From Cyanomargarita calcarea GSE-NOS-MK-12-04C (GTDB lineage Bacteria; Cyanobacteriota; Cyanobacteriia; Cyanobacteriales; Nostocaceae), in contig JAHHGZ010000016.1 of the NCBI GenBank assembly GCA_019359595.1, positions 62,001 to 126,000 of the forward strand: a stretch of 64,000 nt of DNA, given 5' to 3'. The notes under the pieces are model-generated. The model was not told the DNA's origin. It saw only the letters and a list, made by a program, of their open reading frames with translations, and did no database searches. Below, one piece after another: positions 1 through 64,000 of the stretch (its first letter is position 1; each line of letters opens with the position of its first letter). The translations under genes were made by a program, and so were the position numbers.

Positions 1-219
1 TTTTGTCGCTGCCGGAATGAAGGACAGTAGATGTGCGGCATAAGCTTCCTGCGCTACACGAAACTTAGAAATAGTCAACTCGTCATCAGATTTTGGTTGC
101 TCCTCCCAATATCCATAATGTAGATAAGGTGAACCTCCTGTGAGTCCAATATAGAACTCTATTGCAGCATTTTGGTAGCGAGTTGGCTTTGGAATACGGA
201 TTGATTTCAAGTTTGACAC
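1..219 (-). CDS. Class I SAM-dependent methyltransferase, N-terminal part (cut by window edge)
   Basis: The minus strand reads an open frame from a GTG at 217-219 to the left edge, so only about 73 N-terminal residues are present. The peptide contains FYIGLTGGSPYLHYGYW and later AYAAHLLSFIPAATK. I recognise this as the stretch just before the SAM-binding glycine motif in cyanobacterial class I methyltransferases; the motif itself lies outside the window. A GAGGA lies 12 bases upstream of the GTG, and an in-frame stop precedes it, so this start is the best available. The substrate is unknown. It is codirectional with egtD, so a link to ergothioneine metabolism is possible but unsupported. Confidence 0.6.
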   Translation of the reverse strand, partial: MSNLKSIRIPKPTRYQNAAIEFYIGLTGGSPYLHYGYWEEQPKSDDELTISKFRVAQEAYAAHLLSFIPAATK

Positions 220-389
220 TTCTGGGTATATTCCTCAAAACAGTAGCGCGTTGCCATGAAATTAACAACGTGCTTTAATAACATAAGATAACGGTATTCG
301 AGGCTCTAATTCGCACAGAGTAATAATAAATTTATGCAATCAAATAAAACTTTAAAGATACAATAAGCAATTTTGACCTTTAAAGTGAA

Positions 390-411
390 GGACGCACACA
401 AAAGTGCGCCC
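390..411 (-). terminator. Hairpin after egtD, probable terminator
   Basis: Read on the minus strand, GGGCGCAC and GTGCGTCC form an 8-bp stem (one G-U pair) around a 6-base loop, followed by a T-rich TTCACTTT. It sits 17 bases past the egtD stop, where a transcription terminator is expected. Confidence 0.45.
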
Positions 412-427
412 ATCCAAAACGCCAAAA

Positions 428-1438
428 TTATGCTGTCAACTGGCAGAGCAACAAACCAAACCAATTATTTGAGTCAGTCCAGACTTTTTGCGGTACTAAA
501 CCTCTTAGGGTCAGTTGCTGACGGAGATTTTCGATGTCAAATTTCCGGGAAATCTCGGTGCGGATTGTTTCACCTAAGACGAAATTAACACTGAGGTTAA
601 GAGCGTCTAATTCCACAGTATGGGAGCTAGCACTTTTTAAATGCATCTCGATTTGATGTTCGCTTTCATTATAAAACGCCCAATGTTCAAACTGTGTTGT
701 ATCAAAATTGCCTTCAAAACGCCGATTTAAATGATCTAGCATATTTAGGTTAAACGCGGCCGTCACCCTTTGGCTATCGTTGTAAGCCGCTTCCAGGAGA
801 TGTTTTGGCTTCTGTAAATCTACACCAAGTAAGAAATACTCTCCTACTTGCAGCCCATCTATAATTTGGGAGAAGAACAAATCGCATTCTTGGGGATTCA
901 TATTACCCAAAGTACTACCGAGAAAACAAATCATCCGGCTGGGTAATCGTCTAGGTATAATTTGTTGAAGTGCGAATTCATAAGTCCCAGCGATCGCATG
1001 AACTTGGAGTGAGGGATAATCTGCGAGCAACTGGATAGCGCTAGTTTCCAATATGCCTGCACTCACATCAATTGGTAAATAGCGTAGAGGTAAGCTTTGC
1101 TGGGTGTATGCATCAAGTAAAATGCGGGTTTTGGTAGAACTGCCACTGCCTAATTCCACTAGTTCACAAGCGCCTGTTATCTTGGCAATATCACTAGCAC
1201 AATTTTGTAAAATACTTGTCTCAGTGCGCGTTACATAATATTCAGGTAACTCGCAGATTTGCTCAAATAAATCAGAACCCCGATCGTCGTAAAAATAACG
1301 CGGGGGTAGGGATTTTGGTATTTGAGTTAATCCCTTAACTACATCACTTCCAGCACTAGGTGAAACAACCAAGGTTGGTTCTAGCAAACGCTGTATTTCT
1401 AAGCGTTGTTTGATGCTGGTAGTATGAGATATTGTCAT
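428..1438 (-). CDS. egtD: L-histidine N-alpha-methyltransferase EgtD (ergothioneine biosynthesis)
   Basis: EgtD trimethylates histidine to hercynine with three SAM, the first step of ergothioneine synthesis in the cytosol. The 336-residue protein has the family hallmarks: the N-terminal signature IPKSLPPRYFYDDRGSDLFE around residues 42-61, EYYVTRTE just after it, and the SAM-binding ELGSGSSTKTRILLDA near residue 95. Length is normal for EgtD (about 320-340). A GGAGG lies a few bases before the ATG, which supports the start. It is separated from egtB and egtC by 4.4 kb holding a divergent ATPase gene and an Hsp70 fragment, although all three egt genes share the minus strand. Confidence 0.93.
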   Translation of the reverse strand: MTISHTTSIKQRLEIQRLLEPTLVVSPSAGSDVVKGLTQIPKSLPPRYFYDDRGSDLFEQICELPEYYVTRTETSILQNCASDIAKITGACELVELGSGSSTKTRILLDAYTQQSLPLRYLPIDVSAGILETSAIQLLADYPSLQVHAIAGTYEFALQQIIPRRLPSRMICFLGSTLGNMNPQECDLFFSQIIDGLQVGEYFLLGVDLQKPKHLLEAAYNDSQRVTAAFNLNMLDHLNRRFEGNFDTTQFEHWAFYNESEHQIEMHLKSASSHTVELDALNLSVNFVLGETIRTEISRKFDIENLRQQLTLRGLVPQKVWTDSNNWFGLLLCQLTA

Positions 1439-1751
1439 TGAACCTCCAATATGCTTGGTGCGATCGGTTATGCGTGTATAGCAAAACCCAAACCAGAGTC
1501 AGTGAAACACATAGTCATACTCAACTACATCACGCTTGAGTTAGATTACTTCAGAAGAAGGATTGTTTTTTGTGATTTTTACATGAAAATAGTCCACCAG
1601 GCATGAGTCCTGACTCGTGAGAGTGAAATCTTTTTTACCTTACAGCAGTTTTCAGCTAATTAGTCCAAGTTGCGGGTTATCAAATTCTGGGTACTTCGTA
1701 ACCGTCGCTCTTACCGCATAGTGAAGCCACTCGACTTTAAGGAGGATGAAA
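1439..1751. other. Divergent intergenic region between egtD and the two-ATPase gene
   Basis: This 313-base gap must carry the promoters of both divergent genes. No strong operator or hairpin was recognised. The only clear signal is AAGGAGG at its right end, the ribosome-binding site of the plus-strand gene. Confidence 0.4.
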
Positions 1752-4448
1752 ATGCCAGAGACTTGGCAAGGAGCGCTTAAGCAGGTAATTACAGAGCAGT
1801 ATGTGAAGAACTCGCAGGAGTGGCTTGACGTGAATATTTCTACGTCCGGTCTGCTGAATCTGACTATTGTGAGCGATCGCTTTGTTGAGTTATCAATACT
1901 TCAGCGGAAAGAACAAGTGCTGAGTTTCCTTCAGCAATCACAAGTTCGTCATTTATCTCCAGGTTTCCTGTCCTTATGTACGCTTCAAGAAGCCGAATCT
2001 CTTAATATTTCACGTCCACAAGTTGTTAATGGAGCCTCAGTACATACTTGGCAAGATTTAGCTCTACAGGCGGCGAACCCTCAAAATCAATCTCAACTTA
2101 CCCTGCGTGAACCACATATACCTAGGACGGTAACATTTTACTCCTTTAAAGGAGGAGTAGGTCGAACAACTGCGTTAACTCATGTTGCTTGGATTCTTGC
2201 AATGCGCGGTCGTAAAGTTGTTGCTGTTGATTTAGATTTAGAGGCACCTGGGTTGAGTACAGCATTCAACCTGAATCCAGAACCAGCCTATGGGATTGTT
2301 GACTATTTCTATGAGCGCTCCTACTTGCCGGAGGGTAGTAGTCCTAGTATTTCAGTTACTCAAATATTTGGCGAAGTGAGAATACCTAATGCCACAGGCA
2401 GATTATTTGTTGTTCCTGCTGGTTCTCTAAACCTGGATTATATTTCTAAAGTTGATGACCTACGAGCTACTACTGTTGTTGATAGTGGTGAAAATCTTTG
2501 GTCTATTTTTAGTCGTGAAATTCAAGAACACTTGAAGCCAGATATTATCTTGGTTGATTCACGAACAGGAATTAATCAATGGGGAGCTTTTTCATTGCTT
2601 GAAGCGGCTGATGAAGTTATTGTATTTCTATTTCCTAATGAGCAAAATCGACAAGGAATTGATTTGCTTCTACAATCACTTCAAGTATTAAAAAATCTCT
2701 CCATAAATTTTGTTTTTAGCCCAGTCCCTGATGTTACTGAAAATGGGATGGCTAAAGTCAGAAAAATTTGGAAGTCTTTGTATGAAAAGATTAATCATAC
2801 AACAGATGAGAACGATGAAACCAATGAAGATGAAACCAATGGCAGTGAATCAGATTTAGATGAGTCTCAGTCTGAGGTTTCAGACCCGTTAGTAGTTCCT
2901 TACCTTTCGCCAATTGCTTTGGCTGACATTTATCCTGTCCCAGCATTAGTGGATTATTACACTCGAATAGCTAATTTAATTGATGAAGAAACCGACGACT
3001 TAAAACGAAAAACAGTTTTAACTAGCATAAATAGTCGCTGGGAGATTATTGAAAGCCTTGAATTTCCTGAAGTAAATGCCGCCGATCAAAAGCAAAATCT
3101 CAGTCTACTATTTCAGCGCACTAATGATTTTGAAAGATTTTTAGATGATACTACTTGTCTCATAAGGGGTCGGAAAGGAACTGGCAAAACTGCTCTCTAT
3201 TGGCTTCTACTAAAGCACGATGATGTTGCTCGAAAATTGGCCCATGGTCGGTTAGATAAGACAGTTTTCTTTTCATCTCACGGAAGATTTTATCCCAGTC
3301 GCCCATCTCGTGATGATTTTCGAGTAATTCATAATAAATTACAAGAAGGAGGAGGGTCTTGGGAAGCTTTTTGGAGAGGTTATTTACTTCTAAGAGCTTT
3401 TCAGGAAAAATATTTTACTTTTCCTAGAGGTGAAAAATTTGTTAATTTAAAAGCAGTTATCAATAATTTATCTGGAGAAAGATGGCAGTATGAACACAGT
3501 CAAGCATTGCTGCGATTATCGACTGATTCTCATCTGCGACTTATAGTCCAAGATGCAATATATATTATTGATGAAAAAGCTCGAAAAGAATCTCAAATAC
3601 TTTGGTTTCTTTATGATGATCTAGATGAAGATTTTCCTGAAGAAGGTGAGGTTAGACATCAAGCCTTAACAGGGTTATTCCAGCTTGTGCAATCTTGTGA
3701 TGCACGTCGATTAACAACAATTAGATTTAAAATCTTCTTAAGAGAAGACATCTGGAATCGTCTAAGTTTTGATAATAAAAGTCATTTGAATGGGCGTGAT
3801 ATTCTTTTGCAGTGGACTAGAATTGACTTTCTACGATTAGCACTGCGGCAAGCAATTCAATCAAAAAAATTTAAAAACTTGGTTGATAGATTCTCCCCAG
3901 TTGAAAGTATTGATCAAGCTAGCGAAGAGGCGATTGATCGAGCCTTGGAATTACTTTGGGGAAGCCGTCGAAGACGTGGAGACAAAGCTAAATATGTATC
4001 TAGATGGGTCTATGAACGTTTAACAGACTCCAGTGGTACTACTTTTCCTAGAAGTTTAAGCATATTACTTAAAGGAGGAAAAGACCAAGAGTTAAGTTAC
4101 AAAGGACAAACATCGATAAAGCCACCTACAGACCGCTTGCTTCGAGGAAAATCCTTAGAAATTGGCTTAAAAAAAGCATCAGAAGAACGCTGCAATGCAA
4201 TTAAAGAGGAATATCCTAATTTAAGTAGATTTTTTGACTCTCTCAAGGATGTGTCAGCTTTATTGTCAAAAGAAGAATTGCAAACTGTATGGCATAAATC
4301 AGCACAAGATGTTATTTCATCATTTGATAACTTTGCTAAGTTCCTGAGCGAAATTGGTCTTGCTGAATGGCGTGAAAAAGAGCAACGCTATAAGTTTGCA
4401 GATATTTATGTATATGGTTTTGAGATGATTCGCAAAGGTACCGTGTAG
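1752..4448 (+). CDS. Two-ATPase fusion: KGGVGR-variant ParA-like domain plus Sll1717-type P-loop ATPase
   Basis: I chose the second ATG (1752) because AAGGAGG lies 6 bases before it; the ATG at 1746 abuts the Shine-Dalgarno. The 898-residue protein has four parts. (1) About 100 residues containing LTIVSDRFVELSILQRKEQV, loosely BolA-like. (2) A ParA/MinD-like domain with deviant Walker A FKGGVGRTTA at residue 132 (Arg in place of the usual Lys) and VVAVDLDLEAPGLS. (3) An acidic D/E/S/N-rich linker near residues 350-380. (4) A second NTPase with GRKGTGKTA at 473, Walker-B-like FLYDDLDEDF near 620 and RFKIFLREDIW, as in Sll1717-family P-loop ATPases. The C-terminus is Lys/Glu-rich with no effector domain I can name. 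Function is unknown. The architecture resembles signalling or defence NTPases, which is inference. It stands alone, inserted between egtD and an Hsp70 remnant. Confidence 0.8.
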   Translation: MPETWQGALKQVITEQYVKNSQEWLDVNISTSGLLNLTIVSDRFVELSILQRKEQVLSFLQQSQVRHLSPGFLSLCTLQEAESLNISRPQVVNGASVHTWQDLALQAANPQNQSQLTLREPHIPRTVTFYSFKGGVGRTTALTHVAWILAMRGRKVVAVDLDLEAPGLSTAFNLNPEPAYGIVDYFYERSYLPEGSSPSISVTQIFGEVRIPNATGRLFVVPAGSLNLDYISKVDDLRATTVVDSGENLWSIFSREIQEHLKPDIILVDSRTGINQWGAFSLLEAADEVIVFLFPNEQNRQGIDLLLQSLQVLKNLSINFVFSPVPDVTENGMAKVRKIWKSLYEKINHTTDENDETNEDETNGSESDLDESQSEVSDPLVVPYLSPIALADIYPVPALVDYYTRIANLIDEETDDLKRKTVLTSINSRWEIIESLEFPEVNAADQKQNLSLLFQRTNDFERFLDDTTCLIRGRKGTGKTALYWLLLKHDDVARKLAHGRLDKTVFFSSHGRFYPSRPSRDDFRVIHNKLQEGGGSWEAFWRGYLLLRAFQEKYFTFPRGEKFVNLKAVINNLSGERWQYEHSQALLRLSTDSHLRLIVQDAIYIIDEKARKESQILWFLYDDLDEDFPEEGEVRHQALTGLFQLVQSCDARRLTTIRFKIFLREDIWNRLSFDNKSHLNGRDILLQWTRIDFLRLALRQAIQSKKFKNLVDRFSPVESIDQASEEAIDRALELLWGSRRRRGDKAKYVSRWVYERLTDSSGTTFPRSLSILLKGGKDQELSYKGQTSIKPPTDRLLRGKSLEIGLKKASEERCNAIKEEYPNLSRFFDSLKDVSALLSKEELQTVWHKSAQDVISSFDNFAKFLSEIGLAEWREKEQRYKFADIYVYGFEMIRKGTV

Positions 4449-4923
4449 CAAAGCCTTTAATCTAGCTATGGAACAAAAGAGCAGAGGTAAAATCGAAGGA
4501 TGTTGCACAGCGATCGCCAGTCAATATAACCCATCTGTATCCAAACAGCTTAAGCAACTGGTACAATCCTGCAAGATAAAAACTCCGTTGTAGAGGCAAT
4601 TCATGTAGCAAAGCTTGCCGCAGGGTATGTCTAATAGCTAAAGTCCTCTAGAAGAGGACTATTGGAGTATCAAATATTTATGTCAAATTGGTAAATTTAA
4701 AATATAAATGCTTGCATTTATACGTATAGTCATAAATCTATTCTTACTTAGTTATTTTGTGGTGCATTCCGGTCAGCCTAGTAGCGGGCGCAGCAAACGC
4801 GGAGCGTAAAATATGAAAATAACACATTTTCTTGCAACCCTTGCTATATATGGATTGTGGAATGTGTTAGTTAGGAGTATAGACAAGTTTATGTTTAGGA
4901 GCGTTATTCATTTTTTGCCACAA
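4449..4923. other. Intergenic region, no supported gene
   Basis: 475 bases between two convergent genes. It holds a HIP1-like site near 4510, the perfect hairpin at 4642-4660 and AT-rich DNA. A 41-codon frame at 4468-4593 has no ribosome-binding site and no recognisable product, so I do not call it. Confidence 0.4.
4642..4660. repeat. Perfect 8-bp hairpin
   Basis: AGTCCTCT and AGAGGACT pair around a 3-base loop. No T-run follows on either strand, so it may be a dispersed palindrome rather than a classical terminator of the ATPase gene that ends 194 bases upstream. Confidence 0.5.
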
Positions 4924-5697
4924 TTACTTCAGCCGGACGTAGAATTTTAGTAACGCGATCGCATCAATTGCCTCTTGCAATTCATTGGTGTGGTTTTGCA
5001 ATCTTAGCTGCTGCGGTTCGGGAATCAAAAACCCGCAAAGTTCGGTTATTTGGTCGCATTCTTGGATTAGGGATTCAGCTTCCAAACGTTCGTTCGACAT
5101 CGATACTTGGAATTTTTCCAGATTTTTAGCAGCGCGATCGCGTAAATCTTTTCTTTCTTCCCCAGTTCGTGGTTCGATGATTTGATTCGCTAGCTGAACT
5201 ACAGGAAGCGCTAAACTCAAAGCTTCTTCCACACCCACAGATGTTAAATTTTGTTCATTGAGACGTGCGATCGCTTCTTCTAGTTCTTGATAAATTTTCT
5301 CATCTGAACGACCGCGAGAAAAGGTACAGCTAACTTTTACTGAAGGGTCGTTTTTGAGATGAGCAGTCATCGCTAAATCACTATTTTTCTCATCAAGCTC
5401 CAAGTAAACCTGGATTTCTGTTCCTGCTGGGTATTTTTCCTCTAACCCTAACCACATTTCCCCAATATTTTCGTAAATATTGCTTTCATCGGGGCTAAAA
5501 AACTGAAAATTAACTAATCTTTGACCATCAACTACAGTTTTAAAAGTGTGGGAAGTCGTCACCGGTAAAATGTCACCCCGACTAATAACTTGATGATTAC
5601 CGTCCACTAATTTGATAAAGTAATCGCGGGAAACTGTAGTAACTTTATCTGTCATTCCCGCAGCCACAATTGCCGCACCTTCAGCTACAGCGTACAT
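4924..5697 (-). pseudogene. Truncated Hsp70 (DnaK-like): substrate-binding half only
   Basis: The 257-residue frame begins MYAVAEGAAIVAAG, which is the last helix of the Hsp70 nucleotide-binding domain in intact proteins. It continues through a beta-rich substrate-binding region (DGNHQVISRGDILPVTTSHTF) and a charged helical tail. The whole ATPase domain (about 350 residues) is missing. Upstream, the frame stays open for about 24 codons, including a plausible VVVHPRP just before the Met, then meets TAG near 5770. The next DNA is a GC-rich inverted repeat and then egtB. I infer a 5'-deleted gene. Expression as a free substrate-binding fragment cannot be excluded. It would be inactive as a chaperone ATPase. 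Confidence 0.7.
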
Positions 5698-5829
5698 TGG
5701 ACGCGGATGGACTACAACTTTTACAACTTTGTCAACCTTTGTTACAAAGTATTGTTTGGTCGGGGTAAGCTAGGGTTTTTAGTGTCCTGGACAAAACTCC
5801 ACCACATTAATTTTGAGGGGGTGAAGAAA

Positions 5830-5865
5830 AGCCCCATAAATCCCCCAAAATTGGGGGTAGGGGCT
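5830..5865. repeat. GC-rich two-tier inverted repeat between egtB and the Hsp70 remnant
   Basis: Outer arms AGCCCC/GGGGCT enclose inner arms CCCCCAA/TTGGGGG with only two bases at the centre. This CCCCAAAATTGGGG-type palindrome looks like a small dispersed cyanobacterial repeat. It sits exactly where the Hsp70 gene loses its 5' half and just past the egtB stop, so it may mark the breakpoint or serve as the egtB terminator. Confidence 0.6.
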
Positions 5866-5886
5866 TCATGGTCGCACCCATCAAAA

Positions 5887-7200
5887 TTAGGTAGTGCGTA
5901 GCCATGACCAGCCGTTTCGGCTTTCGTCTTTACTAGCAGCACAGCGAAACCCTGCAAAAAGCTGCCGCACTTCGGGATAATACCAATTGCGAAAACTAGA
6001 ACGCAGTGCCCAACCACGAGTGACCCAACTGCCACCTTTCAAAATTCGATGTTGTCCATCAAAATAAACCTGCGAGTAACCGACGTAAGGGTAACTTTGG
6101 AATCCAGGATAGCCATTAAACCAAGAAGCAGTCCATTCCCAGACATTTCCCAAGGCATCGTATAAACCGTAGGCACTCTGTCCATTTGGATAAGCATCGA
6201 CTGGGGTAGTTTTGCTCATTAGACCTTTACCTAATGCTGCGCAATTACAATATTTGTCTATTGGCTCTTTGTCTCCCCAAGGATAGATGCGGCTATGATG
6301 ATCTTGGCTATCCCAACTCGCGGCTTTTTCCCACTCCGCTTCTGTGGGTAAACGCTTCCCAACAAACCGGGCATAAGCTTCTGCTTCATACCAACTGACA
6401 CCACAAACTGGATGATTATCCCAAGCTGGAGCATCATGCCAGTACAATGGTTTCTTCACCCTTTCAGTTTGCAGCCATTCCCAGCCAGATGGCGACCAAA
6501 AATCAGGCTGCTCATACCCTCCCGCATCCATAAATACGCGATACTGCCCGCAAGTCACTGGGTAGCGGTCAATATAATACGTGTCCAAATATACTTTGTG
6601 CCTGGGCTTCTCATTATCCAGAGCATCAATTGAATCACTGCCCATCTGGAATTCCCCAGCAGGGATTTGCAGCATTTCGCTTATAGGAGAGGAGGAGAGA
6701 GGGAGAGGGAGGGGGCAATACTCCAATCCTTTTTTTGAGCTAGCTAATTCCAACACAAAACTAACAATCTCACAGTGTTGGCTTTCATGTTGCAGCAAAA
6801 AGCGCCAAAGACGTTCTTGTTTGTCTAAATCAGCAACTTCCAGATATTCCAACACTTGTCTTCTAACAGCATTTAGGGAATCTAGAATTTCTGCTAATTT
6901 GGGTAATTGCACACGCTCGGATTTTGGTAAACCATCCGCAGCAAAGAGCTTGCGATATTGCCCAAACAAACTTGATTTGGCTGTGCTGTGTTCTAAGAGC
7001 CACAAAGATTCGGTGTAAGCAATGTGACCCAAATGCCACCCAACAGGGCTAAAGTCGGGATGAGCTTGATTTTTGAATGTAGCTTCGTCCATATCCTCGA
7101 ACAAAGCGAGAGTTTGGGCACGACATTGCTGGAGTCCCAAATAAAGTTCTTTTTTCAGACTAGATTTGCTCAATTCTAATGTCACAGTCACTCCCGACAC
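5887..7200 (-). CDS. egtB: Ergothioneine sulfoxide synthase EgtB
   Basis: EgtB is a non-haem iron oxygenase that joins hercynine to a thiol donor (gamma-glutamylcysteine or cysteine) using O2, giving the sulfoxide intermediate. The 437-residue protein shows the usual two parts. The N-terminal DinB-like domain has WHLGHIAYTE (His56, His59) and HESQHCE (His138, His142), the likely iron ligands. The C-terminal formylglycine-generating-enzyme-like fold has FQMGSD, VSWYEAEAYARFVGKRLPTE, GNVWEWTASWF, RILKGGSW and AGFRCA. The last ten residues after FRCA look like read-out into repeat DNA. The start overlaps the end of egtC by 41 bases, so the two are translationally coupled on one transcript. It is too short for OvoA, which carries an extra methyltransferase domain. 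Confidence 0.93.
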   Translation of the reverse strand: MSGVTVTLELSKSSLKKELYLGLQQCRAQTLALFEDMDEATFKNQAHPDFSPVGWHLGHIAYTESLWLLEHSTAKSSLFGQYRKLFAADGLPKSERVQLPKLAEILDSLNAVRRQVLEYLEVADLDKQERLWRFLLQHESQHCEIVSFVLELASSKKGLEYCPLPLPLSSSPISEMLQIPAGEFQMGSDSIDALDNEKPRHKVYLDTYYIDRYPVTCGQYRVFMDAGGYEQPDFWSPSGWEWLQTERVKKPLYWHDAPAWDNHPVCGVSWYEAEAYARFVGKRLPTEAEWEKAASWDSQDHHSRIYPWGDKEPIDKYCNCAALGKGLMSKTTPVDAYPNGQSAYGLYDALGNVWEWTASWFNGYPGFQSYPYVGYSQVYFDGQHRILKGGSWVTRGWALRSSFRNWYYPEVRQLFAGFRCAASKDESRNGWSWLRTT

Positions 7201-7957
7201 TGATGATGCTATTTTCCGGGCAGCTTATCCAATTGCCATCTGATAAAGGTTCAGAGGCAATAATTACGGACTTGGGAAAATTTGGATCGTCCCGCAGCCA
7301 GTAAAGAGAAGGAGCCGATGATTGAGATGCAAAGCGAGAGGCTATCAAACGATTTCCATCACTAATAACCACATTACCTAAAACATAGCTTTCATAACTT
7401 TGTGCCATCTCTGCCAACAGTAGTAATGTCCCATGTAAAGCTTGCTCTAAAGTTTTACCCGGATTGGCTTGCAACTGGTTGAGCAATAAACTGAAGATGT
7501 GTTCTGAGTCGGTGTTACCATTGATCGATTGGTAGATTTTATCGCTTAATAGGTTGCGTATCGGTCGATACAGCGTTTGCCTAAAGTTATCAATTAGACC
7601 GTTGTGAATGAATAATAGATGCTCGTATTTAAATGGCTGACAGTTACTCAAATCCAGGACCTGTCCTGCTGTAGCGCTGCGAACATAAGCTAGTACACAT
7701 TCAGATTCAATGTAACGGCTTAGACTTGGCAAGTTTGTATCATTCCAGATTGGTAGGGTATTCTTGTAAGTGAATGGTTCAATATCTTTCTCAGTACTGT
7801 TTTGCCGATACCAACCGACACCAAAGCCATCAGCATTCACTGTACCACTCAGCATTTCACGGGGTTTATAGCTTTGGACTATCAGCGAGTGTTCTGGTTT
7901 GTATAGCAGAGTCTCTAGAGAAATAGGGGAACCCAGATAGGCAAGCAATCGGCACAT
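7160..7957 (-). CDS. egtC: EgtC-type class II glutamine amidotransferase
   Basis: EgtC removes the gamma-glutamyl group from gamma-glutamyl-hercynylcysteine sulfoxide. The frame is open from 8011, but I start it at the ATG at 7957 because the protein must begin MCRLLAYLGSP: Cys2 is the N-terminal nucleophile of Ntn-type amidohydrolases. The 265-residue product also has LSGTVNADGFGVGWY, YVRSATAG, FIHNGLIDNF and GNTDSEHIFSLLL, all class II amidotransferase signatures. Its overlap with egtB supports an ergothioneine role and suggests that this EgtB uses gamma-glutamylcysteine. Without that context it would be called a generic YafJ-like amidotransferase. Confidence 0.88.
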   Translation of the reverse strand: MCRLLAYLGSPISLETLLYKPEHSLIVQSYKPREMLSGTVNADGFGVGWYRQNSTEKDIEPFTYKNTLPIWNDTNLPSLSRYIESECVLAYVRSATAGQVLDLSNCQPFKYEHLLFIHNGLIDNFRQTLYRPIRNLLSDKIYQSINGNTDSEHIFSLLLNQLQANPGKTLEQALHGTLLLLAEMAQSYESYVLGNVVISDGNRLIASRFASQSSAPSLYWLRDDPNFPKSVIIASEPLSDGNWISCPENSIISVGSDCDIRIEQI

Positions 7958-8188
7958 GTAAAGAAATGTAAAATTAAAATTATAAATTATTTTTGAACTA
8001 ATATCTTGCACCCAAAGACAGGTTAAAAAAAGTTACATATTGAGCCAAATACAGCAACGCTGTTACCAGAGGTAGTAATATTTTCGGTGTTTGTCCGCTG
8101 ATTGGGGAATGATTTTGCCTACAGAGTGCGAAAGCTTCTCCTAAAATAGACTTGATGCAAGCGCTCAAATATATGGAGGTTTGGTTTT

Positions 8189-8821
8189 ATGACAATTAGC
8201 CCATCCAAACTACTAAGCTTTGAAGAATTTATAGACTGGCTAGCGGACAATAGCGGGAAGCGCTACGAATTACACGACGGAATAATTGTAGAAATGTCTC
8301 AACCAAGTGGAAAACATGAAAAAGTAACGGGTTTTTTAGTAGGAGAAATTAGTGTTGAGCATAAGCGTTTAAAACTGCCATATTTTATTCCCAAAACAGT
8401 GTTAGTAAAACCGCCAAATAAATCATCCGGGTATTTCCCCGATGTGGTTTTAATTAATGATACTAATTTGCATAACGAGCCATTGTGGGAAAACGAATCT
8501 ACAGTAACTCAAAGTGCTTCTATCCCCTTGATTATCGAGGTTGTTAGTACAAACTGGGAAGATGACTATTACACTAAGTTTGGTAATTACCAAGCTATGA
8601 AAATACCGGAATATTGGATAGTTGACCATGCAGGATTGGGGGGTAGAAAATTCATCGGTAATCCTAAACAGCCCACATTTTTTGTGTGTGAGTTAATCGA
8701 CGATGAGTATCAAATGACTTCCTTTAGGGGTGATGACCGGATTATTTCTTCTGCTTTCCCCCAGCTAAACCTTACAGCGCAACAAATATTTGATGCAGTT
8801 GTGTCAACAACCCACCACTGA
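8189..8821 (+). CDS. Uma2 family (DUF820) putative endonuclease
   Basis: This 210-residue protein has the PD-(D/E)XK-like layout of the Uma2 family, which is greatly expanded in cyanobacteria: YELHDGIIVEMSQPSGKHE near the start, YFPDVVLIND (Asp), IPLIIEVVSTNWEDDYYTKFGNYQ (Glu, with following Lys/Tyr), and IPEYWIVD. A GGAGG precedes the ATG by about 10 bases. The biological role of the family is not settled. It stands alone, convergent with the DUF423 gene. Confidence 0.85.
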   Translation: MTISPSKLLSFEEFIDWLADNSGKRYELHDGIIVEMSQPSGKHEKVTGFLVGEISVEHKRLKLPYFIPKTVLVKPPNKSSGYFPDVVLINDTNLHNEPLWENESTVTQSASIPLIIEVVSTNWEDDYYTKFGNYQAMKIPEYWIVDHAGLGGRKFIGNPKQPTFFVCELIDDEYQMTSFRGDDRIISSAFPQLNLTAQQIFDAVVSTTHH

Positions 8822-8951
8822 CCTGAATACAGGTACAGTGGGGGCTTGAAAAACAGCCCTAGTTGACCCGTCTAAGTATTTCGAGTACTACGTTTTTTGA
8901 ATGAAAAACTTTTTGAGCGCAATTCCGTCACTACGTTTAAAAGTTGTTACC

Positions 8952-9332
8952 TTAAAACTTTAAATTCCAAGCGGCAACAGCTAAAGCACCCCAACCGGCA
9001 ATAAAGCCTACTCCACCCAGTGGTGTAATTGCTCCCAATAATTTAATATCTGTTAAACTCAAGGCATACAAACTGCCGGAAAAAATACCGATGCCAATGA
9101 TAAATAACCAGCCAGTTGCGATTAGAATGGCTGAAGGTGAATCCGTCCGAGTGATTAATAATGCCACCAGAAAAAGCGCCAGAGCATGATACATTTGGTA
9201 ACGAGCGCCAGTTTCAAAGATTTCTAACGCCCTTTCACTTATTTTCTCTTTTAAGGCATGGGAAGCAAATGCACCTGCCGCTACAGATAAACCGCCTAAA
9301 ATCGCTGCTACACTCAAGAAAATTTGTGCCAT
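8952..9332 (-). CDS. DUF423 (YgdD-type) small inner-membrane protein
   Basis: 126 residues with four predicted membrane segments. The DUF423 signatures are visible: AAILGGLSVAAGAFASHALK at the N-terminus, then FETGARYQMYHALALFLVAL, and IGIFSGSLYALSLTDIKLLGAITPLGGVGFIAGWGALA. Function is unknown for the family. It is followed 48 bases downstream of its start by the tandem pair of small membrane proteins on the same strand, and could share their transcript. Confidence 0.9.
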   Translation of the reverse strand: MAQIFLSVAAILGGLSVAAGAFASHALKEKISERALEIFETGARYQMYHALALFLVALLITRTDSPSAILIATGWLFIIGIGIFSGSLYALSLTDIKLLGAITPLGGVGFIAGWGALAVAAWNLKF

Positions 9333-9379
9333 AGTATCAGGGTATCAAGTGTCACAAAGCAGCCGGAAAAATCCCTACA

Positions 9380-9865
9380 TTAAACATCAAAATGATAGGA
9401 AACCGACCCCTCTTCGCTTACCTTAAAGTTAGCATTAAATTCTTTTGCCCTTTCATCTAAATAATCTTTAGCAGCGATCGCTGGTAGCTGTGACTGCATC
9501 GCAAAGCTTAAAAGTGTGACTCTACCATTATTTTCTTGAAGTATCTGATAAAAAACAGATTGCAAGCGAAAGCGAGTCTGTTGACTGAGTGCCTTATTCT
9601 CTTGCCTGCTTTTACGGTATAAATTTAAACTTAACCATCCTCCCAATATCAAGGTAGGGACACCAAAAATTAAACCTTGTTTGGCAGTAATATCAAGCAC
9701 GTATAGAGCGTCATTATTTATGTAATCCGGTGCTTCATTATCTATCCCTGGTGGAATAGGTTTAAGCATAGTATTTTTCTCAACAGCTGCCGATACAGAT
9801 AAAGTCATAAACATGAATCCGAGTGTCAGCAGCCAGCCTGCAGCCAATTTTTCAGCAGTCTTCAT
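9380..9865 (-). CDS. Small membrane protein with C-terminal winged-helix-like domain (tandem paralog A)
   Basis: 161 residues. An N-terminal hydrophobic segment (LAAGWLLTLGFMFMTLSVSAA) resembles a signal or anchor, and a second membrane segment lies near residue 65. The C-terminal part (FYQILQENNGRVTLLSFAMQSQLPAIAAKDYLDERAKEFNANF... ending SYHFDV) is closely similar to the C-terminus of the next gene upstream. It looks like a small helical or winged-helix module found in cyanobacterial hypothetical proteins. No function is known to me. It is separated from its paralog by 167 bases. Confidence 0.7.
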   Translation of the reverse strand: MKTAEKLAAGWLLTLGFMFMTLSVSAAVEKNTMLKPIPPGIDNEAPDYINNDALYVLDITAKQGLIFGVPTLILGGWLSLNLYRKSRQENKALSQQTRFRLQSVFYQILQENNGRVTLLSFAMQSQLPAIAAKDYLDERAKEFNANFKVSEEGSVSYHFDV

Positions 9866-10032
9866 AAAAATATCTCAGATTTAAACCATTGCTTGCGATT
9901 CTAACCTTACTTACTCCCTTTCCGGCCTAAAATTAACTATTTTCTCTCTAACCTCTAACCTTGGCGTACTTTGCGCCTATGGCGGTTAATTCATAAGTAA
10001 TCTTCTGCCGATTCGGGAGTAAGCGTCAACAG

Positions 10033-10455
10033 TTAGACATCAAAGCGATAACTAATACCACCTTCTTCATTAGTATCAAAAGAGGCATTGAACTCCTTAG
10101 CTTTTCGATCCAGATATTGTTTGGCTTCTTCTCCTGATATCCGTGCTTCCATTGCCAAACGCAAGACAGTAATTCTGCCAGTATCAGCCTTCAGCATTCG
10201 ATAAAAGGTAGAATCCAGGCGATCGCTTATTTGTTTCTGATTTTTTTTGCGCAATCCCCAAAGCAGGTATCCTCCCCCTACTAAGAATGATGCGCTCAAA
10301 CCCGTCCCCATAAAAGCATCAGTTCTAACCTCTTGCTTCTCTTCGGCTGTAGTGTTAGTATCCCCTAAATCGGCGAACTTAGAAGCTGTGGCCATTAAGC
10401 AGATAAATCCCAAAGAAAGCAGGAAGCTAGCAGATATTTTGGTCAGAAATTTCAT
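10033..10455 (-). CDS. Small membrane protein with C-terminal winged-helix-like domain (tandem paralog B)
   Basis: 140 residues with the same plan as the neighbouring gene: an N-terminal hydrophobic stretch (ISASFLLSLGFICLMATA), a second hydrophobic segment (GLSASFLVGGGYLLWGL) followed by basic residues, then FYRMLKADTGRITVLRLAMEARISGEEAKQYLDRKAKEFNASF and the shared ending SYRFDV. The alignment with the other copy over the last 60 residues is clear by eye, so this is a tandem duplication that has diverged mainly in the middle. Function unknown. Confidence 0.72.
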   Translation of the reverse strand: MKFLTKISASFLLSLGFICLMATASKFADLGDTNTTAEEKQEVRTDAFMGTGLSASFLVGGGYLLWGLRKKNQKQISDRLDSTFYRMLKADTGRITVLRLAMEARISGEEAKQYLDRKAKEFNASFDTNEEGGISYRFDV

Positions 10456-10497
10456 AATCGCAGCAGAGGATGTACTTATCTTGCCGCAATCTTAACC

Positions 10498-11226
10498 TTA
10501 CTTTCTTGTAGCTTCCAGTAGGCGAGAAAAATAAAAGCGAGTGCGAGTCATCGATTGACGTTCCACTTTTAAACCGTTTTTCTCCAATATTTTAATTACA
10601 TCAGCTTCACGGTGCAAATAAGCACGGGTAGTTTTACTCGGGCCGGGAAAGAAACTGCCGATTTTTTTGAGTATACTATAGGCACAGGTCTTGGGTGCAA
10701 AGCTCAGAATTATCCGCGACTGTGCCAAAGAACAAAGATGGGAAATCATTTCATCAGCCTTGTCTTGGGGATAGTGAATCAGCACATCCAGACAAATTAC
10801 CGTATGGTAGCTACCGCTGAGTGTTTCTAAATCTTGCACGGCGAAAGTCAGATTTTCTGTATTCCCTAAAACGGATGCAGCCCTTTCCTTACCTTCTTGC
10901 ACCATTTTTTCAGATATATCGCTGGCAAATACTTTTGCACCACCTTCCACCAGAGGAATGCTCAGACTACCCATCCCACAGCCAGCATCACAGATTGACA
11001 ATTCGCTTAAATTATTATCTGCTCTGAGCCATGCCAGTACAGTTTCTACAGTCTGCTGATGTCCGTTGCGGATATCTAACTGGACTTTGTTGACTTCGCC
11101 ATCGCCATATATACGCCTCCAGCGGTCAAAACCTGTGGAATTGAAATAATCTTTAACAATTGTTTTATCGTCAGCTGCGTTCATGACGTTCAATCTATAA
11201 GGGTTCCCAGTCCTTAAAATTATCAT
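10498..11226 (-). CDS. chlM: Magnesium-protoporphyrin IX O-methyltransferase ChlM
   Basis: ChlM transfers a methyl group from SAM to the 13-propionate of Mg-protoporphyrin IX in chlorophyll synthesis, at or near the membrane. The sequence has KDYFNSTGFDRWRRIYGDG at the N-terminus, the SAM motif ICDAGCGMGSLSIPLVEGGAKVFASDIS, then ICLDVLIHYPQDKADEMI, and a C-terminal FAPKTCAYSILKKIGSFFPGPSKTTRAYLH typical of cyanobacterial ChlM. The family normally starts near MNAADDKTIVKDYF, so the true start may be the ATG at 11184 (228 residues). The upstream ATG used here has an AAAGGT Shine-Dalgarno-like site. Confidence 0.92.
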   Translation of the reverse strand: MIILRTGNPYRLNVMNAADDKTIVKDYFNSTGFDRWRRIYGDGEVNKVQLDIRNGHQQTVETVLAWLRADNNLSELSICDAGCGMGSLSIPLVEGGAKVFASDISEKMVQEGKERAASVLGNTENLTFAVQDLETLSGSYHTVICLDVLIHYPQDKADEMISHLCSLAQSRIILSFAPKTCAYSILKKIGSFFPGPSKTTRAYLHREADVIKILEKNGLKVERQSMTRTRFYFSRLLEATRK

Positions 11227-11246
11227 GGGAACGAACCTTTAAAGAC

Positions 11247-11285
11247 GCAAAGACGCAAAGAAAAACCCTGCGTCTTTGCTTTTTT
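11247..11285 (+). repeat. 11-bp inverted repeat with T-run between chlM and nagA
   Basis: GCAAAGACGCA pairs with TGCGTCTTTGC, followed by six T on the plus strand. It has the shape of a factor-independent terminator for plus-strand transcripts, yet both flanking genes are on the minus strand. The motif resembles the GCGTCTTTGCG dispersed repeats also seen near 24750, 44070 and 47180, so it may be a mobile palindrome. Confidence 0.5.
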
Positions 11286-11294
11286 AAGCGAAAC

Positions 11295-12485
11295 TTAAGA
11301 AAATAATCGCTGCCAAGTTAGTTCTTTCGTCTCTTTATTCAAATGCCAACGCAGTAAATTAGCGCGTTGATTTTGAGCGAATCCTGGTTCTTGGAGAATC
11401 GCTTGTCTAGGCGCAATCGTGGCTAATGATATCGCATTTTCTAGATCGCAAATCCCCCATTTCACCAAATTTTGCACTCCCACCAACAAACCTAAAGTTG
11501 TTCCAGATAAAGTCCCATCCAGTAGGCGTGCAGTGCCATTTTTAACTTCTATCTCTCGACTGTCCCAAGGATAAACTCCGTCAGGTAAACCTAAGGGTGC
11601 TAAAGCGTCACTGACAAGAAATAGTCCTTTTTCGTAACCGCTGGCGCGTAAAAGTAAATCTAACATCATTGGTGAAACATGCTCACCATCGGCAATAAAA
11701 CCACACATGACATTACTGTTGGTAATTGCCGCCCCTAACAATCCCGGTTCGCGATGATGTAAGCTGGGCATAGCATTAAAGGCATGAGTCACCATTGTGG
11801 CACCCAATTCAAAAGCTTGTTGTGCTTGGCTTGCTGTGGCTTGAGAATGTCCTAAACTGACAACAATCCCCTCATTTTGCAAATAAGGAATTACTTCACC
11901 AGTTGGATCTAATTCTGGGGCAAGGGTGATAATTTTTATTAAATGAGCATAATCACCTAAAACCCGCTTTACTTCCTCAATTGTCAGAGGTAATAAATAT
12001 TCTGCTGGATGTGCGCCACGTTTTTCGTAATTTAAAAATGGTCCCTCTAAATGGACACCTAGAATCTGGGCTTTTTTATTGGATGAAGAAATAAAATCAG
12101 AGATCACACCAAGCGATCGCTGAATATTCTCGAAAGAAGTTGTCACCAGCGTCGGTAAAAATGCATCAACACCCACATCCCACAAAAATTCAGAGATTTT
12201 CTGCAATTGTTCGGCATCTTCAGCTTTTAAATCTGTAAATGCTAATCCTAACGCACCGTTAATCTGTAAATCGACACCACCTAAAGAAATCCAGTCACCG
12301 GCAACATCGAAAACTTGTAAGTTTGTCTGTGGAAGCCGTTTGTAAACTATGTCCATAGGCAGGACTTCCTCGATTATGCCTTGACTGTTAACCAACAGCA
12401 TCTGCAAATTTTTATAACCGGGCAATCGAGCGTTGATAATGCCTATAGGAGTAGCAATGGCGCTTTCTGTTGCTTTGGTCATCAC
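11295..12485 (-). CDS. nagA: N-acetylglucosamine-6-phosphate deacetylase
   Basis: NagA deacetylates GlcNAc-6-phosphate to glucosamine-6-phosphate in amino-sugar and cell-wall recycling. The 396-residue amidohydrolase shows GGVDLQINGALGLAF early, LGVHLEGPFLNYEKRGAHP (metal-binding Glu), VSLGHSQATASQAQQAFELGATMVTHAFNAM (His ligands), GFIADGEHVSP and LVSDALAPLGLPDGVYPW (catalytic Asp). Length matches the family. It lies between chlM (same strand, 68 bases downstream) and divergent purE. Confidence 0.92.
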   Translation of the reverse strand: MMTKATESAIATPIGIINARLPGYKNLQMLLVNSQGIIEEVLPMDIVYKRLPQTNLQVFDVAGDWISLGGVDLQINGALGLAFTDLKAEDAEQLQKISEFLWDVGVDAFLPTLVTTSFENIQRSLGVISDFISSSNKKAQILGVHLEGPFLNYEKRGAHPAEYLLPLTIEEVKRVLGDYAHLIKIITLAPELDPTGEVIPYLQNEGIVVSLGHSQATASQAQQAFELGATMVTHAFNAMPSLHHREPGLLGAAITNSNVMCGFIADGEHVSPMMLDLLLRASGYEKGLFLVSDALAPLGLPDGVYPWDSREIEVKNGTARLLDGTLSGTTLGLLVGVQNLVKWGICDLENAISLATIAPRQAILQEPGFAQNQRANLLRWHLNKETKELTWQRLFS

Positions 12486-12629
12486 GTTGGCGAAAAAATA
12501 GTTAAATATGACCAGATTCTAGATGCAACTAGTAGTCAAAAATCAAGGATAGTAATTTAGAAAGGGTAAAGGGTTTGTTCGTAAGAATTTATTCTTTTTT
12601 CCCGTTCCCCCACTCAAGAACACTCCTCT

Positions 12630-13145
12630 ATGACTCCCCTTATCGGCATTATCATGGGCAGCGATTCCGATTTGCCCACTATGAAAGGCGCGATCGCTGT
12701 TTGCGAAGATTTCGGCGTATCCTACGAAGTCGCAATTACCAGTGCCCACCGCACTCCAGACCGCATGGTGGAATATTCCAAATCTGCCCACCAACGGGGC
12801 CTTAAGGTAATCATCGCTGGTGCTGGTGGTGCCGCCCATCTCCCCGGAATGGTTGCGTCTTTAACCCCGCTTCCTGTCATTGGCGTTCCTGTTCCCAGCC
12901 GCCACTTACAAGGCGTAGATTCTTTGTATTCGATTGTACAGATGCCCGCTGGTATCCCTGTCGCAACAGTGGCGATCGGTAATGCTACAAATGCCGGACT
13001 TTTGGCAGTTCAAATTCTTGGCACCCACCAAGCAGAATTACTCTTGAAAGTAATCCAATATCGTCAAACCCTGTGCGATTCTGTCATGAATAAGCAAGCA
13101 AAGTTAGAACAACTGGGCTATGAAGAATATTTAAAGCAGATGTAA
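12630..13145 (+). CDS. purE: N5-carboxyaminoimidazole ribonucleotide mutase PurE
   Basis: PurE moves the carboxyl group of N5-CAIR to give CAIR in de novo purine synthesis. The 171-residue protein has the full family pattern: [32 protein letters not shown] (the SAHRTP motif with the catalytic His), [20 protein letters not shown], and [37 protein letters not shown]. The start codon is the ATG just before TPLIGIIMG; the upstream region is T/C-rich with no clear Shine-Dalgarno. It is divergent from nagA. Confidence 0.96.
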
Positions 13146-13148
13146 TCA

Positions 13149-13240
13149 TTGAATTCGTAAGAAGGAGGAGGTTTATATATGTGGATACAGGACCCCAACT
13201 CAAAACGGGCGATCTCTTTCTTGTCTTTGTATTAAACCCC
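13149..13240 (+). repeat. Dispersed repeat family R1, copy A
   Basis: The segment runs GAATTCGTAAG, then GGTTTATATATGTGGAT, then AACTCAAAA, ending TATTAAACCC. The same order of blocks occurs at 37200-37277 (plus) and in reverse complement at 41148-41235. It has no coding sense and lies 4 bases after the purE stop. Confidence 0.7.
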
Positions 13241-13343
13241 ACAAGGAAGCGGATGATAAATCAAGAGCCAGAACTCCATCAAATGAGTGCGAAGTCAGGG
13301 TTCTTAAGTGTTAGTAGTTCACCAGATTAATTTAGACGCTGCT

Positions 13344-13376
13344 AGATCCCCGATTTCTTTAAGAAGACGGGGATCT
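13344..13376. repeat. Palindromic repeat (AGATCCCCG...CGGGGATCT)
   Basis: 9-bp arms AGATCCCCG/CGGGGATCT with an inner TTCTT/AAGAA pair make an almost continuous 33-base palindrome. The form is that of a dispersed cyanobacterial hairpin. It may also terminate purE transcripts, although no T-run follows. Confidence 0.6.
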
Positions 13377-13632
13377 GACCCTGACAAAATGTAAATATAG
13401 ATACCTGAAGCTATAGTATTAATTGCTGCTAGTAGAAAATCAGCGTGTGGCGCAGTAAATCATACATCAAACAAAATTGTCTATAAGAAATAAAACAAGT
13501 AATATTTTTTATAAAAACTTAATATTACATTGTAGTTTTTGTCCGAAATCGGGAAATGTAGGCACAGTAAGTTTCACAGGCACTAAATATAGTATTCCAA
13601 ACGCGTCTAACACGAGTTAAAAAGAGCAAATG

Positions 13633-13646
13633 GTATTGAAAGTTAC
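13633..13646 (+). promoter_or_regulatory. NtcA-type binding site upstream of amt
   Basis: GTATTGAAAGTTAC fits GTA-N8-TAC, the consensus for the nitrogen-control activator NtcA. It lies 234 bases before the amt start. No ideal -10 box was seen 22 bases downstream, so direct activation is inferred from position and gene function. Confidence 0.55.
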
Positions 13647-13880
13647 AGAATTTATAGGTGTAAAAAATCAACAATCTATCAAATTTCTTAGTGAGTTCAC
13701 TGTTCCGAGTTGCATAGCTTGGAGTTGTTAATTAATATGAGACATCCGTAAAGTATGGGTTAAATAAAACACTCATTAATCAATTCTGGTAATTAATTCA
13801 CACACCTTTTGGTGAAGGCTTATTAAGTTCATTTCGCACTAATAGTGTTTGCAGTTTGTATAAAAACTGAGGTCAATATC

Positions 13881-15596
13881 ATGATTAATAGTAAAAGTGA
13901 GGTAAAAAGTCTCTTGTCTAAAAAGAGTTTAATTAATTTCAAGATAATTCTCCAAACGATCGCTAGCTTCATACAATTTTTCGTCACTGGTTTTACGCAA
14001 ATCAAGAAAAGCTTTTCTGGGGTTAAGCCTCGTCCAATAGCTTCATTGCAAGGTGGACAAGTTAACAAACTGGCACGCTTAAGAAAACGTATGCGTGACC
14101 GAGACTGGAGGCGTTACGCTTATGTAATACTCCTGGGTAAGGGAGTTGCGATTGGAATCCTCTTCATCGCATTTGCCTTCATCTCGAATTTGATAGGGAC
14201 ACCTGCTCTTGCGGCCGACCCTGTACTCAGAGGTAATGATATCGTTAACCCGATTAATACCCTTTGGGTTCTGGTTGCAGCGTTTTTGGTATTTGGGATG
14301 CAGGTCGGCTTTACGATGTTGGAAGCTGGTTTTTGCCGAGTCCGCGAAACCGTCAATGTGTTGATGGAGTGTATTGTTGATACCTGTCTTTGCGGTTTGC
14401 TGTTCTATGCTTGGGGCTTTGCCTTCATGTTCGGTTCAGGAAATCCATTGATTGGTCATGAGTTCTTCTTCTTGGGAGGAACTCCGGCAACTTACGGAAG
14501 CACAGGTGTAGCTTTTCTAGCATTTTGGCTGTTTCAGTTTGCCTTTGCTGATACCTGCTCGACGATTACCTCTGGTGCAATGATTGGGCGTACAGGGTTT
14601 ATCGGCGACCTTTTGTACAGTATTGGCGTCTCAGGCTTTATTTATCCAATCATCGGTCATTGGGTTTGGGGGCCGGATGGATTTTTAGTAACAATGGGCA
14701 CTGCTCAAGGTTTCCTACCCTTTTTGGGAACTGGCTTTCGCGACTTTGCTGGCTCTACGGTTGTTCACACCATTGGGGGGTTCATTGCCCTTGCAGGGTC
14801 GATTGTCCTTGGCCCGCGTTTGGGTCGCACCTTCAAGCGTGACGGTGGTGGCCCGATGCTACCTCATGACCTGGTAATTGCTGCCTCTGGTGGACTACTT
14901 TTGTGGTTTGGCTGGTATGGCTTCAACCCTGGCTCAACACTTTCGGCAATGGATTTTCAGGGTACTGGGCGGGTTGCCGCCAACACCACCTTAGCAGCAT
15001 GTGCAGGCGGACTGTCGGCATTGTTTTTCGGTTTTCCAAAAACAAAGAAGTGGGATTTGAGCTATACAGTCAATGGCTTTTTGGCGGGCTTAGTCTCTAT
15101 CACTTGCCCTTGTTATTGGGTTAACCCAACAGGGTCTATTCTCATTGGGGCGATCGGTGGTGTAGTTGTGGTTTTGGGCATTGATTTGTTGGAATGGCTG
15201 CGGATTGACGATCCGATTGGAGCCGTTCCCGTACATGGCTTCTGCGGTATTTGGGGAACTTGGTCGCTCGGCTTATTTGCCACTGGGGAGTTTGGTGCAA
15301 GTGGTGCGATTTCACCAGATGTATCGGCAACCGTCAGAGGTTTGTTTTATGGTGGTGGGATACAAGTTTTATCTGCCCAAATCATTGGCAACCTAATCGT
15401 CGCTCTATCTACCTTCTCTCTCGCAATGCTGTTGATGTACTTAGTAAATCTTACTGGCACATTGCGCGTGTCGAAAGAAGGAGAGTTGGAAGGCTTGGAT
15501 TTACACGAGCATGGCATAACAGCGTACCCTGAGTATCTTACTGGTCCATCAGCCACACCTTCAGGCTCATCATTTGAAGAAAAACATTTTCGATAA
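13881..15596 (+). CDS. amt: Ammonium transporter (Amt family) with long N-terminal extension
   Basis: An 11-segment inner-membrane channel for ammonium. I start at the ATG at 13881, which has GAGG upstream, giving 571 residues; an earlier in-frame start at 13845 adds 12. The Amt core begins near INTLWVLVAAFLVFGMQVGFTMLEAGF and includes FADTCSTITSGAMIGR, DFAGSTVVHTIGGFIALAGSIVLGPR, WFGWYGFNPGSTL and GAVPVHGFCGIWGTWSLG, with the conserved pore His residues. The first 110 residues are unusual: about 70 basic, partly hydrophobic residues precede a second hydrophobic stretch ending ALAADP, which looks like a signal peptide. An internal start at MRDRDWRRYAYV (14091) would remove the odd part. Part of an amt-ynfA-amt block. 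Confidence 0.92.
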   Translation: MINSKSEVKSLLSKKSLINFKIILQTIASFIQFFVTGFTQIKKSFSGVKPRPIASLQGGQVNKLARLRKRMRDRDWRRYAYVILLGKGVAIGILFIAFAFISNLIGTPALAADPVLRGNDIVNPINTLWVLVAAFLVFGMQVGFTMLEAGFCRVRETVNVLMECIVDTCLCGLLFYAWGFAFMFGSGNPLIGHEFFFLGGTPATYGSTGVAFLAFWLFQFAFADTCSTITSGAMIGRTGFIGDLLYSIGVSGFIYPIIGHWVWGPDGFLVTMGTAQGFLPFLGTGFRDFAGSTVVHTIGGFIALAGSIVLGPRLGRTFKRDGGGPMLPHDLVIAASGGLLLWFGWYGFNPGSTLSAMDFQGTGRVAANTTLAACAGGLSALFFGFPKTKKWDLSYTVNGFLAGLVSITCPCYWVNPTGSILIGAIGGVVVVLGIDLLEWLRIDDPIGAVPVHGFCGIWGTWSLGLFATGEFGASGAISPDVSATVRGLFYGGGIQVLSAQIIGNLIVALSTFSLAMLLMYLVNLTGTLRVSKEGELEGLDLHEHGITAYPEYLTGPSATPSGSSFEEKHFR

Positions 15597-15736
15597 GCTT
15601 TGAATTTTTTGACGAAAAATAAAGAATAATCTGAGGGTAGTTCGAGTGGTTTGCAAACAAGAAATTTTTTGCCACTCCCTACCCAATTTTTTTGGATTAA
15701 TTTACAACTTGAGAAAATTCTGCTATGAAAGAATAA

Positions 15737-16060
15737 ATGATTAAATCTCTGCTTAATTTTATTCTCGCAGGTTTATTTGAGTTAGGGGGTGGCTACCTTG
15801 TTTGGTTGTGGCTGCGGGAAAATAAACCCATTTGGTATGGCATCTTAGGTGGAATTGCTTTAGCTATTTACGGCGCGATCGCCACTTTCCAACCTGCGAA
15901 CTTTGGCAAAGTTTATGCTGCTTACGGCGGGGTATTTATTGTAATGGCAATGCTCTGGGGTTGGAAGGTCGATGGGGTTACTCCAGACCGCTATGACTTG
16001 ATTGGAGCCAGTTTAGCTGTGGCTAGTGTTTTAATTATCATGTACTCACCCAGAATTTAG
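15737..16060 (+). CDS. YnfA/UPF0060 family small membrane protein
   Basis: 107 residues and four membrane segments. The UPF0060 pattern is clear: FILAGLFELGGGYLVWLWLRE at the start, GGIALAIYGAIATFQPANFGKVYAAYGGVFIVMAMLWGWKVDGVTPDRYDLIGA, and a final hydrophobic helix. It belongs to the drug/metabolite transporter fold, with no established substrate. It lies 140 bases after the first amt and before the second. A nitrogen-related role is only suggested by position. Confidence 0.92.
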   Translation: MIKSLLNFILAGLFELGGGYLVWLWLRENKPIWYGILGGIALAIYGAIATFQPANFGKVYAAYGGVFIVMAMLWGWKVDGVTPDRYDLIGASLAVASVLIIMYSPRI

Positions 16061-16435
16061 GTAAAAATCTGGGAGTTAAAATCTGCGATCGAAATGTTGT
16101 TTTTATTTCCGACTGCAAATAAAAATTCATGAAAGTTTTACACAAACTTAGTGACTTTTGCTGTTAAAGAGTAAATGTTTATTCTTTAGTTCTATACATA
16201 GAAAAATTAACATTTTGTAAAACTTATTATACTAAATGCTAATCCTCGAAATGTCAGATGCAAAAATCGCATACAAACACAAATAACTACTATTTGACAA
16301 CTACAATAAGGAGTAGATTTGTATTAAGAAAGCAAAGGACGGAAGCAGTATAAAATTATACTGAATTTTGGAGTAAAAATTGCTCAAATCAAGTTACCAA
16401 ACATAGACATTGTTGGTGGTAAGGAACAAAAAGAA
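16061..16435. other. Intergenic region before the second amt
   Basis: 375 AT-rich bases with no gene. The region carries the perfect GTA-N8-TAC box at 16348-16361 and an AAGGA ribosome-binding site just before the GTG start of the second amt. Confidence 0.5.
16348..16361 (+). promoter_or_regulatory. NtcA-type binding site upstream of second amt
   Basis: GTATAAAATTATAC is a perfect GTA-N8-TAC match and is nearly palindromic along its whole length. It lies 74 bases upstream of the amt start codon, a normal distance for NtcA-activated promoters. Confidence 0.65.
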
Positions 16436-17845
16436 GTGTTGAAAAAAGTTCTGATAATTGGGTTTATTGCCCTACTACTTGTAATCGGCGATCCGAGTCA
16501 GATGGGTAATGCCTTGGCTGCCCCTTTTGATGCAGAAAAAGCGTTCAATAATGCTCAGAGCGCTGCGGATACGGGGTTTATGCTGATGTCATCAGCCCTC
16601 GTACTGTTGATGACACCAGGACTCGCATTTTTCTATGGTGGATTTGTGCGATCGCGCAACATCCTCAATACCCTGATGATGAGCTTTGTGCTGATGGGGA
16701 TTGTGGGAGTTACCTGGGTTTTGTGGGGCTATAGCTTGGCTTTTGCACCGGGCAACCCGATTATCGGTGGATTGGAATGGTTTGGTTTAAATGGGGTGGG
16801 GCTGGAGACAACTGATTATCTCAAAGGGACAAACCCGGCTGAGATTGTCTCCTATGCACCGACAATTCCCCACCAGGCATTCATGATTTATCAAGCCATG
16901 TTTGCCATTATCACCCCGGCTTTGATTAGTGGGGCGATCGCAGAGAGAATGAGCTTTAGTGCTTACTCTTTGTTTGTGCTGCTGTGGTCAACTTTTATTT
17001 ATTCTCCCCTGGCACACATGGTCTGGGGTAAAGGTGGATTCCTGGGCTTGGCAGGTGGCTTAGGAGCGTTAGATTTTGCTGGTGGGACAGTAGTTCACAT
17101 TAGTTCCGGTGTATCAGCCCTGGTTGCGGCGATTGTCTTGGGACCTCGCAAAACTTATCCAGACAGACTCAGCCCTCCTCACAACGTACCATTTATTTTG
17201 CTGGGTGCTAGTTTATTGTGGTTTGGCTGGTTTGGCTTTAATGCTGGTAGTGCCTTAAGTTCGGGTGCAACAGCAACAGTAGCTTTTGTAGCCACAAATA
17301 CATCTGCGGCTGCGGCTTGTTTGACGTGGCTGATTTTAGAAAAAGTCTTGCGTGGTAAGCCAACAGCAGTTGGAGCAGCCACAGGAGGAGTTGCTGGGTT
17401 AGTAGGTATCACTCCAGCAGCGGGATTTGTGACCCCAGTCGCAGCGATTTTAATCGGTAGTATTACTGCTGTTGTTTGTTTTTATGCTGTCAGCTTAAAG
17501 CATAAGGTACTAATTGATGATGCCTTAGATACCTTCCCGGTGCATGGTGTTGGCGGGACAGTTGGAGCGATTCTCACAGGAATTTTTGCCACTACCGCAG
17601 TCAACTCAGCCGGCAAAAATGGCTTGTTTTATGGCAATCCCAGTCAAGTAATTACGCAAATAATTGCAGTGGCGATCGCCTATGTCGTGGCTGGAGTGGG
17701 TACGTTGATTATCCTGAAAATCGTAGAGGTCACCGTTGGTCTGCGAGTCAAAGAAGAAAGCGAATTTCAGGGTATGGATATCAACGAACACGGGGAAGAA
17801 GGTTACAACGAAGAATTTGGCGATCGCATTACGATGAGTAAGTAG
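16436..17845 (+). CDS. amt: Ammonium transporter (Amt family)
   Basis: 469 residues starting at a GTG preceded by AAGGA. The N-terminal 29 residues form a signal peptide-like stretch ending NALAAPFD, as in cyanobacterial Amt proteins. The core shows TGFMLMSSALVLLMTPGLAFFYGGFVRSRNILN, MFAIITPALISGAIAERMSFSAY, DFAGGTVVHISSGVSALVAAIVLGPRK, WFGWFGFNAGSAL and DTFPVHGVGGTVGAILTGIFA, including both pore His residues. The cytosolic tail ends with VKEESEFQGMDINEHGEEGY, the conserved C-terminal signature. It is a normal-length Amt, unlike the extended copy upstream, and its NtcA-type box predicts induction under nitrogen shortage. Confidence 0.95.
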   Translation: MLKKVLIIGFIALLLVIGDPSQMGNALAAPFDAEKAFNNAQSAADTGFMLMSSALVLLMTPGLAFFYGGFVRSRNILNTLMMSFVLMGIVGVTWVLWGYSLAFAPGNPIIGGLEWFGLNGVGLETTDYLKGTNPAEIVSYAPTIPHQAFMIYQAMFAIITPALISGAIAERMSFSAYSLFVLLWSTFIYSPLAHMVWGKGGFLGLAGGLGALDFAGGTVVHISSGVSALVAAIVLGPRKTYPDRLSPPHNVPFILLGASLLWFGWFGFNAGSALSSGATATVAFVATNTSAAAACLTWLILEKVLRGKPTAVGAATGGVAGLVGITPAAGFVTPVAAILIGSITAVVCFYAVSLKHKVLIDDALDTFPVHGVGGTVGAILTGIFATTAVNSAGKNGLFYGNPSQVITQIIAVAIAYVVAGVGTLIILKIVEVTVGLRVKEESEFQGMDINEHGEEGYNEEFGDRITMSK

Positions 17846-17853
17846 TATGATTT

Positions 17854-18726
17854 GTGAGCTATGGCGATTTAAAATCTAATCCAAAGAATTGGTTGATTTC
17901 GCAGCTCGTGACTAATCCTGCAAAAACCTTTCCTACCTGGGCATTTGTCTCCCTTGTAACAAATGGCATATTGATAACAGCGGTCACCCTGCTAATTTTA
18001 CGACAGCAGGGTTTGACCGCTTTTTTTGGCACAATTCGTTCTTCGACTACAATTCAAGCTGTTACACCTGAGTTAGGCGAACGGCACAAACTCAGCTATG
18101 GGCAATGGGTGGATATACTGAAGCAAGAAGCCAAAGTTGCAGCAGAAAAAAAGAGTCAAAATTTAACTGTACTGGTGGGAGATTCGCTTTCCTTATGGTT
18201 TCCCATTGAATTACTACCAGAAGACAAAAATTGGCTAAACCAGGGAATTTCTGGCGAAACTAGTGGAGGACTACTCAAAAGATTAGAGGCATTTGACCGC
18301 TCAGAACCCCAGACAATTTTTGTGATGATTGGAATTAATGACTTAATTCGGGGTGTCAGCGATGAGACAATTTTGAAGAATCACCAGCAGATTATGAGTT
18401 ACCTCAAAAAAGCGCATCCCAAGACGCAAATTGTTGTCCAGTCGATTTTGCCACATGGCGCAGAAGAAGCAACCTGGGAAGGACGAGAAAAATTAGTGGT
18501 GATTCCAAACACTCGGATTCGCCAGTTAAATGAGCAATTGCAAGCTATAGCCACAAAAGAAGGAGTAAAATACTTAGATTTGCATCCTTTGTTTACCAAT
18601 AAAGAAGGTAATCTACGTCCGGAATTTTCTACTGATGGCTTGCACCTGAGTCCCCAAGGTTATCTTGTTTGGCGTTCTGCATTGCAAATGTATAGCGAGA
18701 TGGAATTAAAGCCGCAGAAAAAATAA
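17854..18726 (+). CDS. SGNH/GDSL-type hydrolase, membrane-anchored
   Basis: 290 residues from a GTG 9 bases after the amt stop, so probably cotranscribed with it. One N-terminal membrane segment (AFVSLVTNGILITAVTLLIL) anchors an extracytoplasmic hydrolase domain with the SGNH blocks: VLVGDSLSLWF (nucleophile Ser), QGISGETSGGLLKRL (Gly), FVMIGINDLIRG (Asn) and TDGLHLSPQGY (Asp/His). Such enzymes are esterases or acyl hydrolases. The substrate is unknown, and cell-envelope lipid or polysaccharide acyl groups are plausible. There is no good Shine-Dalgarno at the GTG, so the start is uncertain. Confidence 0.88.
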   Translation: MSYGDLKSNPKNWLISQLVTNPAKTFPTWAFVSLVTNGILITAVTLLILRQQGLTAFFGTIRSSTTIQAVTPELGERHKLSYGQWVDILKQEAKVAAEKKSQNLTVLVGDSLSLWFPIELLPEDKNWLNQGISGETSGGLLKRLEAFDRSEPQTIFVMIGINDLIRGVSDETILKNHQQIMSYLKKAHPKTQIVVQSILPHGAEEATWEGREKLVVIPNTRIRQLNEQLQAIATKEGVKYLDLHPLFTNKEGNLRPEFSTDGLHLSPQGYLVWRSALQMYSEMELKPQKK

Positions 18727-18785
18727 TCTCACTTCGAGGCACAGCGGCGAGAGAATAATACAGAGGAGTTTTTAACTAAAAAGCA

Positions 18786-19979
18786 ATGGATACTAAAGCA
18801 TTTAAGCGATCGCTCCAACATTCAGAAAATTATCACCGTAAAGGGTTTGGGCATCAAGCGGAAGTCGCTACCCAACTGCATTCTGAGTATCAAAGCAATT
18901 TGATTCAGCAAATTCGCGACAACAATTACATTTTACAACAGGGTGATGTCACTATCCGACTGGCAGAAGCTTTTGGCTTTTGTTGGGGTGTGGAACGGGC
19001 TGTAGCGATGGCATACGAAACCCGGAAGCACTTTCCCACCGAACGTCTTTGGATTACTAATGAAATTATTCATAATCCTTCTGTAAACCGGCGTTTGCGG
19101 GAAATGGAAGTAGGTTTTATTACTGTGGAGGCTGGAAACAAAGATTTTTCGGTGGTGGAATCTGGTGATGTGGTTATCTTGCCAGCTTTTGGTGCCAGCG
19201 TCCAAGAAATGCAATTACTCAATGAGAAAAATTGCAAAATTGTTGATACAACTTGCCCTTGGGTTTCTAAAGTTTGGAATACTGTTGAGAAACATAAAAA
19301 AGGCGATTACACTTCAATTATTCATGGGAAATATAACCACGAAGAAACGATTGCTACTAGTTCCTTTGCTGGCATATATTTGATTGTGTTGAATATGCAG
19401 CAAGCTGAATATGTTGCTGATTACATCCTCAATGGCGGCAACCGTGAGGAATTTATGACAAAATTTAGTAAAGGCTGTTCGGCTGGATTTGACCCAGACA
19501 AAGATTTATCTCGGGTTGGAATTGCCAATCAAACAACTATGCTCAAAGGGGAAACCGAGCAAATTGGTAAGCTGTTTGAGCGTACTATGATGAAAAAGTA
19601 CGGTCCGCAAGAATTAAATCAGCATTTTCAAAGTTTTAATACTATTTGTGATGCCACTCAAGAACGGCAAGATGCTATGTTTGGGTTGGTAGAAGAAAAG
19701 CTGGATTTGATGATGGTAATTGGTGGGTTTAATTCATCGAATACTACACATTTGCAAGAGATAGCAGTCGATAAGGAAATTCCTTCCTATCACATCGATT
19801 GTGTGGAGCGAATTAAATCAGTCACAAGCATCGAACATCGGCTATTAAATGGGAATTTGGAGATAACAGAAAATTGGTTGCCGCAAGGGAAAATTGTTGT
19901 GGGAATTACCTCTGGTGCTTCTACACCTGATAAAGTGGTGGAGGATGTGATTGAGAAGATTTTTGCGTTGAAGCTGTAG
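18786..19979 (+). CDS. ispH: 4-hydroxy-3-methylbut-2-enyl diphosphate reductase IspH (LytB)
   Basis: IspH is the [4Fe-4S] enzyme that makes IPP and DMAPP in the last step of the MEP isoprenoid pathway. The 397-residue protein is of the longer cyanobacterial/plant type. It shows [16 protein letters not shown] (first cluster Cys), [27 protein letters not shown] (second Cys), [31 protein letters not shown] (third Cys) and [12 protein letters not shown], with [16 protein letters not shown] at the end. The ATG at 18786 is the only reasonable start. Confidence 0.96.
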
Positions 19980-20050
19980 AATCACATCTTTCCCTACAAG
20001 GATACAGATGGTGAATTTCACAAAATGATTTTTCGTTGTTCCACCAGATG

Positions 20051-20076
20051 TAGAGACGTTATATGTAGCGTCTCTA
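20051..20076. terminator. Hairpin downstream of ispH
   Basis: TAGAGACG and CGTCTCTA form an 8-bp stem with a 10-base loop, 71 bases after the ispH stop. Similar TAGAGACG palindromes are common dispersed cyanobacterial repeats, so it could be either a terminator or a repeat. Confidence 0.4.
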
Positions 20077-20174
20077 TTCAATTTGAAAGCGGTATTTTAC
20101 TACCCAAGATGTAATAATGGATAAGTAGAGTTTATTACTGCAAGATATAAATTATCAATAACCGTAATTCGAGT

Positions 20175-20405
20175 ATGAAAAGCATCAAACTAAACAAAAA
20201 AGTCGGTGCCGACGGTATTCTACATCTTGATATTCCAGTTGAAATGCCAGATACGGAAATAGAAGTTACGGTAACAATTCAAAGAGTAACATCACAACAA
20301 GGCTGGATGCCTGGTTTTTTTGAAGAAGTAATTGGTGGTTGGGTAGGAGAACCCCTGACAAGACCGGAACAGGGAGAATATGAAAATAGGGAGCAGCTAT
20401 TTTGA
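20175..20405 (+). CDS. Antitoxin of a PIN-domain toxin-antitoxin pair
   Basis: 76 residues. The N-terminal half (LNKKVGADGILHLDIPVEMPDTEIEVTVTIQ) is the short beta-strand DNA-binding part seen in cyanobacterial VapB-like antitoxins. The tail WMPGFFEEVIGGWVGEPLTRPEQGEYENRE is the highly conserved toxin-wrapping peptide of this group. Its stop overlaps the toxin start by a few bases, the usual coupled arrangement. Confidence 0.87.
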   Translation: MKSIKLNKKVGADGILHLDIPVEMPDTEIEVTVTIQRVTSQQGWMPGFFEEVIGGWVGEPLTRPEQGEYENREQLF

Positions 20406-20809
20406 CTTATCTGCTTGATTCAAATCTTTGTATTCGCCTAATCAATAATAGCAGTCCTGCGGTAACATCTCGACTTACAGTACAACAGCCATCCGATATT
20501 TTAGTTTCTACTATAACTGAATTGGAACTATATTATGGTGCTTATCGTAGTGCCCAAATCGACAGAAATTTAGAAATATTACAACGTTTTTTTATACAAT
20601 TTAATATTATACATTTCGACTCAAAATCCGCAAAGATAGCAGGAAGAATACGGGCAGATTTGGCGGCTATGGGTACGCCAATCGGTCCCTATGATGTACA
20701 AATCGCGGCAGTAGCTTTGGCAAATGATTTAATATTGGTGACGCATAACGTGCGGGAATTTAATCGAGTTGATGGATTGCAAATTGAAGATTGGGAGGAA
20801 GATGGTTGA
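20402..20809 (+). CDS. vapC: VapC-type PIN-domain ribonuclease toxin
   Basis: 135 residues from a TTG that overlaps the antitoxin stop. The PIN catalytic acids are visible in order: YLLDSNLCIRLI (first Asp), STITELELYYGAY (Glu), GPYDVQIAAVALANDLILVTHNVREFNRV (Asp cluster and Asn). VapC toxins cleave RNA, often initiator tRNA or rRNA. The target of this one is unknown. All active-site residues are intact, so the pair is probably functional. Confidence 0.9.
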   Translation: MTYLLDSNLCIRLINNSSPAVTSRLTVQQPSDILVSTITELELYYGAYRSAQIDRNLEILQRFFIQFNIIHFDSKSAKIAGRIRADLAAMGTPIGPYDVQIAAVALANDLILVTHNVREFNRVDGLQIEDWEEDG

Positions 20810-21050
20810 TTTTTCAACAATAAACGCAGAACTTCGAGGGCAAAGGGCAGTTTCCCCCCGGTCTACCTCTACCAATCCCCATTTTTTAATCCCTCAACCT
20901 GTACTTCCATTATAGAAAGTACACGCGCTATCTCATTGAAAGTTCTGTAAAGTTCAGTCTATTGTTGTGGGCATTCAGCCGAGATATGTGTAATTTTCGC
21001 TACAGGGAAAATCTCAAACTAAAGAGTAAGTATTTTTACATACCTAATTT

Positions 21051-21614
21051 TTATTCCAGTAACCAGCTAAACAAGCCTTCCAATGTGAGGTTGAAATCTT
21101 TGGCAAACTCTGGCACAGGTAATATTGCTTTTTCTTGATCGTAAAAAGCTGTTGGTTGATCTGGTAGATAGACAAATACAGATTGTTCCTCCGGATCGAT
21201 AAGCCATCCCATCTGAGTGCCATATTTCAGACAATGCAAAATATTTTTAATAACTTTAGTTTGGCTTTGCTCAGGTGAGAGTATTTCGATTGTCCAATCT
21301 GGGTAAATCGAAAAAACGTTAGCAACTCCACCATTTTCTTTACGTGGAATTCTGTTCCACAGAAATACAGAAACATCAGGTATGATTGAGCGTCCACCAA
21401 AATTACAGCGAAGTTCAGTAAAAGCCCGTGCAATCTGCTTCGGTTTGACTGCTAAGTTGATCGCAGATGGTAACTCCGTTTGAATTACGCTATGTTCTCC
21501 CTGAGGCATAGGTTTTTGAATGATGTGCCCATCAATGTATTCGCTAGCAGGTTCAGTTTCTGGCAGCTTTAAAAACTCTTCTAGTGTCAGTATTTCAGCA
21601 GGGGTTTGTACCAT
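21051..21614 (-). CDS. Uma2 family (DUF820) putative endonuclease
   Basis: 187 residues. The N-terminal TLEEFLKLPETEPASEYIDGHIIQKPMPQGEHS, RSIIPDVSVFLW (Asp), YPDWTIEILSPEQSQTKVIKNILHCLKYGTQMGWLIDPEE (Glu and Lys) match the Uma2 fold. It is a different subgroup from the copy at 8189, with the shorter C-terminal VFVYLPDQP motif. Isolated on the minus strand among gene remnants. Confidence 0.87.
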   Translation of the reverse strand: MVQTPAEILTLEEFLKLPETEPASEYIDGHIIQKPMPQGEHSVIQTELPSAINLAVKPKQIARAFTELRCNFGGRSIIPDVSVFLWNRIPRKENGGVANVFSIYPDWTIEILSPEQSQTKVIKNILHCLKYGTQMGWLIDPEEQSVFVYLPDQPTAFYDQEKAILPVPEFAKDFNLTLEGLFSWLLE

Positions 21615-21807
21615 TTGAAAATTCCCTTAAGAAGATATAGTGATACTGCTTCTGTTTGCTATTGTACATTCGTGTTTAGTTCAAAGCCACTTGTATCATT
21701 GGCAGAAGAAACTATTCAGAACAATTCAATATTTCCTGATACTTTTTAGTTAACTATTGCTCACGCTTGCTAACTAATACATAAGTTGAGAAATTCATAC
21801 TCCTGTT

Positions 21808-22254
21808 GTGAGTACATTGTGGCGAGTGGAGATTAATCCCCAAACTGGTAAAATTATTTCAAATCAACAGATATTAGACAAACACTGCGAATTTCCGATT
21901 GTGCCACAGCAACAAGTTGGGCAAAATTCCCCATCTACATATCTGAGCATACAACGCCCAGGGGTGGATACTAATAAAGAAATATTTGGGGCGATCGCTC
22001 GTTTTGAACCCAAAAGCGATAACCTGACAATAGCCGACTGTGGCGAAAATCGCTATCCTTCGGAACCTATCTACGTCCAAGATAGCGAAAACCCAGAACA
22101 AGCTTGGATTTTAACGGTTGTCTATGACGGTAATTCTGATAGCAGCGAAGTTTGGGTATTTGATAGCGATCGCTTGGATGATGAACCAGTTTGCAAATTA
22201 GAATTACCCAGCGTCATTCCTCACAGCTTCCACGGTACTTGGAAGGCAAGTTAA
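21808..22254 (+). pseudogene. Carotenoid oxygenase remnant (C-terminal third)
   Basis: The 148-codon frame starts inside the fold of the carotenoid cleavage dioxygenase (RPE65) family. It runs from LWRVEINPQTGKIIS through DKHCEFPIVP and ends with LELPSVIPHSFHGTWKAS, where His of HSFHGTW is the last of the four iron ligands. An intact enzyme is about 460-500 residues, so roughly 300 residues with the other three His ligands are missing and no trace of them lies upstream. It cannot be catalytically active. The GTG at 21808 is only where the open frame begins. Confidence 0.82.
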
Positions 22255-22296
22255 GAATTATGAGTTATGAGTTGGTAAGAATTTTTAATTTTCAAT

Positions 22297-22533
22297 TCAT
22301 AACTCTGGGTTCAGTTCTGCAAGCAATCCTGAGAGAGAATAGTCAGCAAATCCGCTGTTCTCCCCTTCTGTCAATACCCGTTGTAAAGCGGCAAGCTTTA
22401 TTTCTCGCTCTTCTAAAAGACGCAGTCCAGCTCGGATTGCTTCACTGGCAGTGTTGAAACGACCGCTGTGAATCTGACTGGCAATAAACGCTTCAAAATG
22501 CTCACCCAAGGTAACACTTGTATTTTTTTGCAT
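22297..22533 (-). CDS. ParD-family antitoxin, orphan
   Basis: 78 residues of the ribbon-helix-helix type: MQKNTSVTLGEHFEAFIASQIHSGRFNTASEAIRAGLRLLEERE is the standard ParD DNA-binding and dimerisation part, followed by a short C-terminal tail. ParD normally precedes a ParE toxin gene on the same strand, but the DNA downstream (below 22297) is only about 40 bases of AT-rich sequence before the carotenoid-oxygenase remnant. The antitoxin therefore seems to have lost its partner. Confidence 0.85.
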   Translation of the reverse strand: MQKNTSVTLGEHFEAFIASQIHSGRFNTASEAIRAGLRLLEEREIKLAALQRVLTEGENSGFADYSLSGLLAELNPEL

Positions 22534-22978
22534 ACAATCTCCTTCTGTATAATACCAATATATAATATTTTTTGGTATTATTTCAGCGTAAACTTCAGCC
22601 TAAAAACAGTAGACATTGCAACCATTTGTAGAAACTGAGATTGTTAGTGCCACCCAAATTTGAAGCCTTCTACCGTTTTCTGGTGAACGACAATATTCAC
22701 ATTTCTCCAGTAGTACAAGTGATTACCCATCCTGGTAATCAAGATGCCAATGGTAAAATTTTTACAGGTACACTCCGCACCAATACGGTTCGGGGAAAGG
22801 GAAAGGGTCGAAAACTAAGACTTACAGCCGACAATATTCTTCCATTTTTTTGCTTATCCGTAGCTTGCTTCTGCAAAGCAGTACCGTATTGCACTCCGCA
22901 CTGTATTTTTATTCTCACTCGTATTCATCCCGACACCAATTTGAGTACAAATATGGTGCGGGGCTTCTACTGTTTTAG
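22534..22978. other. Gap with an unconvincing open frame
   Basis: 445 bases between parD and the SufR-like gene. A plus-strand TTG-started frame at 22641-22982 (113 codons) has no recognisable domain, no ribosome-binding site and a cysteine-rich, low-complexity second half. It could be a decayed gene. I do not assign a product. Confidence 0.35.
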
Positions 22979-23623
22979 CTAAGTAAGTCGGCACATCAAT
23001 GGAGCGACTCGGTAAACACAGCAGCGATCGCCCGCCAAAATATGTTCAACTCGCTCAATGGTGACATCTCTACCCAAAGCAGCTTGAAAAATCTCTAACT
23101 CCATCCGACACAACCCTGTACAGGCAGTGGCCACCACACAAATGGGACAATGCTTTTGAGTGAGTAAAAAACTGCCATCGGCTTGAGCCACAACCTCTGC
23201 CATGTAGCCTTCTTCAGTTCGCTGTTGTGCTAACGCTGCTAACCGCTGCTGAAGTGAATCGGTAGGGGGCACGATTGCTTGATATGCCTGAATCTGTTCG
23301 CAAGTTCTGACTTCCAGCAATCGATCCAGTCCTGCCTCACCGAATGCTTCTTTCATGGAGTTGATTAAACTTAACGTCAACTCGGCATAGCGATCGGGGA
23401 AAAAGCGATCGGCTGCGGGTGTTAAATGCCACAGTTTGGCCGGTCGTCCCATTGGACGCGCTTCTTTCTGCAAGGCATAGAGATGCTGCCGCACTGCCAT
23501 TGCCGTGATGTTGAAGTGGGAGGCGAGCGTTTCCGCATCCGTTGGGCCTTCCTGCTTGAGCTGTTTGACGATCGCCCGCCGAGTCCGAACACTGGTTGAT
23601 TCTGCTGGTTTGTCAGTTTTCAT
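22979..23623 (-). CDS. SufR-like iron-sulfur transcriptional regulator
   Basis: 214 residues. The N-terminal winged helix-turn-helix (RTRRAIVKQLKQEGPTDAETLASHFNITAMAVRQHLYALQ) is followed by a dimerisation part. The C-terminus carries the cysteine cluster of SufR-type regulators: HCPICVVATACTGLCRMELEIFQAALG and ILAGDRCCVYRV. SufR itself represses the suf operon through a bound Fe-S cluster. Here no suf genes are nearby and the gene is divergent from a VOC-family gene, so it is better seen as a paralog that may regulate that neighbour (inference). Confidence 0.83.
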   Translation of the reverse strand: MKTDKPAESTSVRTRRAIVKQLKQEGPTDAETLASHFNITAMAVRQHLYALQKEARPMGRPAKLWHLTPAADRFFPDRYAELTLSLINSMKEAFGEAGLDRLLEVRTCEQIQAYQAIVPPTDSLQQRLAALAQQRTEEGYMAEVVAQADGSFLLTQKHCPICVVATACTGLCRMELEIFQAALGRDVTIERVEHILAGDRCCVYRVAPLMCRLT

Positions 23624-23781
23624 AGTAAAGAAATTAAAGAAAAAGCTTCACAAAGTCAACCCAGATGCCTATACTGAAAATGGCCGGCAGCCCAGTCAAA
23701 CCGAGCTACTTGAACTGATGCAGAAATTCGATCAGTATCCAGTTTCTGCTTAAAGCAAAAAGAACTTTGGAGAAAATTTTT

Positions 23782-24177
23782 ATGCTTCAAGGAAAGATTT
23801 TGCGGGTTGCTCGTCCAACGGATCGCCTGGATCGAGTTGTTCACTTCTACACAGAGGGTTTAGGGCTAGAAATTCTTGACCGTTTTGAAAACCATGAAGG
23901 CTTTGACGGAGTGATGATTGGGATGCCAGGAGAAAGCCACCACTTTGAATTCACCCATCAACGGGGACACACTGTAGGTCACGCTCCAACTCAAGATAAT
24001 CTCATCGTCTTTTACCTTCCTAATCAACCGGAATGGCAGCAGGCTATTGAGCGAATGAAAGCGATCGGATATGAGCCTATGAAATCCTACAATCCCTACT
24101 GGGACAAAGATGGAGTGACCTTTGAAGACCCAGATGGCTACCGAGTCGTTTTGCAAAAGGCCGAGTGGAGCTTGTAG
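23782..24177 (+). CDS. VOC-family (glyoxalase/bleomycin-resistance fold) protein
   Basis: 131 residues starting at ATG 23782, chosen over an upstream TTG because GGAG lies 10 bases before it. It has two beta-alpha-beta modules: LDRVVHFYTEGLGLEILDRFENHEGFDGVMIGMPGESHHFEFTHQ and FEDPDGYRVVLQKAEW, typical of vicinal oxygen chelate proteins. His/Glu residues that could bind a metal are present. Substrate unknown. It is divergent from the SufR-like regulator and upstream of a truncated AraC-type gene on the same strand, with 38 bases between. Confidence 0.9.
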   Translation: MLQGKILRVARPTDRLDRVVHFYTEGLGLEILDRFENHEGFDGVMIGMPGESHHFEFTHQRGHTVGHAPTQDNLIVFYLPNQPEWQQAIERMKAIGYEPMKSYNPYWDKDGVTFEDPDGYRVVLQKAEWSL

Positions 24178-24215
24178 CAGCGCGATCGCAACCTAAATAA
24201 GGAGTAAAGCAAGTA

Positions 24216-24722
24216 ATGATAGCCTCAGATATCTTGGTTGTTGACTTTGCTCAGAAGGACGATGTTTTGAAGCTTTACCCTGAACCACCCCTGCTTTCCA
24301 GCGATCGAGCCGGATGGGACGGAATTCAACTTCAATATCACCGACATCAACCCCATCAACTTGCTGAAAATTATTCTAAACAGCATCGCATTATCATCCA
24401 CGCTTGCAGCTCTTCACCTCCGTTACTTGAGGAGATGATTGAGCATCGTTTCCAAACTAAGCAGCTTAACTATGGAGATGTGACGGTTGTTCCGGCTGAT
24501 GTACTCAATTCAGCTTATTGGAACACAGAGTCTGAATTCATTACCTTAAGTTTTGAGCTAAGTACGTTTGCGCATCATACCTTTGATCTAACTGATGTCG
24601 CTGATGTTGAATTTATTCCCAACTTTAGCAAACCCCTTTTCCCCTTCCTCCCTGCCCCCGACCTTATCCCAACGATAATTATTTACGCCGACCTACTTAT
24701 ACTGCAAACGGTTAATATCTAG
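24216..24722 (+). pseudogene. AraC-type regulator, truncated before its DNA-binding domain
   Basis: The first about 135 residues match the ligand-binding half of an AraC-family activator (LSSDRAGWDGIQLQYHRHQPHQL, IIHACSSSPPLLEEMIEHRF, GDVTVVPADVLNSAYWNTESEFITLSFE, DVEFIPNFSKP). After FSKP the family pattern breaks and about 30 unrelated residues (LFPFLPAPDLIPTIIIY...) precede the stop. The C-terminal pair of helix-turn-helix motifs (about 100 residues) is absent, so it cannot act as an ordinary AraC activator. A deletion or insertion at about 24640 is inferred. An AAGGAG ribosome-binding site is intact. Confidence 0.78.
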
Positions 24723-24911
24723 ACTTTACTTTCCTTGCGTCAATTCAGAAAAAACTCTGCGTACCTTTGCGTTTACCGAGCGCGAGCCTCTGCGTTTAAA
24801 ACTAAAGTTCCAAACCGTCTTTAGTATAACAAGCCCCTTTCCTTTGAAGCTTAATTAAGGATCAGAAATCAGATAAACTAAGATAAGGCTTATTATTCAG
24901 TAAAATTGCTC

Positions 24912-26276
24912 ATGACCACTTCTAAAGGCCGCTACCACATTATTACCTTCGGTTGCCAGATGAATAAAGCCGACTCAGAACGCATGGCTGGCATCTTAGA
25001 AGACATGGGCTTTGAGTGGGAAATCGACCCAAACAACGCCAACTTAATCCTTTACAATACTTGTAGTATCCGGGATAATGCGGAACAAAAGGTATATTCA
25101 TATCTAGGTAGACAGGCGAAGCGGAAGCACGAACAACCCGATTTAACCCTGATTGTTGCTGGTTGTGTGGCACAGCAGGAAGGGGAATCTTTATTGCGAC
25201 GGGTACCTGAATTAGATTTGGTGATGGGACCGCAACATGCCAACCGCTTGAAAGATTTGCTGCAACAAGTGTTTGACGGCAATCAGGTTGTAGCGACGGA
25301 TGCTGTCCATATTATGGAAGATATCACCAAGCCGCGTCGGGATAGCAAAGTGACCAGTTGGGTGAATGTCATTTACGGCTGTAATGAGCGCTGCACCTAT
25401 TGCGTAGTCCCCAACGTCCGAGGAGTGGAACAGTCTCGCACCCCGGAAGCAATTCGGGCTGAAATGGAAGAATTGGGAAGGCAGGGTTATAAAGAAGTTA
25501 CCCTACTCGGACAAAATATCGACGCTTACGGACGAGATTTACCGGGAGCAACTTCAGAAGGTCGTCACTTGCACACCTTGACAGATTTGCTGTATTATGT
25601 ACATGATGTACCGGGAATTGAACGGATACGGTTTGCCACATCTCACCCCCGTTACTTTACCGAAAGATTGATTAAAGCTTGTGCAGAGTTGCCGAAGGTG
25701 TGCGAACACTTTCACATACCCTTTCAGTCTGGCGATAATGAAGTTTTGAAACGGATGTCACGGGGTTATACTCATGAGAAATATCGTCGGATTATCGATA
25801 CAATTCGCCGATATATGCCGGATGCATCGATTAGTGCCGATGCGATTGTGGGTTTCCCTGGGGAGACTGAAGAACAGTTTGAGAATACGCTGAAATTGGT
25901 CGAAGAAATTGGTTTTGACTTGGTAAATACTGCAGCTTATTCCCCACGGCCTCTGACACCGGCTGCAGTCTGGGACGAACAATTGAGTGAAGAAGTCAAA
26001 AGCGATCGCCTGCAAAGATTAAACCATTTAATTAACATTAAAGCTTACGAGCGATCGCAACGTTATCATGGACGCATTCTGTCAGTATTAGTGGAAGAGC
26101 AAAACACCAAAGATAAAGCTCAAGTCATGGGACGCACGAGCGGCAACCGTCTTACTTTTTTTAATGGTGATATTACTGCACTCCAAGGCAAGTTAGTCAA
26201 TGTTAAAATTACTGACATTCGCGCTTTTAGCTTGACTGGTGAACCAGTAGAAGTTCGGGAAGTAATCTCAGTGTAA
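24912..26276 (+). CDS. miaB: tRNA-2-methylthio-N6-dimethylallyladenosine synthase MiaB
   Basis: MiaB is a radical-SAM methylthiotransferase acting on i6A37 of tRNA. I start at ATG 24912 (454 residues); a TTG two codons earlier is less likely. In order: the UPF0004 domain ([50 protein letters not shown], giving three cluster Cys), the radical-SAM motif [19 protein letters not shown] (CxxxCxxC), [52 protein letters not shown], and a C-terminal TRAM domain ([11 protein letters not shown]...[19 protein letters not shown]). Complete and typical. Confidence 0.96.
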
Positions 26277-26310
26277 ATTATCGTTGTTATTGACAGCGTT
26301 CAGAAGAATT

Positions 26311-26535
26311 TTAACTATCTGAGTCTTCAGAATCGTCCTTGCTATCTAATTCTTCAATTACTTCTTTTTGTTGAATTGAATCAAAGGAGTAGATAGCAAC
26401 TAAATTCACGATTTGGAAATAGACTGGACGATTTTCTTTGTCCACAATTGCTAAAGAAAGCGAACCACTAAGTAAAAGTAATAAGAGAGGAGAAAGTACA
26501 CCTCTGCGAGAGCCATTGCTTTTTTCATTTCTCAT
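26311..26535 (-). CDS. Small hypothetical protein with N-terminal membrane segment
   Basis: 74 residues. Basic start (MRNEKSNGSRRG), hydrophobic LSPLLLLLLSGSLSLAIV, then a polar part ending in an acidic tail (EELDSKDDSEDSDS). A GGAG lies 11 bases upstream of the ATG, which supports translation. No family recognised. It is convergent with miaB. Confidence 0.5.
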   Translation of the reverse strand: MRNEKSNGSRRGVLSPLLLLLLSGSLSLAIVDKENRPVYFQIVNLVAIYSFDSIQQKEVIEELDSKDDSEDSDS

Positions 26536-26904
26536 ACTTTATTCTCCAATTTGGCATCCTAATTTAGATTTGTTAACCTTCAGAATTTGAGTGATGATAT
26601 TCAGTTTCTGTGTTTAAGCTGAAGAAGATATACCTCCAGGTAACATAATTTAAATAGGTCGCCAATTTGGAATGACTCAAGAAATTGCAGAGTTAAATTA
26701 CGTACTCTGCGGTTCGTTCTTTCTTTCTCACAAATTAAATAGAATTATTTAGCGAGAAGTTAAAAGCCAAAACCAGAGTACATCAGAAGGAATATCGTTC
26801 TATTTTAGATGTGCAACAAATTGTTGTGTTTTTAGTTAAAAGTATAAAAGCGCAAAATATCGAAATATCAATTTGTAAATAAATACTTTACGCTACTTAA
26901 CTTC
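26536..26904. other. AT-rich intergenic region
   Basis: 369 bases between two small minus-strand membrane-protein genes. No gene, strong hairpin or recognised regulatory motif was seen. Confidence 0.4.
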
Positions 26905-27132
26905 TTAACGCAATGACTCAAAGATTATTGCCACTAACATTAAACACAAAACGATAATTCCCAAATTTAGAACCCAAGTTGTCATGAAAGGTAGCAAGAA
27001 GGCAAATACTTTTGGTAGATTTAAACCAACTGACAGAAAGTAGACAACAGCAAATCCAAAAATTCCTAAGAAGAAATATTTCATGCACTTCACAGCTAAT
27101 CTAAATAAAGAACTGTACTGATTGGTGGTCAT
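26905..27132 (-). CDS. Small two-segment membrane protein, hypothetical
   Basis: 75 residues with two hydrophobic helices (CMKYFFLGIFGFAVVYFLSVGL and TTWVLNLGIIVLCLMLVAIIF) separated by NLPKVFAFLLPFM. It starts MTTNQYSSLFRL. No family recognised. The codon pattern and hydrophobic profile favour a real membrane peptide over chance. It could be a remnant of a larger transporter. Confidence 0.5.
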   Translation of the reverse strand: MTTNQYSSLFRLAVKCMKYFFLGIFGFAVVYFLSVGLNLPKVFAFLLPFMTTWVLNLGIIVLCLMLVAIIFESLR

Positions 27133-27915
27133 GATTATGTACTCACAATGGTAGGTAGTAGTTAAATTCTTGGAACGAAATATTTACCGCACCCTCACCA
27201 GAAAGAAAATACCCTCGTCACTGACAAACTCAATTCAAACGAATTTGCGGTCTATTCAGTTGAACATATTACTGGTACTTGCCGAATCCAACAATTTCCT
27301 CTCACCAGTGTTTCTGCTGTCACCAATGCTTTTATACCGTTCACCTTGCACATTGAGATCGTTAATGAACCCACGATGCTAACTACAATTAAGTTCGGCT
27401 GAGATAAGTGGGCATTAGTGACTTTAGCTGTCGCCTTTTGTGACATCATTCTACACATACTTATTGGTGCTTGTCAATACAGATAATCTTGAGAAAATAA
27501 AAATATATTGTTACATTTCGCTGGAAGACCAGATTTTACTACTCATTCATGTGCGGTTTCAGGGATAAAGGGGTGGGGTTCTTCACTGAGCCGATAATCA
27601 ACCAGACGTGATATTAAGCGTATTTAGCTGGAATTGTCTAAAAAAAGACAAGTAGACAAACGCTCTTAGTCACATTTGTGCATACAATACATTGTCAAGA
27701 TTGCTGTTTTTAGGTTAAAAATTAGTTGTAATCTGTGTTTCCGCGACTTTTATAACCCCCAAAAGAGAGGTTTTGTATTGAGTTTTACTGAGTTATGATT
27801 GTGTAATACTAAAATAATATTTAAGTATAAGTGACAGGTGTCACAAACGGTTTTAACTTATAAGCTAATGATTGTGTCACTAAAAGCCTATAGGGGTCAG
27901 CAAAAAGCTAGTGGG
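27133..27915. other. Long gap upstream of the STAND gene, with a possible gene remnant
   Basis: About 780 bases. On the plus strand a frame is open from about 27155 to the TGA at 27404-27406 and reads like protein (LNSNEFAVYSVEHITGTC, then ending LTTIKFG), yet it has no ATG, GTG or TTG early on. It may be a decayed gene. The rest is AT-rich with no recognised signals. An upstream GTG at 27838 would extend the STAND protein by 26 residues. Confidence 0.35.
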
Positions 27916-30900
27916 ATGAATCATCACAACTTAGACGAAATCTTGGAAAAGCTAACACCCCGACGGCAAGAGGTGTTGAAATTGGTCTTGGCTGGAGAGT
28001 CAGATGAAGCGATCGCCCATGTCCTGAATATTAAACCCGTAACGGTGCGAAAATACCTGGAGCGGCTTTATGAGGCATTTCAGATTGGTAAACGAGTCGA
28101 GTTAGTGACTTTGTTCGCTAAGTACAAGCCAGAAATGCTAGGTATTATTGGGAATGATGATTCTGATTCACCAAATAGAGAAATCAGCAAAGAAAAAGTA
28201 ATATCGGCTACTATTTTAGAAACTTTAGACCAAAGGAAACAAGATTTAGGAGAAGCACCTGATACACTGAATTTCTACGGACGAACTGAGGAAATAAAGA
28301 CATTAACAGAATGGATAGTTACAGATAAATGCCGTGTGGTAGCAATTCTGGGTATGGGGGGATTGGGGAAAACAGCTCTATCTGTGAAGTTAGTTGAACT
28401 ACTGAGTCAACAATTTGACTGTGTTTTTTGGCGCAGCCTCCGCGAAGCTCCGAAGTTAGAAAGTATACTTTTGGATGCGATTAAGTTTTTATCCAACCAT
28501 AAAGAAACTGAATTGCAAGGTAGTATTAGCGACCAAACTACACATCTGATTGATTACCTACGTTCCTCACGTTGTCTGCTAATACTGGATAACTTTGAAT
28601 CAATTTTGCAAGATAAGGTTAATGCAGGTGAATATCGACAAGATTATGAAGAATATGGGGTTTTTATTAAACGTATAGGTGAATCATCCCATCAAAGTTG
28701 TGTAGTTCTCACCAGCCGCACCAAACCGGAAGAAATTGCTGTGCAGGAAGGGGAAAGTCAGCCAATTCGTTCGTTATTGCTAAAAGGTTTAGAGCAAACG
28801 GAAGCCACAATAGTACTAGAAGATAAGGGACTATCGGGTTCTGTGCAGGAGATGCTGGAATTAGTTGAACTTTATAGCGGCAATCCTTTAGCTTTGAAAA
28901 TAGTATCTACTTTTATCAAAGATTTATTTAACGGTAAAATTGCAGAATTTCTTTCACAAGGGTTAGCACCTTTTGTAGGAATTGAAAGTTTATTGGACAG
29001 TCAATTTAATAGTCTCTCAGAATTAGAAAAAGAGATTATGTATTGGTTGGCAATTAATCGTGAACCTGTGTATATGAAGAACTTATTCGATGATATGTTA
29101 GAGAAACCGATGTTTTCTAGTATTATCGGAAGTCTGGAGAATCTAAAAAGGCGCTCTTTAATTGAAGCTGTGGATGGTAGATTCACACTTCAAAATGTCC
29201 TGATGGAGTATATGATAGCTTTACTCGTTCGACAGGTAAGCGAAGAAATTCATTCGGGAGAATTTAACCTTTTTAATAAGTATGCTTTGATTAAAGCAAC
29301 AGCCAAAGATTATATCAGGAATTGCCAAGAAGAATTGATTTTAAAGTCAGTGGTGAAAAATATCATTGATGTTATTGACATGAAACTGCTAAATCCTCTC
29401 AAACTTAAAGAGAAGAATATCTACGGCAAAGGATATAAAGTTGGAAATATCCTAAATTTATTGCGACATCGCAATTATAATTTGTCAAATCTGGATTTAT
29501 CTAATTTGACAATTTGGCAAGCTTATTTGCGTGGTGTAGATTTACGAAACGTTAAATTTACAAATTCTGATTTAGATATGTGCCGCTTCACTGAGGCTTT
29601 TGGCACAGTTTTGTGTTTAGCATCTTGCCCCAAAAAATCTATTTGGGCAATGGGTGATACCAAAAGTAAAATTCGTCTGCGGCATAGCGACAACGGTCAT
29701 CAACTTTTAACTTTGCAAGGACATACAAACTGGGTGCGCTCGGTTGTTTTTAGTGCCGATGGTAATCTTTTAGCGAGTGCTAGTGACGACAAAACTCTAA
29801 TGCTTTGGGACACAGATACAGGTCAATGCTTGCAAACTTTTAGAGGACATAAAGAAAGAGTTTGGACTGTGGCAATTAGCCCGGATGGTCAAACTTTAGC
29901 TAGCGGTTGTGAAGATAAGACAGTTAGAATTTGGGATATCAAAACTGGAGAATGCTGCAAAATTCTTGAAAAACACACTGCTTGGGTGCGTTCGGTTACT
30001 TTTAGTCCAGATGGCAAAATTTTAGCCAGCAGCAGCAGTGACAAAACAGTGATTTTATGGGATGCTCGCACTGGTGAATATCTGAAAACTTTAGAAGGAC
30101 ACACCGGAAGAGTTAGAACAGTTGCGTTCAGTCCCGATAGCAAAATCTTAGCCAGTGGTAGTGATGATAATACAGTTATTCTCTGGAAAATAGAAAGTGG
30201 TAAATCTCTGAAAATTCTCGAAGGACACACCAGTTGGGTCAGGTCGGTTGCTTTTAGTCCAGATGGTAAAACCTTAGCCAGTGGTAGTGAAGACCGCAAG
30301 GTGATGCTTTGGGATATTCATGACGGTAAACTTCTTCTTACATTATCAGAACATACAGCCAAAGTTTGGTCAGTAACTTTCTCATCCAGCGATGGCAAAA
30401 CTTTGATTAGCAGTGGGGATGACAAAACCGTCAAGCTTTGGGATGCCAATACAGGTAAATGTTTAAAAACATTGCAGGGTTACACTGACTGGTCTTGGTC
30501 TGTGGCATACACTCCAGATAGTAATTTTTTAGCTAGTGGTAGTGAAGACCAAACAGTTAAACTTTGGGATGTTCACAACGGTCAAGTAGATAAAATATTC
30601 AAATCCCACGCAAACAGAATCCGAGCAGTAGCAATTAGTCCAGATGGCAAGATATTAGCTAGTGGCAGTGACGACAAAACTATTAAGCTTTGGGATATGC
30701 ACACAGGCCAACTCCTCAAAACTTTAATAGACCACATTGACAGAGTACTAACAATTGCTTTTAGTCCCTCAGGTCAGACCTTAGCCAGTGGTGGTGATGA
30801 TAAACAATTGCGAATTTGGGACATTCACACAGGTCAGTTTCGCAAAACCCGAGAAAGTCATGGCAGTTGGATATGGTCAGTTGCTTTTAGCCCTAATGGT

Positions 30901-31464
30901 GAGACTATAGCTAGTGGTAGCGAAGATAGAATTATCAAACTCTGGGATGCAAGTAGCGGTGAATGTCGTCAAACTCTAGAAGGACATATTGCTTGGGTGC
31001 GTTCAGTAGCTTTCCATCCTCACGGTGCTGTCTTGGCAAGCGGTAGTGAAGATCAAACTGTCAAGCTTTGGGATGTAAAAACGGGTAAATGTCTGAGAAC
31101 TTTTAAAGGACAAACTGGTTGGGTAAGGTCAGTTGCCTTTAGTCCAGATGGTCGTTTTTTGGCTGTTGTTGGCGGATATCCCATTGTTGAGATTTGGGAC
31201 ATTAACACAGAATCAGTTCATAAAGTTTTTCAAGGACATCAAGAAAGGCTGTGGTCAGTTAGATTTAGTCCCGATGGTAAAACTCTTGCTAGCAGTAGTG
31301 AGGATGGTTCTATTGGATTTTGGGAGGTGGAAACAGGCAAATTATTACGATTTTTAAGAACACCCAGACTTTACGAAGGTATGGATATCACGGGTGTAGT
31401 TAATCTTACGGAAGCGCAAATTAATACATTAAAAACCTTAGGAGCAAACAAAAATGATGGCTAA
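27916..31464 (+). CDS. STAND NTPase: LuxR-type HTH, NB-ARC, 14-blade WD40 array
   Basis: I start at ATG 27916 ([18 protein letters not shown]); the frame is open from 27838. The 1182-residue protein has a GerE/LuxR-type helix-turn-helix near residues 12-60 ([40 protein letters not shown]). The NB-ARC NTPase follows: Walker A [9 protein letters not shown] near 146, Walker B [9 protein letters not shown] near 221, [11 protein letters not shown], and GNPLALKIV near 322. A helical linker ends in pentapeptide-like repeats ([26 protein letters not shown]). Then one divergent plus thirteen clear WD40 repeats ([24 protein letters not shown] type) suggest two seven-bladed propellers. The tail [19 protein letters not shown] is typical of cyanobacterial WD40-STANDs. 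It is probably a ligand-gated signalling switch; the target is unknown. It overlaps the following peptidase gene by 11 bases. Confidence 0.93.
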   Translation: [1182 protein letters not shown]

Positions 31465-32206
31465 AAAATTCCGTCCTCCATTGATTGGTATTACTACTTA
31501 CGGTCGTCAAGAAGCCTGTCCCTTTTCCTTGCCCGGAACTTATCTAGATGCAGTTAGAGCGGCTGGAGGTATTCCAGTGTTGTTACCACCAGGAGAATCT
31601 GACCCTGCACGGCTGTTAGAACCTCTTGACGGTCTGATTATTCCAGGTGGAGGAGACATCGATCCATCTTTATATAATGGTGAACCTCATCCAACTATTT
31701 ACTCGGTCGATTCTGAGCGAGACAATTTTGAACTCAATCTTGCTCAATTTGCCCTGGAGAATGATATACCAATATTGGGGATTTGCCGGGGATTGCAAAT
31801 AATGATTGTAGTCTCCGGGGGAAATCTCATTCCACACGTTCCAGATGTCTATGGAACATCGGTAAATCACCGACTAGAACCAGAACCGGGGATGCGGAAA
31901 GCAACGGAACACATGGTAAAAATTAAATCACAAAGCCGCTTGGCAAAGCTGGTTCAAACAACTGAGATATCTGTGGTGTCATGGCATCACCAAGCGGTGG
32001 ATACATTACCATCTGGTTTTTGTGCTGTTGCTTATGCGGTCGAAGATGGTGTGATAGAGGCTGTAGAGCATCAATTTCATCCTTGGGCAATTGGCTTGCA
32101 ATGGCATCCAGAACTTTCGGCAAACGACCCAAACCATCAGCGGATTTTTCGGGGGTTTATAGAAGCTACTCATAACAAGAAAGGTTTATTAATTCGGTCG
32201 GCATAA
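31454..32206 (+). CDS. Peptidase C26 / gamma-glutamyl-GABA hydrolase-like class I amidotransferase
   Basis: 250 residues. The class I glutamine amidotransferase triad is complete: ILGICRGLQIM (nucleophile Cys), VVSWHHQAVDTL, and WAIGLQWHPELSANDPNHQ (His and Glu). PLIGITTYGR at the start and GLIIPGGGDIDPSLYNGEPHP fit the PuuD/C26 group, which hydrolyses gamma-glutamyl amide bonds, for example in polyamine breakdown. A TAGGAG precedes the ATG. Its start lies inside the end of the STAND gene, so translation is probably coupled. The functional link is unexplained. Confidence 0.9.
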   Translation: MMAKKFRPPLIGITTYGRQEACPFSLPGTYLDAVRAAGGIPVLLPPGESDPARLLEPLDGLIIPGGGDIDPSLYNGEPHPTIYSVDSERDNFELNLAQFALENDIPILGICRGLQIMIVVSGGNLIPHVPDVYGTSVNHRLEPEPGMRKATEHMVKIKSQSRLAKLVQTTEISVVSWHHQAVDTLPSGFCAVAYAVEDGVIEAVEHQFHPWAIGLQWHPELSANDPNHQRIFRGFIEATHNKKGLLIRSA

Positions 32207-32371
32207 ATCTAATTATTGGTTGTTAATTGTCTAATTAATATTAAAGCATATTTCATCTTAATGAAGTACAATTGGACGGATTGGGATGCCCATCCCACAA
32301 GAGTTTGAGCTTTTAAGTTTGTACCTCATCTACTTGCAAACTGCTGGAATTAAACAACTAACAACCAACAA

Positions 32372-33112
32372 CTAACAAGTAAGTATTAGTTGTTCTAACC
32401 CCGACCAAAACATATCTAAACCAGAAGCCATCTCCCACGCACCTGCAATTGTGGCTGTTAATAATTCCGGAGATTCTTTTAAAATTATGCTGGTGAGTTC
32501 TGCTGCTTCCTGAGCGTGTCTTGTCTCTACCCCTTGGGAAAAACAATCAGAAAAATATGGTTCTTCTTTGATAGAAGGAAAACATAATGAGAGGCTATTC
32601 ATCAAAGCTCTCATCCAATCATCTGCAAACATTTCAATTATGCACCAAGGTCCAAGTGATTTGGGGTACAAAGTTTCAACCAAAGAGAGAAAACTAGCAG
32701 TACTCGGGTCAAGAATTTTTTGTAATTTATCTAAACTACCAAAATCTTCATCATCAATGACTTGTACAGCACCAAGATGAGCAAAAACACGGCTCAATTG
32801 GTAGTGGTGGGTGTCGCCATTTTTTAAAGCATCATCATCACTGATAATTCTTAATTTCCTGACTCGCATTTTCGGACTGTCAAGATGCGGTATGTGGTAA
32901 ACCATCACCCGAGTAGCATGGCAAGCTGCTTGATATCTTAAATATAGCTGTCCCAATAAAATTGGTGAATGAAGTTTCTCAAATGGTAATTTACCGAGAT
33001 GCGAAAAAAATGGATGTTTTGATGGGAGATATTCTTTGTATAATTCATCTAAAAAGCTCAGAAATATCTCATCAGCATTTGAACTTTGCATACTTTTATG
33101 TTTAATTGTCAA
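32372..33112 (-). CDS. CADD-like / DUF3865 haem-oxygenase-fold (diiron-type) protein
   Basis: 246 residues, all-helical. The pattern FFSHLGKLPFEKLHSPILLGQLYLRYQAACHATRVMVYHIPHL followed by DDDALKNGDTHHYQLSRVFAHLG and TRHAQEAAELTSIILKE supplies the Glu/His/Asp residues expected of a haem-oxygenase-like dimetal fold. I relate it to the CADD-like DUF3865 proteins known from Nostoc, from memory of the family; this needs a profile search. Members of the wider superfamily act in cofactor (pABA) formation or oxidative chain shortening, but the role here is unknown. Confidence 0.65.
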   Translation of the reverse strand: MTIKHKSMQSSNADEIFLSFLDELYKEYLPSKHPFFSHLGKLPFEKLHSPILLGQLYLRYQAACHATRVMVYHIPHLDSPKMRVRKLRIISDDDALKNGDTHHYQLSRVFAHLGAVQVIDDEDFGSLDKLQKILDPSTASFLSLVETLYPKSLGPWCIIEMFADDWMRALMNSLSLCFPSIKEEPYFSDCFSQGVETRHAQEAAELTSIILKESPELLTATIAGAWEMASGLDMFWSGLEQLILTC

Positions 33113-33513
33113 AGGATTGAACTTGTTTAATTAAGTCAACAATAAAAATTCAATAGACAAGCAAAAGTCTTTTTGAACTGAGCGATCGCACACCCAGAAA
33201 TTTATTTTTTTTAACATACTAGTAAATATTCTTGCCTACGTAATTAGAACACTAATTAGTTTTGCTAATTCAATAAATTAAGAAGATTATATAAATCGTA
33301 TATACACATTTATGTTCCATTTTCCGGATATAGTTTGCAAATTTTTATGTTATTTTCCTTCTTGGTAGTATTATTTCCTCATTCTGTTACAAATTTTTTT
33401 TTAATATTTGTTTCCTATACTACCGAAAACCTATTTTTATTCGCAGAAAGATGCAGCAATTTGCCTCGATTGTGGTAGGCTATCTGCTGTCGGAGGAGTC
33501 AGAGGTAATTAAG
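33113..33513. other. AT-rich gap before ddl
   Basis: About 400 AT-rich bases with runs of T (around 33385-33400). An in-frame ATG at 33451 could extend ddl by 21 residues, but the AGAGG-preceded ATG at 33514 fits the family better. No other feature. Confidence 0.4.
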
Positions 33514-34593
33514 ATGTCAAAGCTGCAGGTGGGGTTGCTATTTGGCGGTCGATCGGGAGAGCATGAAGTATCGATAAAATCAGCACGAGCGATCGCAGGG
33601 GCATTGAGTGCAGATGAAAATGCTAATAAATACGAAATATTGCCTTTTTATATCCAAAAAGATGGATTTTGGCAAGGTTCGGAAGTAGCGCAACAAGTTT
33701 TAGCTTCTGGTGTCTCTTTACAAAACCAAGTTTCAACTCCCAATCTTTGGCAATTCCCTCTAGAAGCATCAAAAATCGATGTTTGGTTTCCCATTCTTCA
33801 CGGTCCCAACGGCGAAGACGGTACAATTCAGGGGTTACTTTCTTTGATGCAAGTCCCCTTTGTTGGTTCTGGGGTATTGGGTTCTGCAGCGGGAATGGAT
33901 AAAATAGCGATGAAAACAGCATTTGCCCAAGCTGGACTACCACAAGTAAAATATATGGTAGTTAGCCGCGAGCAAGTTTGGTCAAATCCTTGTATTTTCC
34001 CGAAACTGTGCGATGAAATTGATGCCACATTGGGCTATCCCTGCTTCGTTAAACCTGCTAACTTAGGCTCATCCGTTGGTATTGCCAAAGTGCGTACCAG
34101 ACAAGAATTAGAAACAGCTTTGGATAATGCCGCTAGCTATGACCGGAGAATAATTATAGAAGCTGGAGTTGTCGCCCGAGAAGTTGAATGTGCCGTTTTA
34201 GGAAATGACAACCCCCAAGCTTCCGTCGTTGGTGAAATTACTTTTGATAGTGATTTTTATGATTATGATACTAAGTATACAGAGGGAAAAGCAGCTTTAC
34301 TGATACCATCACCCTTACCGGAAGCTATAATCCAGCAGATTCAAGAAAAAGCCTTGCAAGCTTTTGCCGCTGTTGATGCTGCTGGGTTATCAAGAGTTGA
34401 CTTTTTCTATGTAGAATCCACAGGAGAAGTATTAATTAATGAAATCAACACCTTACCGGGTTTCACTGCCACAAGTATGTATCCCCAGCTTTGGGCCCAT
34501 AGCGGTATCCCCTTTCCAGAATTAGTTGACAGGTTGATTCAACTCGCACTTTCAAGACACTCTGCACCCCAAGCCCAGGCTGAAGGAAACTGA
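33514..34593 (+). CDS. ddl: D-alanine--D-alanine ligase
   Basis: Ddl joins two D-Ala with ATP for peptidoglycan precursor synthesis in the cytosol. I chose ATG 33514 (359 residues): it has AGAGG eight bases upstream, and the protein then starts [20 protein letters not shown], as Ddl should. The ATP-grasp signatures are [93 protein letters not shown] complete housekeeping enzyme. Confidence 0.95.
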
Positions 34594-34744
34594 TAAGCGA
34601 TCGCTGTTTTTTGGGAATTATCATCGGATTGAGTAGCCTGAGTCATAAAAAGGCTACTAAAATCTGAAATTTTGCTACGGATACGCGATGGCACGCACAA
34701 ACGCTACAATCAAAGATCATGAAGGTACAAATCTGAAATGAGTT

Positions 34745-35416
34745 ATGGAAAATAGTCAGAGTGTACAGCAGGCATCCGATTCACAAGTGCCTATACCTGA
34801 GTCGGACAGTAATAAATCAAGGATCAAAAGCAGTCGGATTGTTTTGATACATCTGCTAGCACATTATCCTTGGCTGTTTGTTACAGGATTGTTAGGGATT
34901 TTTATTGGAAGCGCGGTTTTTTCTGTGTATAGTTTAGGTTATGTTGGGCGCGTAGACAAGGAATCACCAGACACAAAAGAAGCTGAAGTTTTACAGCCAA
35001 TCAGCACGCCGGATGAGAGTAGCAATCTTCCACCTTTATGGATGCTTGGTGCGATCGCTCTTGGTTGCGCTAGTGGATGTCTCGTAATACTGCGGTTGCT
35101 CAAGTTGCAAAGCCAACCTCAAACTTTGAAGAAAAATACCAATCGGTATCAGGTACGTTTGGCACAACGGCACTATCAAAAAACAGAACCACGTCCCCCG
35201 AAAAATCCACCAGTTTTTGTACCACCCCCACGGGTATCAGTTTTGCCAGAGCGACCGATGCGACCCATGCCACCGATGCAACAAGCAAAACCGAAACCTA
35301 TGGTAACTGTTTTGCCACCAGAACAGAAGAAATCTCTGAATCAACAGAAAGAATCGCTTGCAGATATGATGGATATTCGCAAACAGAGTTCTTTGTCTGC
35401 GATTTTACACAAGTAA
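34745..35416 (+). CDS. Conserved cyanobacterial membrane protein with proline-rich tail
   Basis: 223 residues. A polar N-terminus is followed by two membrane segments (YPWLFVTGLLGIFIGSAVFSVYSL and PPLWMLGAIALGCASGCLVILRLL). The C-terminal half is rich in Pro, Lys and Arg (PRPPKNPPVFVPPPRVSVLPERPMRPMPPMQQAKP is the core) and ends MDIRKQSSLSAILHK. Function unknown. Its place 150 bases after ddl on the same strand suggests a possible role in the envelope. Confidence 0.7.
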   Translation: MENSQSVQQASDSQVPIPESDSNKSRIKSSRIVLIHLLAHYPWLFVTGLLGIFIGSAVFSVYSLGYVGRVDKESPDTKEAEVLQPISTPDESSNLPPLWMLGAIALGCASGCLVILRLLKLQSQPQTLKKNTNRYQVRLAQRHYQKTEPRPPKNPPVFVPPPRVSVLPERPMRPMPPMQQAKPKPMVTVLPPEQKKSLNQQKESLADMMDIRKQSSLSAILHK

Positions 35417-35530
35417 TCTCATCAATCTCTAAAATAAACAACCGCAAATAAATTGATTTACGACGTTAGTGAATTTAAGTACTTCATAACGTTTGTTTCG
35501 ACTATTAACTAAAAATTCAAAAAAATGATA

Positions 35531-35689
35531 GAGTAGGAGGAAGCATATCAATCGCTTTCAACTCCTACTCTGGCATTTGCCGCTGGAGCGTTTCGGAATA
35601 TGTATAAACGTTGTGCTTTATTTAGGGGGCTAGTCTGTATCTCAAACACAACGTTTTGTACGCGCTTAATATTCCCGATGCGGCAAATG
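35531..35689. ncRNA. Candidate structured RNA (hairpin plus nested long stem)
   Basis: First hairpin: GAGTAGGAG (35531-35539) with CTCCTACTC (35562-35570). Four bases later a nested stem begins: CATTTGCCGC (35574-35583) with GCGGCAAATG (35680-35689); inside it CGGAATAT with ATATTCCCG; inside that AACGTTGTG with CACAACGTT around a loop of about 31 bases. Three coaxial stems separated by internal loops resemble a structured RNA more than a simple terminator. A miniature palindromic element is the alternative. No known family was recognised, and strand is undetermined. Confidence 0.4.
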
Positions 35690-36019
35690 TCAAACTTAAT
35701 GATTTAATATTTGCTTGCTATGGATATACTTTCTTTAATTTGGAAAATTCCTAGGAGAAAGTATCCCATAACAGGAATGTGGTAGGTGTACCCTGATAAC
35801 AACACCCTTGAAGTCGTTTATCTTCTAAACAATTTAACTAACTTAGTCTTAAGTGGGTTGCCAAATTGGCAACTTTCTGTTTTTTTTGTGAAACCTGGCA
35901 AAAAAGGCAAAAATTAGGCAATATTCACTAGACTCTTCCTTCAAATTATGTTGCTAGATAGATGACTTTTAAGGAGAATTATGTAGCTCACCTTCCAGAA
36001 GATATTGATTAACCCACTC

Positions 36020-36117
36020 GTAGTTCATGTCAAATGAAGCCCCTCTGCCCCAAGAAGCCCCCCTGCCTCCAATTCTGGGGCTTATCTTCAGCCATCAGAA
36101 TTAATGACATGAACTAC
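36020..36117. repeat. 98-bp element with perfect 13-bp inverted ends
   Basis: GTAGTTCATGTCA at 36020-36032 is matched by TGACATGAACTAC at 36105-36117. The 72-base interior is C-rich, with two AGAAGCCCC-like copies. The size and termini suggest a small non-autonomous repeat; no target-site duplication was confirmed. Confidence 0.5.
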
Positions 36118-36316
36118 TAGGATAACCTTTCTCGTTTAGTCGTTCAGATGTAGCAGTCGATACTATTTGTTAATATTTAGTTGTGTACGATACAAAAATA
36201 CTAGAAAAGTATAAAATTTTCTTAAGTGTAGCGTTTCCCTAAACTATTTTGAATTTTGTAGCTTGCTTCCATGTTCACGTAGTGTGCCCCAAGGGCTTAT
36301 TGTATTTTAAATTATT

Positions 36317-37210
36317 ATGCAGCCTCCATCATTTGAACCAATTTCCCAGCGTCCAGGATTGAAACTACCAAATAATGCGTACTTAGGTGTTTGGGTAGTA
36401 ATGAATCTCGAACACTTCACCTTTGGCAAACTTGGAACAGCAATTCAACCTCATTTGAATAGTTATCCCGAAATCGCTAATTATGGTTGGCGAGACTACG
36501 GAAACCGAGTTGGAATTTGGCGATTGTTTGAACTATTCTTGGAGTTAGAAATTCCTGTAACCGCAGCAGTCAATGGAGAAATTTGCACTCTTTATCCCGA
36601 AATCATGGAAGGCATACAGCGTTATGGTTGGGAAGTGATGGCTCATGGCATTAATAATTCCACTGGTCATAGTGGTATGGATAGAGAAACAGAAATAGAA
36701 GTAATAGACAAAACTCTTGACTTATTAGAAGGAGTCACAGGGAAAACACCAAAAGGCTGGTTAACACCAGGATTTTCGATTACAGAATCAACATTTGAAT
36801 TCTTACATTCAGCCGGAATAGTTTATACCGCCGACTGGGTGAACGATGACCAACCTTATTGGTATCCCCTACCCAACGGACGTTTATTAGCAATACCTTA
36901 TACAATCGAAGCAAATGATATCACATTATGCTTAAGTAACCGATTTTCCGGAGCAGAATTTGCCCAAGCAATAGAGGATCAATTTGACCAACTTTGGGAA
37001 GAAGGACAACAGCAACCACGAATTATGACAATTGGATTGCATCCATTTATAGTCGGTCAACCACTGCGCTTAAAATACCTCAAACAATGCTTATCACATA
37101 TTAAAAATAAACCTAATACCTGGTTGACGACAGGTGAGGGAATATATGAATGGTTTAACCAATTGAATGAAGTAGGAAGGAAGAAGGAAGAAGGAAGAAG
37201 GAATTCGTAG
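36317..37210 (+). CDS. puuE: PuuE-like allantoinase (polysaccharide-deacetylase fold)
   Basis: 297 residues of the NodB/polysaccharide deacetylase fold, in the allantoinase-like subgroup: NYGWRDYGNRVGIWRLFELF, PVTAAVNGEICTLYPEIMEGIQRYGWEVMAHGINNSTGHSGMDRETEIEVIDKTLDLLEGVTGKTPKGWLTPGFSITEST, and TIGLHPFIVGQPLRLKYL. The purine-catabolism neighbours (ureidoglycolate lyase, xanthine dehydrogenase) support opening of the allantoin ring over chitin- or peptidoglycan-deacetylase activity. The last residues (GRKKEEGRRNS) are encoded by a GAAGGAA tandem repeat, so the C-terminus runs into repeat DNA. Confidence 0.8.
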   Translation: MQPPSFEPISQRPGLKLPNNAYLGVWVVMNLEHFTFGKLGTAIQPHLNSYPEIANYGWRDYGNRVGIWRLFELFLELEIPVTAAVNGEICTLYPEIMEGIQRYGWEVMAHGINNSTGHSGMDRETEIEVIDKTLDLLEGVTGKTPKGWLTPGFSITESTFEFLHSAGIVYTADWVNDDQPYWYPLPNGRLLAIPYTIEANDITLCLSNRFSGAEFAQAIEDQFDQLWEEGQQQPRIMTIGLHPFIVGQPLRLKYLKQCLSHIKNKPNTWLTTGEGIYEWFNQLNEVGRKKEEGRRNS

Positions 37211-37277
37211 GTTTATATATGTGGATTCAGACTTCAACTCAAAATGGGCAACTTTTATTAGGTCGGGGTATTAAACC
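37200..37277 (+). repeat. Dispersed repeat family R1, copy B
   Basis: GAATTCGTA, then GGTTTATATATGTGGATTC, CAACTCAAAA and GGTCGGGGTATTAAACCC in the same order as copy A (13149-13240). It overlaps the last codons and stop of the allantoinase gene. Together with the reversed copy C it brackets allA, the FAD dehydrogenase and the xanthine dehydrogenase FAD subunit. Confidence 0.75.
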
Positions 37278-37348
37278 CTCAGCAAAAATAAAATAAAATA
37301 AAATATCCTCCTGCGATTTAGTAAACCTCTGCGACTAATTAAAAAAAT

Positions 37349-37924
37349 ATGACAACTTTCTCAACCAAAACATTACAAATCCCCATCATCGACGCCACAG
37401 GAGAAAACATCAAACCTTACGGTCATTTATTAGGAGATGATGTTAGCAAACCCGGATTAGGCATCCCATTCTATCAAGAAAGAGTGCTAGAAGGCGAAAA
37501 TATAGACTTTAGCTATCGCGGAACAGCAACATTTAGAACTGCGAAAATCATGCCGGGATATCCAGAAATTGTCTGGTTAGAACGCCATATGCACATGACC
37601 CAAATGTTTATCGGTTTGGGACAATCACCCTTTATTATGGTGATGGTACCCCCTAACCATCAAAACAAAGAAGACTTGCCAGATTTATCGCAGCTAAAAG
37701 CACTGCGGTTTCCTCCAGGACATGGATTGTTACTACATCTTGGCACTTGGCATGATTTTCCGATAGCTTGCGATCGCCCGGTAGTTATTCTCACCGCCAA
37801 CTCCGATGAAGTTGTCACCGCATTAACTCAAATGAAAGAACCGGGCGAAATGAATCAAGGTGATGTATATAAAATTTATCTACCTAAACGTCTAGGTTGT
37901 GAAATTCAATTGATAGTTGCTTGA
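37349..37924 (+). CDS. allA: Ureidoglycolate lyase (AllA family)
   Basis: 191 residues of the cupin-like AllA fold. AllA splits ureidoglycolate into glyoxylate and urea, the end of the allantoin pathway. The sequence shows PFYQERVLEGENIDFSYRGTATFRTAKIMPGYPEIVWLERHMHMTQMFIGLGQSPFIMVM (the ERH...TQ motif) and LRFPPGHGLLLHLGTWHDFPIA, as in the family. It follows the allantoinase by 138 bases on the same strand. Assignment rests on the motif plus context; other cupin roles are possible. Confidence 0.82.
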   Translation: MTTFSTKTLQIPIIDATGENIKPYGHLLGDDVSKPGLGIPFYQERVLEGENIDFSYRGTATFRTAKIMPGYPEIVWLERHMHMTQMFIGLGQSPFIMVMVPPNHQNKEDLPDLSQLKALRFPPGHGLLLHLGTWHDFPIACDRPVVILTANSDEVVTALTQMKEPGEMNQGDVYKIYLPKRLGCEIQLIVA

Positions 37925-37986
37925 TAGTTGTTGGTTTCTATGTTTATCAAGCGTCATAAGTATGCAAGCATTATTAAACATAAGAT

Positions 37987-38073
37987 GGGCGGGCTAGAAG
38001 CCCACCCCACAAGATTCACAAAACTCTTGTGGGGGAGCCAGTGCGTTGCGGGGGTTTCCCCCGTTCTAGCCCG
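37987..38073. repeat. Long imperfect palindrome, left flank of the FAD dehydrogenase gene
   Basis: CGGGCTAGAA (37990-37999) pairs with TTCTAGCCCG (38064-38073), and CCCCACAAGA (38005-38014) with TCTTGTGGGG (38025-38034). The first 28 bases (37987-38014) recur exactly at 39857-39884 on the other side of the FAD gene. Confidence 0.7.
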
Positions 38074-38222
38074 CTCGAACCAAAAATACTTTATAATTGG
38101 GAATGATCCTAGTTGAAACCGATGATTGCAGGTTGATTGCGAATAATCCTCGGGAGCGTTGGAGTGGCGACAGCTTGAAACTTCGGAGTTAGCAGGAAAA
38201 ATGGTTAAACAGAATATTCAGT

Positions 38223-39839
38223 ATGTTGCGATTAACAGAAGTAAAGCTCCCGCTCGATCATCTTCAAGGTGAGATTGAGACTGCCATCCTCAAAAAGCTT
38301 GAAATCACTCCAGAAGAGCTGATTGGCTATTCAATATTCAAGCGCAGCTACGATGCCCGGAAGAAGGGAGAAATCGTTTTTGTCTATATCCTGGATGTAG
38401 AAACGACCCAGGAAAATCGTCTCAGAGAGCGCCTGAAAAAAGATAAAAATGTGATAGTCACACCAGACATGAGTTATCGCTTTGTGGCACAAGCCCCAAG
38501 TCACTTAGGGATACGACCCATCGTCATTGGTACAGGACCGTGCGGGATGTTTGCCGCTCTGATGTTAGCACAAATGGGTTTCCGACCAATCGTCTTAGAA
38601 CGCGGGAAAGCGGTCAAAGAACGCACCGCTGACACCTTCGGCTTCTGGCGAAAAAAAGGACTAAATCCAGAATCCAACGCTCAGTTTGGCGAAGGTGGTG
38701 CTGGCACATTTTCTGACGGTAAACTCTACAGTCAGGTTAGAGATAGCCAGCATCACGGACGCAAGGTGCTGACCGAACTCGTCAAGGCCGGGGCCTCACC
38801 GGAAATCCTTTATGTGAACAAACCCCATATCGGCACTTTCAAACTAGTGGGAATTGTCGAAAAAATGCGAGCCACGATCGAATCACTCGGTGGCGAAATT
38901 CGCTTTCAAAGTCGGGTTGAAGACATCCACATCGAAAAAGGACAAGTACGTGGGGTTACCCTTGCCAGTGGAGAACACATCCGCAGCGATCGCGTTGTCC
39001 TAGCGGTTGGTCACAGCGCCAGGGATACCTTCCAGATGCTGTTCGATCGGGGGGTCTACATTGAGGCTAAACCCTTTTCCATAGGCTTTCGGGTCGAGCA
39101 TCCGCAATCGCTCATCGATCGCAGCCGTTTCGGCACACAGGCAGGTCATCGGCTCTTGGGTGCTGCTGATTACAAACTGGTTCATCACTGCTCGAATGGT
39201 CGTTCCGTCTACAGCTTCTGTATGTGTCCGGGTGGGCTAGTGGTGGCGGCAGCTTCAGAGCCAGGACGGGTGGTCACCAATGGCATGAGCCAATATTCCC
39301 GCAACGAGCGAAATGCCAACAGCGCCATTGTCGTGGGCATCACACCCGACGATTATCCAGGTCATCCATTAGCTGGCATTGAATTTCAACGTCGCTTAGA
39401 AGAACGGGCATTTGAGTTAGGGGGTGGCACTTATGAGGCACCAGGGCAACTTGTGGGTGACTTTATCGCCAATCGACCTTCTCAAGCGTTAGGAACAGTT
39501 CAGCCGTCTTATACACCGGGGGTTCATTTGGGTGATTTGAGTCTGAGTCTCCCAGATTACGCGATCGAGGCAATTCGGGAAGCGCTTCCGGCATTTGACA
39601 AACAGATCAAAGGATTTGCCATGAACGATGCAGTTTTGACCGGAGTTGAAACACGCACTTCATCACCGATTCGGATCAAACGCAAGGAAGATTGTCAGAG
39701 TCTGAATATAGAAGGTCTTTATCCTGCTGGCGAAGGAGCCGGATACGCGGGTGGAATCCTCAGCGCTGGCATTGATGGCATTAAAGTGGCTGAGGCAGTT
39801 GCTTTGAGCATAGTGGGAACCGCAAATGGCAAAATCTAG
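38223..39839 (+). CDS. FAD-dependent dehydrogenase (COG2509 type)
   Basis: 538 residues. The first about 95 residues form a small alpha/beta domain (MLRLTEVKLPLDHLQGEIETAI...). A Rossmann FAD motif follows, PIVIGTGPCGMFAALMLAQMGFRPIVLERG, then NPESNAQFGEGGAGTFSDGKLYS, VVLAVGHSARDTFQML, SIGFRVEHPQ and GLYPAGEGAGYAGGILSAGIDGIKVAEAVA. These are hallmarks of the uncharacterised FAD-dependent dehydrogenase family. The gene looks more GC-rich than its neighbours and is flanked by 28-bp direct repeats, which suggests separate acquisition. Position inside a purine-degradation block raises the idea of a urate or intermediate oxidase, but no sequence evidence supports that. Confidence 0.85.
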   Translation: MLRLTEVKLPLDHLQGEIETAILKKLEITPEELIGYSIFKRSYDARKKGEIVFVYILDVETTQENRLRERLKKDKNVIVTPDMSYRFVAQAPSHLGIRPIVIGTGPCGMFAALMLAQMGFRPIVLERGKAVKERTADTFGFWRKKGLNPESNAQFGEGGAGTFSDGKLYSQVRDSQHHGRKVLTELVKAGASPEILYVNKPHIGTFKLVGIVEKMRATIESLGGEIRFQSRVEDIHIEKGQVRGVTLASGEHIRSDRVVLAVGHSARDTFQMLFDRGVYIEAKPFSIGFRVEHPQSLIDRSRFGTQAGHRLLGAADYKLVHHCSNGRSVYSFCMCPGGLVVAAASEPGRVVTNGMSQYSRNERNANSAIVVGITPDDYPGHPLAGIEFQRRLEERAFELGGGTYEAPGQLVGDFIANRPSQALGTVQPSYTPGVHLGDLSLSLPDYAIEAIREALPAFDKQIKGFAMNDAVLTGVETRTSSPIRIKRKEDCQSLNIEGLYPAGEGAGYAGGILSAGIDGIKVAEAVALSIVGTANGKI

Positions 39840-40329
39840 GTACTAATACATAATTCGGGCGGGCTAGAAGCCCACCCCACAAGAGTACGGCTGTTAAGGT
39901 GTAAGCTGTGAAATAATCTTACCTTCGCGTTCTTCGTTACTTCGCGGTTAAAACATATCTTTTTTTAACCGCATAAGCGAAGCGCTCCCGGAGGGTAGTA
40001 ACGTTCGCGAAGCGTCTCGAAGAGAAGAAGCGAAGGTAAGAGTTAAGATTAAGTATTTTGCACTCTTGATTGAGTCACCTTAACAGCCCACCCCACAAGA
40101 GTTAAATAAATTTTAAATATCCAAATTAAACCTTATCCATGTTGAAACCTGGAGTTTCTAACTATTCAGATGTGTCAAAGTAGCGACGTAAGGAAGCAAT
40201 CTCAAAGTCTTGACTGAAAACGACGGTTCTCAAGGTAGATGTGGTAAATGCTTATCAAGTGTCATTGCGATTTTTCAAAATAGAAGTTAAATTTTATATG
40301 TAAATTTTATACATAATTAGGGTAAATCA
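39840..40329. other. 490-base repeat-filled gap
   Basis: The left half is the direct-repeat unit (39857-39884) and a 200-bp MITE-like element (39889-40088). The remaining AT-rich DNA leads to the xanthine dehydrogenase FAD-subunit gene. No open frame of interest. Confidence 0.5.
39889..40088. mobile_element. MITE-like nested palindromic element (200 bp)
   Basis: Ends GGCTGTTAAGGTG (39889-39901) and CACCTTAACAGCC (40076-40088) are perfect 13-bp inverted repeats. Inside are further inverted pairs CTTACCTTCGC/GCGAAGGTAAG (39918/40030) and GCGGTTAAAA/TTTTAACCGC (39944/39964). CCCACCCCACAAGAGT occurs directly on both flanks (39871 and 40087), as if the element split one copy of the neighbouring repeat. 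No transposase is encoded, so it would be non-autonomous. Confidence 0.6.
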
Positions 40330-41112
40330 ATGGATTTGCCAAACATTGAAGCTTATTTGCGTCCTAAAGATATCGAAAATATTACAGAATGGAGTGAAAA
40401 TTGGGCTTGGCTAGCTGGTGGAACGTGGTTATTTTCCGAACCGCAACCTCATTTAGTTACCCTAGTAGATATGCAGTCTTTGGGATGGTCAAAAATTGAG
40501 ATAGAAGGAGATAATTTAGTTATTGGTGCGACTTGTCCGCTAATTAAATTATTAGAACATTCTTGGTTGCCAGAATGGACTGCAATCGCAGGATTAAAAA
40601 GTGCAGTTTCGGCCCTTGCAGCATCATTAAAAGTAATTAATATGGCGACAGTGGGGGGGAATATTTGTCTTGCACTGTCCGTGGGGACTCTAGCACCTGT
40701 AATGGTGACATTAGGTGCAAATTATGAAATTTTGAATTTGAAGGGAGAATTACGTCAGGTAGGAGCTTCATCTTTTCAAATTGGGTTTAAGAAAACAATT
40801 TTGCAACCTGGTGAAGTATTGCGACGGGTTTTGATTCCTCTGGAGAATTTAAAATGGAAAGTTAGCTATCAGCGTTTTAGTTTTGGCGCTAGTGACCCGG
40901 CTTATTCTATTGTGGTGAGTGCCTACAATCCAAAGAAGCAAAAATTCCGAGTTGCGATTGGAGCTAGTGTTGTGGCACCAATATTGTTGGAATTTGATGG
41001 TGATGTAAATATGCAAAATATAAACTTTATTGGAGATGCGGCAAGTGCAGCTTATCGTCGAGAAATTACAACAGTATTAATCAGGCGATCGCTTGATATT
41101 ATTGAACAATGA
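40330..41112 (+). CDS. Xanthine dehydrogenase FAD-binding (medium) subunit
   Basis: 260 residues. A CoxM/XdhB-type FAD-binding domain: WAWLAGGTWLFSEPQP (the first FAD loop), LVDMQSLGWSKIEIEGDNLVIGATCPLIKLLEH, INMATVGGNICLALSVGTLAPVMVTLGANYEI (second FAD loop) and the CODH C-terminal domain (FSFGASDPAYSIVVSAYNP...). It passes electrons from the molybdopterin subunit through the [2Fe-2S] clusters to NAD+. The partner gene lies 257 bases downstream, separated by repeat DNA. It is a little shorter than typical medium subunits (about 280-290). Confidence 0.85.
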   Translation: MDLPNIEAYLRPKDIENITEWSENWAWLAGGTWLFSEPQPHLVTLVDMQSLGWSKIEIEGDNLVIGATCPLIKLLEHSWLPEWTAIAGLKSAVSALAASLKVINMATVGGNICLALSVGTLAPVMVTLGANYEILNLKGELRQVGASSFQIGFKKTILQPGEVLRRVLIPLENLKWKVSYQRFSFGASDPAYSIVVSAYNPKKQKFRVAIGASVVAPILLEFDGDVNMQNINFIGDAASAAYRREITTVLIRRSLDIIEQ

Positions 41113-41147
41113 TTTTATAGAAATTTGCATCTGCGGTTAATTATCAG

Positions 41148-41235
41148 AGAGTTGGGGGTTTAATACCCCGACATCTACACTGAGACTGTTTTGAGTAGGG
41201 GTCTGAATCCACATATATAAACCTCTTACGAATTA
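41148..41235 (-). repeat. Dispersed repeat family R1, copy C (reverse orientation)
   Basis: Read on the minus strand: AATTCGTAAGAGG, TTTATATATGTGGATTCAG, CTACTCAAAA, GTCGGGGTATTAAACCC. It matches copies A and B block by block, with a longer middle part, and lies in inverted orientation about 4 kb from copy B. Confidence 0.75.
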
Positions 41236-41237
41236 CT

Positions 41238-41362
41238 TCATTCAATAGTCAATCTCAAAACTTCTTCCTTCTTCCTTCTTCCTTCTTCCTTCATTCAATT
41301 GTCAATCTCAAAACTTCTTCCTTCTTCCTTCTTCCTTCTTCCTTCTTCCTTCTTCCTTCATT
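41238..41362. repeat. Heptanucleotide short tandem repeats (TTCCTTC type) in a duplicated unit
   Basis: Runs of CTTCTTCCTTCTTCC occur twice, each preceded by TTCATTCAAT-GTCAATCTCAAAA. This makes a direct duplication of about 50 bases built on 7-base units. The tract ends 8 bases before the ATG of the molybdopterin-subunit gene, leaving no Shine-Dalgarno. Shorter runs of the same heptad (either strand) occur at about 37180-37200, 45322-45345, 53191-53225 and 53518-53540. Confidence 0.8.
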
Positions 41363-41369
41363 CAATATC

Positions 41370-44039
41370 ATGCAAGAACCTTTGAAATTCCAAGTTAATG
41401 ACGAAACTTATACAGAAACTTGCCATCCTGGAACATCGCTTTTAACTTTATTACGCAAACTTGGCTATTTTGGTGTTCATCGTGTTTGCGACTCTGGTGA
41501 TTGTGGTGCTTGTACAGTCTGGGTGAACGATAAAGCAATTCACAGCTGCATTTACCCAGCGATGCAAATTACTAATTGTTCCGTCACCACAATTGAGGGA
41601 ATATCAGCAAATGAGGAACTTGCACCAATCCAACAAGCATTTTTAGAAGGGCAAGGATTTCAATGCGGCTACTGCACTCCTGGTATGATTATGACCGCAG
41701 TCAAATTATCATGTACATCAGAAGAAGAACTGCGGTTAGCTTTAAAAGGAAATTTTTGTCGCTGTACAGGATATCAAGCAATTATTGAAAGTATTCTCTC
41801 TTTACCTACTAATAAACAAATCCCCGTAATTCGTGAGGGACAGGGTAAAAGCTCTTTAGAAGATGTGACCTCCTGTGTTGGACAAAACATTCCCAAACAA
41901 GATGGAACAGCAATTGTCACCGGAAAAGCATCTTACACGGCAGACTTTTCACCATCAGGGTTACTACATCTTAAAGTCGTGCGATCGCCACATCCCCATG
42001 CACGCATCCGCAACATTAATACAGAAAAAGCCTCTTCACTACCTGGGGTTGTGGCAATTTTCACCCACGAAGACGTACCCAGAATACCATACACCACCGC
42101 AGGTCATGCCGAACCAGTTCCCGACCCATTAGACCACTACTTATTAGATCATAAGGTGAGATTTGTAGGCGATCGCGTGGCTGCTGTGGTTGCCGAATCA
42201 TCGATTATTGCCGCACAAGCTTGTGAATTAGTCGAAGTTGATTATGAAATTTTACCCCATGTAATCGACCCCATCCAAGCAATGCAAGATGGGACTACCC
42301 CGATCCACAACGAGCCAGAATCTAGACAAATACCAGATAGAGAACATAATATTTCCGGGCAAATTTTTCTGGAATCTGGTAATGTTGAGCAGGCTTTTAG
42401 TCAAGCAGATTTAATAGTAGAAAATACTTATAATTTACCAGCAGTCCAACACGTCCACCTCGAACCTCATGTGACAACGAGTTGGTTGGATAATGATGGT
42501 ACATTAGTCGTTCGCTCCAGCACCCAAGTTCCATTTCACTGCCAAAGATTGCTTTCAGAAATTTTCGATATACCCAAAGAAAAAATTAGAGTTTATAAAC
42601 CCCAAATTGGCGGTGGATTTGGCAATAAACAAGAGATTTTATCAGAAGACCTCTGCGCTTTAGCAACTCTGAGAACAGGTAAGCCTGTACAGTGGGAATT
42701 TACTAGAAATGAGGAATTTACTGCTACAAATAGCCGTCATGCAATGACAATTAAAGTTAAAACAGGAGTGAAAGCAGATGGGACAATTTTGGCGCAAGAC
42801 ATGGACATCGTTGGAAATACAGGTGCCTATGGAAATCACGGTCAAACAGTCGTATTTTTAGCCGGATATATACCTCTAGGTTTATATCGTTGTCCAAACA
42901 AAAGATTTAAAGGATTTGCCGTTTATACAAATACAATGCCAGCAGGTGCATTTCGCGGTTATGGTGCCACTCAGGGCACTTTTGCAATGGAATGTCAAAT
43001 TGATGAAATTGCTAAAGAATTAAATATTGACCCGATCGAAATCCGACAGAAAAATTTAATTTGCCCTGGAGATGTAATTAATATCGGACGTTCTGAAGAC
43101 CATTTTAACTTAATTGGTAGTTACGCAGTTGAAGAATGTTGGGATAAAGTCACCCAATCACTAGGGTATGTGAAAGGAACACCCCCAATAGTCGAAGGTT
43201 CTCTTCGTCGTGGTGTGGGTTTTGCTGTTTCTATGCAAGGTAGCGGTTTATCAAAAATCCACCTTGCAAGTGTAAAATTATCACTTTTAGCTGAGGGTAA
43301 ATATGAATTAAGAACAGGTTCAGTTGATGTTGGGACAGGTTCAGATACAACTTTAAGACAAATTGCGGCAGAGATTTTGGGTGTAACTGTTGGTGATATT
43401 ACTATTATCTCTGGTGATACTCAATTAACGCCTTTTGATGCAGGTTCTTATGCTTCTGCTACTATGTATATTTCTGGGCAAGCTGTAAAATTGGCAGCTG
43501 AAAAATTGAAACAGGAGTTAGGAAAGGAGCCGCAGGGAAGTAGAGAGGAAAGAAGTGTGGAAATATCATATAAAGCTGATGAATCTACTTTAACTTTTGC
43601 AGTTCAAGGTGTAGAAGTAGAAGTAGATATAGAAACCGGAAAAGTTGAACTTTTACGATGCGTGCAAGCCATTGATTTGGGTAAAGCAATTAATCCCAGA
43701 ATTTGCGAGGGACAAGCGGCTGGTGGAATTGCTATGGGTATTGGTTATGCTTTAACAGAAGAATTACTATTTGACCAACAAGGAAAAATTATTAACCCAA
43801 CATTACGAGAATATCGCATCCCCACAGCAGCCGATATGCCACCAATGGATATAATTTTAGTAGAAAAAGCTGACCCTCATGGTCCCTTCGGAGCAAAAGG
43901 TGTAGGAGAAATTACAACAAATTGTACAGCACCAGCCATCGCCAATGCGATCGCCCACGCTACAGGATGTAGAATTCGCCAACTCCCCATGACACCCTTG
44001 ATAGTTTGGCAAGCAATCAAAATGGGGAGTGAGGAATAG
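41370..44039 (+). CDS. Xanthine dehydrogenase, fused [2Fe-2S] and molybdopterin subunit
   Basis: 889 residues that join what are often two proteins. Residues 1-150 form the iron-sulfur part: CDSGDCGACTVWV with a distal Cys (plant-type cluster), then GFQCGYCTPGMIM and GNFCRCTGYQ (the second cluster). From about residue 170 comes the molybdopterin part: GKASYTADF, VGDRVAAVVAES, GGGFGNKQE, AGAFRGYGATQGTFAMECQ, SGSDTTLRQIAAEILG-type loop, and FGAKGVGEI with the catalytic Glu. With the separate FAD subunit upstream and an XdhC-type factor downstream, hypoxanthine/xanthine oxidation is the likely job. Other aldehyde or N-heterocycle dehydrogenases of the family remain possible. Confidence 0.88.
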   Translation: MQEPLKFQVNDETYTETCHPGTSLLTLLRKLGYFGVHRVCDSGDCGACTVWVNDKAIHSCIYPAMQITNCSVTTIEGISANEELAPIQQAFLEGQGFQCGYCTPGMIMTAVKLSCTSEEELRLALKGNFCRCTGYQAIIESILSLPTNKQIPVIREGQGKSSLEDVTSCVGQNIPKQDGTAIVTGKASYTADFSPSGLLHLKVVRSPHPHARIRNINTEKASSLPGVVAIFTHEDVPRIPYTTAGHAEPVPDPLDHYLLDHKVRFVGDRVAAVVAESSIIAAQACELVEVDYEILPHVIDPIQAMQDGTTPIHNEPESRQIPDREHNISGQIFLESGNVEQAFSQADLIVENTYNLPAVQHVHLEPHVTTSWLDNDGTLVVRSSTQVPFHCQRLLSEIFDIPKEKIRVYKPQIGGGFGNKQEILSEDLCALATLRTGKPVQWEFTRNEEFTATNSRHAMTIKVKTGVKADGTILAQDMDIVGNTGAYGNHGQTVVFLAGYIPLGLYRCPNKRFKGFAVYTNTMPAGAFRGYGATQGTFAMECQIDEIAKELNIDPIEIRQKNLICPGDVINIGRSEDHFNLIGSYAVEECWDKVTQSLGYVKGTPPIVEGSLRRGVGFAVSMQGSGLSKIHLASVKLSLLAEGKYELRTGSVDVGTGSDTTLRQIAAEILGVTVGDITIISGDTQLTPFDAGSYASATMYISGQAVKLAAEKLKQELGKEPQGSREERSVEISYKADESTLTFAVQGVEVEVDIETGKVELLRCVQAIDLGKAINPRICEGQAAGGIAMGIGYALTEELLFDQQGKIINPTLREYRIPTAADMPPMDIILVEKADPHGPFGAKGVGEITTNCTAPAIANAIAHATGCRIRQLPMTPLIVWQAIKMGSEE

Positions 44040-44057
44040 GTAAAAAACAATCCTAAC

Positions 44058-44120
44058 TCTTTCTTCGTGTTCTTTGCGTCTTCGCGGTTAATTACAATAA
44101 ATGCTTAAATTCTACCAACA
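44058..44120 (+). pseudogene. Duplicated, decayed copy of the xdhC start
   Basis: The DNA from about 44058 (CTTTCTTCG.GTTCTT.GCGTCT) through GCGGTTAATTACAATAAATGCT.AAATT.TACCAA is repeated at 44298-44384. In the true gene it leads into MLKFYQK. In this copy the ATG at 44101 gives MLKFYQQFEG and then a stop. It is a partial duplication of the xdhC leader and first codons. Confidence 0.75.
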
Positions 44121-44142
44121 ATTTGAGGGGTAAGAGGTTGAA

Positions 44143-44352
44143 CCGCGTAGGCGAAGCCAGCCGTCTCGGCTTAGACGCAAAGTACGCTAAGGAAGAGGAA
44201 GAGAAGAAATATTGAAAAATTGATTCAGCCATCAAAGTTGGCGTGAAAGTCTAATAGCACAAACCTCTCATTATCCAAACATAACTTATCTTGCACCCTC
44301 TTTCTTCGCGTTCTTCGCGTCTAAGCCGAGACGGCTGGCTTCGCCTACGCGG
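44143..44352. repeat. Perfect 36-bp inverted repeat pair upstream of xdhC
   Basis: The arm at 44143-44178 begins CCGCGTAGGCGAAGCCAGCC and is exactly complementary to the arm at 44317-44352, with 138 bases between. The right arm lies inside the xdhC leader duplication, 13 bases before the ATG, so folding could mask its translation start. Confidence 0.8.
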
Positions 44353-44365
44353 TTAATTACAATAA

Positions 44366-45325
44366 ATGCTCAAATTTTACCAAAAACTAGCACAAACCTT
44401 AAAACAAACTTCCTTAGTCCTAGCCACCATCACCCAGACCAAAGGCTCCGTACCCAGAGAAATCGGCGCAAAAATGTTCATTTGCCCTGATGGTACAACA
44501 TTCGGAACCATAGGCGGAGGCGCTGGAGAAGCAACAATTATTAACAAAGCTTTGCAAATATTACAAACAGGTGAAAAGCAATTTGTAGAAATTGATTTAT
44601 CAGGCACAGCGCAACGAGAAACCCAAGGTATTTGTGGCGGCACAATGCAAGTATGGCTCGAATTATGGTCTGGAAGTGAAGCTATCATATTAGTTAATAA
44701 AATTTTAAATATCTTAATATCTAGCGATCCCGGAGCAATCATTACACCCTTTGATATTGATAAGAAGCCCTACTTACAAACTGCACATATCCCCAATTCC
44801 CCAACCCTAGAAAATAACGCTCTCATTGAACCCTTATTATCACCACCAACACTGTTAATTATTGGTGCGGGACATATTGCTGTTCCATTAGCTCAGATAG
44901 CCAAAATCGCCGGGTTTCAAGTTATTGTACAAGACGATCGCCTGAATTTTGCCACCAGAGAAAGATTTCCCGATGCATTACATATACTTGCTCAACCCAT
45001 CGCTAAAATTGAGAACATCTTAAATAAAATTCCCGATATATATGTGGCTTTAGTGACTAGAGGTTATTTACAAGATTTGGATGCTTTACGACTCTTGGAG
45101 AATAGTCAGACAAAGTATCTTGGCATGGTAGGCAGTAAAAAACGAATTCATACTGTTTATCAAATACTGAAAGATGAAGGTTATTCTCAAGAATTGTTAC
45201 AAAAAATTAACGCACCTATAGGCTTGGATATTGGCGCTTTAACTCCAGAAGAAATTGCTATTAGTATCTGTGCAGAAATAATTAAAGTTCGTCGGGGAGG
45301 AAGTGGGATATTGCTTCTTGAATGA
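44366..45325 (+). CDS. xdhC: XdhC/CoxI family molybdoenzyme maturation factor
   Basis: XdhC binds molybdenum cofactor, guides its sulfuration and inserts it into xanthine dehydrogenase. The 319-residue protein has the N-terminal XdhC-CoxI domain (LVLATITQTKGSVPREIGAKMFICPDGTTFGTIGGGAGEA and GICGGTMQVWLE) and a C-terminal Rossmann domain (TLLIIGAGHIAVPLAQIAKIAGFQVIVQDDR, YLGMVGSKKRIHTVYQIL, PIGLDIGALTPEEIAISICAEIIKVRRG). It follows the molybdopterin subunit by 326 bases of repeat DNA. Confidence 0.92.
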   Translation: MLKFYQKLAQTLKQTSLVLATITQTKGSVPREIGAKMFICPDGTTFGTIGGGAGEATIINKALQILQTGEKQFVEIDLSGTAQRETQGICGGTMQVWLELWSGSEAIILVNKILNILISSDPGAIITPFDIDKKPYLQTAHIPNSPTLENNALIEPLLSPPTLLIIGAGHIAVPLAQIAKIAGFQVIVQDDRLNFATRERFPDALHILAQPIAKIENILNKIPDIYVALVTRGYLQDLDALRLLENSQTKYLGMVGSKKRIHTVYQILKDEGYSQELLQKINAPIGLDIGALTPEEIAISICAEIIKVRRGGSGILLLE

Positions 45326-45608
45326 AGGAAGAAGGAAGAAGGAATTCGGGAGTTTTAGGACTTAGTTTTTTAACTGCTTCATCGGCATTCTCCCAGAGGA
45401 ATATAGTTCTTAGGAGTTATACACACAAGTCGTTGTTTTTTTCCTTTCTTTCTTTTCTGAAAAGAACGAACCTTTAGATTAGGAATTTTAGGACTATCTA
45501 AAATTTATATAACTCTTGTGCGAGTTTACCGACCTCGATGGTCTAGCACTGGGCTGCGATACCCGATTGCGTGTAAGTTAAATGTGGAACAGATCATAAT
45601 ATTGAAAA

Positions 45609-46208
45609 TTGAGTAACTTTGCGATTATCTTGGCTGCAGGTACTTCTAGCCGCATGGGTACTTGTAAAACTTCTCTACCTTGGTACAAAGATAAAACATT
45701 ATTATCTTATCAATTAGAAAATTGGTTGCTATTTGATTTTATACCTGTGGTAGTATTGGGCTTACACAACAGTGAAAAGCAAAGAGAGTGTAATCCCGGT
45801 AGTATAGTTGTGATTAACGATAATGCCAATGACGGGAAAACAAGTTCTATTCTGTCGGGACTACAGCACGTTCCTAAAGATTTTGAAATGTTAGCAATTT
45901 CTGCTGTTGACCAACCTAGAAATCCTAAAATTTATCGGGAACTTGTAAAAGCCCACAAAGAAAATTCGGCACTGATTACTGTGCCCAGATATCAAGCCAA
46001 AATTGGGCATCCATTATTGTTTGCAAATAAAATGCGATCGCACTTAGAAAGTATCCGCGAAGAAACGTGGGGTTTGCGTCAAATTATCCGAGATTTTTAC
46101 TCTCAAATTGAGCAGGTAGAGTTTGATACAACGTCTGTTATTCTAGATATCAACACACCAGAAATTTATCAGAAAGAATTGAGTAATGTCATCAACAGAG
46201 AACAATAA
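45609..46208 (+). CDS. MobA/MocA-like molybdenum-cofactor nucleotidyltransferase
   Basis: 199 residues from a TTG start. The N-terminal FAIILAAGTSSRMGTCKTSLPWYKDKTLLSYQLENW is the nucleotide-binding motif of the MobA-like NTP transferases. SAVDQPRNPKIYRELV carries the metal-binding Asp, and IGHPLLFANKM follows. Such proteins attach CMP (MocA) or GMP to molybdopterin. Xanthine dehydrogenase-family enzymes often use the cytosine dinucleotide form, so a MocA role fits the operon, but the sequence does not decide between the two. Confidence 0.85.
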   Translation: MSNFAIILAAGTSSRMGTCKTSLPWYKDKTLLSYQLENWLLFDFIPVVVLGLHNSEKQRECNPGSIVVINDNANDGKTSSILSGLQHVPKDFEMLAISAVDQPRNPKIYRELVKAHKENSALITVPRYQAKIGHPLLFANKMRSHLESIREETWGLRQIIRDFYSQIEQVEFDTTSVILDINTPEIYQKELSNVINREQ

Positions 46209-46249
46209 ATATATTACCTTTCTGCCTTTTTTCTGTGTGCTAAATCAGC

Positions 46250-47071
46250 CTAACAAGTTACAAGGGTTGAAGTCAGACTGAGTTGATATTCTTTTCGCCA
46301 AGATTGGGGAGGTAAACCGTGGTGTTGACGAAACTGCCTTGAGAAGTGACATGCATTTTGATAGCCTAATGATGTCGCAATTTGTGAGATACTTTGGTCT
46401 GTATCGCAGAGTAATGACCGTGCAGCCAGCATCCGCCGTTTAACAATCCAGTTATTAATACTCTCTCCTGTCTGCTTTGCAACTCGGTTGGTTAAGTAGG
46501 CAGCCGAGTAACCAACAGCATCAGCGACATCGCACAGGGTAATACCTTTATCAAAATTGGCTTCAATGTAGTCGAAAATATCTTTCAGCTGGGGAAGTGT
46601 GGGAAAGAATGGCTCGGGTTCTACTGATGTTGTACATACTGATTCTGAGTTGGCATTGCATTTAGCAGTGTACCAATATTCAAAGAGATTTTGCTTGTAC
46701 AGTCGGCTGGCGATCGCTCTCAACAAATCTTCAACGGTAGCGGGTTTGGTGAGATAGTCATCTGCTCCCAATTCCATGCCTTTGCGAAGAGATGCTTTAC
46801 TATCGCAACCTGTGAGAAAGATAAAAGGAATAATCGAAGTCATCGGATATTGACGCAATTCAGTTAAAACACTGTAACCATCCATATCCGGCATCATAAC
46901 ATCGCAAATTACGAGGTCAGGTAAATGCTCTTGGGCTTGACGGATACCAACAAGACCGTTTTCTGCACCTATGGGATCAAAGCCTTCAGCTTCCAGACCA
47001 TCTAAGAAGATGTTGCGAGTAATTGTGTCATCTTCTATGACGAGAATTTTTTTAGACAATTCTTGGATCAT
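46250..47071 (-). CDS. Response regulator with AraC-type output domain (scytonemin-locus regulator)
   Basis: 273 residues. The receiver domain spans about 1-125 with phospho-acceptor Asp57 in LVICDVMMPDMDGYSVL, Thr in FIFLTGCDSKAS and Lys in YLTKPATVEDLL. The C-terminal pair of AraC-type helix-turn-helix motifs reads GYSAAYLTNRVAKQTGESINNWIVKRRM and ISQIATSLGYQNACHFSRQFRQHHGLPP. Its histidine-kinase partner lies upstream on the same strand. By position it matches the two-component pair next to the Nostoc punctiforme scytonemin genes, so control of scy expression by UV or stress is likely. Confidence 0.9.
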   Translation of the reverse strand: MIQELSKKILVIEDDTITRNIFLDGLEAEGFDPIGAENGLVGIRQAQEHLPDLVICDVMMPDMDGYSVLTELRQYPMTSIIPFIFLTGCDSKASLRKGMELGADDYLTKPATVEDLLRAIASRLYKQNLFEYWYTAKCNANSESVCTTSVEPEPFFPTLPQLKDIFDYIEANFDKGITLCDVADAVGYSAAYLTNRVAKQTGESINNWIVKRRMLAARSLLCDTDQSISQIATSLGYQNACHFSRQFRQHHGLPPQSWRKEYQLSLTSTLVTC

Positions 47072-47345
47072 TTTTCGTTATTTGAATGGGTGTGAATAAG
47101 TGAATGCAATTACTAATACTAAGGGCGAGAAATATTAGCGACAAATAGAAATAAACTAGATAGAGTGGTAATTTTTATCTTTCCTTTGCGTTCTTTGTGT
47201 CCTTCGTGGTTAAACATAAATATTTTGTTGAACCACGGAGAACGCAATAGGCGTGAACGCCTTTGGTAGGAGGACGCAAAGAATAAGGGTATTTTAGTTC
47301 CACCAAGACGCAGGCTACTTCTAACTCCTAACTCCTTTTAAACTT

Positions 47346-49271
47346 TCATAAAACATTTGGTAAGGTAATAGTAAACATAGTCCCTATACTAATTTCACTT
47401 TCTACATGAATTTTACCGCCATGTAAGTCCACAAGCATTTTGACAATTGATAATCCCAGCCCGGTACCAGGTATATGATCAACATTACTTCCGCGAGAAA
47501 ATGGGTCAAATATTTGTTGTTGGTCTACTGCCGGAATCCCAATTCCTTTGTCTTTAATTTTAAAAATTGCGTCTTGATTTTCAAAAGTGAGTTCAAATGT
47601 GACAACGCTAGCCGCAGGAGAGTATTTTACCGCATTTGAGAGCAAATTTGTAAGAATATGCTGCAACAATTTTGGATCAACACGAGCGCTTATGCAACTA
47701 GCTTGATTGTCGAAATAAATTATTTTTTGATTGTCCGTCAAAAACTGCATTTGTGCGACAATATCAAAACAAAAGCGAGCTAAATCCAGTTCTCTGGGTT
47801 GACATTCTAATTTTTCGGCTTCTGCTTTACCAAACAATAAAATATCATCTAGCAACTGACTAATTTGTTTAACAGCATCTTGAATTAAGTCTAGATAGGA
47901 GCGATTTTTCTCCTCAGTCCATTGACGACTATTACGTCTGAGCAAATCAGCAGAGAAGGAAACAACATTCAGCGGAGTACGGAATTGATGGCAAAGCATA
48001 GAGACAAAACGTTCTCTGAGTTCGCTAAGTCGTTTTGCTTGATCGAGGGCATGACGAACTTCTGATTCTGCTCGTTTATAGTCGGTGATATCGATTGCTG
48101 TTATCAGTTCGACTGGCTCATTTCCGGTGAAATCCTGCCCTTGGTCAAGTATCCCCACTGTACAAGCTAACCAAGATTCTGTTCCGTTTTTTGTGACAAT
48201 CAACATCTCCTGATATTGACAAAAACTTCCTCCTTCTTGCTTGTGAACCTGCCTGCGCCTTTTATATTTAATTAGTTGGTCAAGATTAAAATTAGATAAT
48301 AGTTCTCTTCTTGTGTATCCCGTGAGGATCTCAGCGGCTGGATTGGCGTAACAAAGATTTTTACCTTGAATTAGGAAAATACTTGCTTCTGTAGTTTCTG
48401 CTAAAGTGCGAAATCTCGCTTCGTTTAATCGCAGTGCTTCTTCAGTTTTACGCGATTCTGTAATATCCCAAATACTCCAAACTCTACCGATAATTTTGTT
48501 ATTTAATCGCTGCGGTTCCGAATAGTGGGCAAAGATTCTGCCATCTTTTAATTCTAATATGTCATAACTCTCGCGATCGCTTTGACTTGGCATCTCCCAA
48601 ACAGCTTCCAGAAAAACTTGCGGCTGTTTGACTTGGCTTTCAAAAAAAACCTTTGCTCTATGACATTTTCTAGATAACTTCACTTCCTTAGGCAGTCGCC
48701 ACATATCTAGAAATCTTTGGTTATAGCAAAGGATTTCTCCCTCAAAGTTGACTGCAAGTATGCCATTAGAAGTACATTCTAAGGTAGAACGTAACAAAGC
48801 AACTGACGCTTCCAGCTCCGACTCTGTTTGTTGCAATTCCTCCTTGATATCTTCCGATTCATCCGCAGCTTTTCTCCGGGCAAACCCACAGCCAAATTTT
48901 ACACCTTGATATTCTACATACGTAATAGTAACGTCTACTATAAATACTCGACCATTTTTTGTTTGGTAACGCGATTTACAGTTCAAAGAACCCTGAGATT
49001 TAATAATTCCCCATTGCTCTAACCAAATATGTGTTAGCAATTCTATATCTATATCGTGCAACGTCATAAAGAGTAATTCCTCACGGGAATACCCAGTCAT
49101 GTTGCAAGTTGCATCGTTAATATAGAGAAATTCTGCGTTTTCTCCTATACAAAAGGCGGCATCTGTTGTTTGATTGATGAGTAACTTTGCAAATTGAAGC
49201 TCATCATCTAGATGTACTTGTGATTGATTTGAGTCAATCAACATAAATTTGTTGAAATTCATAGTTGCCAC
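47346..49271 (-). CDS. PAS-domain sensor histidine kinase (scytonemin-locus sensor)
   Basis: 641 residues and no membrane segment, so a soluble sensor. Three PAS-like modules occur: LINQTTDAAFCIGENAEFLYINDATCNMTGYSREELL near 30-130, LLRSTLECTSNGILAVNFEGEILCYNQRF near 158-270, and RTLAETTEASIFLIQGKNLCYANPAAEILTGYTRREL near 290-400. The HisKA helix has His428 in FVSMLCHQFRTPLNVVSF. The ATPase has NLLSNAVKYSP, KDKGIGIP and GTGLGLSIVKMLVDLHGG. It is divergent from scyA by 842 bases and 274 bases upstream of its regulator. Confidence 0.9.
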   Translation of the reverse strand: MATMNFNKFMLIDSNQSQVHLDDELQFAKLLINQTTDAAFCIGENAEFLYINDATCNMTGYSREELLFMTLHDIDIELLTHIWLEQWGIIKSQGSLNCKSRYQTKNGRVFIVDVTITYVEYQGVKFGCGFARRKAADESEDIKEELQQTESELEASVALLRSTLECTSNGILAVNFEGEILCYNQRFLDMWRLPKEVKLSRKCHRAKVFFESQVKQPQVFLEAVWEMPSQSDRESYDILELKDGRIFAHYSEPQRLNNKIIGRVWSIWDITESRKTEEALRLNEARFRTLAETTEASIFLIQGKNLCYANPAAEILTGYTRRELLSNFNLDQLIKYKRRRQVHKQEGGSFCQYQEMLIVTKNGTESWLACTVGILDQGQDFTGNEPVELITAIDITDYKRAESEVRHALDQAKRLSELRERFVSMLCHQFRTPLNVVSFSADLLRRNSRQWTEEKNRSYLDLIQDAVKQISQLLDDILLFGKAEAEKLECQPRELDLARFCFDIVAQMQFLTDNQKIIYFDNQASCISARVDPKLLQHILTNLLSNAVKYSPAASVVTFELTFENQDAIFKIKDKGIGIPAVDQQQIFDPFSRGSNVDHIPGTGLGLSIVKMLVDLHGGKIHVESEISIGTMFTITLPNVL

Positions 49272-50113
49272 CCATTGCTTTTGACGAACTGCAATAAAAT
49301 CGTTAATAGATTTTTTCTGCTGCGTTTATTCCTTCATTCCTTAAATTTAGATTATCAATATTTTAGTTAACAAAATGTAACTTTACAAAATCTTTAATCT
49401 TTTTAGAATGACTTTTAATTCATATTTACTTCCCTTTCTATCTGAAAACAACAAGATAAGTTTTTGTGATTAGACAATCACCAATGCAGATAGAAGTTAA
49501 ATTATTTCAATTTATTTCTTCATGCATCTAATCATGAAACAATTACATATCGCATCTGTCAAAAGAAATACTGGATATTTATTCCCATTAGTCAAACTTT
49601 TTTTGTCATCTACCCAAAGAAGTAAAAAATGTTAAGTTACATGGTCATTATACATACAAAACCAATATATAAGAAGAATTGTGCGGTGACCTGATTACAC
49701 TCACTGCGCTCCTTTTTTTTCAGTAAGAAAAAAGTATAATATAAAACAAAATGATTGAATGAATAGGTAGTTGCATATCCTAATAACTATCGAAAGGTAG
49801 AAGTTAAAAGAATTTTCATGATGAGCTTTCCAGGCGTCAGGCGCAGCATAACTAAGAGCAAAAAAATAGACAAGCTAATCAAAAGATTATGCATTGCATC
49901 TGCGTATGGGGTTCGGTACTCTTGTTACCAGAAGCACAAGATTTATTGTTTTGCTTGGTAATAAGAATTTATTGTTTGGTATTGAATAAAAAGCCGCAAC
50001 TTACTATTTTTGCTGAACTAGCCGGATCGGAAATTTTACGAAGAGCTCAAGTGTCGCCACGACAACAACGCCAGCTAAATGGCATCCTCTACAAAAATCG
50101 GAAAGTATAACCA
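49272..50113. other. 842-base divergent region upstream of scyA
   Basis: AT-rich DNA between the sensor kinase and scyA, probably carrying both promoters and regulator sites. A 73-codon frame at 49889-50110 ends 3 bases before scyA, but it is unrecognised and has no ribosome-binding site. No clear direct-repeat operator was found by eye. Confidence 0.45.
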
Positions 50114-51931
50114 ATGACTAAAAACTATAGTGCATCGACGACCCCCATTACCACTGAGCCATACCGAGGATTAAAAAAAGACAGCTTTATAGAACATAAA
50201 GCACCTAAGATAAACAACATTCCGCGATCGCTGACAGTTGCGGATGCTATCGCCCAAATGTTGGAAATGTTAGGAATCCGTAATGCCTTCGGGGTTGCGG
50301 GTGGTGCAATGGCGAGTGTTTGGGGGGCTTTGTCGAATAGCGAAATACAGGTACTGAACTTTCGCCATGAAAGCGGAGCAGCATTTGCCGCAGCGGAAGC
50401 CTATTTTGCGAGCAATAATCCTACGGTAGTCTTTACAACAGCCGGACCGGGTATAACGAATGCCCTCACAGGCTTGTTTGCAGCCCGTGGAGAAGGTGCA
50501 AAAGTTATTTTCTTATCAGCTTGCACCTCCGCCGCCCAACGCGGTAAGTGGGCTATTCAAGAAACCAGCACCAACACGTTACCCAGCGACGGAATTTTTA
50601 CCTCCGGAACCCTGTTTAACTATGCAATTACAGTTGAATCTGGGGCACAGTTACCGCAAATATTTCGGAAATTAGCCCTGGGTTTATCGCAACCAGGGGG
50701 ATTTGTGGCGCATTTGAGCGTACCTACCGCCATCCAAACTAGCTTGATGGATAGTATTCCACAACTGGGTGTTGCATATCCAACTTTAGCGCCATGCGAA
50801 CAGGCTATAGCTAAATCTATCGAATTGCTTTCCGAAGGTCCCTTTGCTATTTGGGTGGGGTTTGGTGCCCGTAACGCTGCGAACGAAATTTTGGAATTCG
50901 CAGAGAAAACCGGTGCAGCAGTGATGTGTTCTCCTCGTGGTAAAGGCATCTTTCCTGAAAACCATCCTCAATTTGTTGGTGTCACAGGTTTAGGCGGTCA
51001 TGGTTCTGTCATGACATATATGCAAGAACAAACCCCGTTACGTACACTCGTACTGGGGACAAGACTTGGTGAACCCACATCATTCTGGAGTCCGGCTATG
51101 GTTCCTAGCGGCGGTTTCGTTCATGTAGACTGCGATCCCGAAGTGCCAGGAGTCGCTTATCCATCATCGGAAACCTATCCAGTGCAGTCTGATATTAAAG
51201 CTTACCTGCAAGCCTTGCTGAAGCATTTGCCACAAGACTTTCCTGCTTCAACTGCTTTGAATTTACCTCGTCCTGAACGCGAAGCGGTTCAACCAGCAGT
51301 GAATTCTCTGGTGCGTCCAGAAATATTGATGGAAGCAATTCAGAAAGTCATCGTTGAGGGTAGCGACGCTGTGGTCATGGCAGAGTGTGGAAACTCCTTT
51401 ACATGGTCAACACATCTACTGAGCTTTGCTGATACAAATCGCTATAGAGTGAGTACTGGTGTTGGAGCAATGGGTCATGCAGTCACCGGAGTAGTCGGTG
51501 CGGCACACGCTCGCAATGGTAAGGCTGTAGCTATTGTTGGTGATGGCGCAATGCTGATGAATAATGAAATCAGTACCGCCGTTAAATATCAGATTCCCGC
51601 AGTTTGGATTGTGCTAAATGATTCTCGATACAATATGTGCCATCAGGGCATGAAAATGTTGGGAATGACAGGTGCAGATGCAACTATGCCAGAGACAGAT
51701 TTTGTGATGATTGCATCTGCAATGGGTGCAACAGGTATCCGTGTTGAGCGAGAGTCAGATTTAGAAGCGGTCTTATCCAAAGCGATCGCATCCGATATTC
51801 CATTTGTAATTGATGTGATGATCGATCCCGATCGTCCGGCACCTTCCAAAGGACGCAATCAAGGTTTGGCTGCTCAAGGAGTTAAACAAAATTTATCTGA
51901 AGTTAAGCATATTTCTTTCCCATTAGTTTAA
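50114..51931 (+). CDS. scyA: ScyA, thiamine-diphosphate enzyme of scytonemin biosynthesis
   Basis: ScyA is an acetolactate-synthase-like enzyme that couples indole-3-pyruvate with p-hydroxyphenylpyruvate to a beta-keto acid. The 605-residue protein has the three-domain ThDP fold: IRNAFGVAGGAMASVWGAL and NFRHESGAAFAAAEAYF (catalytic Glu near 86), a central domain (IWVGFGARNAANEILEFAEKTGAAVMCSPRGKGIFPENHP), and the ThDP/Mg motif GDGAMLMNN near 476 with LNDSRYNM at its end. It heads the scy operon, with scyB 185 bases downstream. An ordinary acetolactate synthase is the alternative, but the context settles it. Confidence 0.93.
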   Translation: MTKNYSASTTPITTEPYRGLKKDSFIEHKAPKINNIPRSLTVADAIAQMLEMLGIRNAFGVAGGAMASVWGALSNSEIQVLNFRHESGAAFAAAEAYFASNNPTVVFTTAGPGITNALTGLFAARGEGAKVIFLSACTSAAQRGKWAIQETSTNTLPSDGIFTSGTLFNYAITVESGAQLPQIFRKLALGLSQPGGFVAHLSVPTAIQTSLMDSIPQLGVAYPTLAPCEQAIAKSIELLSEGPFAIWVGFGARNAANEILEFAEKTGAAVMCSPRGKGIFPENHPQFVGVTGLGGHGSVMTYMQEQTPLRTLVLGTRLGEPTSFWSPAMVPSGGFVHVDCDPEVPGVAYPSSETYPVQSDIKAYLQALLKHLPQDFPASTALNLPRPEREAVQPAVNSLVRPEILMEAIQKVIVEGSDAVVMAECGNSFTWSTHLLSFADTNRYRVSTGVGAMGHAVTGVVGAAHARNGKAVAIVGDGAMLMNNEISTAVKYQIPAVWIVLNDSRYNMCHQGMKMLGMTGADATMPETDFVMIASAMGATGIRVERESDLEAVLSKAIASDIPFVIDVMIDPDRPAPSKGRNQGLAAQGVKQNLSEVKHISFPLV

Positions 51932-52116
51932 GCGGGAATACCATTTTGAATTTTAGAGGATGTTTATAATGTTAAAGAAAACCGGATAGTGATGCATATC
52001 AGTAAGCACAAGTATTTCCGGTTTCTTTCCTCCTCCCCTTTACTTATAAACACTCTCTTCAAATCAAAAAATCAAGTCTTTCATCAATTAGCAATCCATA
52101 GAATTAGGAGACAGAA

Positions 52117-53184
52117 TTGAATCTTTTTGAAACTGTTACAGAAATGGGTCATGAACAAGTGCTTTTTTGTCATGGGAAAGACCCAGACATTAAGGCAATA
52201 ATCGCCATTCACGACACAAGTTTGGGTCCCGCAATGGGAGCAACCAGATTATTACCTTATATAAGTGAAGAAGCCGCTTTAAAAGATGCACTTCGTCTCA
52301 GTCGCGGCATGACATATAAGGCAGCTTGTGCTAATATTCCTGTAGGGGGAGGGAAAGCAGTAATTATTGCCGATCCTGCTAATAAAACTGATGACCTGTT
52401 GAGGGCATACGGACGTTTTGTTAATAACCTCCAAGGACGTTTTATTACAGGTCAAGATGTCAATTTAACCCCGGAAGATGTCAGAACAATCAGCCAAGAA
52501 ACTAATTATGTAGTCGGGGTTGAGGAAAAATCTGGCGGTCCCGCTCCGATAACAGCAAGGGGAGTATTCCTCGGAATCAAAGCTGCTGTAGAATTCAAAA
52601 ACCAAACCCAAAGACTGGATGGCGTAAGAGTTGCTGTGCAAGGTTTGGGCAATGTCGGCAAACATTTATGCCAACTTTTACACGAGGATGGTGCCCAACT
52701 ATTGGTGGCCGATGTCAGTTCAGAAAAAACAGAGGAAGTAAAGCGTTTATTTGGAGCAACAGTTGTTGAGCCAGAAGAAATTTACTCGGTAAACGTTGAT
52801 ATTTTTGCTCCTTGCGCTCTTGGGGGAATTTTAAATAGCGAAACAATTCCTCGCATTCAAGCAGAGATTATTGCTGGATGTGCAAATAATCAGCTTGGTC
52901 AAGAGCAAATACACAGTCATATGTTGCGAGAAAAAGGAATTTTGTATTGCCCAGACTATGTGATAAATGCTGGAGGGCTAATCAACGTTTATAATGAAAT
53001 GATAGGTTATAACGAAGAAAAAGCTTTCAAACAGTTAAATAATATTTACAATACATTGTTGGAGATTTTTGCTAGAGGAGAACAGCAGGAAATTACCACT
53101 AATTTTGCTGCCCAACAATTGGCAGAAGAACGAATTATGAAAGCGAGAAAACTCAAGAATCAGCCGATAGCTGTGAGCTGTTAG
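52117..53184 (+). CDS. scyB: ScyB, tryptophan dehydrogenase of the Leu/Phe dehydrogenase family
   Basis: ScyB oxidatively deaminates tryptophan to indole-3-pyruvate with NAD+. The start is a TTG with TAGGAGA upstream. The 355-residue protein shows DTSLGPAMGATRLLPYISEEAALKDALRLSRGMTYKAACANIPVGGGKAVI (catalytic Lys in GGGK and the preceding MTYK), GRFITGQDVNLTPEDV, and the NAD-binding VAVQGLGNVGKHLCQLLHEDGAQLLVADV, then FAPCALGGILN and YCPDYVINAGGLINVYNEM. All are classic for Glu/Leu/Phe/Val dehydrogenases; the scy context gives the substrate. Confidence 0.94.
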   Translation: MNLFETVTEMGHEQVLFCHGKDPDIKAIIAIHDTSLGPAMGATRLLPYISEEAALKDALRLSRGMTYKAACANIPVGGGKAVIIADPANKTDDLLRAYGRFVNNLQGRFITGQDVNLTPEDVRTISQETNYVVGVEEKSGGPAPITARGVFLGIKAAVEFKNQTQRLDGVRVAVQGLGNVGKHLCQLLHEDGAQLLVADVSSEKTEEVKRLFGATVVEPEEIYSVNVDIFAPCALGGILNSETIPRIQAEIIAGCANNQLGQEQIHSHMLREKGILYCPDYVINAGGLINVYNEMIGYNEEKAFKQLNNIYNTLLEIFARGEQQEITTNFAAQQLAEERIMKARKLKNQPIAVSC

Positions 53185-53581
53185 TCGTTACAAATGAAGG
53201 AAGAAGTAAGGAGGAAGAAGTAAGAAGTAATAGCTAGTACAACACGGCGGAAGGAAACAAATCACCCATTCATAGTGTTGGTAAAGGGATAAGGAGGACA
53301 AGGGAGAAAAGGGGAATAAAAATGGTTGGCAGACTTACGTCGTAATGTACTAGTAAAAAATGAGCCTTATGAGTTTAGAGCTTCAGTCAAAAAAAAGATG
53401 TTTTTTGACTTGAGTGCAACGTTAGCCTTCCTTCGCGCAGGCTTCCGAAGGAAAGCGGCAGGAAATGCTAAAAAACAGCGTCCTTGTTTCAATCCCACAT
53501 GAGTGCCCATGTGGGTACTTCTTCCTTCTTCCTTCTTTCTTCGTTACTTAGGGATTGCCACTTTCAACAAAGGATTAATCA
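53185..53581. other. scyB-scyC spacer with repeats and a hairpin
   Basis: 397 bases. It contains GAAGGAA/TTCCTTC heptad tracts in opposite orientations at both ends (about 53191-53225 and 53518-53540), a TTCGCGCAGGCTTCCGAAGG palindromic repeat near 53442 and the hairpin at 53494-53515. No gene. Confidence 0.5.
53494..53515. repeat. Hairpin CCCACATG/CATGTGGG between scyB and scyC
   Basis: Perfect 8-bp arms with a 6-base loop, preceded by TTGTTTCAAT. The upstream GTTTCAATCCC looks superficially like the start of a cyanobacterial CRISPR repeat, but there is only one copy. It may be an intra-operon terminator or processing signal. Confidence 0.5.
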
Positions 53582-54532
53582 GTGGAAAAAAATACGTTTG
53601 CCACATCTGCCTATATCGCAACTTCACCTCTTAGTGCATTCGACTATCTTCACAGTTTAAAGAACTTAGACGAATGGACGCTCTATAGCCGCATGGTAGA
53701 GCAAATTGACGAAGATACTTGGCTGGGAACTGCATCTGGCTATCAGAAAAAACTCTACTATCACGTCAAGAAATTAGACCACCCGAATTTTTATGGCATT
53801 GAGTGGCATTGCGGATTGGAGTATCAGAAATATTATCAGGTTTACCCTGTCCTTCTTTTTCCTGCCGACTACATCGAGCCTGGAACAGATGAAAAAGGCG
53901 TGTACTTGCATTGGATCAGCTTTGTCGATCCAAAGCGTCGCAGTCCCCTGATCATGGAGGGGATTCACACCGTTCATACTTCCGAGTGTCGTTCTCTCAA
54001 AGGTAATTTAGAACGCAAAGCTGGTCTGACATCTGCAGCCAAAGGTCGTTACTACGTCGAAGCTGACACTATATATGTGAATGCCCCCATATCTATGGGG
54101 ATTGAATATTTGTCTAATCTCCAAAACATGGACGATTGGGCACACTTGCTCAGAGCAGATGGCGAGATTACTGCCAATTCCGGTGAGTTTCGCGATGAAT
54201 ACGATCGCAAAGTAAAAGTTACTCAGCGACTGCAAGCTATGAACCAATCGTACTTGCTAGAGCATGAGTTTTTCTATCCAGAGTACGGATTCTATCAGCG
54301 ATCGCCCGTACTTCTGATCCCAACCTCCCATGCTTTCGGCGATCCGCAAGCTCCTGGATTCATCCAGCACCGAATCACATTTTGGAAAAACGGCGAGCAG
54401 CTACCTCACGGCAAGCTTCAAATTGAAGACTTTGGAGCTGAGAGTATGAACATCAAACGTCTGCTAGAAGCTAAAGCTGGCAACTTTGATACCTTAGCCC
54501 AGGGTTTGAGCTATATGCCAGAGGCTAAATAA
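53582..54532 (+). CDS. scyC: ScyC, scytonemin-precursor cyclase
   Basis: ScyC decarboxylates and cyclises the ScyA product to the tricyclic ketone precursor. The 316-residue protein starts at a GTG. It is built from two similar halves: YIATSPLSAFDYLHSLKNLDEWTLYSRMVEQID in the first and YVNAPISMGIEYLSNLQNMDDWAHLLRADGEI in the second, each followed by a beta-rich part, like tandem START/SRPBCC-type domains. There is no signal peptide, so it acts in the cytosol. Recognised from position and overall match to the scytonemin family. Confidence 0.9.
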   Translation: MEKNTFATSAYIATSPLSAFDYLHSLKNLDEWTLYSRMVEQIDEDTWLGTASGYQKKLYYHVKKLDHPNFYGIEWHCGLEYQKYYQVYPVLLFPADYIEPGTDEKGVYLHWISFVDPKRRSPLIMEGIHTVHTSECRSLKGNLERKAGLTSAAKGRYYVEADTIYVNAPISMGIEYLSNLQNMDDWAHLLRADGEITANSGEFRDEYDRKVKVTQRLQAMNQSYLLEHEFFYPEYGFYQRSPVLLIPTSHAFGDPQAPGFIQHRITFWKNGEQLPHGKLQIEDFGAESMNIKRLLEAKAGNFDTLAQGLSYMPEAK

Positions 54533-54575
54533 AGTTAGGAGTTAGGAGTTAGGAATAAAAGTTTTGAATCAATCT

Positions 54576-55718
54576 ATGAAACTGGAGCAACTTACTATTA
54601 CATCATTGGCAGTACTTGCCGACGGTCTTGATAATCCGAAAGGTCTTAGCTTCGGTTTAGACGGTAGTCTTTATGTCGCAGAAGCCGGAACGGGGGGAGA
54701 TGGGGCTTGTGTTCCATCACCAAGTGGTCAAGGTGATTTGTGCTATGGCGTCAGTGGTGCCATAACACAAATCGAGAATGGTATTGCCAAGCGTGTAATA
54801 ACAGGACTACCTTCCTTAGCATTTCCAGATGGCACAGGAGCTGCGGGTCCTCACGATATCAAATTTGATGTTACGGGCAAGCCTTATGTTCTGATTGGGT
54901 ATGCGACTAATCCAGCCTTACGCGATACCGTATTAGGGAAAACAGATATTGGCAAAATTATTACTACTAATTTAAGTAATAATACTTGGAATATTGTCGG
55001 AGATATAGTTAATTATGAACTTACTAAAAACTCTAAATCAAGTCAGTGTGAAGTTGTCAGTAACCCCTTGTCTTTTTGTATAGATCAAGAGACAATTGTA
55101 TTAGTTGATGCAGGTGCGAACGACCTCATCAGTGTAAAATTAGATGGCAGCGATCTGAAGGTAATTGCTGCACTTCCCAATCAGATATTAACTAATCCAA
55201 TATTCCCCGGTTCTAACTCACAAAACTTTGACCGGGGACACGTACCGCCTCCCAGTGCTTATCATGATGCACCAAAGGTACAGATGGAAATTCAATCAGT
55301 ACCTACAGGTGTTGTCAAAGGTCCAGACGGTGCTTATTATGTCTGCGAATTTACGGGTTTTCCTTTTCCAGAAGGTGGAGCAAAAATCTATCGAATTGGC
55401 GCTGATGGTCAACCCACAGTCTATGCCGATGGTTTTACGCAACTCATCGACTTAACATTCGATGCTGAAGGTAATTTGTATGCTTTACAACATATGAATT
55501 CCTCAGGTTGGAAAGGTAATCCAGATGGTTCGCTGATCAAAATAGCGCCCGATGGTACTTGCACAACTCTCTTAAGCGGTAATGGATTAGAGTCCCCAAC
55601 TGCCCTGACTATCGGGGCTGATAACGCCTTTTATGTCATCAACCGGGGTGGTCGTCCTGGAGTTGGACAAATTCTCAGAATTGAGTATGCAGATACCCTC
55701 AAACCCGCCGTTGGGTAA
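54576..55718 (+). CDS. scyD: ScyD/ScyE family protein (ScyD position), no signal peptide
   Basis: 380 residues from ATG 54576; a TTG four codons earlier is also possible. Six-bladed-propeller-like repeats are visible: LADGLDNPKGLSFGLDGSLYVAEAGTGGDG, GPHDIKFDVTGKPYVLIGYATNPA, VPTGVVKGPDGAYYVCEFTGFPFPEGGAKIYRI, GFTQLIDLTFDAEGNLYALQHMNSSGWKGNPDGSLIKI and LESPTALTIGADNAFYVINRG. Unlike the next gene it has no N-terminal signal and no PEP-CTERM tail, which is odd for a protein expected in the periplasm. TTAGGAGTTAGGA tandem units precede it. Exact function unknown. Confidence 0.85.
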   Translation: MKLEQLTITSLAVLADGLDNPKGLSFGLDGSLYVAEAGTGGDGACVPSPSGQGDLCYGVSGAITQIENGIAKRVITGLPSLAFPDGTGAAGPHDIKFDVTGKPYVLIGYATNPALRDTVLGKTDIGKIITTNLSNNTWNIVGDIVNYELTKNSKSSQCEVVSNPLSFCIDQETIVLVDAGANDLISVKLDGSDLKVIAALPNQILTNPIFPGSNSQNFDRGHVPPPSAYHDAPKVQMEIQSVPTGVVKGPDGAYYVCEFTGFPFPEGGAKIYRIGADGQPTVYADGFTQLIDLTFDAEGNLYALQHMNSSGWKGNPDGSLIKIAPDGTCTTLLSGNGLESPTALTIGADNAFYVINRGGRPGVGQILRIEYADTLKPAVG

Positions 55719-56043
55719 TCTCTTCCTTTGTAAAAATGGACTTGAATTGCCTAGTCGTCGAGGCATTCAGTCCTAATCCTGCCATTTTCGTGACAAAGCT
55801 TGGCGATCGCCCAAAACAAGAGCAAATTTTCAAAATTTCCAATAAAAAATCTGTCTTTGATCCTAGCAGCAATTAGGGCTGGGTATCTTGGGTGTTGCTT
55901 TGTCGCTAAAAAGCAAACTGCAAGTAAAGGTTGAAGTTTGAAGTGTAAAGAATAAACAAAGTTTTAAGACTTCATACTTCCTACTTCACCGTTGCTGACG
56001 GGGACATATACACCGTTCTTCACTAATATCCAATGTTTCAACT
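55719..56043. other. Gap between the two ScyD/ScyE genes
   Basis: 325 bases with a HIP1-like GGCGATCGCC near 55804, purine-rich DNA and no gene. No Shine-Dalgarno is obvious before the next ATG. Confidence 0.4.
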
Positions 56044-57441
56044 ATGAAGCTCAACCAATTTACTCTTACAATTTTTACTCTTTCTATTGCAATTATTACC
56101 GGACAACAAGTTGCCAAAGCTGCTTCATTATCGGTAATTGCTGACGGTCTTGATAACCCACGGAACATGGCATTTGCTCCCGACGGCAGCCTTTATGTAA
56201 CAACCAGTGGTAAAGGTGGTGACGGAGCAGACGGCAGATGTATTCCATCACCCAGCGCTCAATATATTCCTTTATGTGCTGGTGCAAATGGTTCCGTGAT
56301 CAAAATCGGTGCAGACGGTAAGAAAGAAACTTTTCTTGACAGTCTCACCTCCATAGCATTAGTACCCTCTGGGGAACAAGCTGCCGGACCTGCAGATTTT
56401 AAATTTGACTCCAAAGGCAACGCTTATCTTTTGACCGGTGTAGCTGGCGATCCAACAAAACGCGATACCGTGTTAAAGTCTCCCGACCTTGGAAAATTAT
56501 TCAAAGTAGACTTAATCAGCAAAGCGCTGACACCCCTTGCCGATTTTGCCGGGTATGAAGCTCAGTATAATCCTGACGGCACTGACCTAGTTTCCAACCC
56601 TTATGCTTTAGCAATTAAGGATGATAATGCTTTCGTCGTTGATGGCGGCGGAAACACTATCTATAAAGTGGCACTTGATGGCAGCGGTATTAAGGATGTA
56701 AAAGCATTCCCCGTTCTAAACGTACAACTAACTACAGACCAATTCCCAACACTTCCTGAAGGTATAGTAGACCCAACCGGAGGCGCACCATTGCCCCCAG
56801 GTTATACACAAGCTGCCAATGGTCTACCGGTATCTAACCAATCAGTACCGACAGGTATCACACTTGCTCCAGATGGTACTTTCACAGTAAGTGAATACAG
56901 CTATTTCCCCTATCCAGAAGGAGCCGCACGTATTTGGAGTATTGACGAGAATTTGACGACAACAGGGTTTGGTGTTGGCAATTCTCCGGAAAGTGGCAAA
57001 GAGATCGCTAATGGCTTTACACAGCTAACTGGTGTCGCATACGACCCCGAAGGTAGTTTGTATGCCTTGCAACACATCAATACCTCAGAATGGAAAGAAA
57101 TTCAGCAGGGTGGTGTTATCACTGGTGATATCAGCGGTTCAATCTTCAAGATTGCCAAGGATGGTACTCGTTCTACTATCTGGAGCGGTCAAGGGCTAGA
57201 GGCAGCTTCTGGCTTAATTTTCGGACCCGATGGTAATTTATATACTTCAAATCGAGCCAGACTGGCAGGAACAGGACAAGTCATCAAGATCGATCCTAGA
57301 GACTCACGAAAAGTCCCTGAACCTACATCTGCAATAGGTTTGATTGCTCTTGGTGCTGCAGGTGTAACAGCCGCAAAACGCAAGCGCAGAAGCCAAGAAG
57401 AATTGGGTGAAGAGCTGCTAGCTAAGGTAGAAATTCTCTAA
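56044..57441 (+). CDS. scyE: ScyD/ScyE family protein (ScyE position), secreted with PEP-CTERM tail
   Basis: 465 residues, a clear paralog of the upstream gene (shared DGLDNPRNMAFAPDGSLYVTTSGKGGDG, SVPTGITLAPDGTFTVSEYSYFPYPEGAARIWSI, GFTQLTGVAYDPEGSLYALQHINTSEWK and LEAASGLIFGPDGNLYTSNRA). It differs in having a signal peptide (LNQFTLTIFTLSIAIITGQQVAKAA) and a C-terminal VPEPTSAIGLIALGAAGVTAAKRKRRS, the PEP-CTERM sorting signal. It should therefore be exported to the periplasm or cell surface. The role in scytonemin maturation or transport is not resolved. Confidence 0.9.
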   Translation: MKLNQFTLTIFTLSIAIITGQQVAKAASLSVIADGLDNPRNMAFAPDGSLYVTTSGKGGDGADGRCIPSPSAQYIPLCAGANGSVIKIGADGKKETFLDSLTSIALVPSGEQAAGPADFKFDSKGNAYLLTGVAGDPTKRDTVLKSPDLGKLFKVDLISKALTPLADFAGYEAQYNPDGTDLVSNPYALAIKDDNAFVVDGGGNTIYKVALDGSGIKDVKAFPVLNVQLTTDQFPTLPEGIVDPTGGAPLPPGYTQAANGLPVSNQSVPTGITLAPDGTFTVSEYSYFPYPEGAARIWSIDENLTTTGFGVGNSPESGKEIANGFTQLTGVAYDPEGSLYALQHINTSEWKEIQQGGVITGDISGSIFKIAKDGTRSTIWSGQGLEAASGLIFGPDGNLYTSNRARLAGTGQVIKIDPRDSRKVPEPTSAIGLIALGAAGVTAAKRKRRSQEELGEELLAKVEIL

Positions 57442-57482
57442 TTCCCCATTCCCTCAATTTTAGAGGAAATGTGAAAAAGTTC

Positions 57483-57504
57483 GCTGCCTCGTTTTTGAGG
57501 CAGC
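57483..57504. repeat. Hairpin GCTGCCTC/GAGGCAGC between scyE and scyF
   Basis: A perfect 8-bp stem with loop GTTTTT, 42 bases after the scyE stop. No T-run follows, so partial termination or RNA stabilisation between operon genes is as likely as full termination. Confidence 0.5.
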
Positions 57505-57591
57505 AACTCATAATCTGAGGTTCCAAAGCAGAAGCCCGGAAACCAAATTTGCTTAAGCACGAGTATAACTTACATTATCGGTACTAGGAAT

Positions 57592-58767
57592 ATGGGATTA
57601 GTCAAAAATCTTTCACTTGCGTTACTAGGTGCTGGCTTCACAGTTGTAGCAACAGCTGCTCAGGCTTTGTCTGTAACATTAAGCTACGATCGCTCAATTG
57701 GTAGCCCTGGTTTCGCACCAGGAGAGTTATTTGTTCCCCAAGGCATAACAGTAGATGACGCTGGGAATACTCTGGTAAGTAACGGTCGCGGTTTGAACCC
57801 AGACGGCACCTTTAACCCGAACATTGGTAACACCGTTAGTGTATTTGACCCCAAAGGTAATTATATTGGGGCAATTGGTAAGGGCGGCAAAGGAGTCGGG
57901 GAGTTTGACGAACCATCAGCGTTAGAAATCTCTCCACTGACTAAAAAACTGTATGTCGGTGATGTTTTCAACAACCGCGTTAACGTCTTCGATCCTCAAG
58001 GTAACTTTATTAAATCCTTTGGGACATTTGGCGGTCTTAAAGAAGGTAGAGCTTTCTTTGGTCCATCGGGTGTGACATTTGACAAAACAGGCAATGTCTA
58101 CATCGGTGATTTTAGCGGTGATAAAATTAATAAATACACTCCTGACGGCGAGTTACTCGGTAGCTTTGGTACTAGTGGCACCGCAGCTGGGCAGTTCCAA
58201 GGACCAGCAGGTCTAAGAATTTCTCCAGTTAGTGGAAATTTCTTTGTGTCTGACCAGTTTAACAATCGTATTCAGGTACTCGATCCAGAAGGTAAACCTC
58301 TGTTGACATTCGGCAAACAAGGTACTGGAGATGGAGAGTTTAATCAGCCAATTGGTCTAGAAGTGGATGAGAACGAGAATATCTATGTAGCTGATTCGAT
58401 CAACAGCCGCGTCCAGGTATTCGATAAAACTGGTAAATTTTTGACTTCATATGGCAAAGCTTCTGCTGCACCACCACCACAACTAGGTGAGCCACCCTTT
58501 GGCAGTCCCCTCGACCTCACTCCAGGCACATTTAACTGGACGGCTGGTACAAGCTATAAAGATGGCAAGCTTTATGTCGGCGATTTCTTCCAAGGTCGCG
58601 TCCAGGTGTTAAACGTAGAAGGCGGAAGTACCAAAGTACCTGAGCCAGCATCATTGTTAGGTTTAGGGTTATTGGGAGTTGTTGCCACTGCAGGTAAATT
58701 GCGGAAAAATCAAAAGCAGAAGGCAGTTGTTAGTTTAGATCGGGAACTGGAAAACACTGCTGTTTAA
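57592..58767 (+). CDS. scyF: ScyF, NHL-repeat protein with signal peptide and PEP-CTERM tail
   Basis: 391 residues. The signal peptide is LSLALLGAGFTVVATAAQALS. At least five NHL repeats follow: FVPQGITVDDAGNTLVSNGRG, FDEPSALEISPLTKKLYVGDVFNNRVNVFDPQGNFI, FFGPSGVTFDKTGNVYIGDFSGDKINKYTPDGELL, FQGPAGLRISPVSGNFFVSDQFNNRIQVLDPEGK and FNQPIGLEVDENENIYVADSINSRVQVFDKTGKFL. The end, VPEPASLLGLGLLGVVATAGKLRKNQ, is a PEP-CTERM signal. Exported; its role is unresolved but it is a fixed member of scytonemin clusters. Confidence 0.92.
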   Translation: MGLVKNLSLALLGAGFTVVATAAQALSVTLSYDRSIGSPGFAPGELFVPQGITVDDAGNTLVSNGRGLNPDGTFNPNIGNTVSVFDPKGNYIGAIGKGGKGVGEFDEPSALEISPLTKKLYVGDVFNNRVNVFDPQGNFIKSFGTFGGLKEGRAFFGPSGVTFDKTGNVYIGDFSGDKINKYTPDGELLGSFGTSGTAAGQFQGPAGLRISPVSGNFFVSDQFNNRIQVLDPEGKPLLTFGKQGTGDGEFNQPIGLEVDENENIYVADSINSRVQVFDKTGKFLTSYGKASAAPPPQLGEPPFGSPLDLTPGTFNWTAGTSYKDGKLYVGDFFQGRVQVLNVEGGSTKVPEPASLLGLGLLGVVATAGKLRKNQKQKAVVSLDRELENTAV

Positions 58768-58783
58768 AATTGATTGAGATTGG

Positions 58784-58818
58784 TTGCTTTGGGTGGGCAT
58801 CCTGCTTACTCAAAGCAA
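58784..58818 (+). terminator. Stem-loop after scyF
   Basis: TTGCTTTG and CAAAGCAA make an 8-bp stem around a 19-base loop 16 bases past the scyF stop. It marks the boundary between the scy and ebo parts of the locus. No strong T-run, so moderate support only. Confidence 0.35.
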
Positions 58819-59043
58819 AAGCATACTTCCCCTTTTTATGGCAGGACTGTTTCATCCGATAGCAAAAGTATTATTTGCAAAATTGCTCTACGGTACAAAA
58901 TGTAAGGGATGAATAGTTATCAAATTAATAAATTATCCGTTACATTACATCCGTTTTTTTCCGAGCCAGGGTTTTTTAGGTATAAAAAGGTGTGAAAACA
59001 CACCCGAAGTCTAAACAAACAATAAATTATATTAATCAGCGTG

Positions 59044-59769
59044 ATGTATTCTACAAGATATCTCGAAACAACAGGTGTTACTTACTTACTGCGTGACTGG
59101 CTAACACAACGGGTAAATGCAGAAGCTCTTATCTGGCTCGATGAAAAGCGGGAACTAATATCAAGCGGTGCAAATTTACGAGTGTTTTTTACTGCCTTCA
59201 GTTTAGTGCCGAGCTATACAGGGAAACAGAACCTTGAGCTAGCACCACAAGACTTACAAGCTGCTTCTACGTTGCGAAAAAATTGGTTTCCCGGTCATTG
59301 GACAGTCGATCAGGCCGCTCGCACATTACTGGTACTGGCTTTACCAAAAGATAGCCCTGAGAAATATCTGCATACCTTAGATCAAGTTTTTACAACCGCC
59401 GATATCGGAGAATTGGTAGCGCTGTATCAAGCATTACCACTTCTGCCCGAACCAGAACGCCTGCAAAAGCGAGCTGCTGAGGGAGTCCGCAGTAACATGA
59501 CCGCAGTTTTTAACGCGATCGCTTTAAGAAATCCCTATCCTGCCGAGTATTTTGACAATCTCGCATGGAATCAAATGGTATTGAAGGCTTTGTTTGTTGG
59601 CAGCCCTCTTTTAATTTATGGTCTAGACGCTCGCATGAATCCGGAGTTATTGAGAATGCTTCTCGACTACGCCGATGAACGTAAAGCAGCTTCTCGTCCA
59701 GTATCTCTTGAACTCTGGCGACTTGTGGAAATCGGAGGAGGCGATCTGGAGACATGGAGGAACAATTAG
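59044..59769 (+). CDS. eboA: EboA-domain protein
   Basis: 241 residues from the second of two adjacent starts (GTG 59041, ATG 59044). The helical sequence includes TYLLRDWLTQRVNAEALIWLDEKRELISSGANLRVFFTAFSLVPSYTGKQ, WSVDQAART-like GHWTVDQAARTLLVLALP, and LYQALPLLPEPERLQKRAAEGVRSNMTAVFNAIALRNPYPAEYFDNLAWNQMVLKALFVG, which match EboA proteins. It belongs to the ebo cluster, shown in Nostoc punctiforme to be needed for moving the scytonemin precursor to the periplasm. The biochemical role is unknown. It is 276 bases after scyF. Confidence 0.88.
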   Translation: MYSTRYLETTGVTYLLRDWLTQRVNAEALIWLDEKRELISSGANLRVFFTAFSLVPSYTGKQNLELAPQDLQAASTLRKNWFPGHWTVDQAARTLLVLALPKDSPEKYLHTLDQVFTTADIGELVALYQALPLLPEPERLQKRAAEGVRSNMTAVFNAIALRNPYPAEYFDNLAWNQMVLKALFVGSPLLIYGLDARMNPELLRMLLDYADERKAASRPVSLELWRLVEIGGGDLETWRNN

Positions 59770-59894
59770 AAGCTTTTGCCCGCCTTTTCCCAATTCTGGG
59801 AGAGAAAAAAATTCAAAGTTAGGGGCTTGTCTTTACCCGTGAAACTTGATGCATATGACCACTAGTAACAACTAACAACCAACATTTAACATTT

Positions 59895-60800
59895 ATGTTT
59901 ATAGATCCCCATATTCACATGTCCGCCCGCACTACTGACGATTATCTGGCAATGCGTCAGGCGGGTATTGTCGCGGTAATTGAACCAGCTTTCTGGTTCG
60001 GACAACCCCGCACCAATGTAGGCTCTTTTCAAGATTATTTTAGCAGTTTGGTAGGTTGGGAACGCTTCCGGGCTAGCCAGTTAGGCATTAAACATTACTG
60101 CACCATCGGCTTGAATTCCAAAGAAGCGAATAATGAAGCCTTGGCAGAGCAAGTGATGGAATTGTTGCCACTTTATGCTTGTAAAGAGGGAGTAGTCGCC
60201 ATCGGTGAAATTGGCTACGACGACATGAACGAAGCAGAAGACAAGTACTTTCGCCTGCAATTGGAACTAGCAAGAGAACTCAATATGTTGGTGATGATTC
60301 ACACACCACACCGCGACAAAAAAGCAGGCACCAGTCGCAGCATGGATGTCTGCCTTGAACATGGGTTAAAACCATCACAAGTAGTTGTAGACCATAACAA
60401 CGAAGAAACAGTTCAAGAAGTATTAGATAGAGGCTTTTGGGCAGCTTTTACGATTTATCCCCAAACCAAAATGGGGAATGCCCGCATGGTGGAAATTGTC
60501 AGACATTATGGAAGCGATCGCATCATCGTAGACAGTAGCGCCGATTGGGGTATCAGCGACCCCCTCGCAGTTCCAAAAACCGCCCAACTCATGCAAGAAA
60601 GAGGCATTCCAGAAGCCTATATTCGCGACGTTTGCTATCAAAATGCACTCACCGCATACAGTCAAAGCGGTCAAATGCATGAATCAGACTGGCTCAACCC
60701 CCCACTAATCGACCAGCGAGAAGTCTACAGCGGTAATTCTATCCTCAGAGGACAGAAACCTCTGATTGAAAGTCGTCGCGATTACGCATTGATTGAATGA
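59895..60800 (+). CDS. eboB: EboB-type TatD-like metal-dependent hydrolase
   Basis: 301 residues of the amidohydrolase/TatD fold. Metal ligands are visible: MFIDPHIHMSARTTDDY (HxH), VVAIGEIGYDDMNEAEDKYF (Glu), MLVMIHTPHRDKKAGT (His), VVVDHNNEETVQEVL (His) and IIVDSSADWGISDPLAVPKTA (Asp). It follows eboA by 125 bases and lies before eboC. The substrate is unknown. The ebo context separates it from the nuclease-type TatD proteins. Confidence 0.88.
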   Translation: MFIDPHIHMSARTTDDYLAMRQAGIVAVIEPAFWFGQPRTNVGSFQDYFSSLVGWERFRASQLGIKHYCTIGLNSKEANNEALAEQVMELLPLYACKEGVVAIGEIGYDDMNEAEDKYFRLQLELARELNMLVMIHTPHRDKKAGTSRSMDVCLEHGLKPSQVVVDHNNEETVQEVLDRGFWAAFTIYPQTKMGNARMVEIVRHYGSDRIIVDSSADWGISDPLAVPKTAQLMQERGIPEAYIRDVCYQNALTAYSQSGQMHESDWLNPPLIDQREVYSGNSILRGQKPLIESRRDYALIE

Positions 60801-60837
60801 TGTTATTGGTTATTGGTTAGTTGTTATTGGTTAAAAA

Positions 60838-60906
60838 TTTCTAACTCTTAACAACTAACTCTTAACAACTAACAACTAACAACTAACAATTAACAACTAA
60901 CAACTT
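60838..60906. repeat. AACAACT-type heptad tandem repeat abutting eboC
   Basis: CAACTAA/AACTCTT units repeat about eight times up to 3 bases before the TTT before the eboC ATG, so no Shine-Dalgarno is present. Similar short tracts occur at 59866-59890 (just before eboB) and 32351-32385. Confidence 0.7.
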
Positions 60907-60909
60907 TTT

Positions 60910-61824
60910 ATGAACACCGCGACTTTCACCTCTGACCGAATATGGGCGTATCTCCAAATAATGCGACCGGCAAACATTGTCACCGCTTGGGCAGATATTC
61001 TCGCTGGATTTGCGGCATCGGGGTCTATCGTTTTGGCGAATCAAGATACTACTAGTTTGGTTTCACTAGGGTGGTTGTTGCTTTCGACTACGGGTTTATA
61101 CGGCGGCGGTGTAGTTTTTAATGATGTATTTGATGCTGAATTAGATGCCGTAGAGCGACCAGAAAGACCAATCCCCAGCGGTAAAGCGTCTCGTGAGGGA
61201 GCAATTATACTAGGAACCCTGCTTTTGAGCGTAAGTATAATATCTGCCTATCAAGTTTCTTGGATAAGCGCTATTCTGGCTTGTGGAGTTGCTTTTTTTG
61301 CCGTTTTTTATGATGCGATCGCCAAACACCACCCTATTTTTGGTCCGTTGAATATGGGGATATGTCGCGGTGGCAATTTATTACTTGGTATTAGTATAAT
61401 GCCCGTAATGGTAGCAGAATATTGGTTCTTGGCTTTGATTCCTATCGTCTACATCGCTGCGATTACCGTTTTGAGTCGGGGCGAAGTTAGTGGAGGTAAA
61501 AGTAGTACAGCAGTCTTAGCTGTGACCCTAATTTTTACAGTTATATTAGGGCTTTGTGGATTGGGATTTTTAAATAATTACCGAATTCTGACAGCATTAC
61601 CATTTGTTATCGTGTTGGCTGTGCGGGTGCTACAACCTTTTATTCAGGCTATGCGCTCACCAAGTCCAGAATATATCCGAGCCGCTGTCAAGGCGGGTGT
61701 TTTATCCCTCATAGTCTTAGATGCTACAATTTCTGCTGGTTTCGCTGGTTTACCATCCGGTTTGCTAGTCTTTAGCCTGCTGCCGATTTCAATGCTACTG
61801 GCACAAATGTTTGCTGTAACTTAA
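60910..61824 (+). CDS. eboC: EboC, UbiA-family prenyltransferase-like membrane protein
   Basis: 304 residues with about eight membrane segments. The UbiA pattern is present: YLQIMRPANIVTAWADILAGFAASG near the start, GLYGGGVVFNDVFDAELDAVERPERPIPSGKASREGA (first Asp-rich motif, NDVFDAELD, and the ERPIPSG signature), and AVFYDAIAKHHPIFGPLNMGICRGGNLLLGIS (second motif). UbiA enzymes attach isoprenoid chains to aromatic acceptors. In ebo clusters the acceptor is not known. It follows eboB by 109 bases. Confidence 0.92.
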   Translation: MNTATFTSDRIWAYLQIMRPANIVTAWADILAGFAASGSIVLANQDTTSLVSLGWLLLSTTGLYGGGVVFNDVFDAELDAVERPERPIPSGKASREGAIILGTLLLSVSIISAYQVSWISAILACGVAFFAVFYDAIAKHHPIFGPLNMGICRGGNLLLGISIMPVMVAEYWFLALIPIVYIAAITVLSRGEVSGGKSSTAVLAVTLIFTVILGLCGLGFLNNYRILTALPFVIVLAVRVLQPFIQAMRSPSPEYIRAAVKAGVLSLIVLDATISAGFAGLPSGLLVFSLLPISMLLAQMFAVT

Positions 61825-62169
61825 CATATATTAACCGGAATCCACTAATCGTCAAAAAACCTAATTTTTGGTAAAAACCCTAACCTTAAACGCGATATTT
61901 TTGTGGGTATTCCCGGTGAATTGGGGTTTGCCCCCTCAGGTATTGCACTAAGTATAGCAATTATAATTAGGATCAAGCAGAACTCAGGGGTTAGCCGTAA
62001 TATAAATAAAATTATATGTAAAGTTATGCCTAAATAATTAGCCCTCTAACTTTGGGATGACTACAAGAGTTCAAATAAAGTTTATCTTCATACAGAAATG
62101 GTATAACAATTAACTACTGCTAGCGATCGCCAATTCCCAATCTCCAAGATTTAATTTAATCGATATATT
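61825..62169. other. Gap between eboC and the glycosyltransferase
   Basis: 345 bases with no gene. Further ebo genes (eboD, eboE, eboF) would be expected near here if the full cluster were present; none is seen. AT-rich, with a HIP1 site near 62124. Confidence 0.5.
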
Positions 62170-63441
62170 ATGCACATTTTGATTTATTCCTACAACTATT
62201 ATCCAGAGCCGATTGGGATTGCTCCTTTAATGACCGAACTGGCAGAGGGACTGGTGAAACAAGGTCATGAAGTTAGGGTAATTACGGGTATGCCCAACTA
62301 TCCCCAACGTCAGATTTACGATGAATATCGGGGGAAATGGTACGTTACAGAAGTTCATAATGGCGTTACTATTCAGCGTTGTTATCTCCGGGTAAAATCT
62401 AAACCCAACTTACTCGATAGACTTTTACTGGAGATGAGCTTTGTTTTTACCAGCTTTCCCCAAGCGCTGAAAGGTTGGCGACCCGATGTGATACTTTTAA
62501 CAGTGCCACCACTGCTTGTTTCCCTACCAGCCACTTTACTCGGTTGGTTGTATAACTGTCCAGTAATATTGAATGTGCAAGATATTCTACCAGAAGCAGG
62601 CATACGTGTAGGTTTGATTAGAAATAAGTGGATGATTCACGCTTTAGAAGCTTTAGAAAAATTTGCTTATCGGTCTGCACATACTATTAGTGTAATTAGT
62701 GAAGGGTTTGTAGATAATTTAGTCAATAAGGGTGTTCCAAAAAATAAAATTGTTTGTATTTCAAATTGGGTAAACCTTAATTTTATTCAACCATCCTTAA
62801 AAGAGAACACTTTTCGGACGGTACATCAACTTGATGGCAAATTTGTCGTATTGTACTCCGGTAATATCGCTTTAACACAAGGTTTAGAAACAGTAGTTGA
62901 AGCAGCAGCCAAATTGCGTCATATTCCAGAAATTGTTTTTGCGATCGTCGGTGAATCACAAGCCCTAGAGAGACTACAGAAATATTGTCAGCTATGCGAT
63001 GCAGATAATGTTTTATTGTTACCTTTACAGCCCAGGGAAAAACTACCCCAAATGCTCGCAGCAGCGGATGTCGGTTTAGTAGTGCAAAAGCGGAATGTAA
63101 TTTCTTTTAATATGCCTTCCAAGATACCACTCTTGTTGGCTAGTGGACGTCCAATAATCGCATCAGTACCAGGGAAAGGGACAGCAGCAAAAGCCATCAA
63201 AAAAAGTGGTGGAGGAATCGTTGTTGCACCAGAATCACCCGAGGCTTTAGCCAGTGCAATTATGGACTTATATAAAAATCCTAAAAAAGCAGCTACACTT
63301 GCTCAGAAAGGAAGAGAATTTGCAGTTGAACGCTATTCATTTGAACAAGCGATCGCCCGTTATGAATCTGTATTTGACTCAGCGATTGCTTGCCCAGAAT
63401 CCAGATTGAATGTTGTACCGAAATTTAGTTCTACAGAATGA
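62170..63441 (+). CDS. WcaI-type glycosyltransferase (GT4 family)
   Basis: 423 residues. The N-terminal ILIYSYNYYPEPIGIAPLMTELAEGLVKQGHEVRVITGMPNYP and the C-terminal GT4 domain (VVLYSGNIALTQGLETVVEAAAKL, LLLPLQPREKLPQMLAAADVGLVVQKRNVISFNMPSKIPLLLASGRPIIASV, ending with the EX7E-like GGGIVVAPESPEALASAI) identify a nucleotide-sugar-dependent transferase of the colanic-acid WcaI type. A glycosyltransferase occupies the same position after scyF in the N. punctiforme scytonemin cluster. It may build the exopolysaccharide in which scytonemin accumulates (inference). Confidence 0.9.
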   Translation: MHILIYSYNYYPEPIGIAPLMTELAEGLVKQGHEVRVITGMPNYPQRQIYDEYRGKWYVTEVHNGVTIQRCYLRVKSKPNLLDRLLLEMSFVFTSFPQALKGWRPDVILLTVPPLLVSLPATLLGWLYNCPVILNVQDILPEAGIRVGLIRNKWMIHALEALEKFAYRSAHTISVISEGFVDNLVNKGVPKNKIVCISNWVNLNFIQPSLKENTFRTVHQLDGKFVVLYSGNIALTQGLETVVEAAAKLRHIPEIVFAIVGESQALERLQKYCQLCDADNVLLLPLQPREKLPQMLAAADVGLVVQKRNVISFNMPSKIPLLLASGRPIIASVPGKGTAAKAIKKSGGGIVVAPESPEALASAIMDLYKNPKKAATLAQKGREFAVERYSFEQAIARYESVFDSAIACPESRLNVVPKFSSTE

Positions 63442-63675
63442 GTCCTGAGTTGATAAAAGAGAGATTTAATAGATAATTAAGAAAAGAGTATGTAACTAAA
63501 TACAAAATCTCTGCATTAGGTTTGTAGTAATGTTTTGCTTACTCAAGCGTCCTGTTCGTGCGCAGTAAAGCCAGGTTGCGTTAGTACAGGCAAAAGTATT
63601 CTATTCCCCCCGACCTACAAATTTCTGAGTTTATAAATAACTCTTATTAATTGAAAGCTATTTCAATCAAATATT

Positions 63676-64000
63676 ATGCCTATAATCTCACACAAGCTCA
63701 AACAAACTTGCCAAAACTTAATAGAACAAGTTCGCTTTACCATCTCATCCTTACTAATAGGATCAGAACTGCCAACTTATACCCAAAACTTTAAAAATAG
63801 ATCCCTAAGTTTATTCGATCGGAACATAAGAAAGGATGAAAATCCTTCTTTTAATGAGGACTATTTTGCCAGACCTCAAAAAGTCACCATAATCGGTGGA
63901 AATGGCAGAATGGGGAAATTCTTTAGCGAAGAACTCTCATCCGTCGGTCACAATATTAGTATTCTAGGAAATGATGATTGGAAATCCGCCGATAAACTCT
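63676..64000 (+). CDS. tyrA: Prephenate/arogenate dehydrogenase TyrA, N-terminal part (cut by window edge)
   Basis: About 108 codons from ATG 63676 to the right edge. After about 70 poorly conserved residues the dinucleotide-binding motif KVTIIGGNGRMGKFFSEELSSVGHNISILG appears, typical of TyrA dehydrogenases. TyrA converts prephenate to p-hydroxyphenylpyruvate, one of the two scytonemin precursors, and a tyrA copy is a known member of these clusters. The long N-terminal part could be a divergent chorismate-mutase-like region, as in fused TyrA, but this cannot be shown from the fragment. Confidence 0.85.
   Translation, partial: MPIISHKLKQTCQNLIEQVRFTISSLLIGSELPTYTQNFKNRSLSLFDRNIRKDENPSFNEDYFARPQKVTIIGGNGRMGKFFSEELSSVGHNISILGNDDWKSADKL

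Follow-up and report, generated by a model that had tools for sequence, protein, structure and literature searches.

A scytonemin locus with embedded ebo genes and a conserved 42-bp element upstream of scyA

Physical linkage of scy and ebo genes has been described as the common state (PMC6529634, PMC5133447, PMC2726228), with the order called organisational pattern 1 being the most frequent arrangement of scytonemin clusters (PMC6529634); insertion of a glycosyltransferase gene and tyrA after eboC has already been described (PMC5133447). Studies of Nostoc punctiforme mutants indicated that the monomer is a cytoplasmic product of ScyABC (PMC6282210, PMC4870267, PMC12188702); that eboA, B, C, E and F are each needed for the monomer to reach the periplasm (PMC6282210); and that ScyE is required for the finished pigment (PMC6282210, PMC4870267, PMC12188702).

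We analyzed a window of 64,000 nucleotides (the whole stretch of DNA, not the locus itself) and its continuation. The genome is that of a member of the Nostocaceae close to Brasilonema and Scytonema. The original prediction had listed ScyA-F, EboA, EboB, EboC, a glycosyltransferase and TyrA in this order, next to a sensor kinase and regulator pair; profile matches were found for each gene, and Pfam domains identified the pair as a PAS histidine kinase and a receiver/AraC-type helix-turn-helix protein, divergent from scyA (Table 1). The response regulator corresponds by position to Npun_F1278 and has the same place in the relatives named below.

Table 1. Features of the scytonemin locus. Positions refer to the whole 64,000-nt stretch or, with the prefix L002, to the own numbering of a neighbouring stretch overlapping tyrA; bits are from NCBIfam/Pfam profile searches with curated cut-offs.
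Feature	Position	Strand	Basis
Response regulator, receiver + AraC-type helix-turn-helix	46250..47071	-	Pfam Response_reg 84.1 bits, HTH_18 78.5 bits
PAS histidine kinase	47346..49271	-	Pfam HATPase_c, HisKA, PAS; Npun_F1277 counterpart by position
42-bp conserved element, upstream of scyA	49859..49900	+	PWM score 53.4
scyA	50114..51931	+	NCBIfam NF035923 1121.7 bits (cut-off 1020)
scyB	52117..53184	+	NCBIfam NF035922 666.6 bits (cut-off 600)
scyC	53582..54532	+	NCBIfam NF035924 599.7 bits (cut-off 400)
scyD-type propeller gene	54564..55718	+	NCBIfam NF033206 380.4 bits (cut-off 80)
scyE	56044..57441	+	NCBIfam NF033206 357.1 bits (cut-off 80)
scyF, NHL propeller with PEP-CTERM tail	57592..58767	+	NCBIfam NF035926 613.6 bits (cut-off 350)
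eboA	59041..59769	+	NCBIfam NF035937 357.2 bits (cut-off 320)
eboB, TatD-like hydrolase	59895..60800	+	Pfam TatD_DNase PF01026 64.2 bits, above cut-off
eboC, UbiA-like membrane protein	60910..61824	+	NCBIfam NF035940 426.9 bits (cut-off 250)
Glycosyltransferase	62170..63441	+	NCBIfam WcaI family NF007640 322.6 bits (cut-off 276); Npun_R1270 counterpart by position
tyrA, cut by window end (whole at L002:1677-2651)	63676..64000	+	NCBIfam NF008400, chorismate mutase/prephenate dehydrogenase, 281.6 bits (cut-off 273)
eboD	L002:2789-3985		Position + tblastn; NCBIfam NF004852 3-dehydroquinate synthase, 610.4 bits
eboE	L002:4197-5435		NCBIfam model of that name
eboF	L002:5626-7122		Pfam class + position
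trpE	L002:7580-9784		
trpC, trpA, trpB	L002, between trpE and aroG		Named from translations
aroG	L002:13484-14548		
Second copy of 42-bp element	L002:15273-15314		
Repeat-protein ORFs (two)	L002:15555-16298 and L002:16466-18235		

The genes scyA, scyB and scyC form a contiguous run, all three above the curated NCBIfam equivalog cut-offs. The scyD-type gene is more likely to start at the ATG at 54576, and no N-terminal signal sequence was visible on its product (N-termini compared by eye); the scyE product has a PEP-CTERM tail (TIGR02595, 22.3 bits; cut-off 16) and, by eye, an N-terminal hydrophobic stretch. Across loci, signal peptides were counted by a crude hydrophobicity rule; it gave no score for 5 of the 92 ScyD entries or for 39 of the 87 ScyE entries. 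For EboB no NCBIfam model scored above cut-off (the best, TatD-like, had 42.6 bits against a cut-off of 206); we named the gene because of its place and its 74-88% identity to eboB matches of other loci. That the three genes might not be the closest homologs of eboA, eboB and eboC was not borne out, as the genome contains no second strong match to EboC (the runner-up had E 5.7e-7).

The original list ended at tyrA because the window ends there; it was right up to this gene and missed the stretch from eboD to aroG, where eboD, eboE, eboF, trpE, trpC, trpA, trpB and aroG lie on the same strand. The naming of EboD as a 3-dehydroquinate synthase has been called misleading (PMC5133447). All six ebo genes are thus in the cluster, split 3+3: the glycosyltransferase gene and tyrA stand between eboC and eboD, so that an uninterrupted eboABCDEF order is not seen. 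There is no dsbA in the 137-bp gap between tyrA and eboD, and a genome search run without a positive control found none elsewhere; the 423 bp between trpB and aroG leave no room for trpD.

The link between scy and ebo genes, which had been put forward as noteworthy, is real; as a state it is common and published. When gene order was compared with that of other scytonemin producers, eboA followed scyF in 55 of 87 scorable loci; apart from the genus of the window, 20 genera showed this. The order scyF-eboABC-glycosyltransferase was present in 41 of the 87, scyF-eboABC-tyrA in 11 more, and scyF-eboA with no eboC seen in 3. Genomes with the full scyF-eboABC-glycosyltransferase-tyrA order include Brasilonema, Scytonema, Tolypothrix, Iningainema, Calothrix, Hassallia, Spirirestis and one Nostoc sp. 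We give the embedded layout itself little weight, since the literature already gives it as the most frequent one, with the laboratory model N. punctiforme as the exception; the location of eboABCEF elsewhere in that species agrees with what had been assumed. Overall, the arrangement is ordinary, and the new leads are a putative control element, a GNGNW-repeat protein and a satellite ebo lineage.

With a probability of about 0.8, we read this as a scytonemin locus that is complete and has the common layout, its scy, ebo and precursor genes being transcribed, wholly or partly, from the element-bearing region upstream of scyA. The adjacent response regulator would activate scyA through the 42-bp element, transcription from upstream of scyA would extend, in whole or in part, over the scy, ebo and precursor genes, and the second element copy would drive the repeat-protein genes 3' of aroG. 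By homology, the Scy and Ebo proteins of this strain would have the roles assigned in N. punctiforme.

The consensus of the element is about CnAAAnAATTGACAn5ATCAAAAGATTtTTCATTGcA. The copy at 49859-49900 is followed, as judged by eye, by TACTCT and GTTACCAGAAGCACA; it is the only site in the window with a PWM score above 8, and eight simulated sequences of 64 kb gave no score above 5. The element was present in 97 of 101 scyA upstreams (25 of the 101 trained the PWM). It also precedes most of the GNGNW-repeat genes that were fetched and, in two Brasilonema genomes, genes of the ScyE family. Against our reading, some relatives have weaker sites resembling it within their clusters (e.g. L034:19723, score 24.1; L051:17229, score 28.0). 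A stricter pattern had no match in the window's genome. Seven inexact genome matches (L220-L226) were dismissed as chance because their matrix scores were no higher than 5; the best of them (C23:301209, one mismatch) falls within an ORF that by eye looks like a CRISPR cas gene. The idea that every off-cluster scytonemin gene carries the element was ruled out by genus g47, where 3 of 4 genomes have scyE away from the scy locus, with no element in the 3.4-4.3 kb loci; pathway membership, therefore, does not require the element.

One could suppose that the element, instead of being an operator, belongs to an RNA leader or is a dispersed repeat, and precedes these genes by chance. Such a reading would fit the tandem arrangement in most loci of genera g7 and g46 (two to three copies, often spaced by ~125 or 250 bp), an unlinked site (L234) with no gene just downstream, and the fact that 33 of the 124 pattern sites listed have neither scyA nor a GNGNW gene nearby (few of the 33 were read). 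We consider it unlikely: the leader folding was not unusual (z -1.13) and an Rfam search gave no match; 20 of 31 representatives have the motif AAGCAC 30-32 bases 3' of the element, and only two zero-mismatch copies exist in 7.9 Mb, both in the scytonemin cluster (the pattern was written to fit these sites). It is also improbable, in our judgment, that the ebo genes are neighbours only, serving a general export or lipid pathway from a constitutive promoter of their own, with the linkage being inherited order. Ebo operons in genomes without ScyC do exist (9 of 40 extra ebo loci fetched: seven in genus g4, two in g7), and the gaps in front of eboA (273 bp) and of the glycosyltransferase gene (345 bp) speak for this; against it stand the recurrence of eboA after scyF across the genera counted above and the loss of scytonemin in N. 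punctiforme upon deletion of any of five ebo genes (PMC6282210). The element itself bears on both sides. None was seen within 450 bp upstream of eboA in 57 embedded or 39 satellite loci; this counts for independent neighbours, yet the window's sole site precedes scyA and none precedes eboA, so the embedded ebo genes have no private copy, which favours shared control with scy. The satellite ebo, UV-induced in N. punctiforme according to PMC5133447, also lacks an element before eboA, a point against our reading.

Transcription from the scyA upstream remains our preferred reading, and from gene order and element placement scy and ebo expression may well be coordinated, as originally suggested. 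The gaps from scyF through tyrA (109-345 bp) argue against a tight single operon and leave room for internal promoters. Since scans for consensus promoters (35 vs a shuffle mean of 39.7) and terminators (11 vs 15.3) found no more than shuffled sequence, we called no operon end.

In Nostoc, the satellite ebo appears to be a separate lineage of older origin that has an eboD of its own. The published reading (PMC6529634) is that an embedded operon was transposed, which would make the window's locus the state before the move. Trees grouping satellite ebo with all Nostoc-side embedded ebo were not rejected in two AU tests (p-AU 0.19 and 0.24), as transposition would allow; the same tests did not uphold the notion that satellite ebo necessarily falls outside every embedded ebo of the Nostocaceae. 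We nevertheless find transposition doubtful. Placement of satellite ebo inside the embedded ebo of its own subclade was rejected (dlnL 137, p-AU 1e-9); 35 of 38 satellite loci (40 fetched minus L196 and L167) have their own divergent eboD, while 31 unlinked scy clusters retain an eboD nesting among embedded ones in the tree parts examined; and one genome (G148) has open embedded eboA, eboB and eboD together with a whole satellite operon.

At a threshold of E 1e-20, set after the match list had been viewed, the GNGNW-repeat protein was found in 79 of 100 genomes with ScyC vs 0 of 92 without; matches between 1e-18 and 1e-3 added 19 genomes, 11 of them without ScyC (best G079, 1.9e-15). Linkage was counted in 48 of the 79 genomes. 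The two repeat proteins of the window's genome matched no family in Pfam, NCBIfam or PHROGs, and the GNGNW protein had no PDB sequence match; an AlphaFold2 model from three sequences was unusable (mean pLDDT 36.8). Some lineages have a PEP-CTERM-like tail on it. It is an undescribed protein that, by its distribution at the threshold used, travels with the scytonemin pathway, and a candidate regarding passage of the pigment across the outer membrane, a step called undefined in PMC12188702.

Taking these leads together, we lean towards a picture in which the element is a probable site of the AraC-type regulator controlling scyA, the GNGNW gene and the extra far-off ScyE-family genes of Brasilonema; the GNGNW protein would be a hitherto unrecognised pathway component that perhaps retains the pigment in the sheath; and, separately, the Nostoc satellite ebo displaced the embedded one. 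The papers listed by one literature search on regulator binding sites showed none; with a concrete 42-bp site next to the known regulator pair, the UVA switch would become open to direct tests.

Among described systems, pattern 1 (Garcia-Pichel et al. 2019, PMC6529634) shares with our cluster the regulatory, core, satellite and aromatic amino acid order and the divergent regulators, with satellite genes immediately 3' of scyF in the same direction; our cluster differs in having no dsbA between tyrA and eboD and no room for trpD. The ebo operon of Nodularia spumigena and Scytonema hofmanni (Yurchenko et al. 2016, PMC5133447) likewise has the glycosyltransferase gene and tyrA between eboC and eboD; the missing dsbA was the one difference seen. 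N. punctiforme (Soule et al. 2009, PMC2726228; Klicki et al. 2018, PMC6282210) has scyA-F, the glycosyltransferase gene, tyrA, eboD ('aroB') and the two-component pair in common with our locus, whereas eboABC and eboEF are satellite there and embedded here.

The gene order predicted from the sequence alone, with eboABC between scyF and the glycosyltransferase and tyrA, is correct and matches the published arrangement. The source genome (7.9 Mb, 82 contigs) encodes a ScyC with 84-88% identity to ScyC of Brasilonema, Scytonema, Tolypothrix campylonemoides and Nostocales cyanobacterium HT-58-2. Scy proteins, EboA and EboC scored above curated NCBIfam cut-offs; EboB was assigned by its TatD-like domain, position and identity. 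Since eboD, eboE and eboF are located past the window, in the continuing stretch L002, the cluster holds all six ebo genes, divided after eboC. The gene labelled 3-dehydroquinate synthase by NCBIfam (610 bits) is taken as EboD, following PMC5133447, the available part of which treats genes with such annotation at such position as EboD. No dsbA lies between tyrA and eboD, unlike in many relatives, and none was found elsewhere in this genome by a search run without a positive control. The trpB-aroG interval, again unlike that of many relatives, is too short for trpD.

Features of the scytonemin locus (window coordinates; L002, stretch continuing past the window end)
Feature	Position	Strand	Remarks
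Genes directly upstream of regulators	40330-46208		presumably xanthine dehydrogenase-like FAD subunit and fused iron-sulphur/molybdopterin subunits, XdhC-like and MobA-like genes (from translations)
Regulator pair	from 46250	minus	receiver-AraC regulator, PAS histidine kinase
42-bp element, window copy	49859-49900	plus	score 53.4; no second site >8 in 64 kb
scyA, scyB, scyC, two ScyD/ScyE genes, scyF, eboA, eboB, eboC, glycosyltransferase, tyrA start	after regulators, to window end	plus	in this order
ScyD	54564-55718		no visible signal sequence
Remaining tyrA, eboD, eboE, eboF, trpE, trpC, trpA, trpB, aroG	L002		past window
eboE	L002		NCBIfam NF035939, 509 bits
tyrA-eboD interval	L002:2651-2789
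trpB-aroG interval	L002:13060-13484
42-bp element, second own copy	L002:15273-15314		score 28.5; 240 bp before first repeat ORF
Additional repeat ORF	L002:15555-16298
GNGNW/GENPFAT repeat protein gene	L002:16466-18235 (G000:C46:140465-142234)		589 residues

ScyC was present in 100 of 192 sampled genomes of the family. We read 100 scy stretches, one from each of 98 ScyC genomes and two that are second copies; neither the window's own stretch nor that of genome G187 (ScyC match split in two pieces) was included. Thirteen stretches were unscorable (nine without scyF in the stretch, four ending after scyF). In the comparison of gene order with other producers that the original prediction had proposed, eboA followed scyF in 55 of the 87 loci with a recognised next gene, spread across 20 genera, and the glycosyltransferase or tyrA did so in 32. 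No eboABC was present in the stretch for 31 of these 32; all 31 unlinked stretches retain eboD, and four, in genus g46, also have an eboF match. The unlinked loci are confined to five genera, with 23 in g7. One locus (L105, genome G021) has scyF-glycosyltransferase-tyrA followed directly by intact eboABCDEF, the sole such order among the 87.

We fetched 40 further ebo loci and kept 38 as satellite loci, i.e. ebo operons elsewhere in the genome. One of the two set aside, L196, is actually an embedded ebo locus whose contig is split. The other, L167 (G153:C35), is an additional ebo copy, different in kind, with eboABC then a same-direction eboD, in a genome that also has a complete embedded ebo; its branch is long and falls outside the two main ebo groups. 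A divergent eboD adjoins eboA in 35 of the 38 satellite loci; the stretches of L159, L160 (cut at a contig end) and L189 contain no eboD.

The satellite operon is probably not the product of a recent move. The EboC tree (FastTree, 97 rows) groups the 38 satellite rows together with support of 100 and, separately, 55 embedded Nostocaceae rows with support of 95; the satellite grouping loses support if L167 is included. In an EboA+B+C tree of 48 picked rows, L167 not among them, 15 satellite rows form a clade at 100 and 30 embedded Nostocaceae rows a clade at 96 (SH-aLRT). Furthermore, in the tree parts examined, the eboD kept in the scy clusters of satellite genomes nests among embedded eboD, and the eboD of the satellites falls outside it. 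Constraint tests (EboA-E, 40 rows, LG+G4), with groups chosen after seeing the trees, rejected satellites joined to the five linked genomes nearest on the Scy tree (dlnL 137, p-AU 1e-9); satellites placed with 14 Nostoc-side embedded rows were not rejected (dlnL 29.6, p 0.19; EboABC p 0.24). A duplication in a Nostoc-side ancestor is possible. In the ScyABC tree (47 rows, 13 unlinked) the unlinked state takes four changes, three of them forced by well-supported branches. We read these trees, together with genome G148, as suggesting that an older standalone ebo operon displaced the embedded one repeatedly. Genome G148 (L093, L192) shows both states and is apparently between the two: its embedded eboA and eboB are open and eboD is matched across 395 of 398 residues. 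With eboC and the glycosyltransferase missing, the gap from eboB to the tyrA that follows it is 77 bp, and another contig carries a complete satellite ebo operon.

Words upstream of scyA were conserved far above block shuffles: TCAAAAGATT occurred in 23 of 32 groups, and in no more than 5 after shuffling. A matrix for the 42-bp element, trained on scyA upstreams of 25 genus representatives, found a plus-strand site (score >12) in 97 of 101 scyA upstreams, a count that is not independent as it includes the 25 training rows; the four without the element belong to g52, g28, g33 and g17. Simulated sequence (8 x 64 kb) gave no score >5, and the element was absent upstream of eboA in 57 embedded and 39 satellite loci. 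In most loci of g7 and g46 it is repeated in tandem, with two to three copies whose spacing is often ~125 or 250 bp. Of 31 representatives, 20 have AAGCAC 30-32 bases beyond the element, and a TAnTCT-like hexamer can be made out by eye ahead of AAGCAC.

A zero-mismatch fixed pattern matched 73 of the 192 genomes, 70/100 with ScyC and 3/92 without; the reversed pattern, as control, gave two matches in total. The 124 listed sites comprise (i) 82 upstream of scyA; (ii) 9 upstream of the gene for the GNGNW repeat protein, eight of them away from scyC; (iii) 33 elsewhere, for few of which the loci were read. Sites in G142 and G123 lie 85-100 bp before ScyD/ScyE family genes with a signal-like start and a PEP-CTERM-like tail; stretches L231 (G142:C330) and L233 (G123:C45) contain additional ScyE-family genes, remote from the cluster, with the element in front of each, and a further ScyE-like gene on G142:C330 appears broken. 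No close gene follows the site in G091. In G024 a GNGNW gene begins ~215 bp past the element, and the 3 kb read contains no scy gene; the gene upstream is, by eye, what we take to be threonine synthase. At 20 fetched linked GNGNW loci, independent of the training set, 15 had a site >14, one a site of 14.0, and four none >11.

We infer an activator-dependent promoter here, with the divergent regulator as its probable activator. Against this, however, off-cluster scyE genes of g47 carry no element: scyE lies off the scy locus in three of four genomes (L239, L240, L241), with no element found nearby; no off-locus scyE was found in the fourth, G084. Literature searches returned, among the matches listed, no cyanobacterial title for the element core and nothing about such a site for regulator plus binding site.

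The GNGNW protein has about ten GENPFAT units (a 24-bp array, 10.5 copies) and a run of IGNGNW units; it matched no known family, and a literature search with the string GNGNW gave unrelated papers only. With the C-terminal 220 residues as query (E 1e-20), it was found in 79 of the 192 genomes, namely 79/100 with ScyC, 21 having no match, and 0/92 without, a contrast inflated by kinship among genomes. Within nine genera containing both genome kinds, none of 28 ScyC-less members carries it, and in eight at least one ScyC member does. Weak matches (1e-18 to 1e-3) occurred in nineteen more genomes, 11 without ScyC; the best of the latter, G079 (1.9e-15), also has an exact element site, and the two may be a relic. 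Class-wide (388 genomes), four matches at 1e-12 all fell in ScyC genomes, the other four of eight ScyC genomes having none. Position was compared in 48 of the 79 genomes: the gene shares a contig with scyC in 45, and in 36 of these is on the same strand 10-33 kb downstream, often after aroG; scyF and eboA flank it in Chlorogloea, Chroococcus and Aliterella. By eye, PEP-CTERM-like tails were seen in 9 Nostoc-side and 3 outgroup proteins (two of these three weakly matching the NCBIfam model) and in none of 10 window-side proteins, and no N-terminal signal could be recognised; stretch L217 contributed no GNGNW ORF to this comparison. One could speculate, with low confidence, that the protein is secreted and binds pigment or sheath.

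The available part of PMC4870267 gives scyD dN/dS of 0.90-1.15 in comparisons between distant strains and proposes that the gene may be a pseudogene. Among close relatives we obtained by Nei-Gojobori counting medians of 0.15-0.26 for scyD (six groups) and 0.14-0.48 for scyE (five groups possessing it), sampling 10 of 23 loci in g7 and 5 of 7 in g30. The low scyD values therefore argue for purifying selection, contrary to the published reading. ScyD has no hydrophobic N-terminus in 29 of 92 loci by a crude rule, including near relatives g12, g6 and g50, so it may stay in the cytoplasm there.

New leads are thus the 42-bp element, the GNGNW protein and the putative age of the satellite operon, all comparative results. 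The embedded arrangement itself is not unusual, is already published and adds nothing new. In the parts of these papers available, PMC2726228 (2009) reports that the five genes follow scyF in Anabaena, Lyngbya and Nodularia; PMC5133447 describes, for Nodularia and Scytonema, an insertion of glycosyltransferase, tyrA and dsbA that separates eboC from eboD; PMC9796282 gives a single operon as the usual organisation; and PMC6529634 distinguishes three patterns, the regulatory/core/satellite/AAAB order being commonest, with satellite genes elsewhere in N. punctiforme and Chlorogloeopsis.
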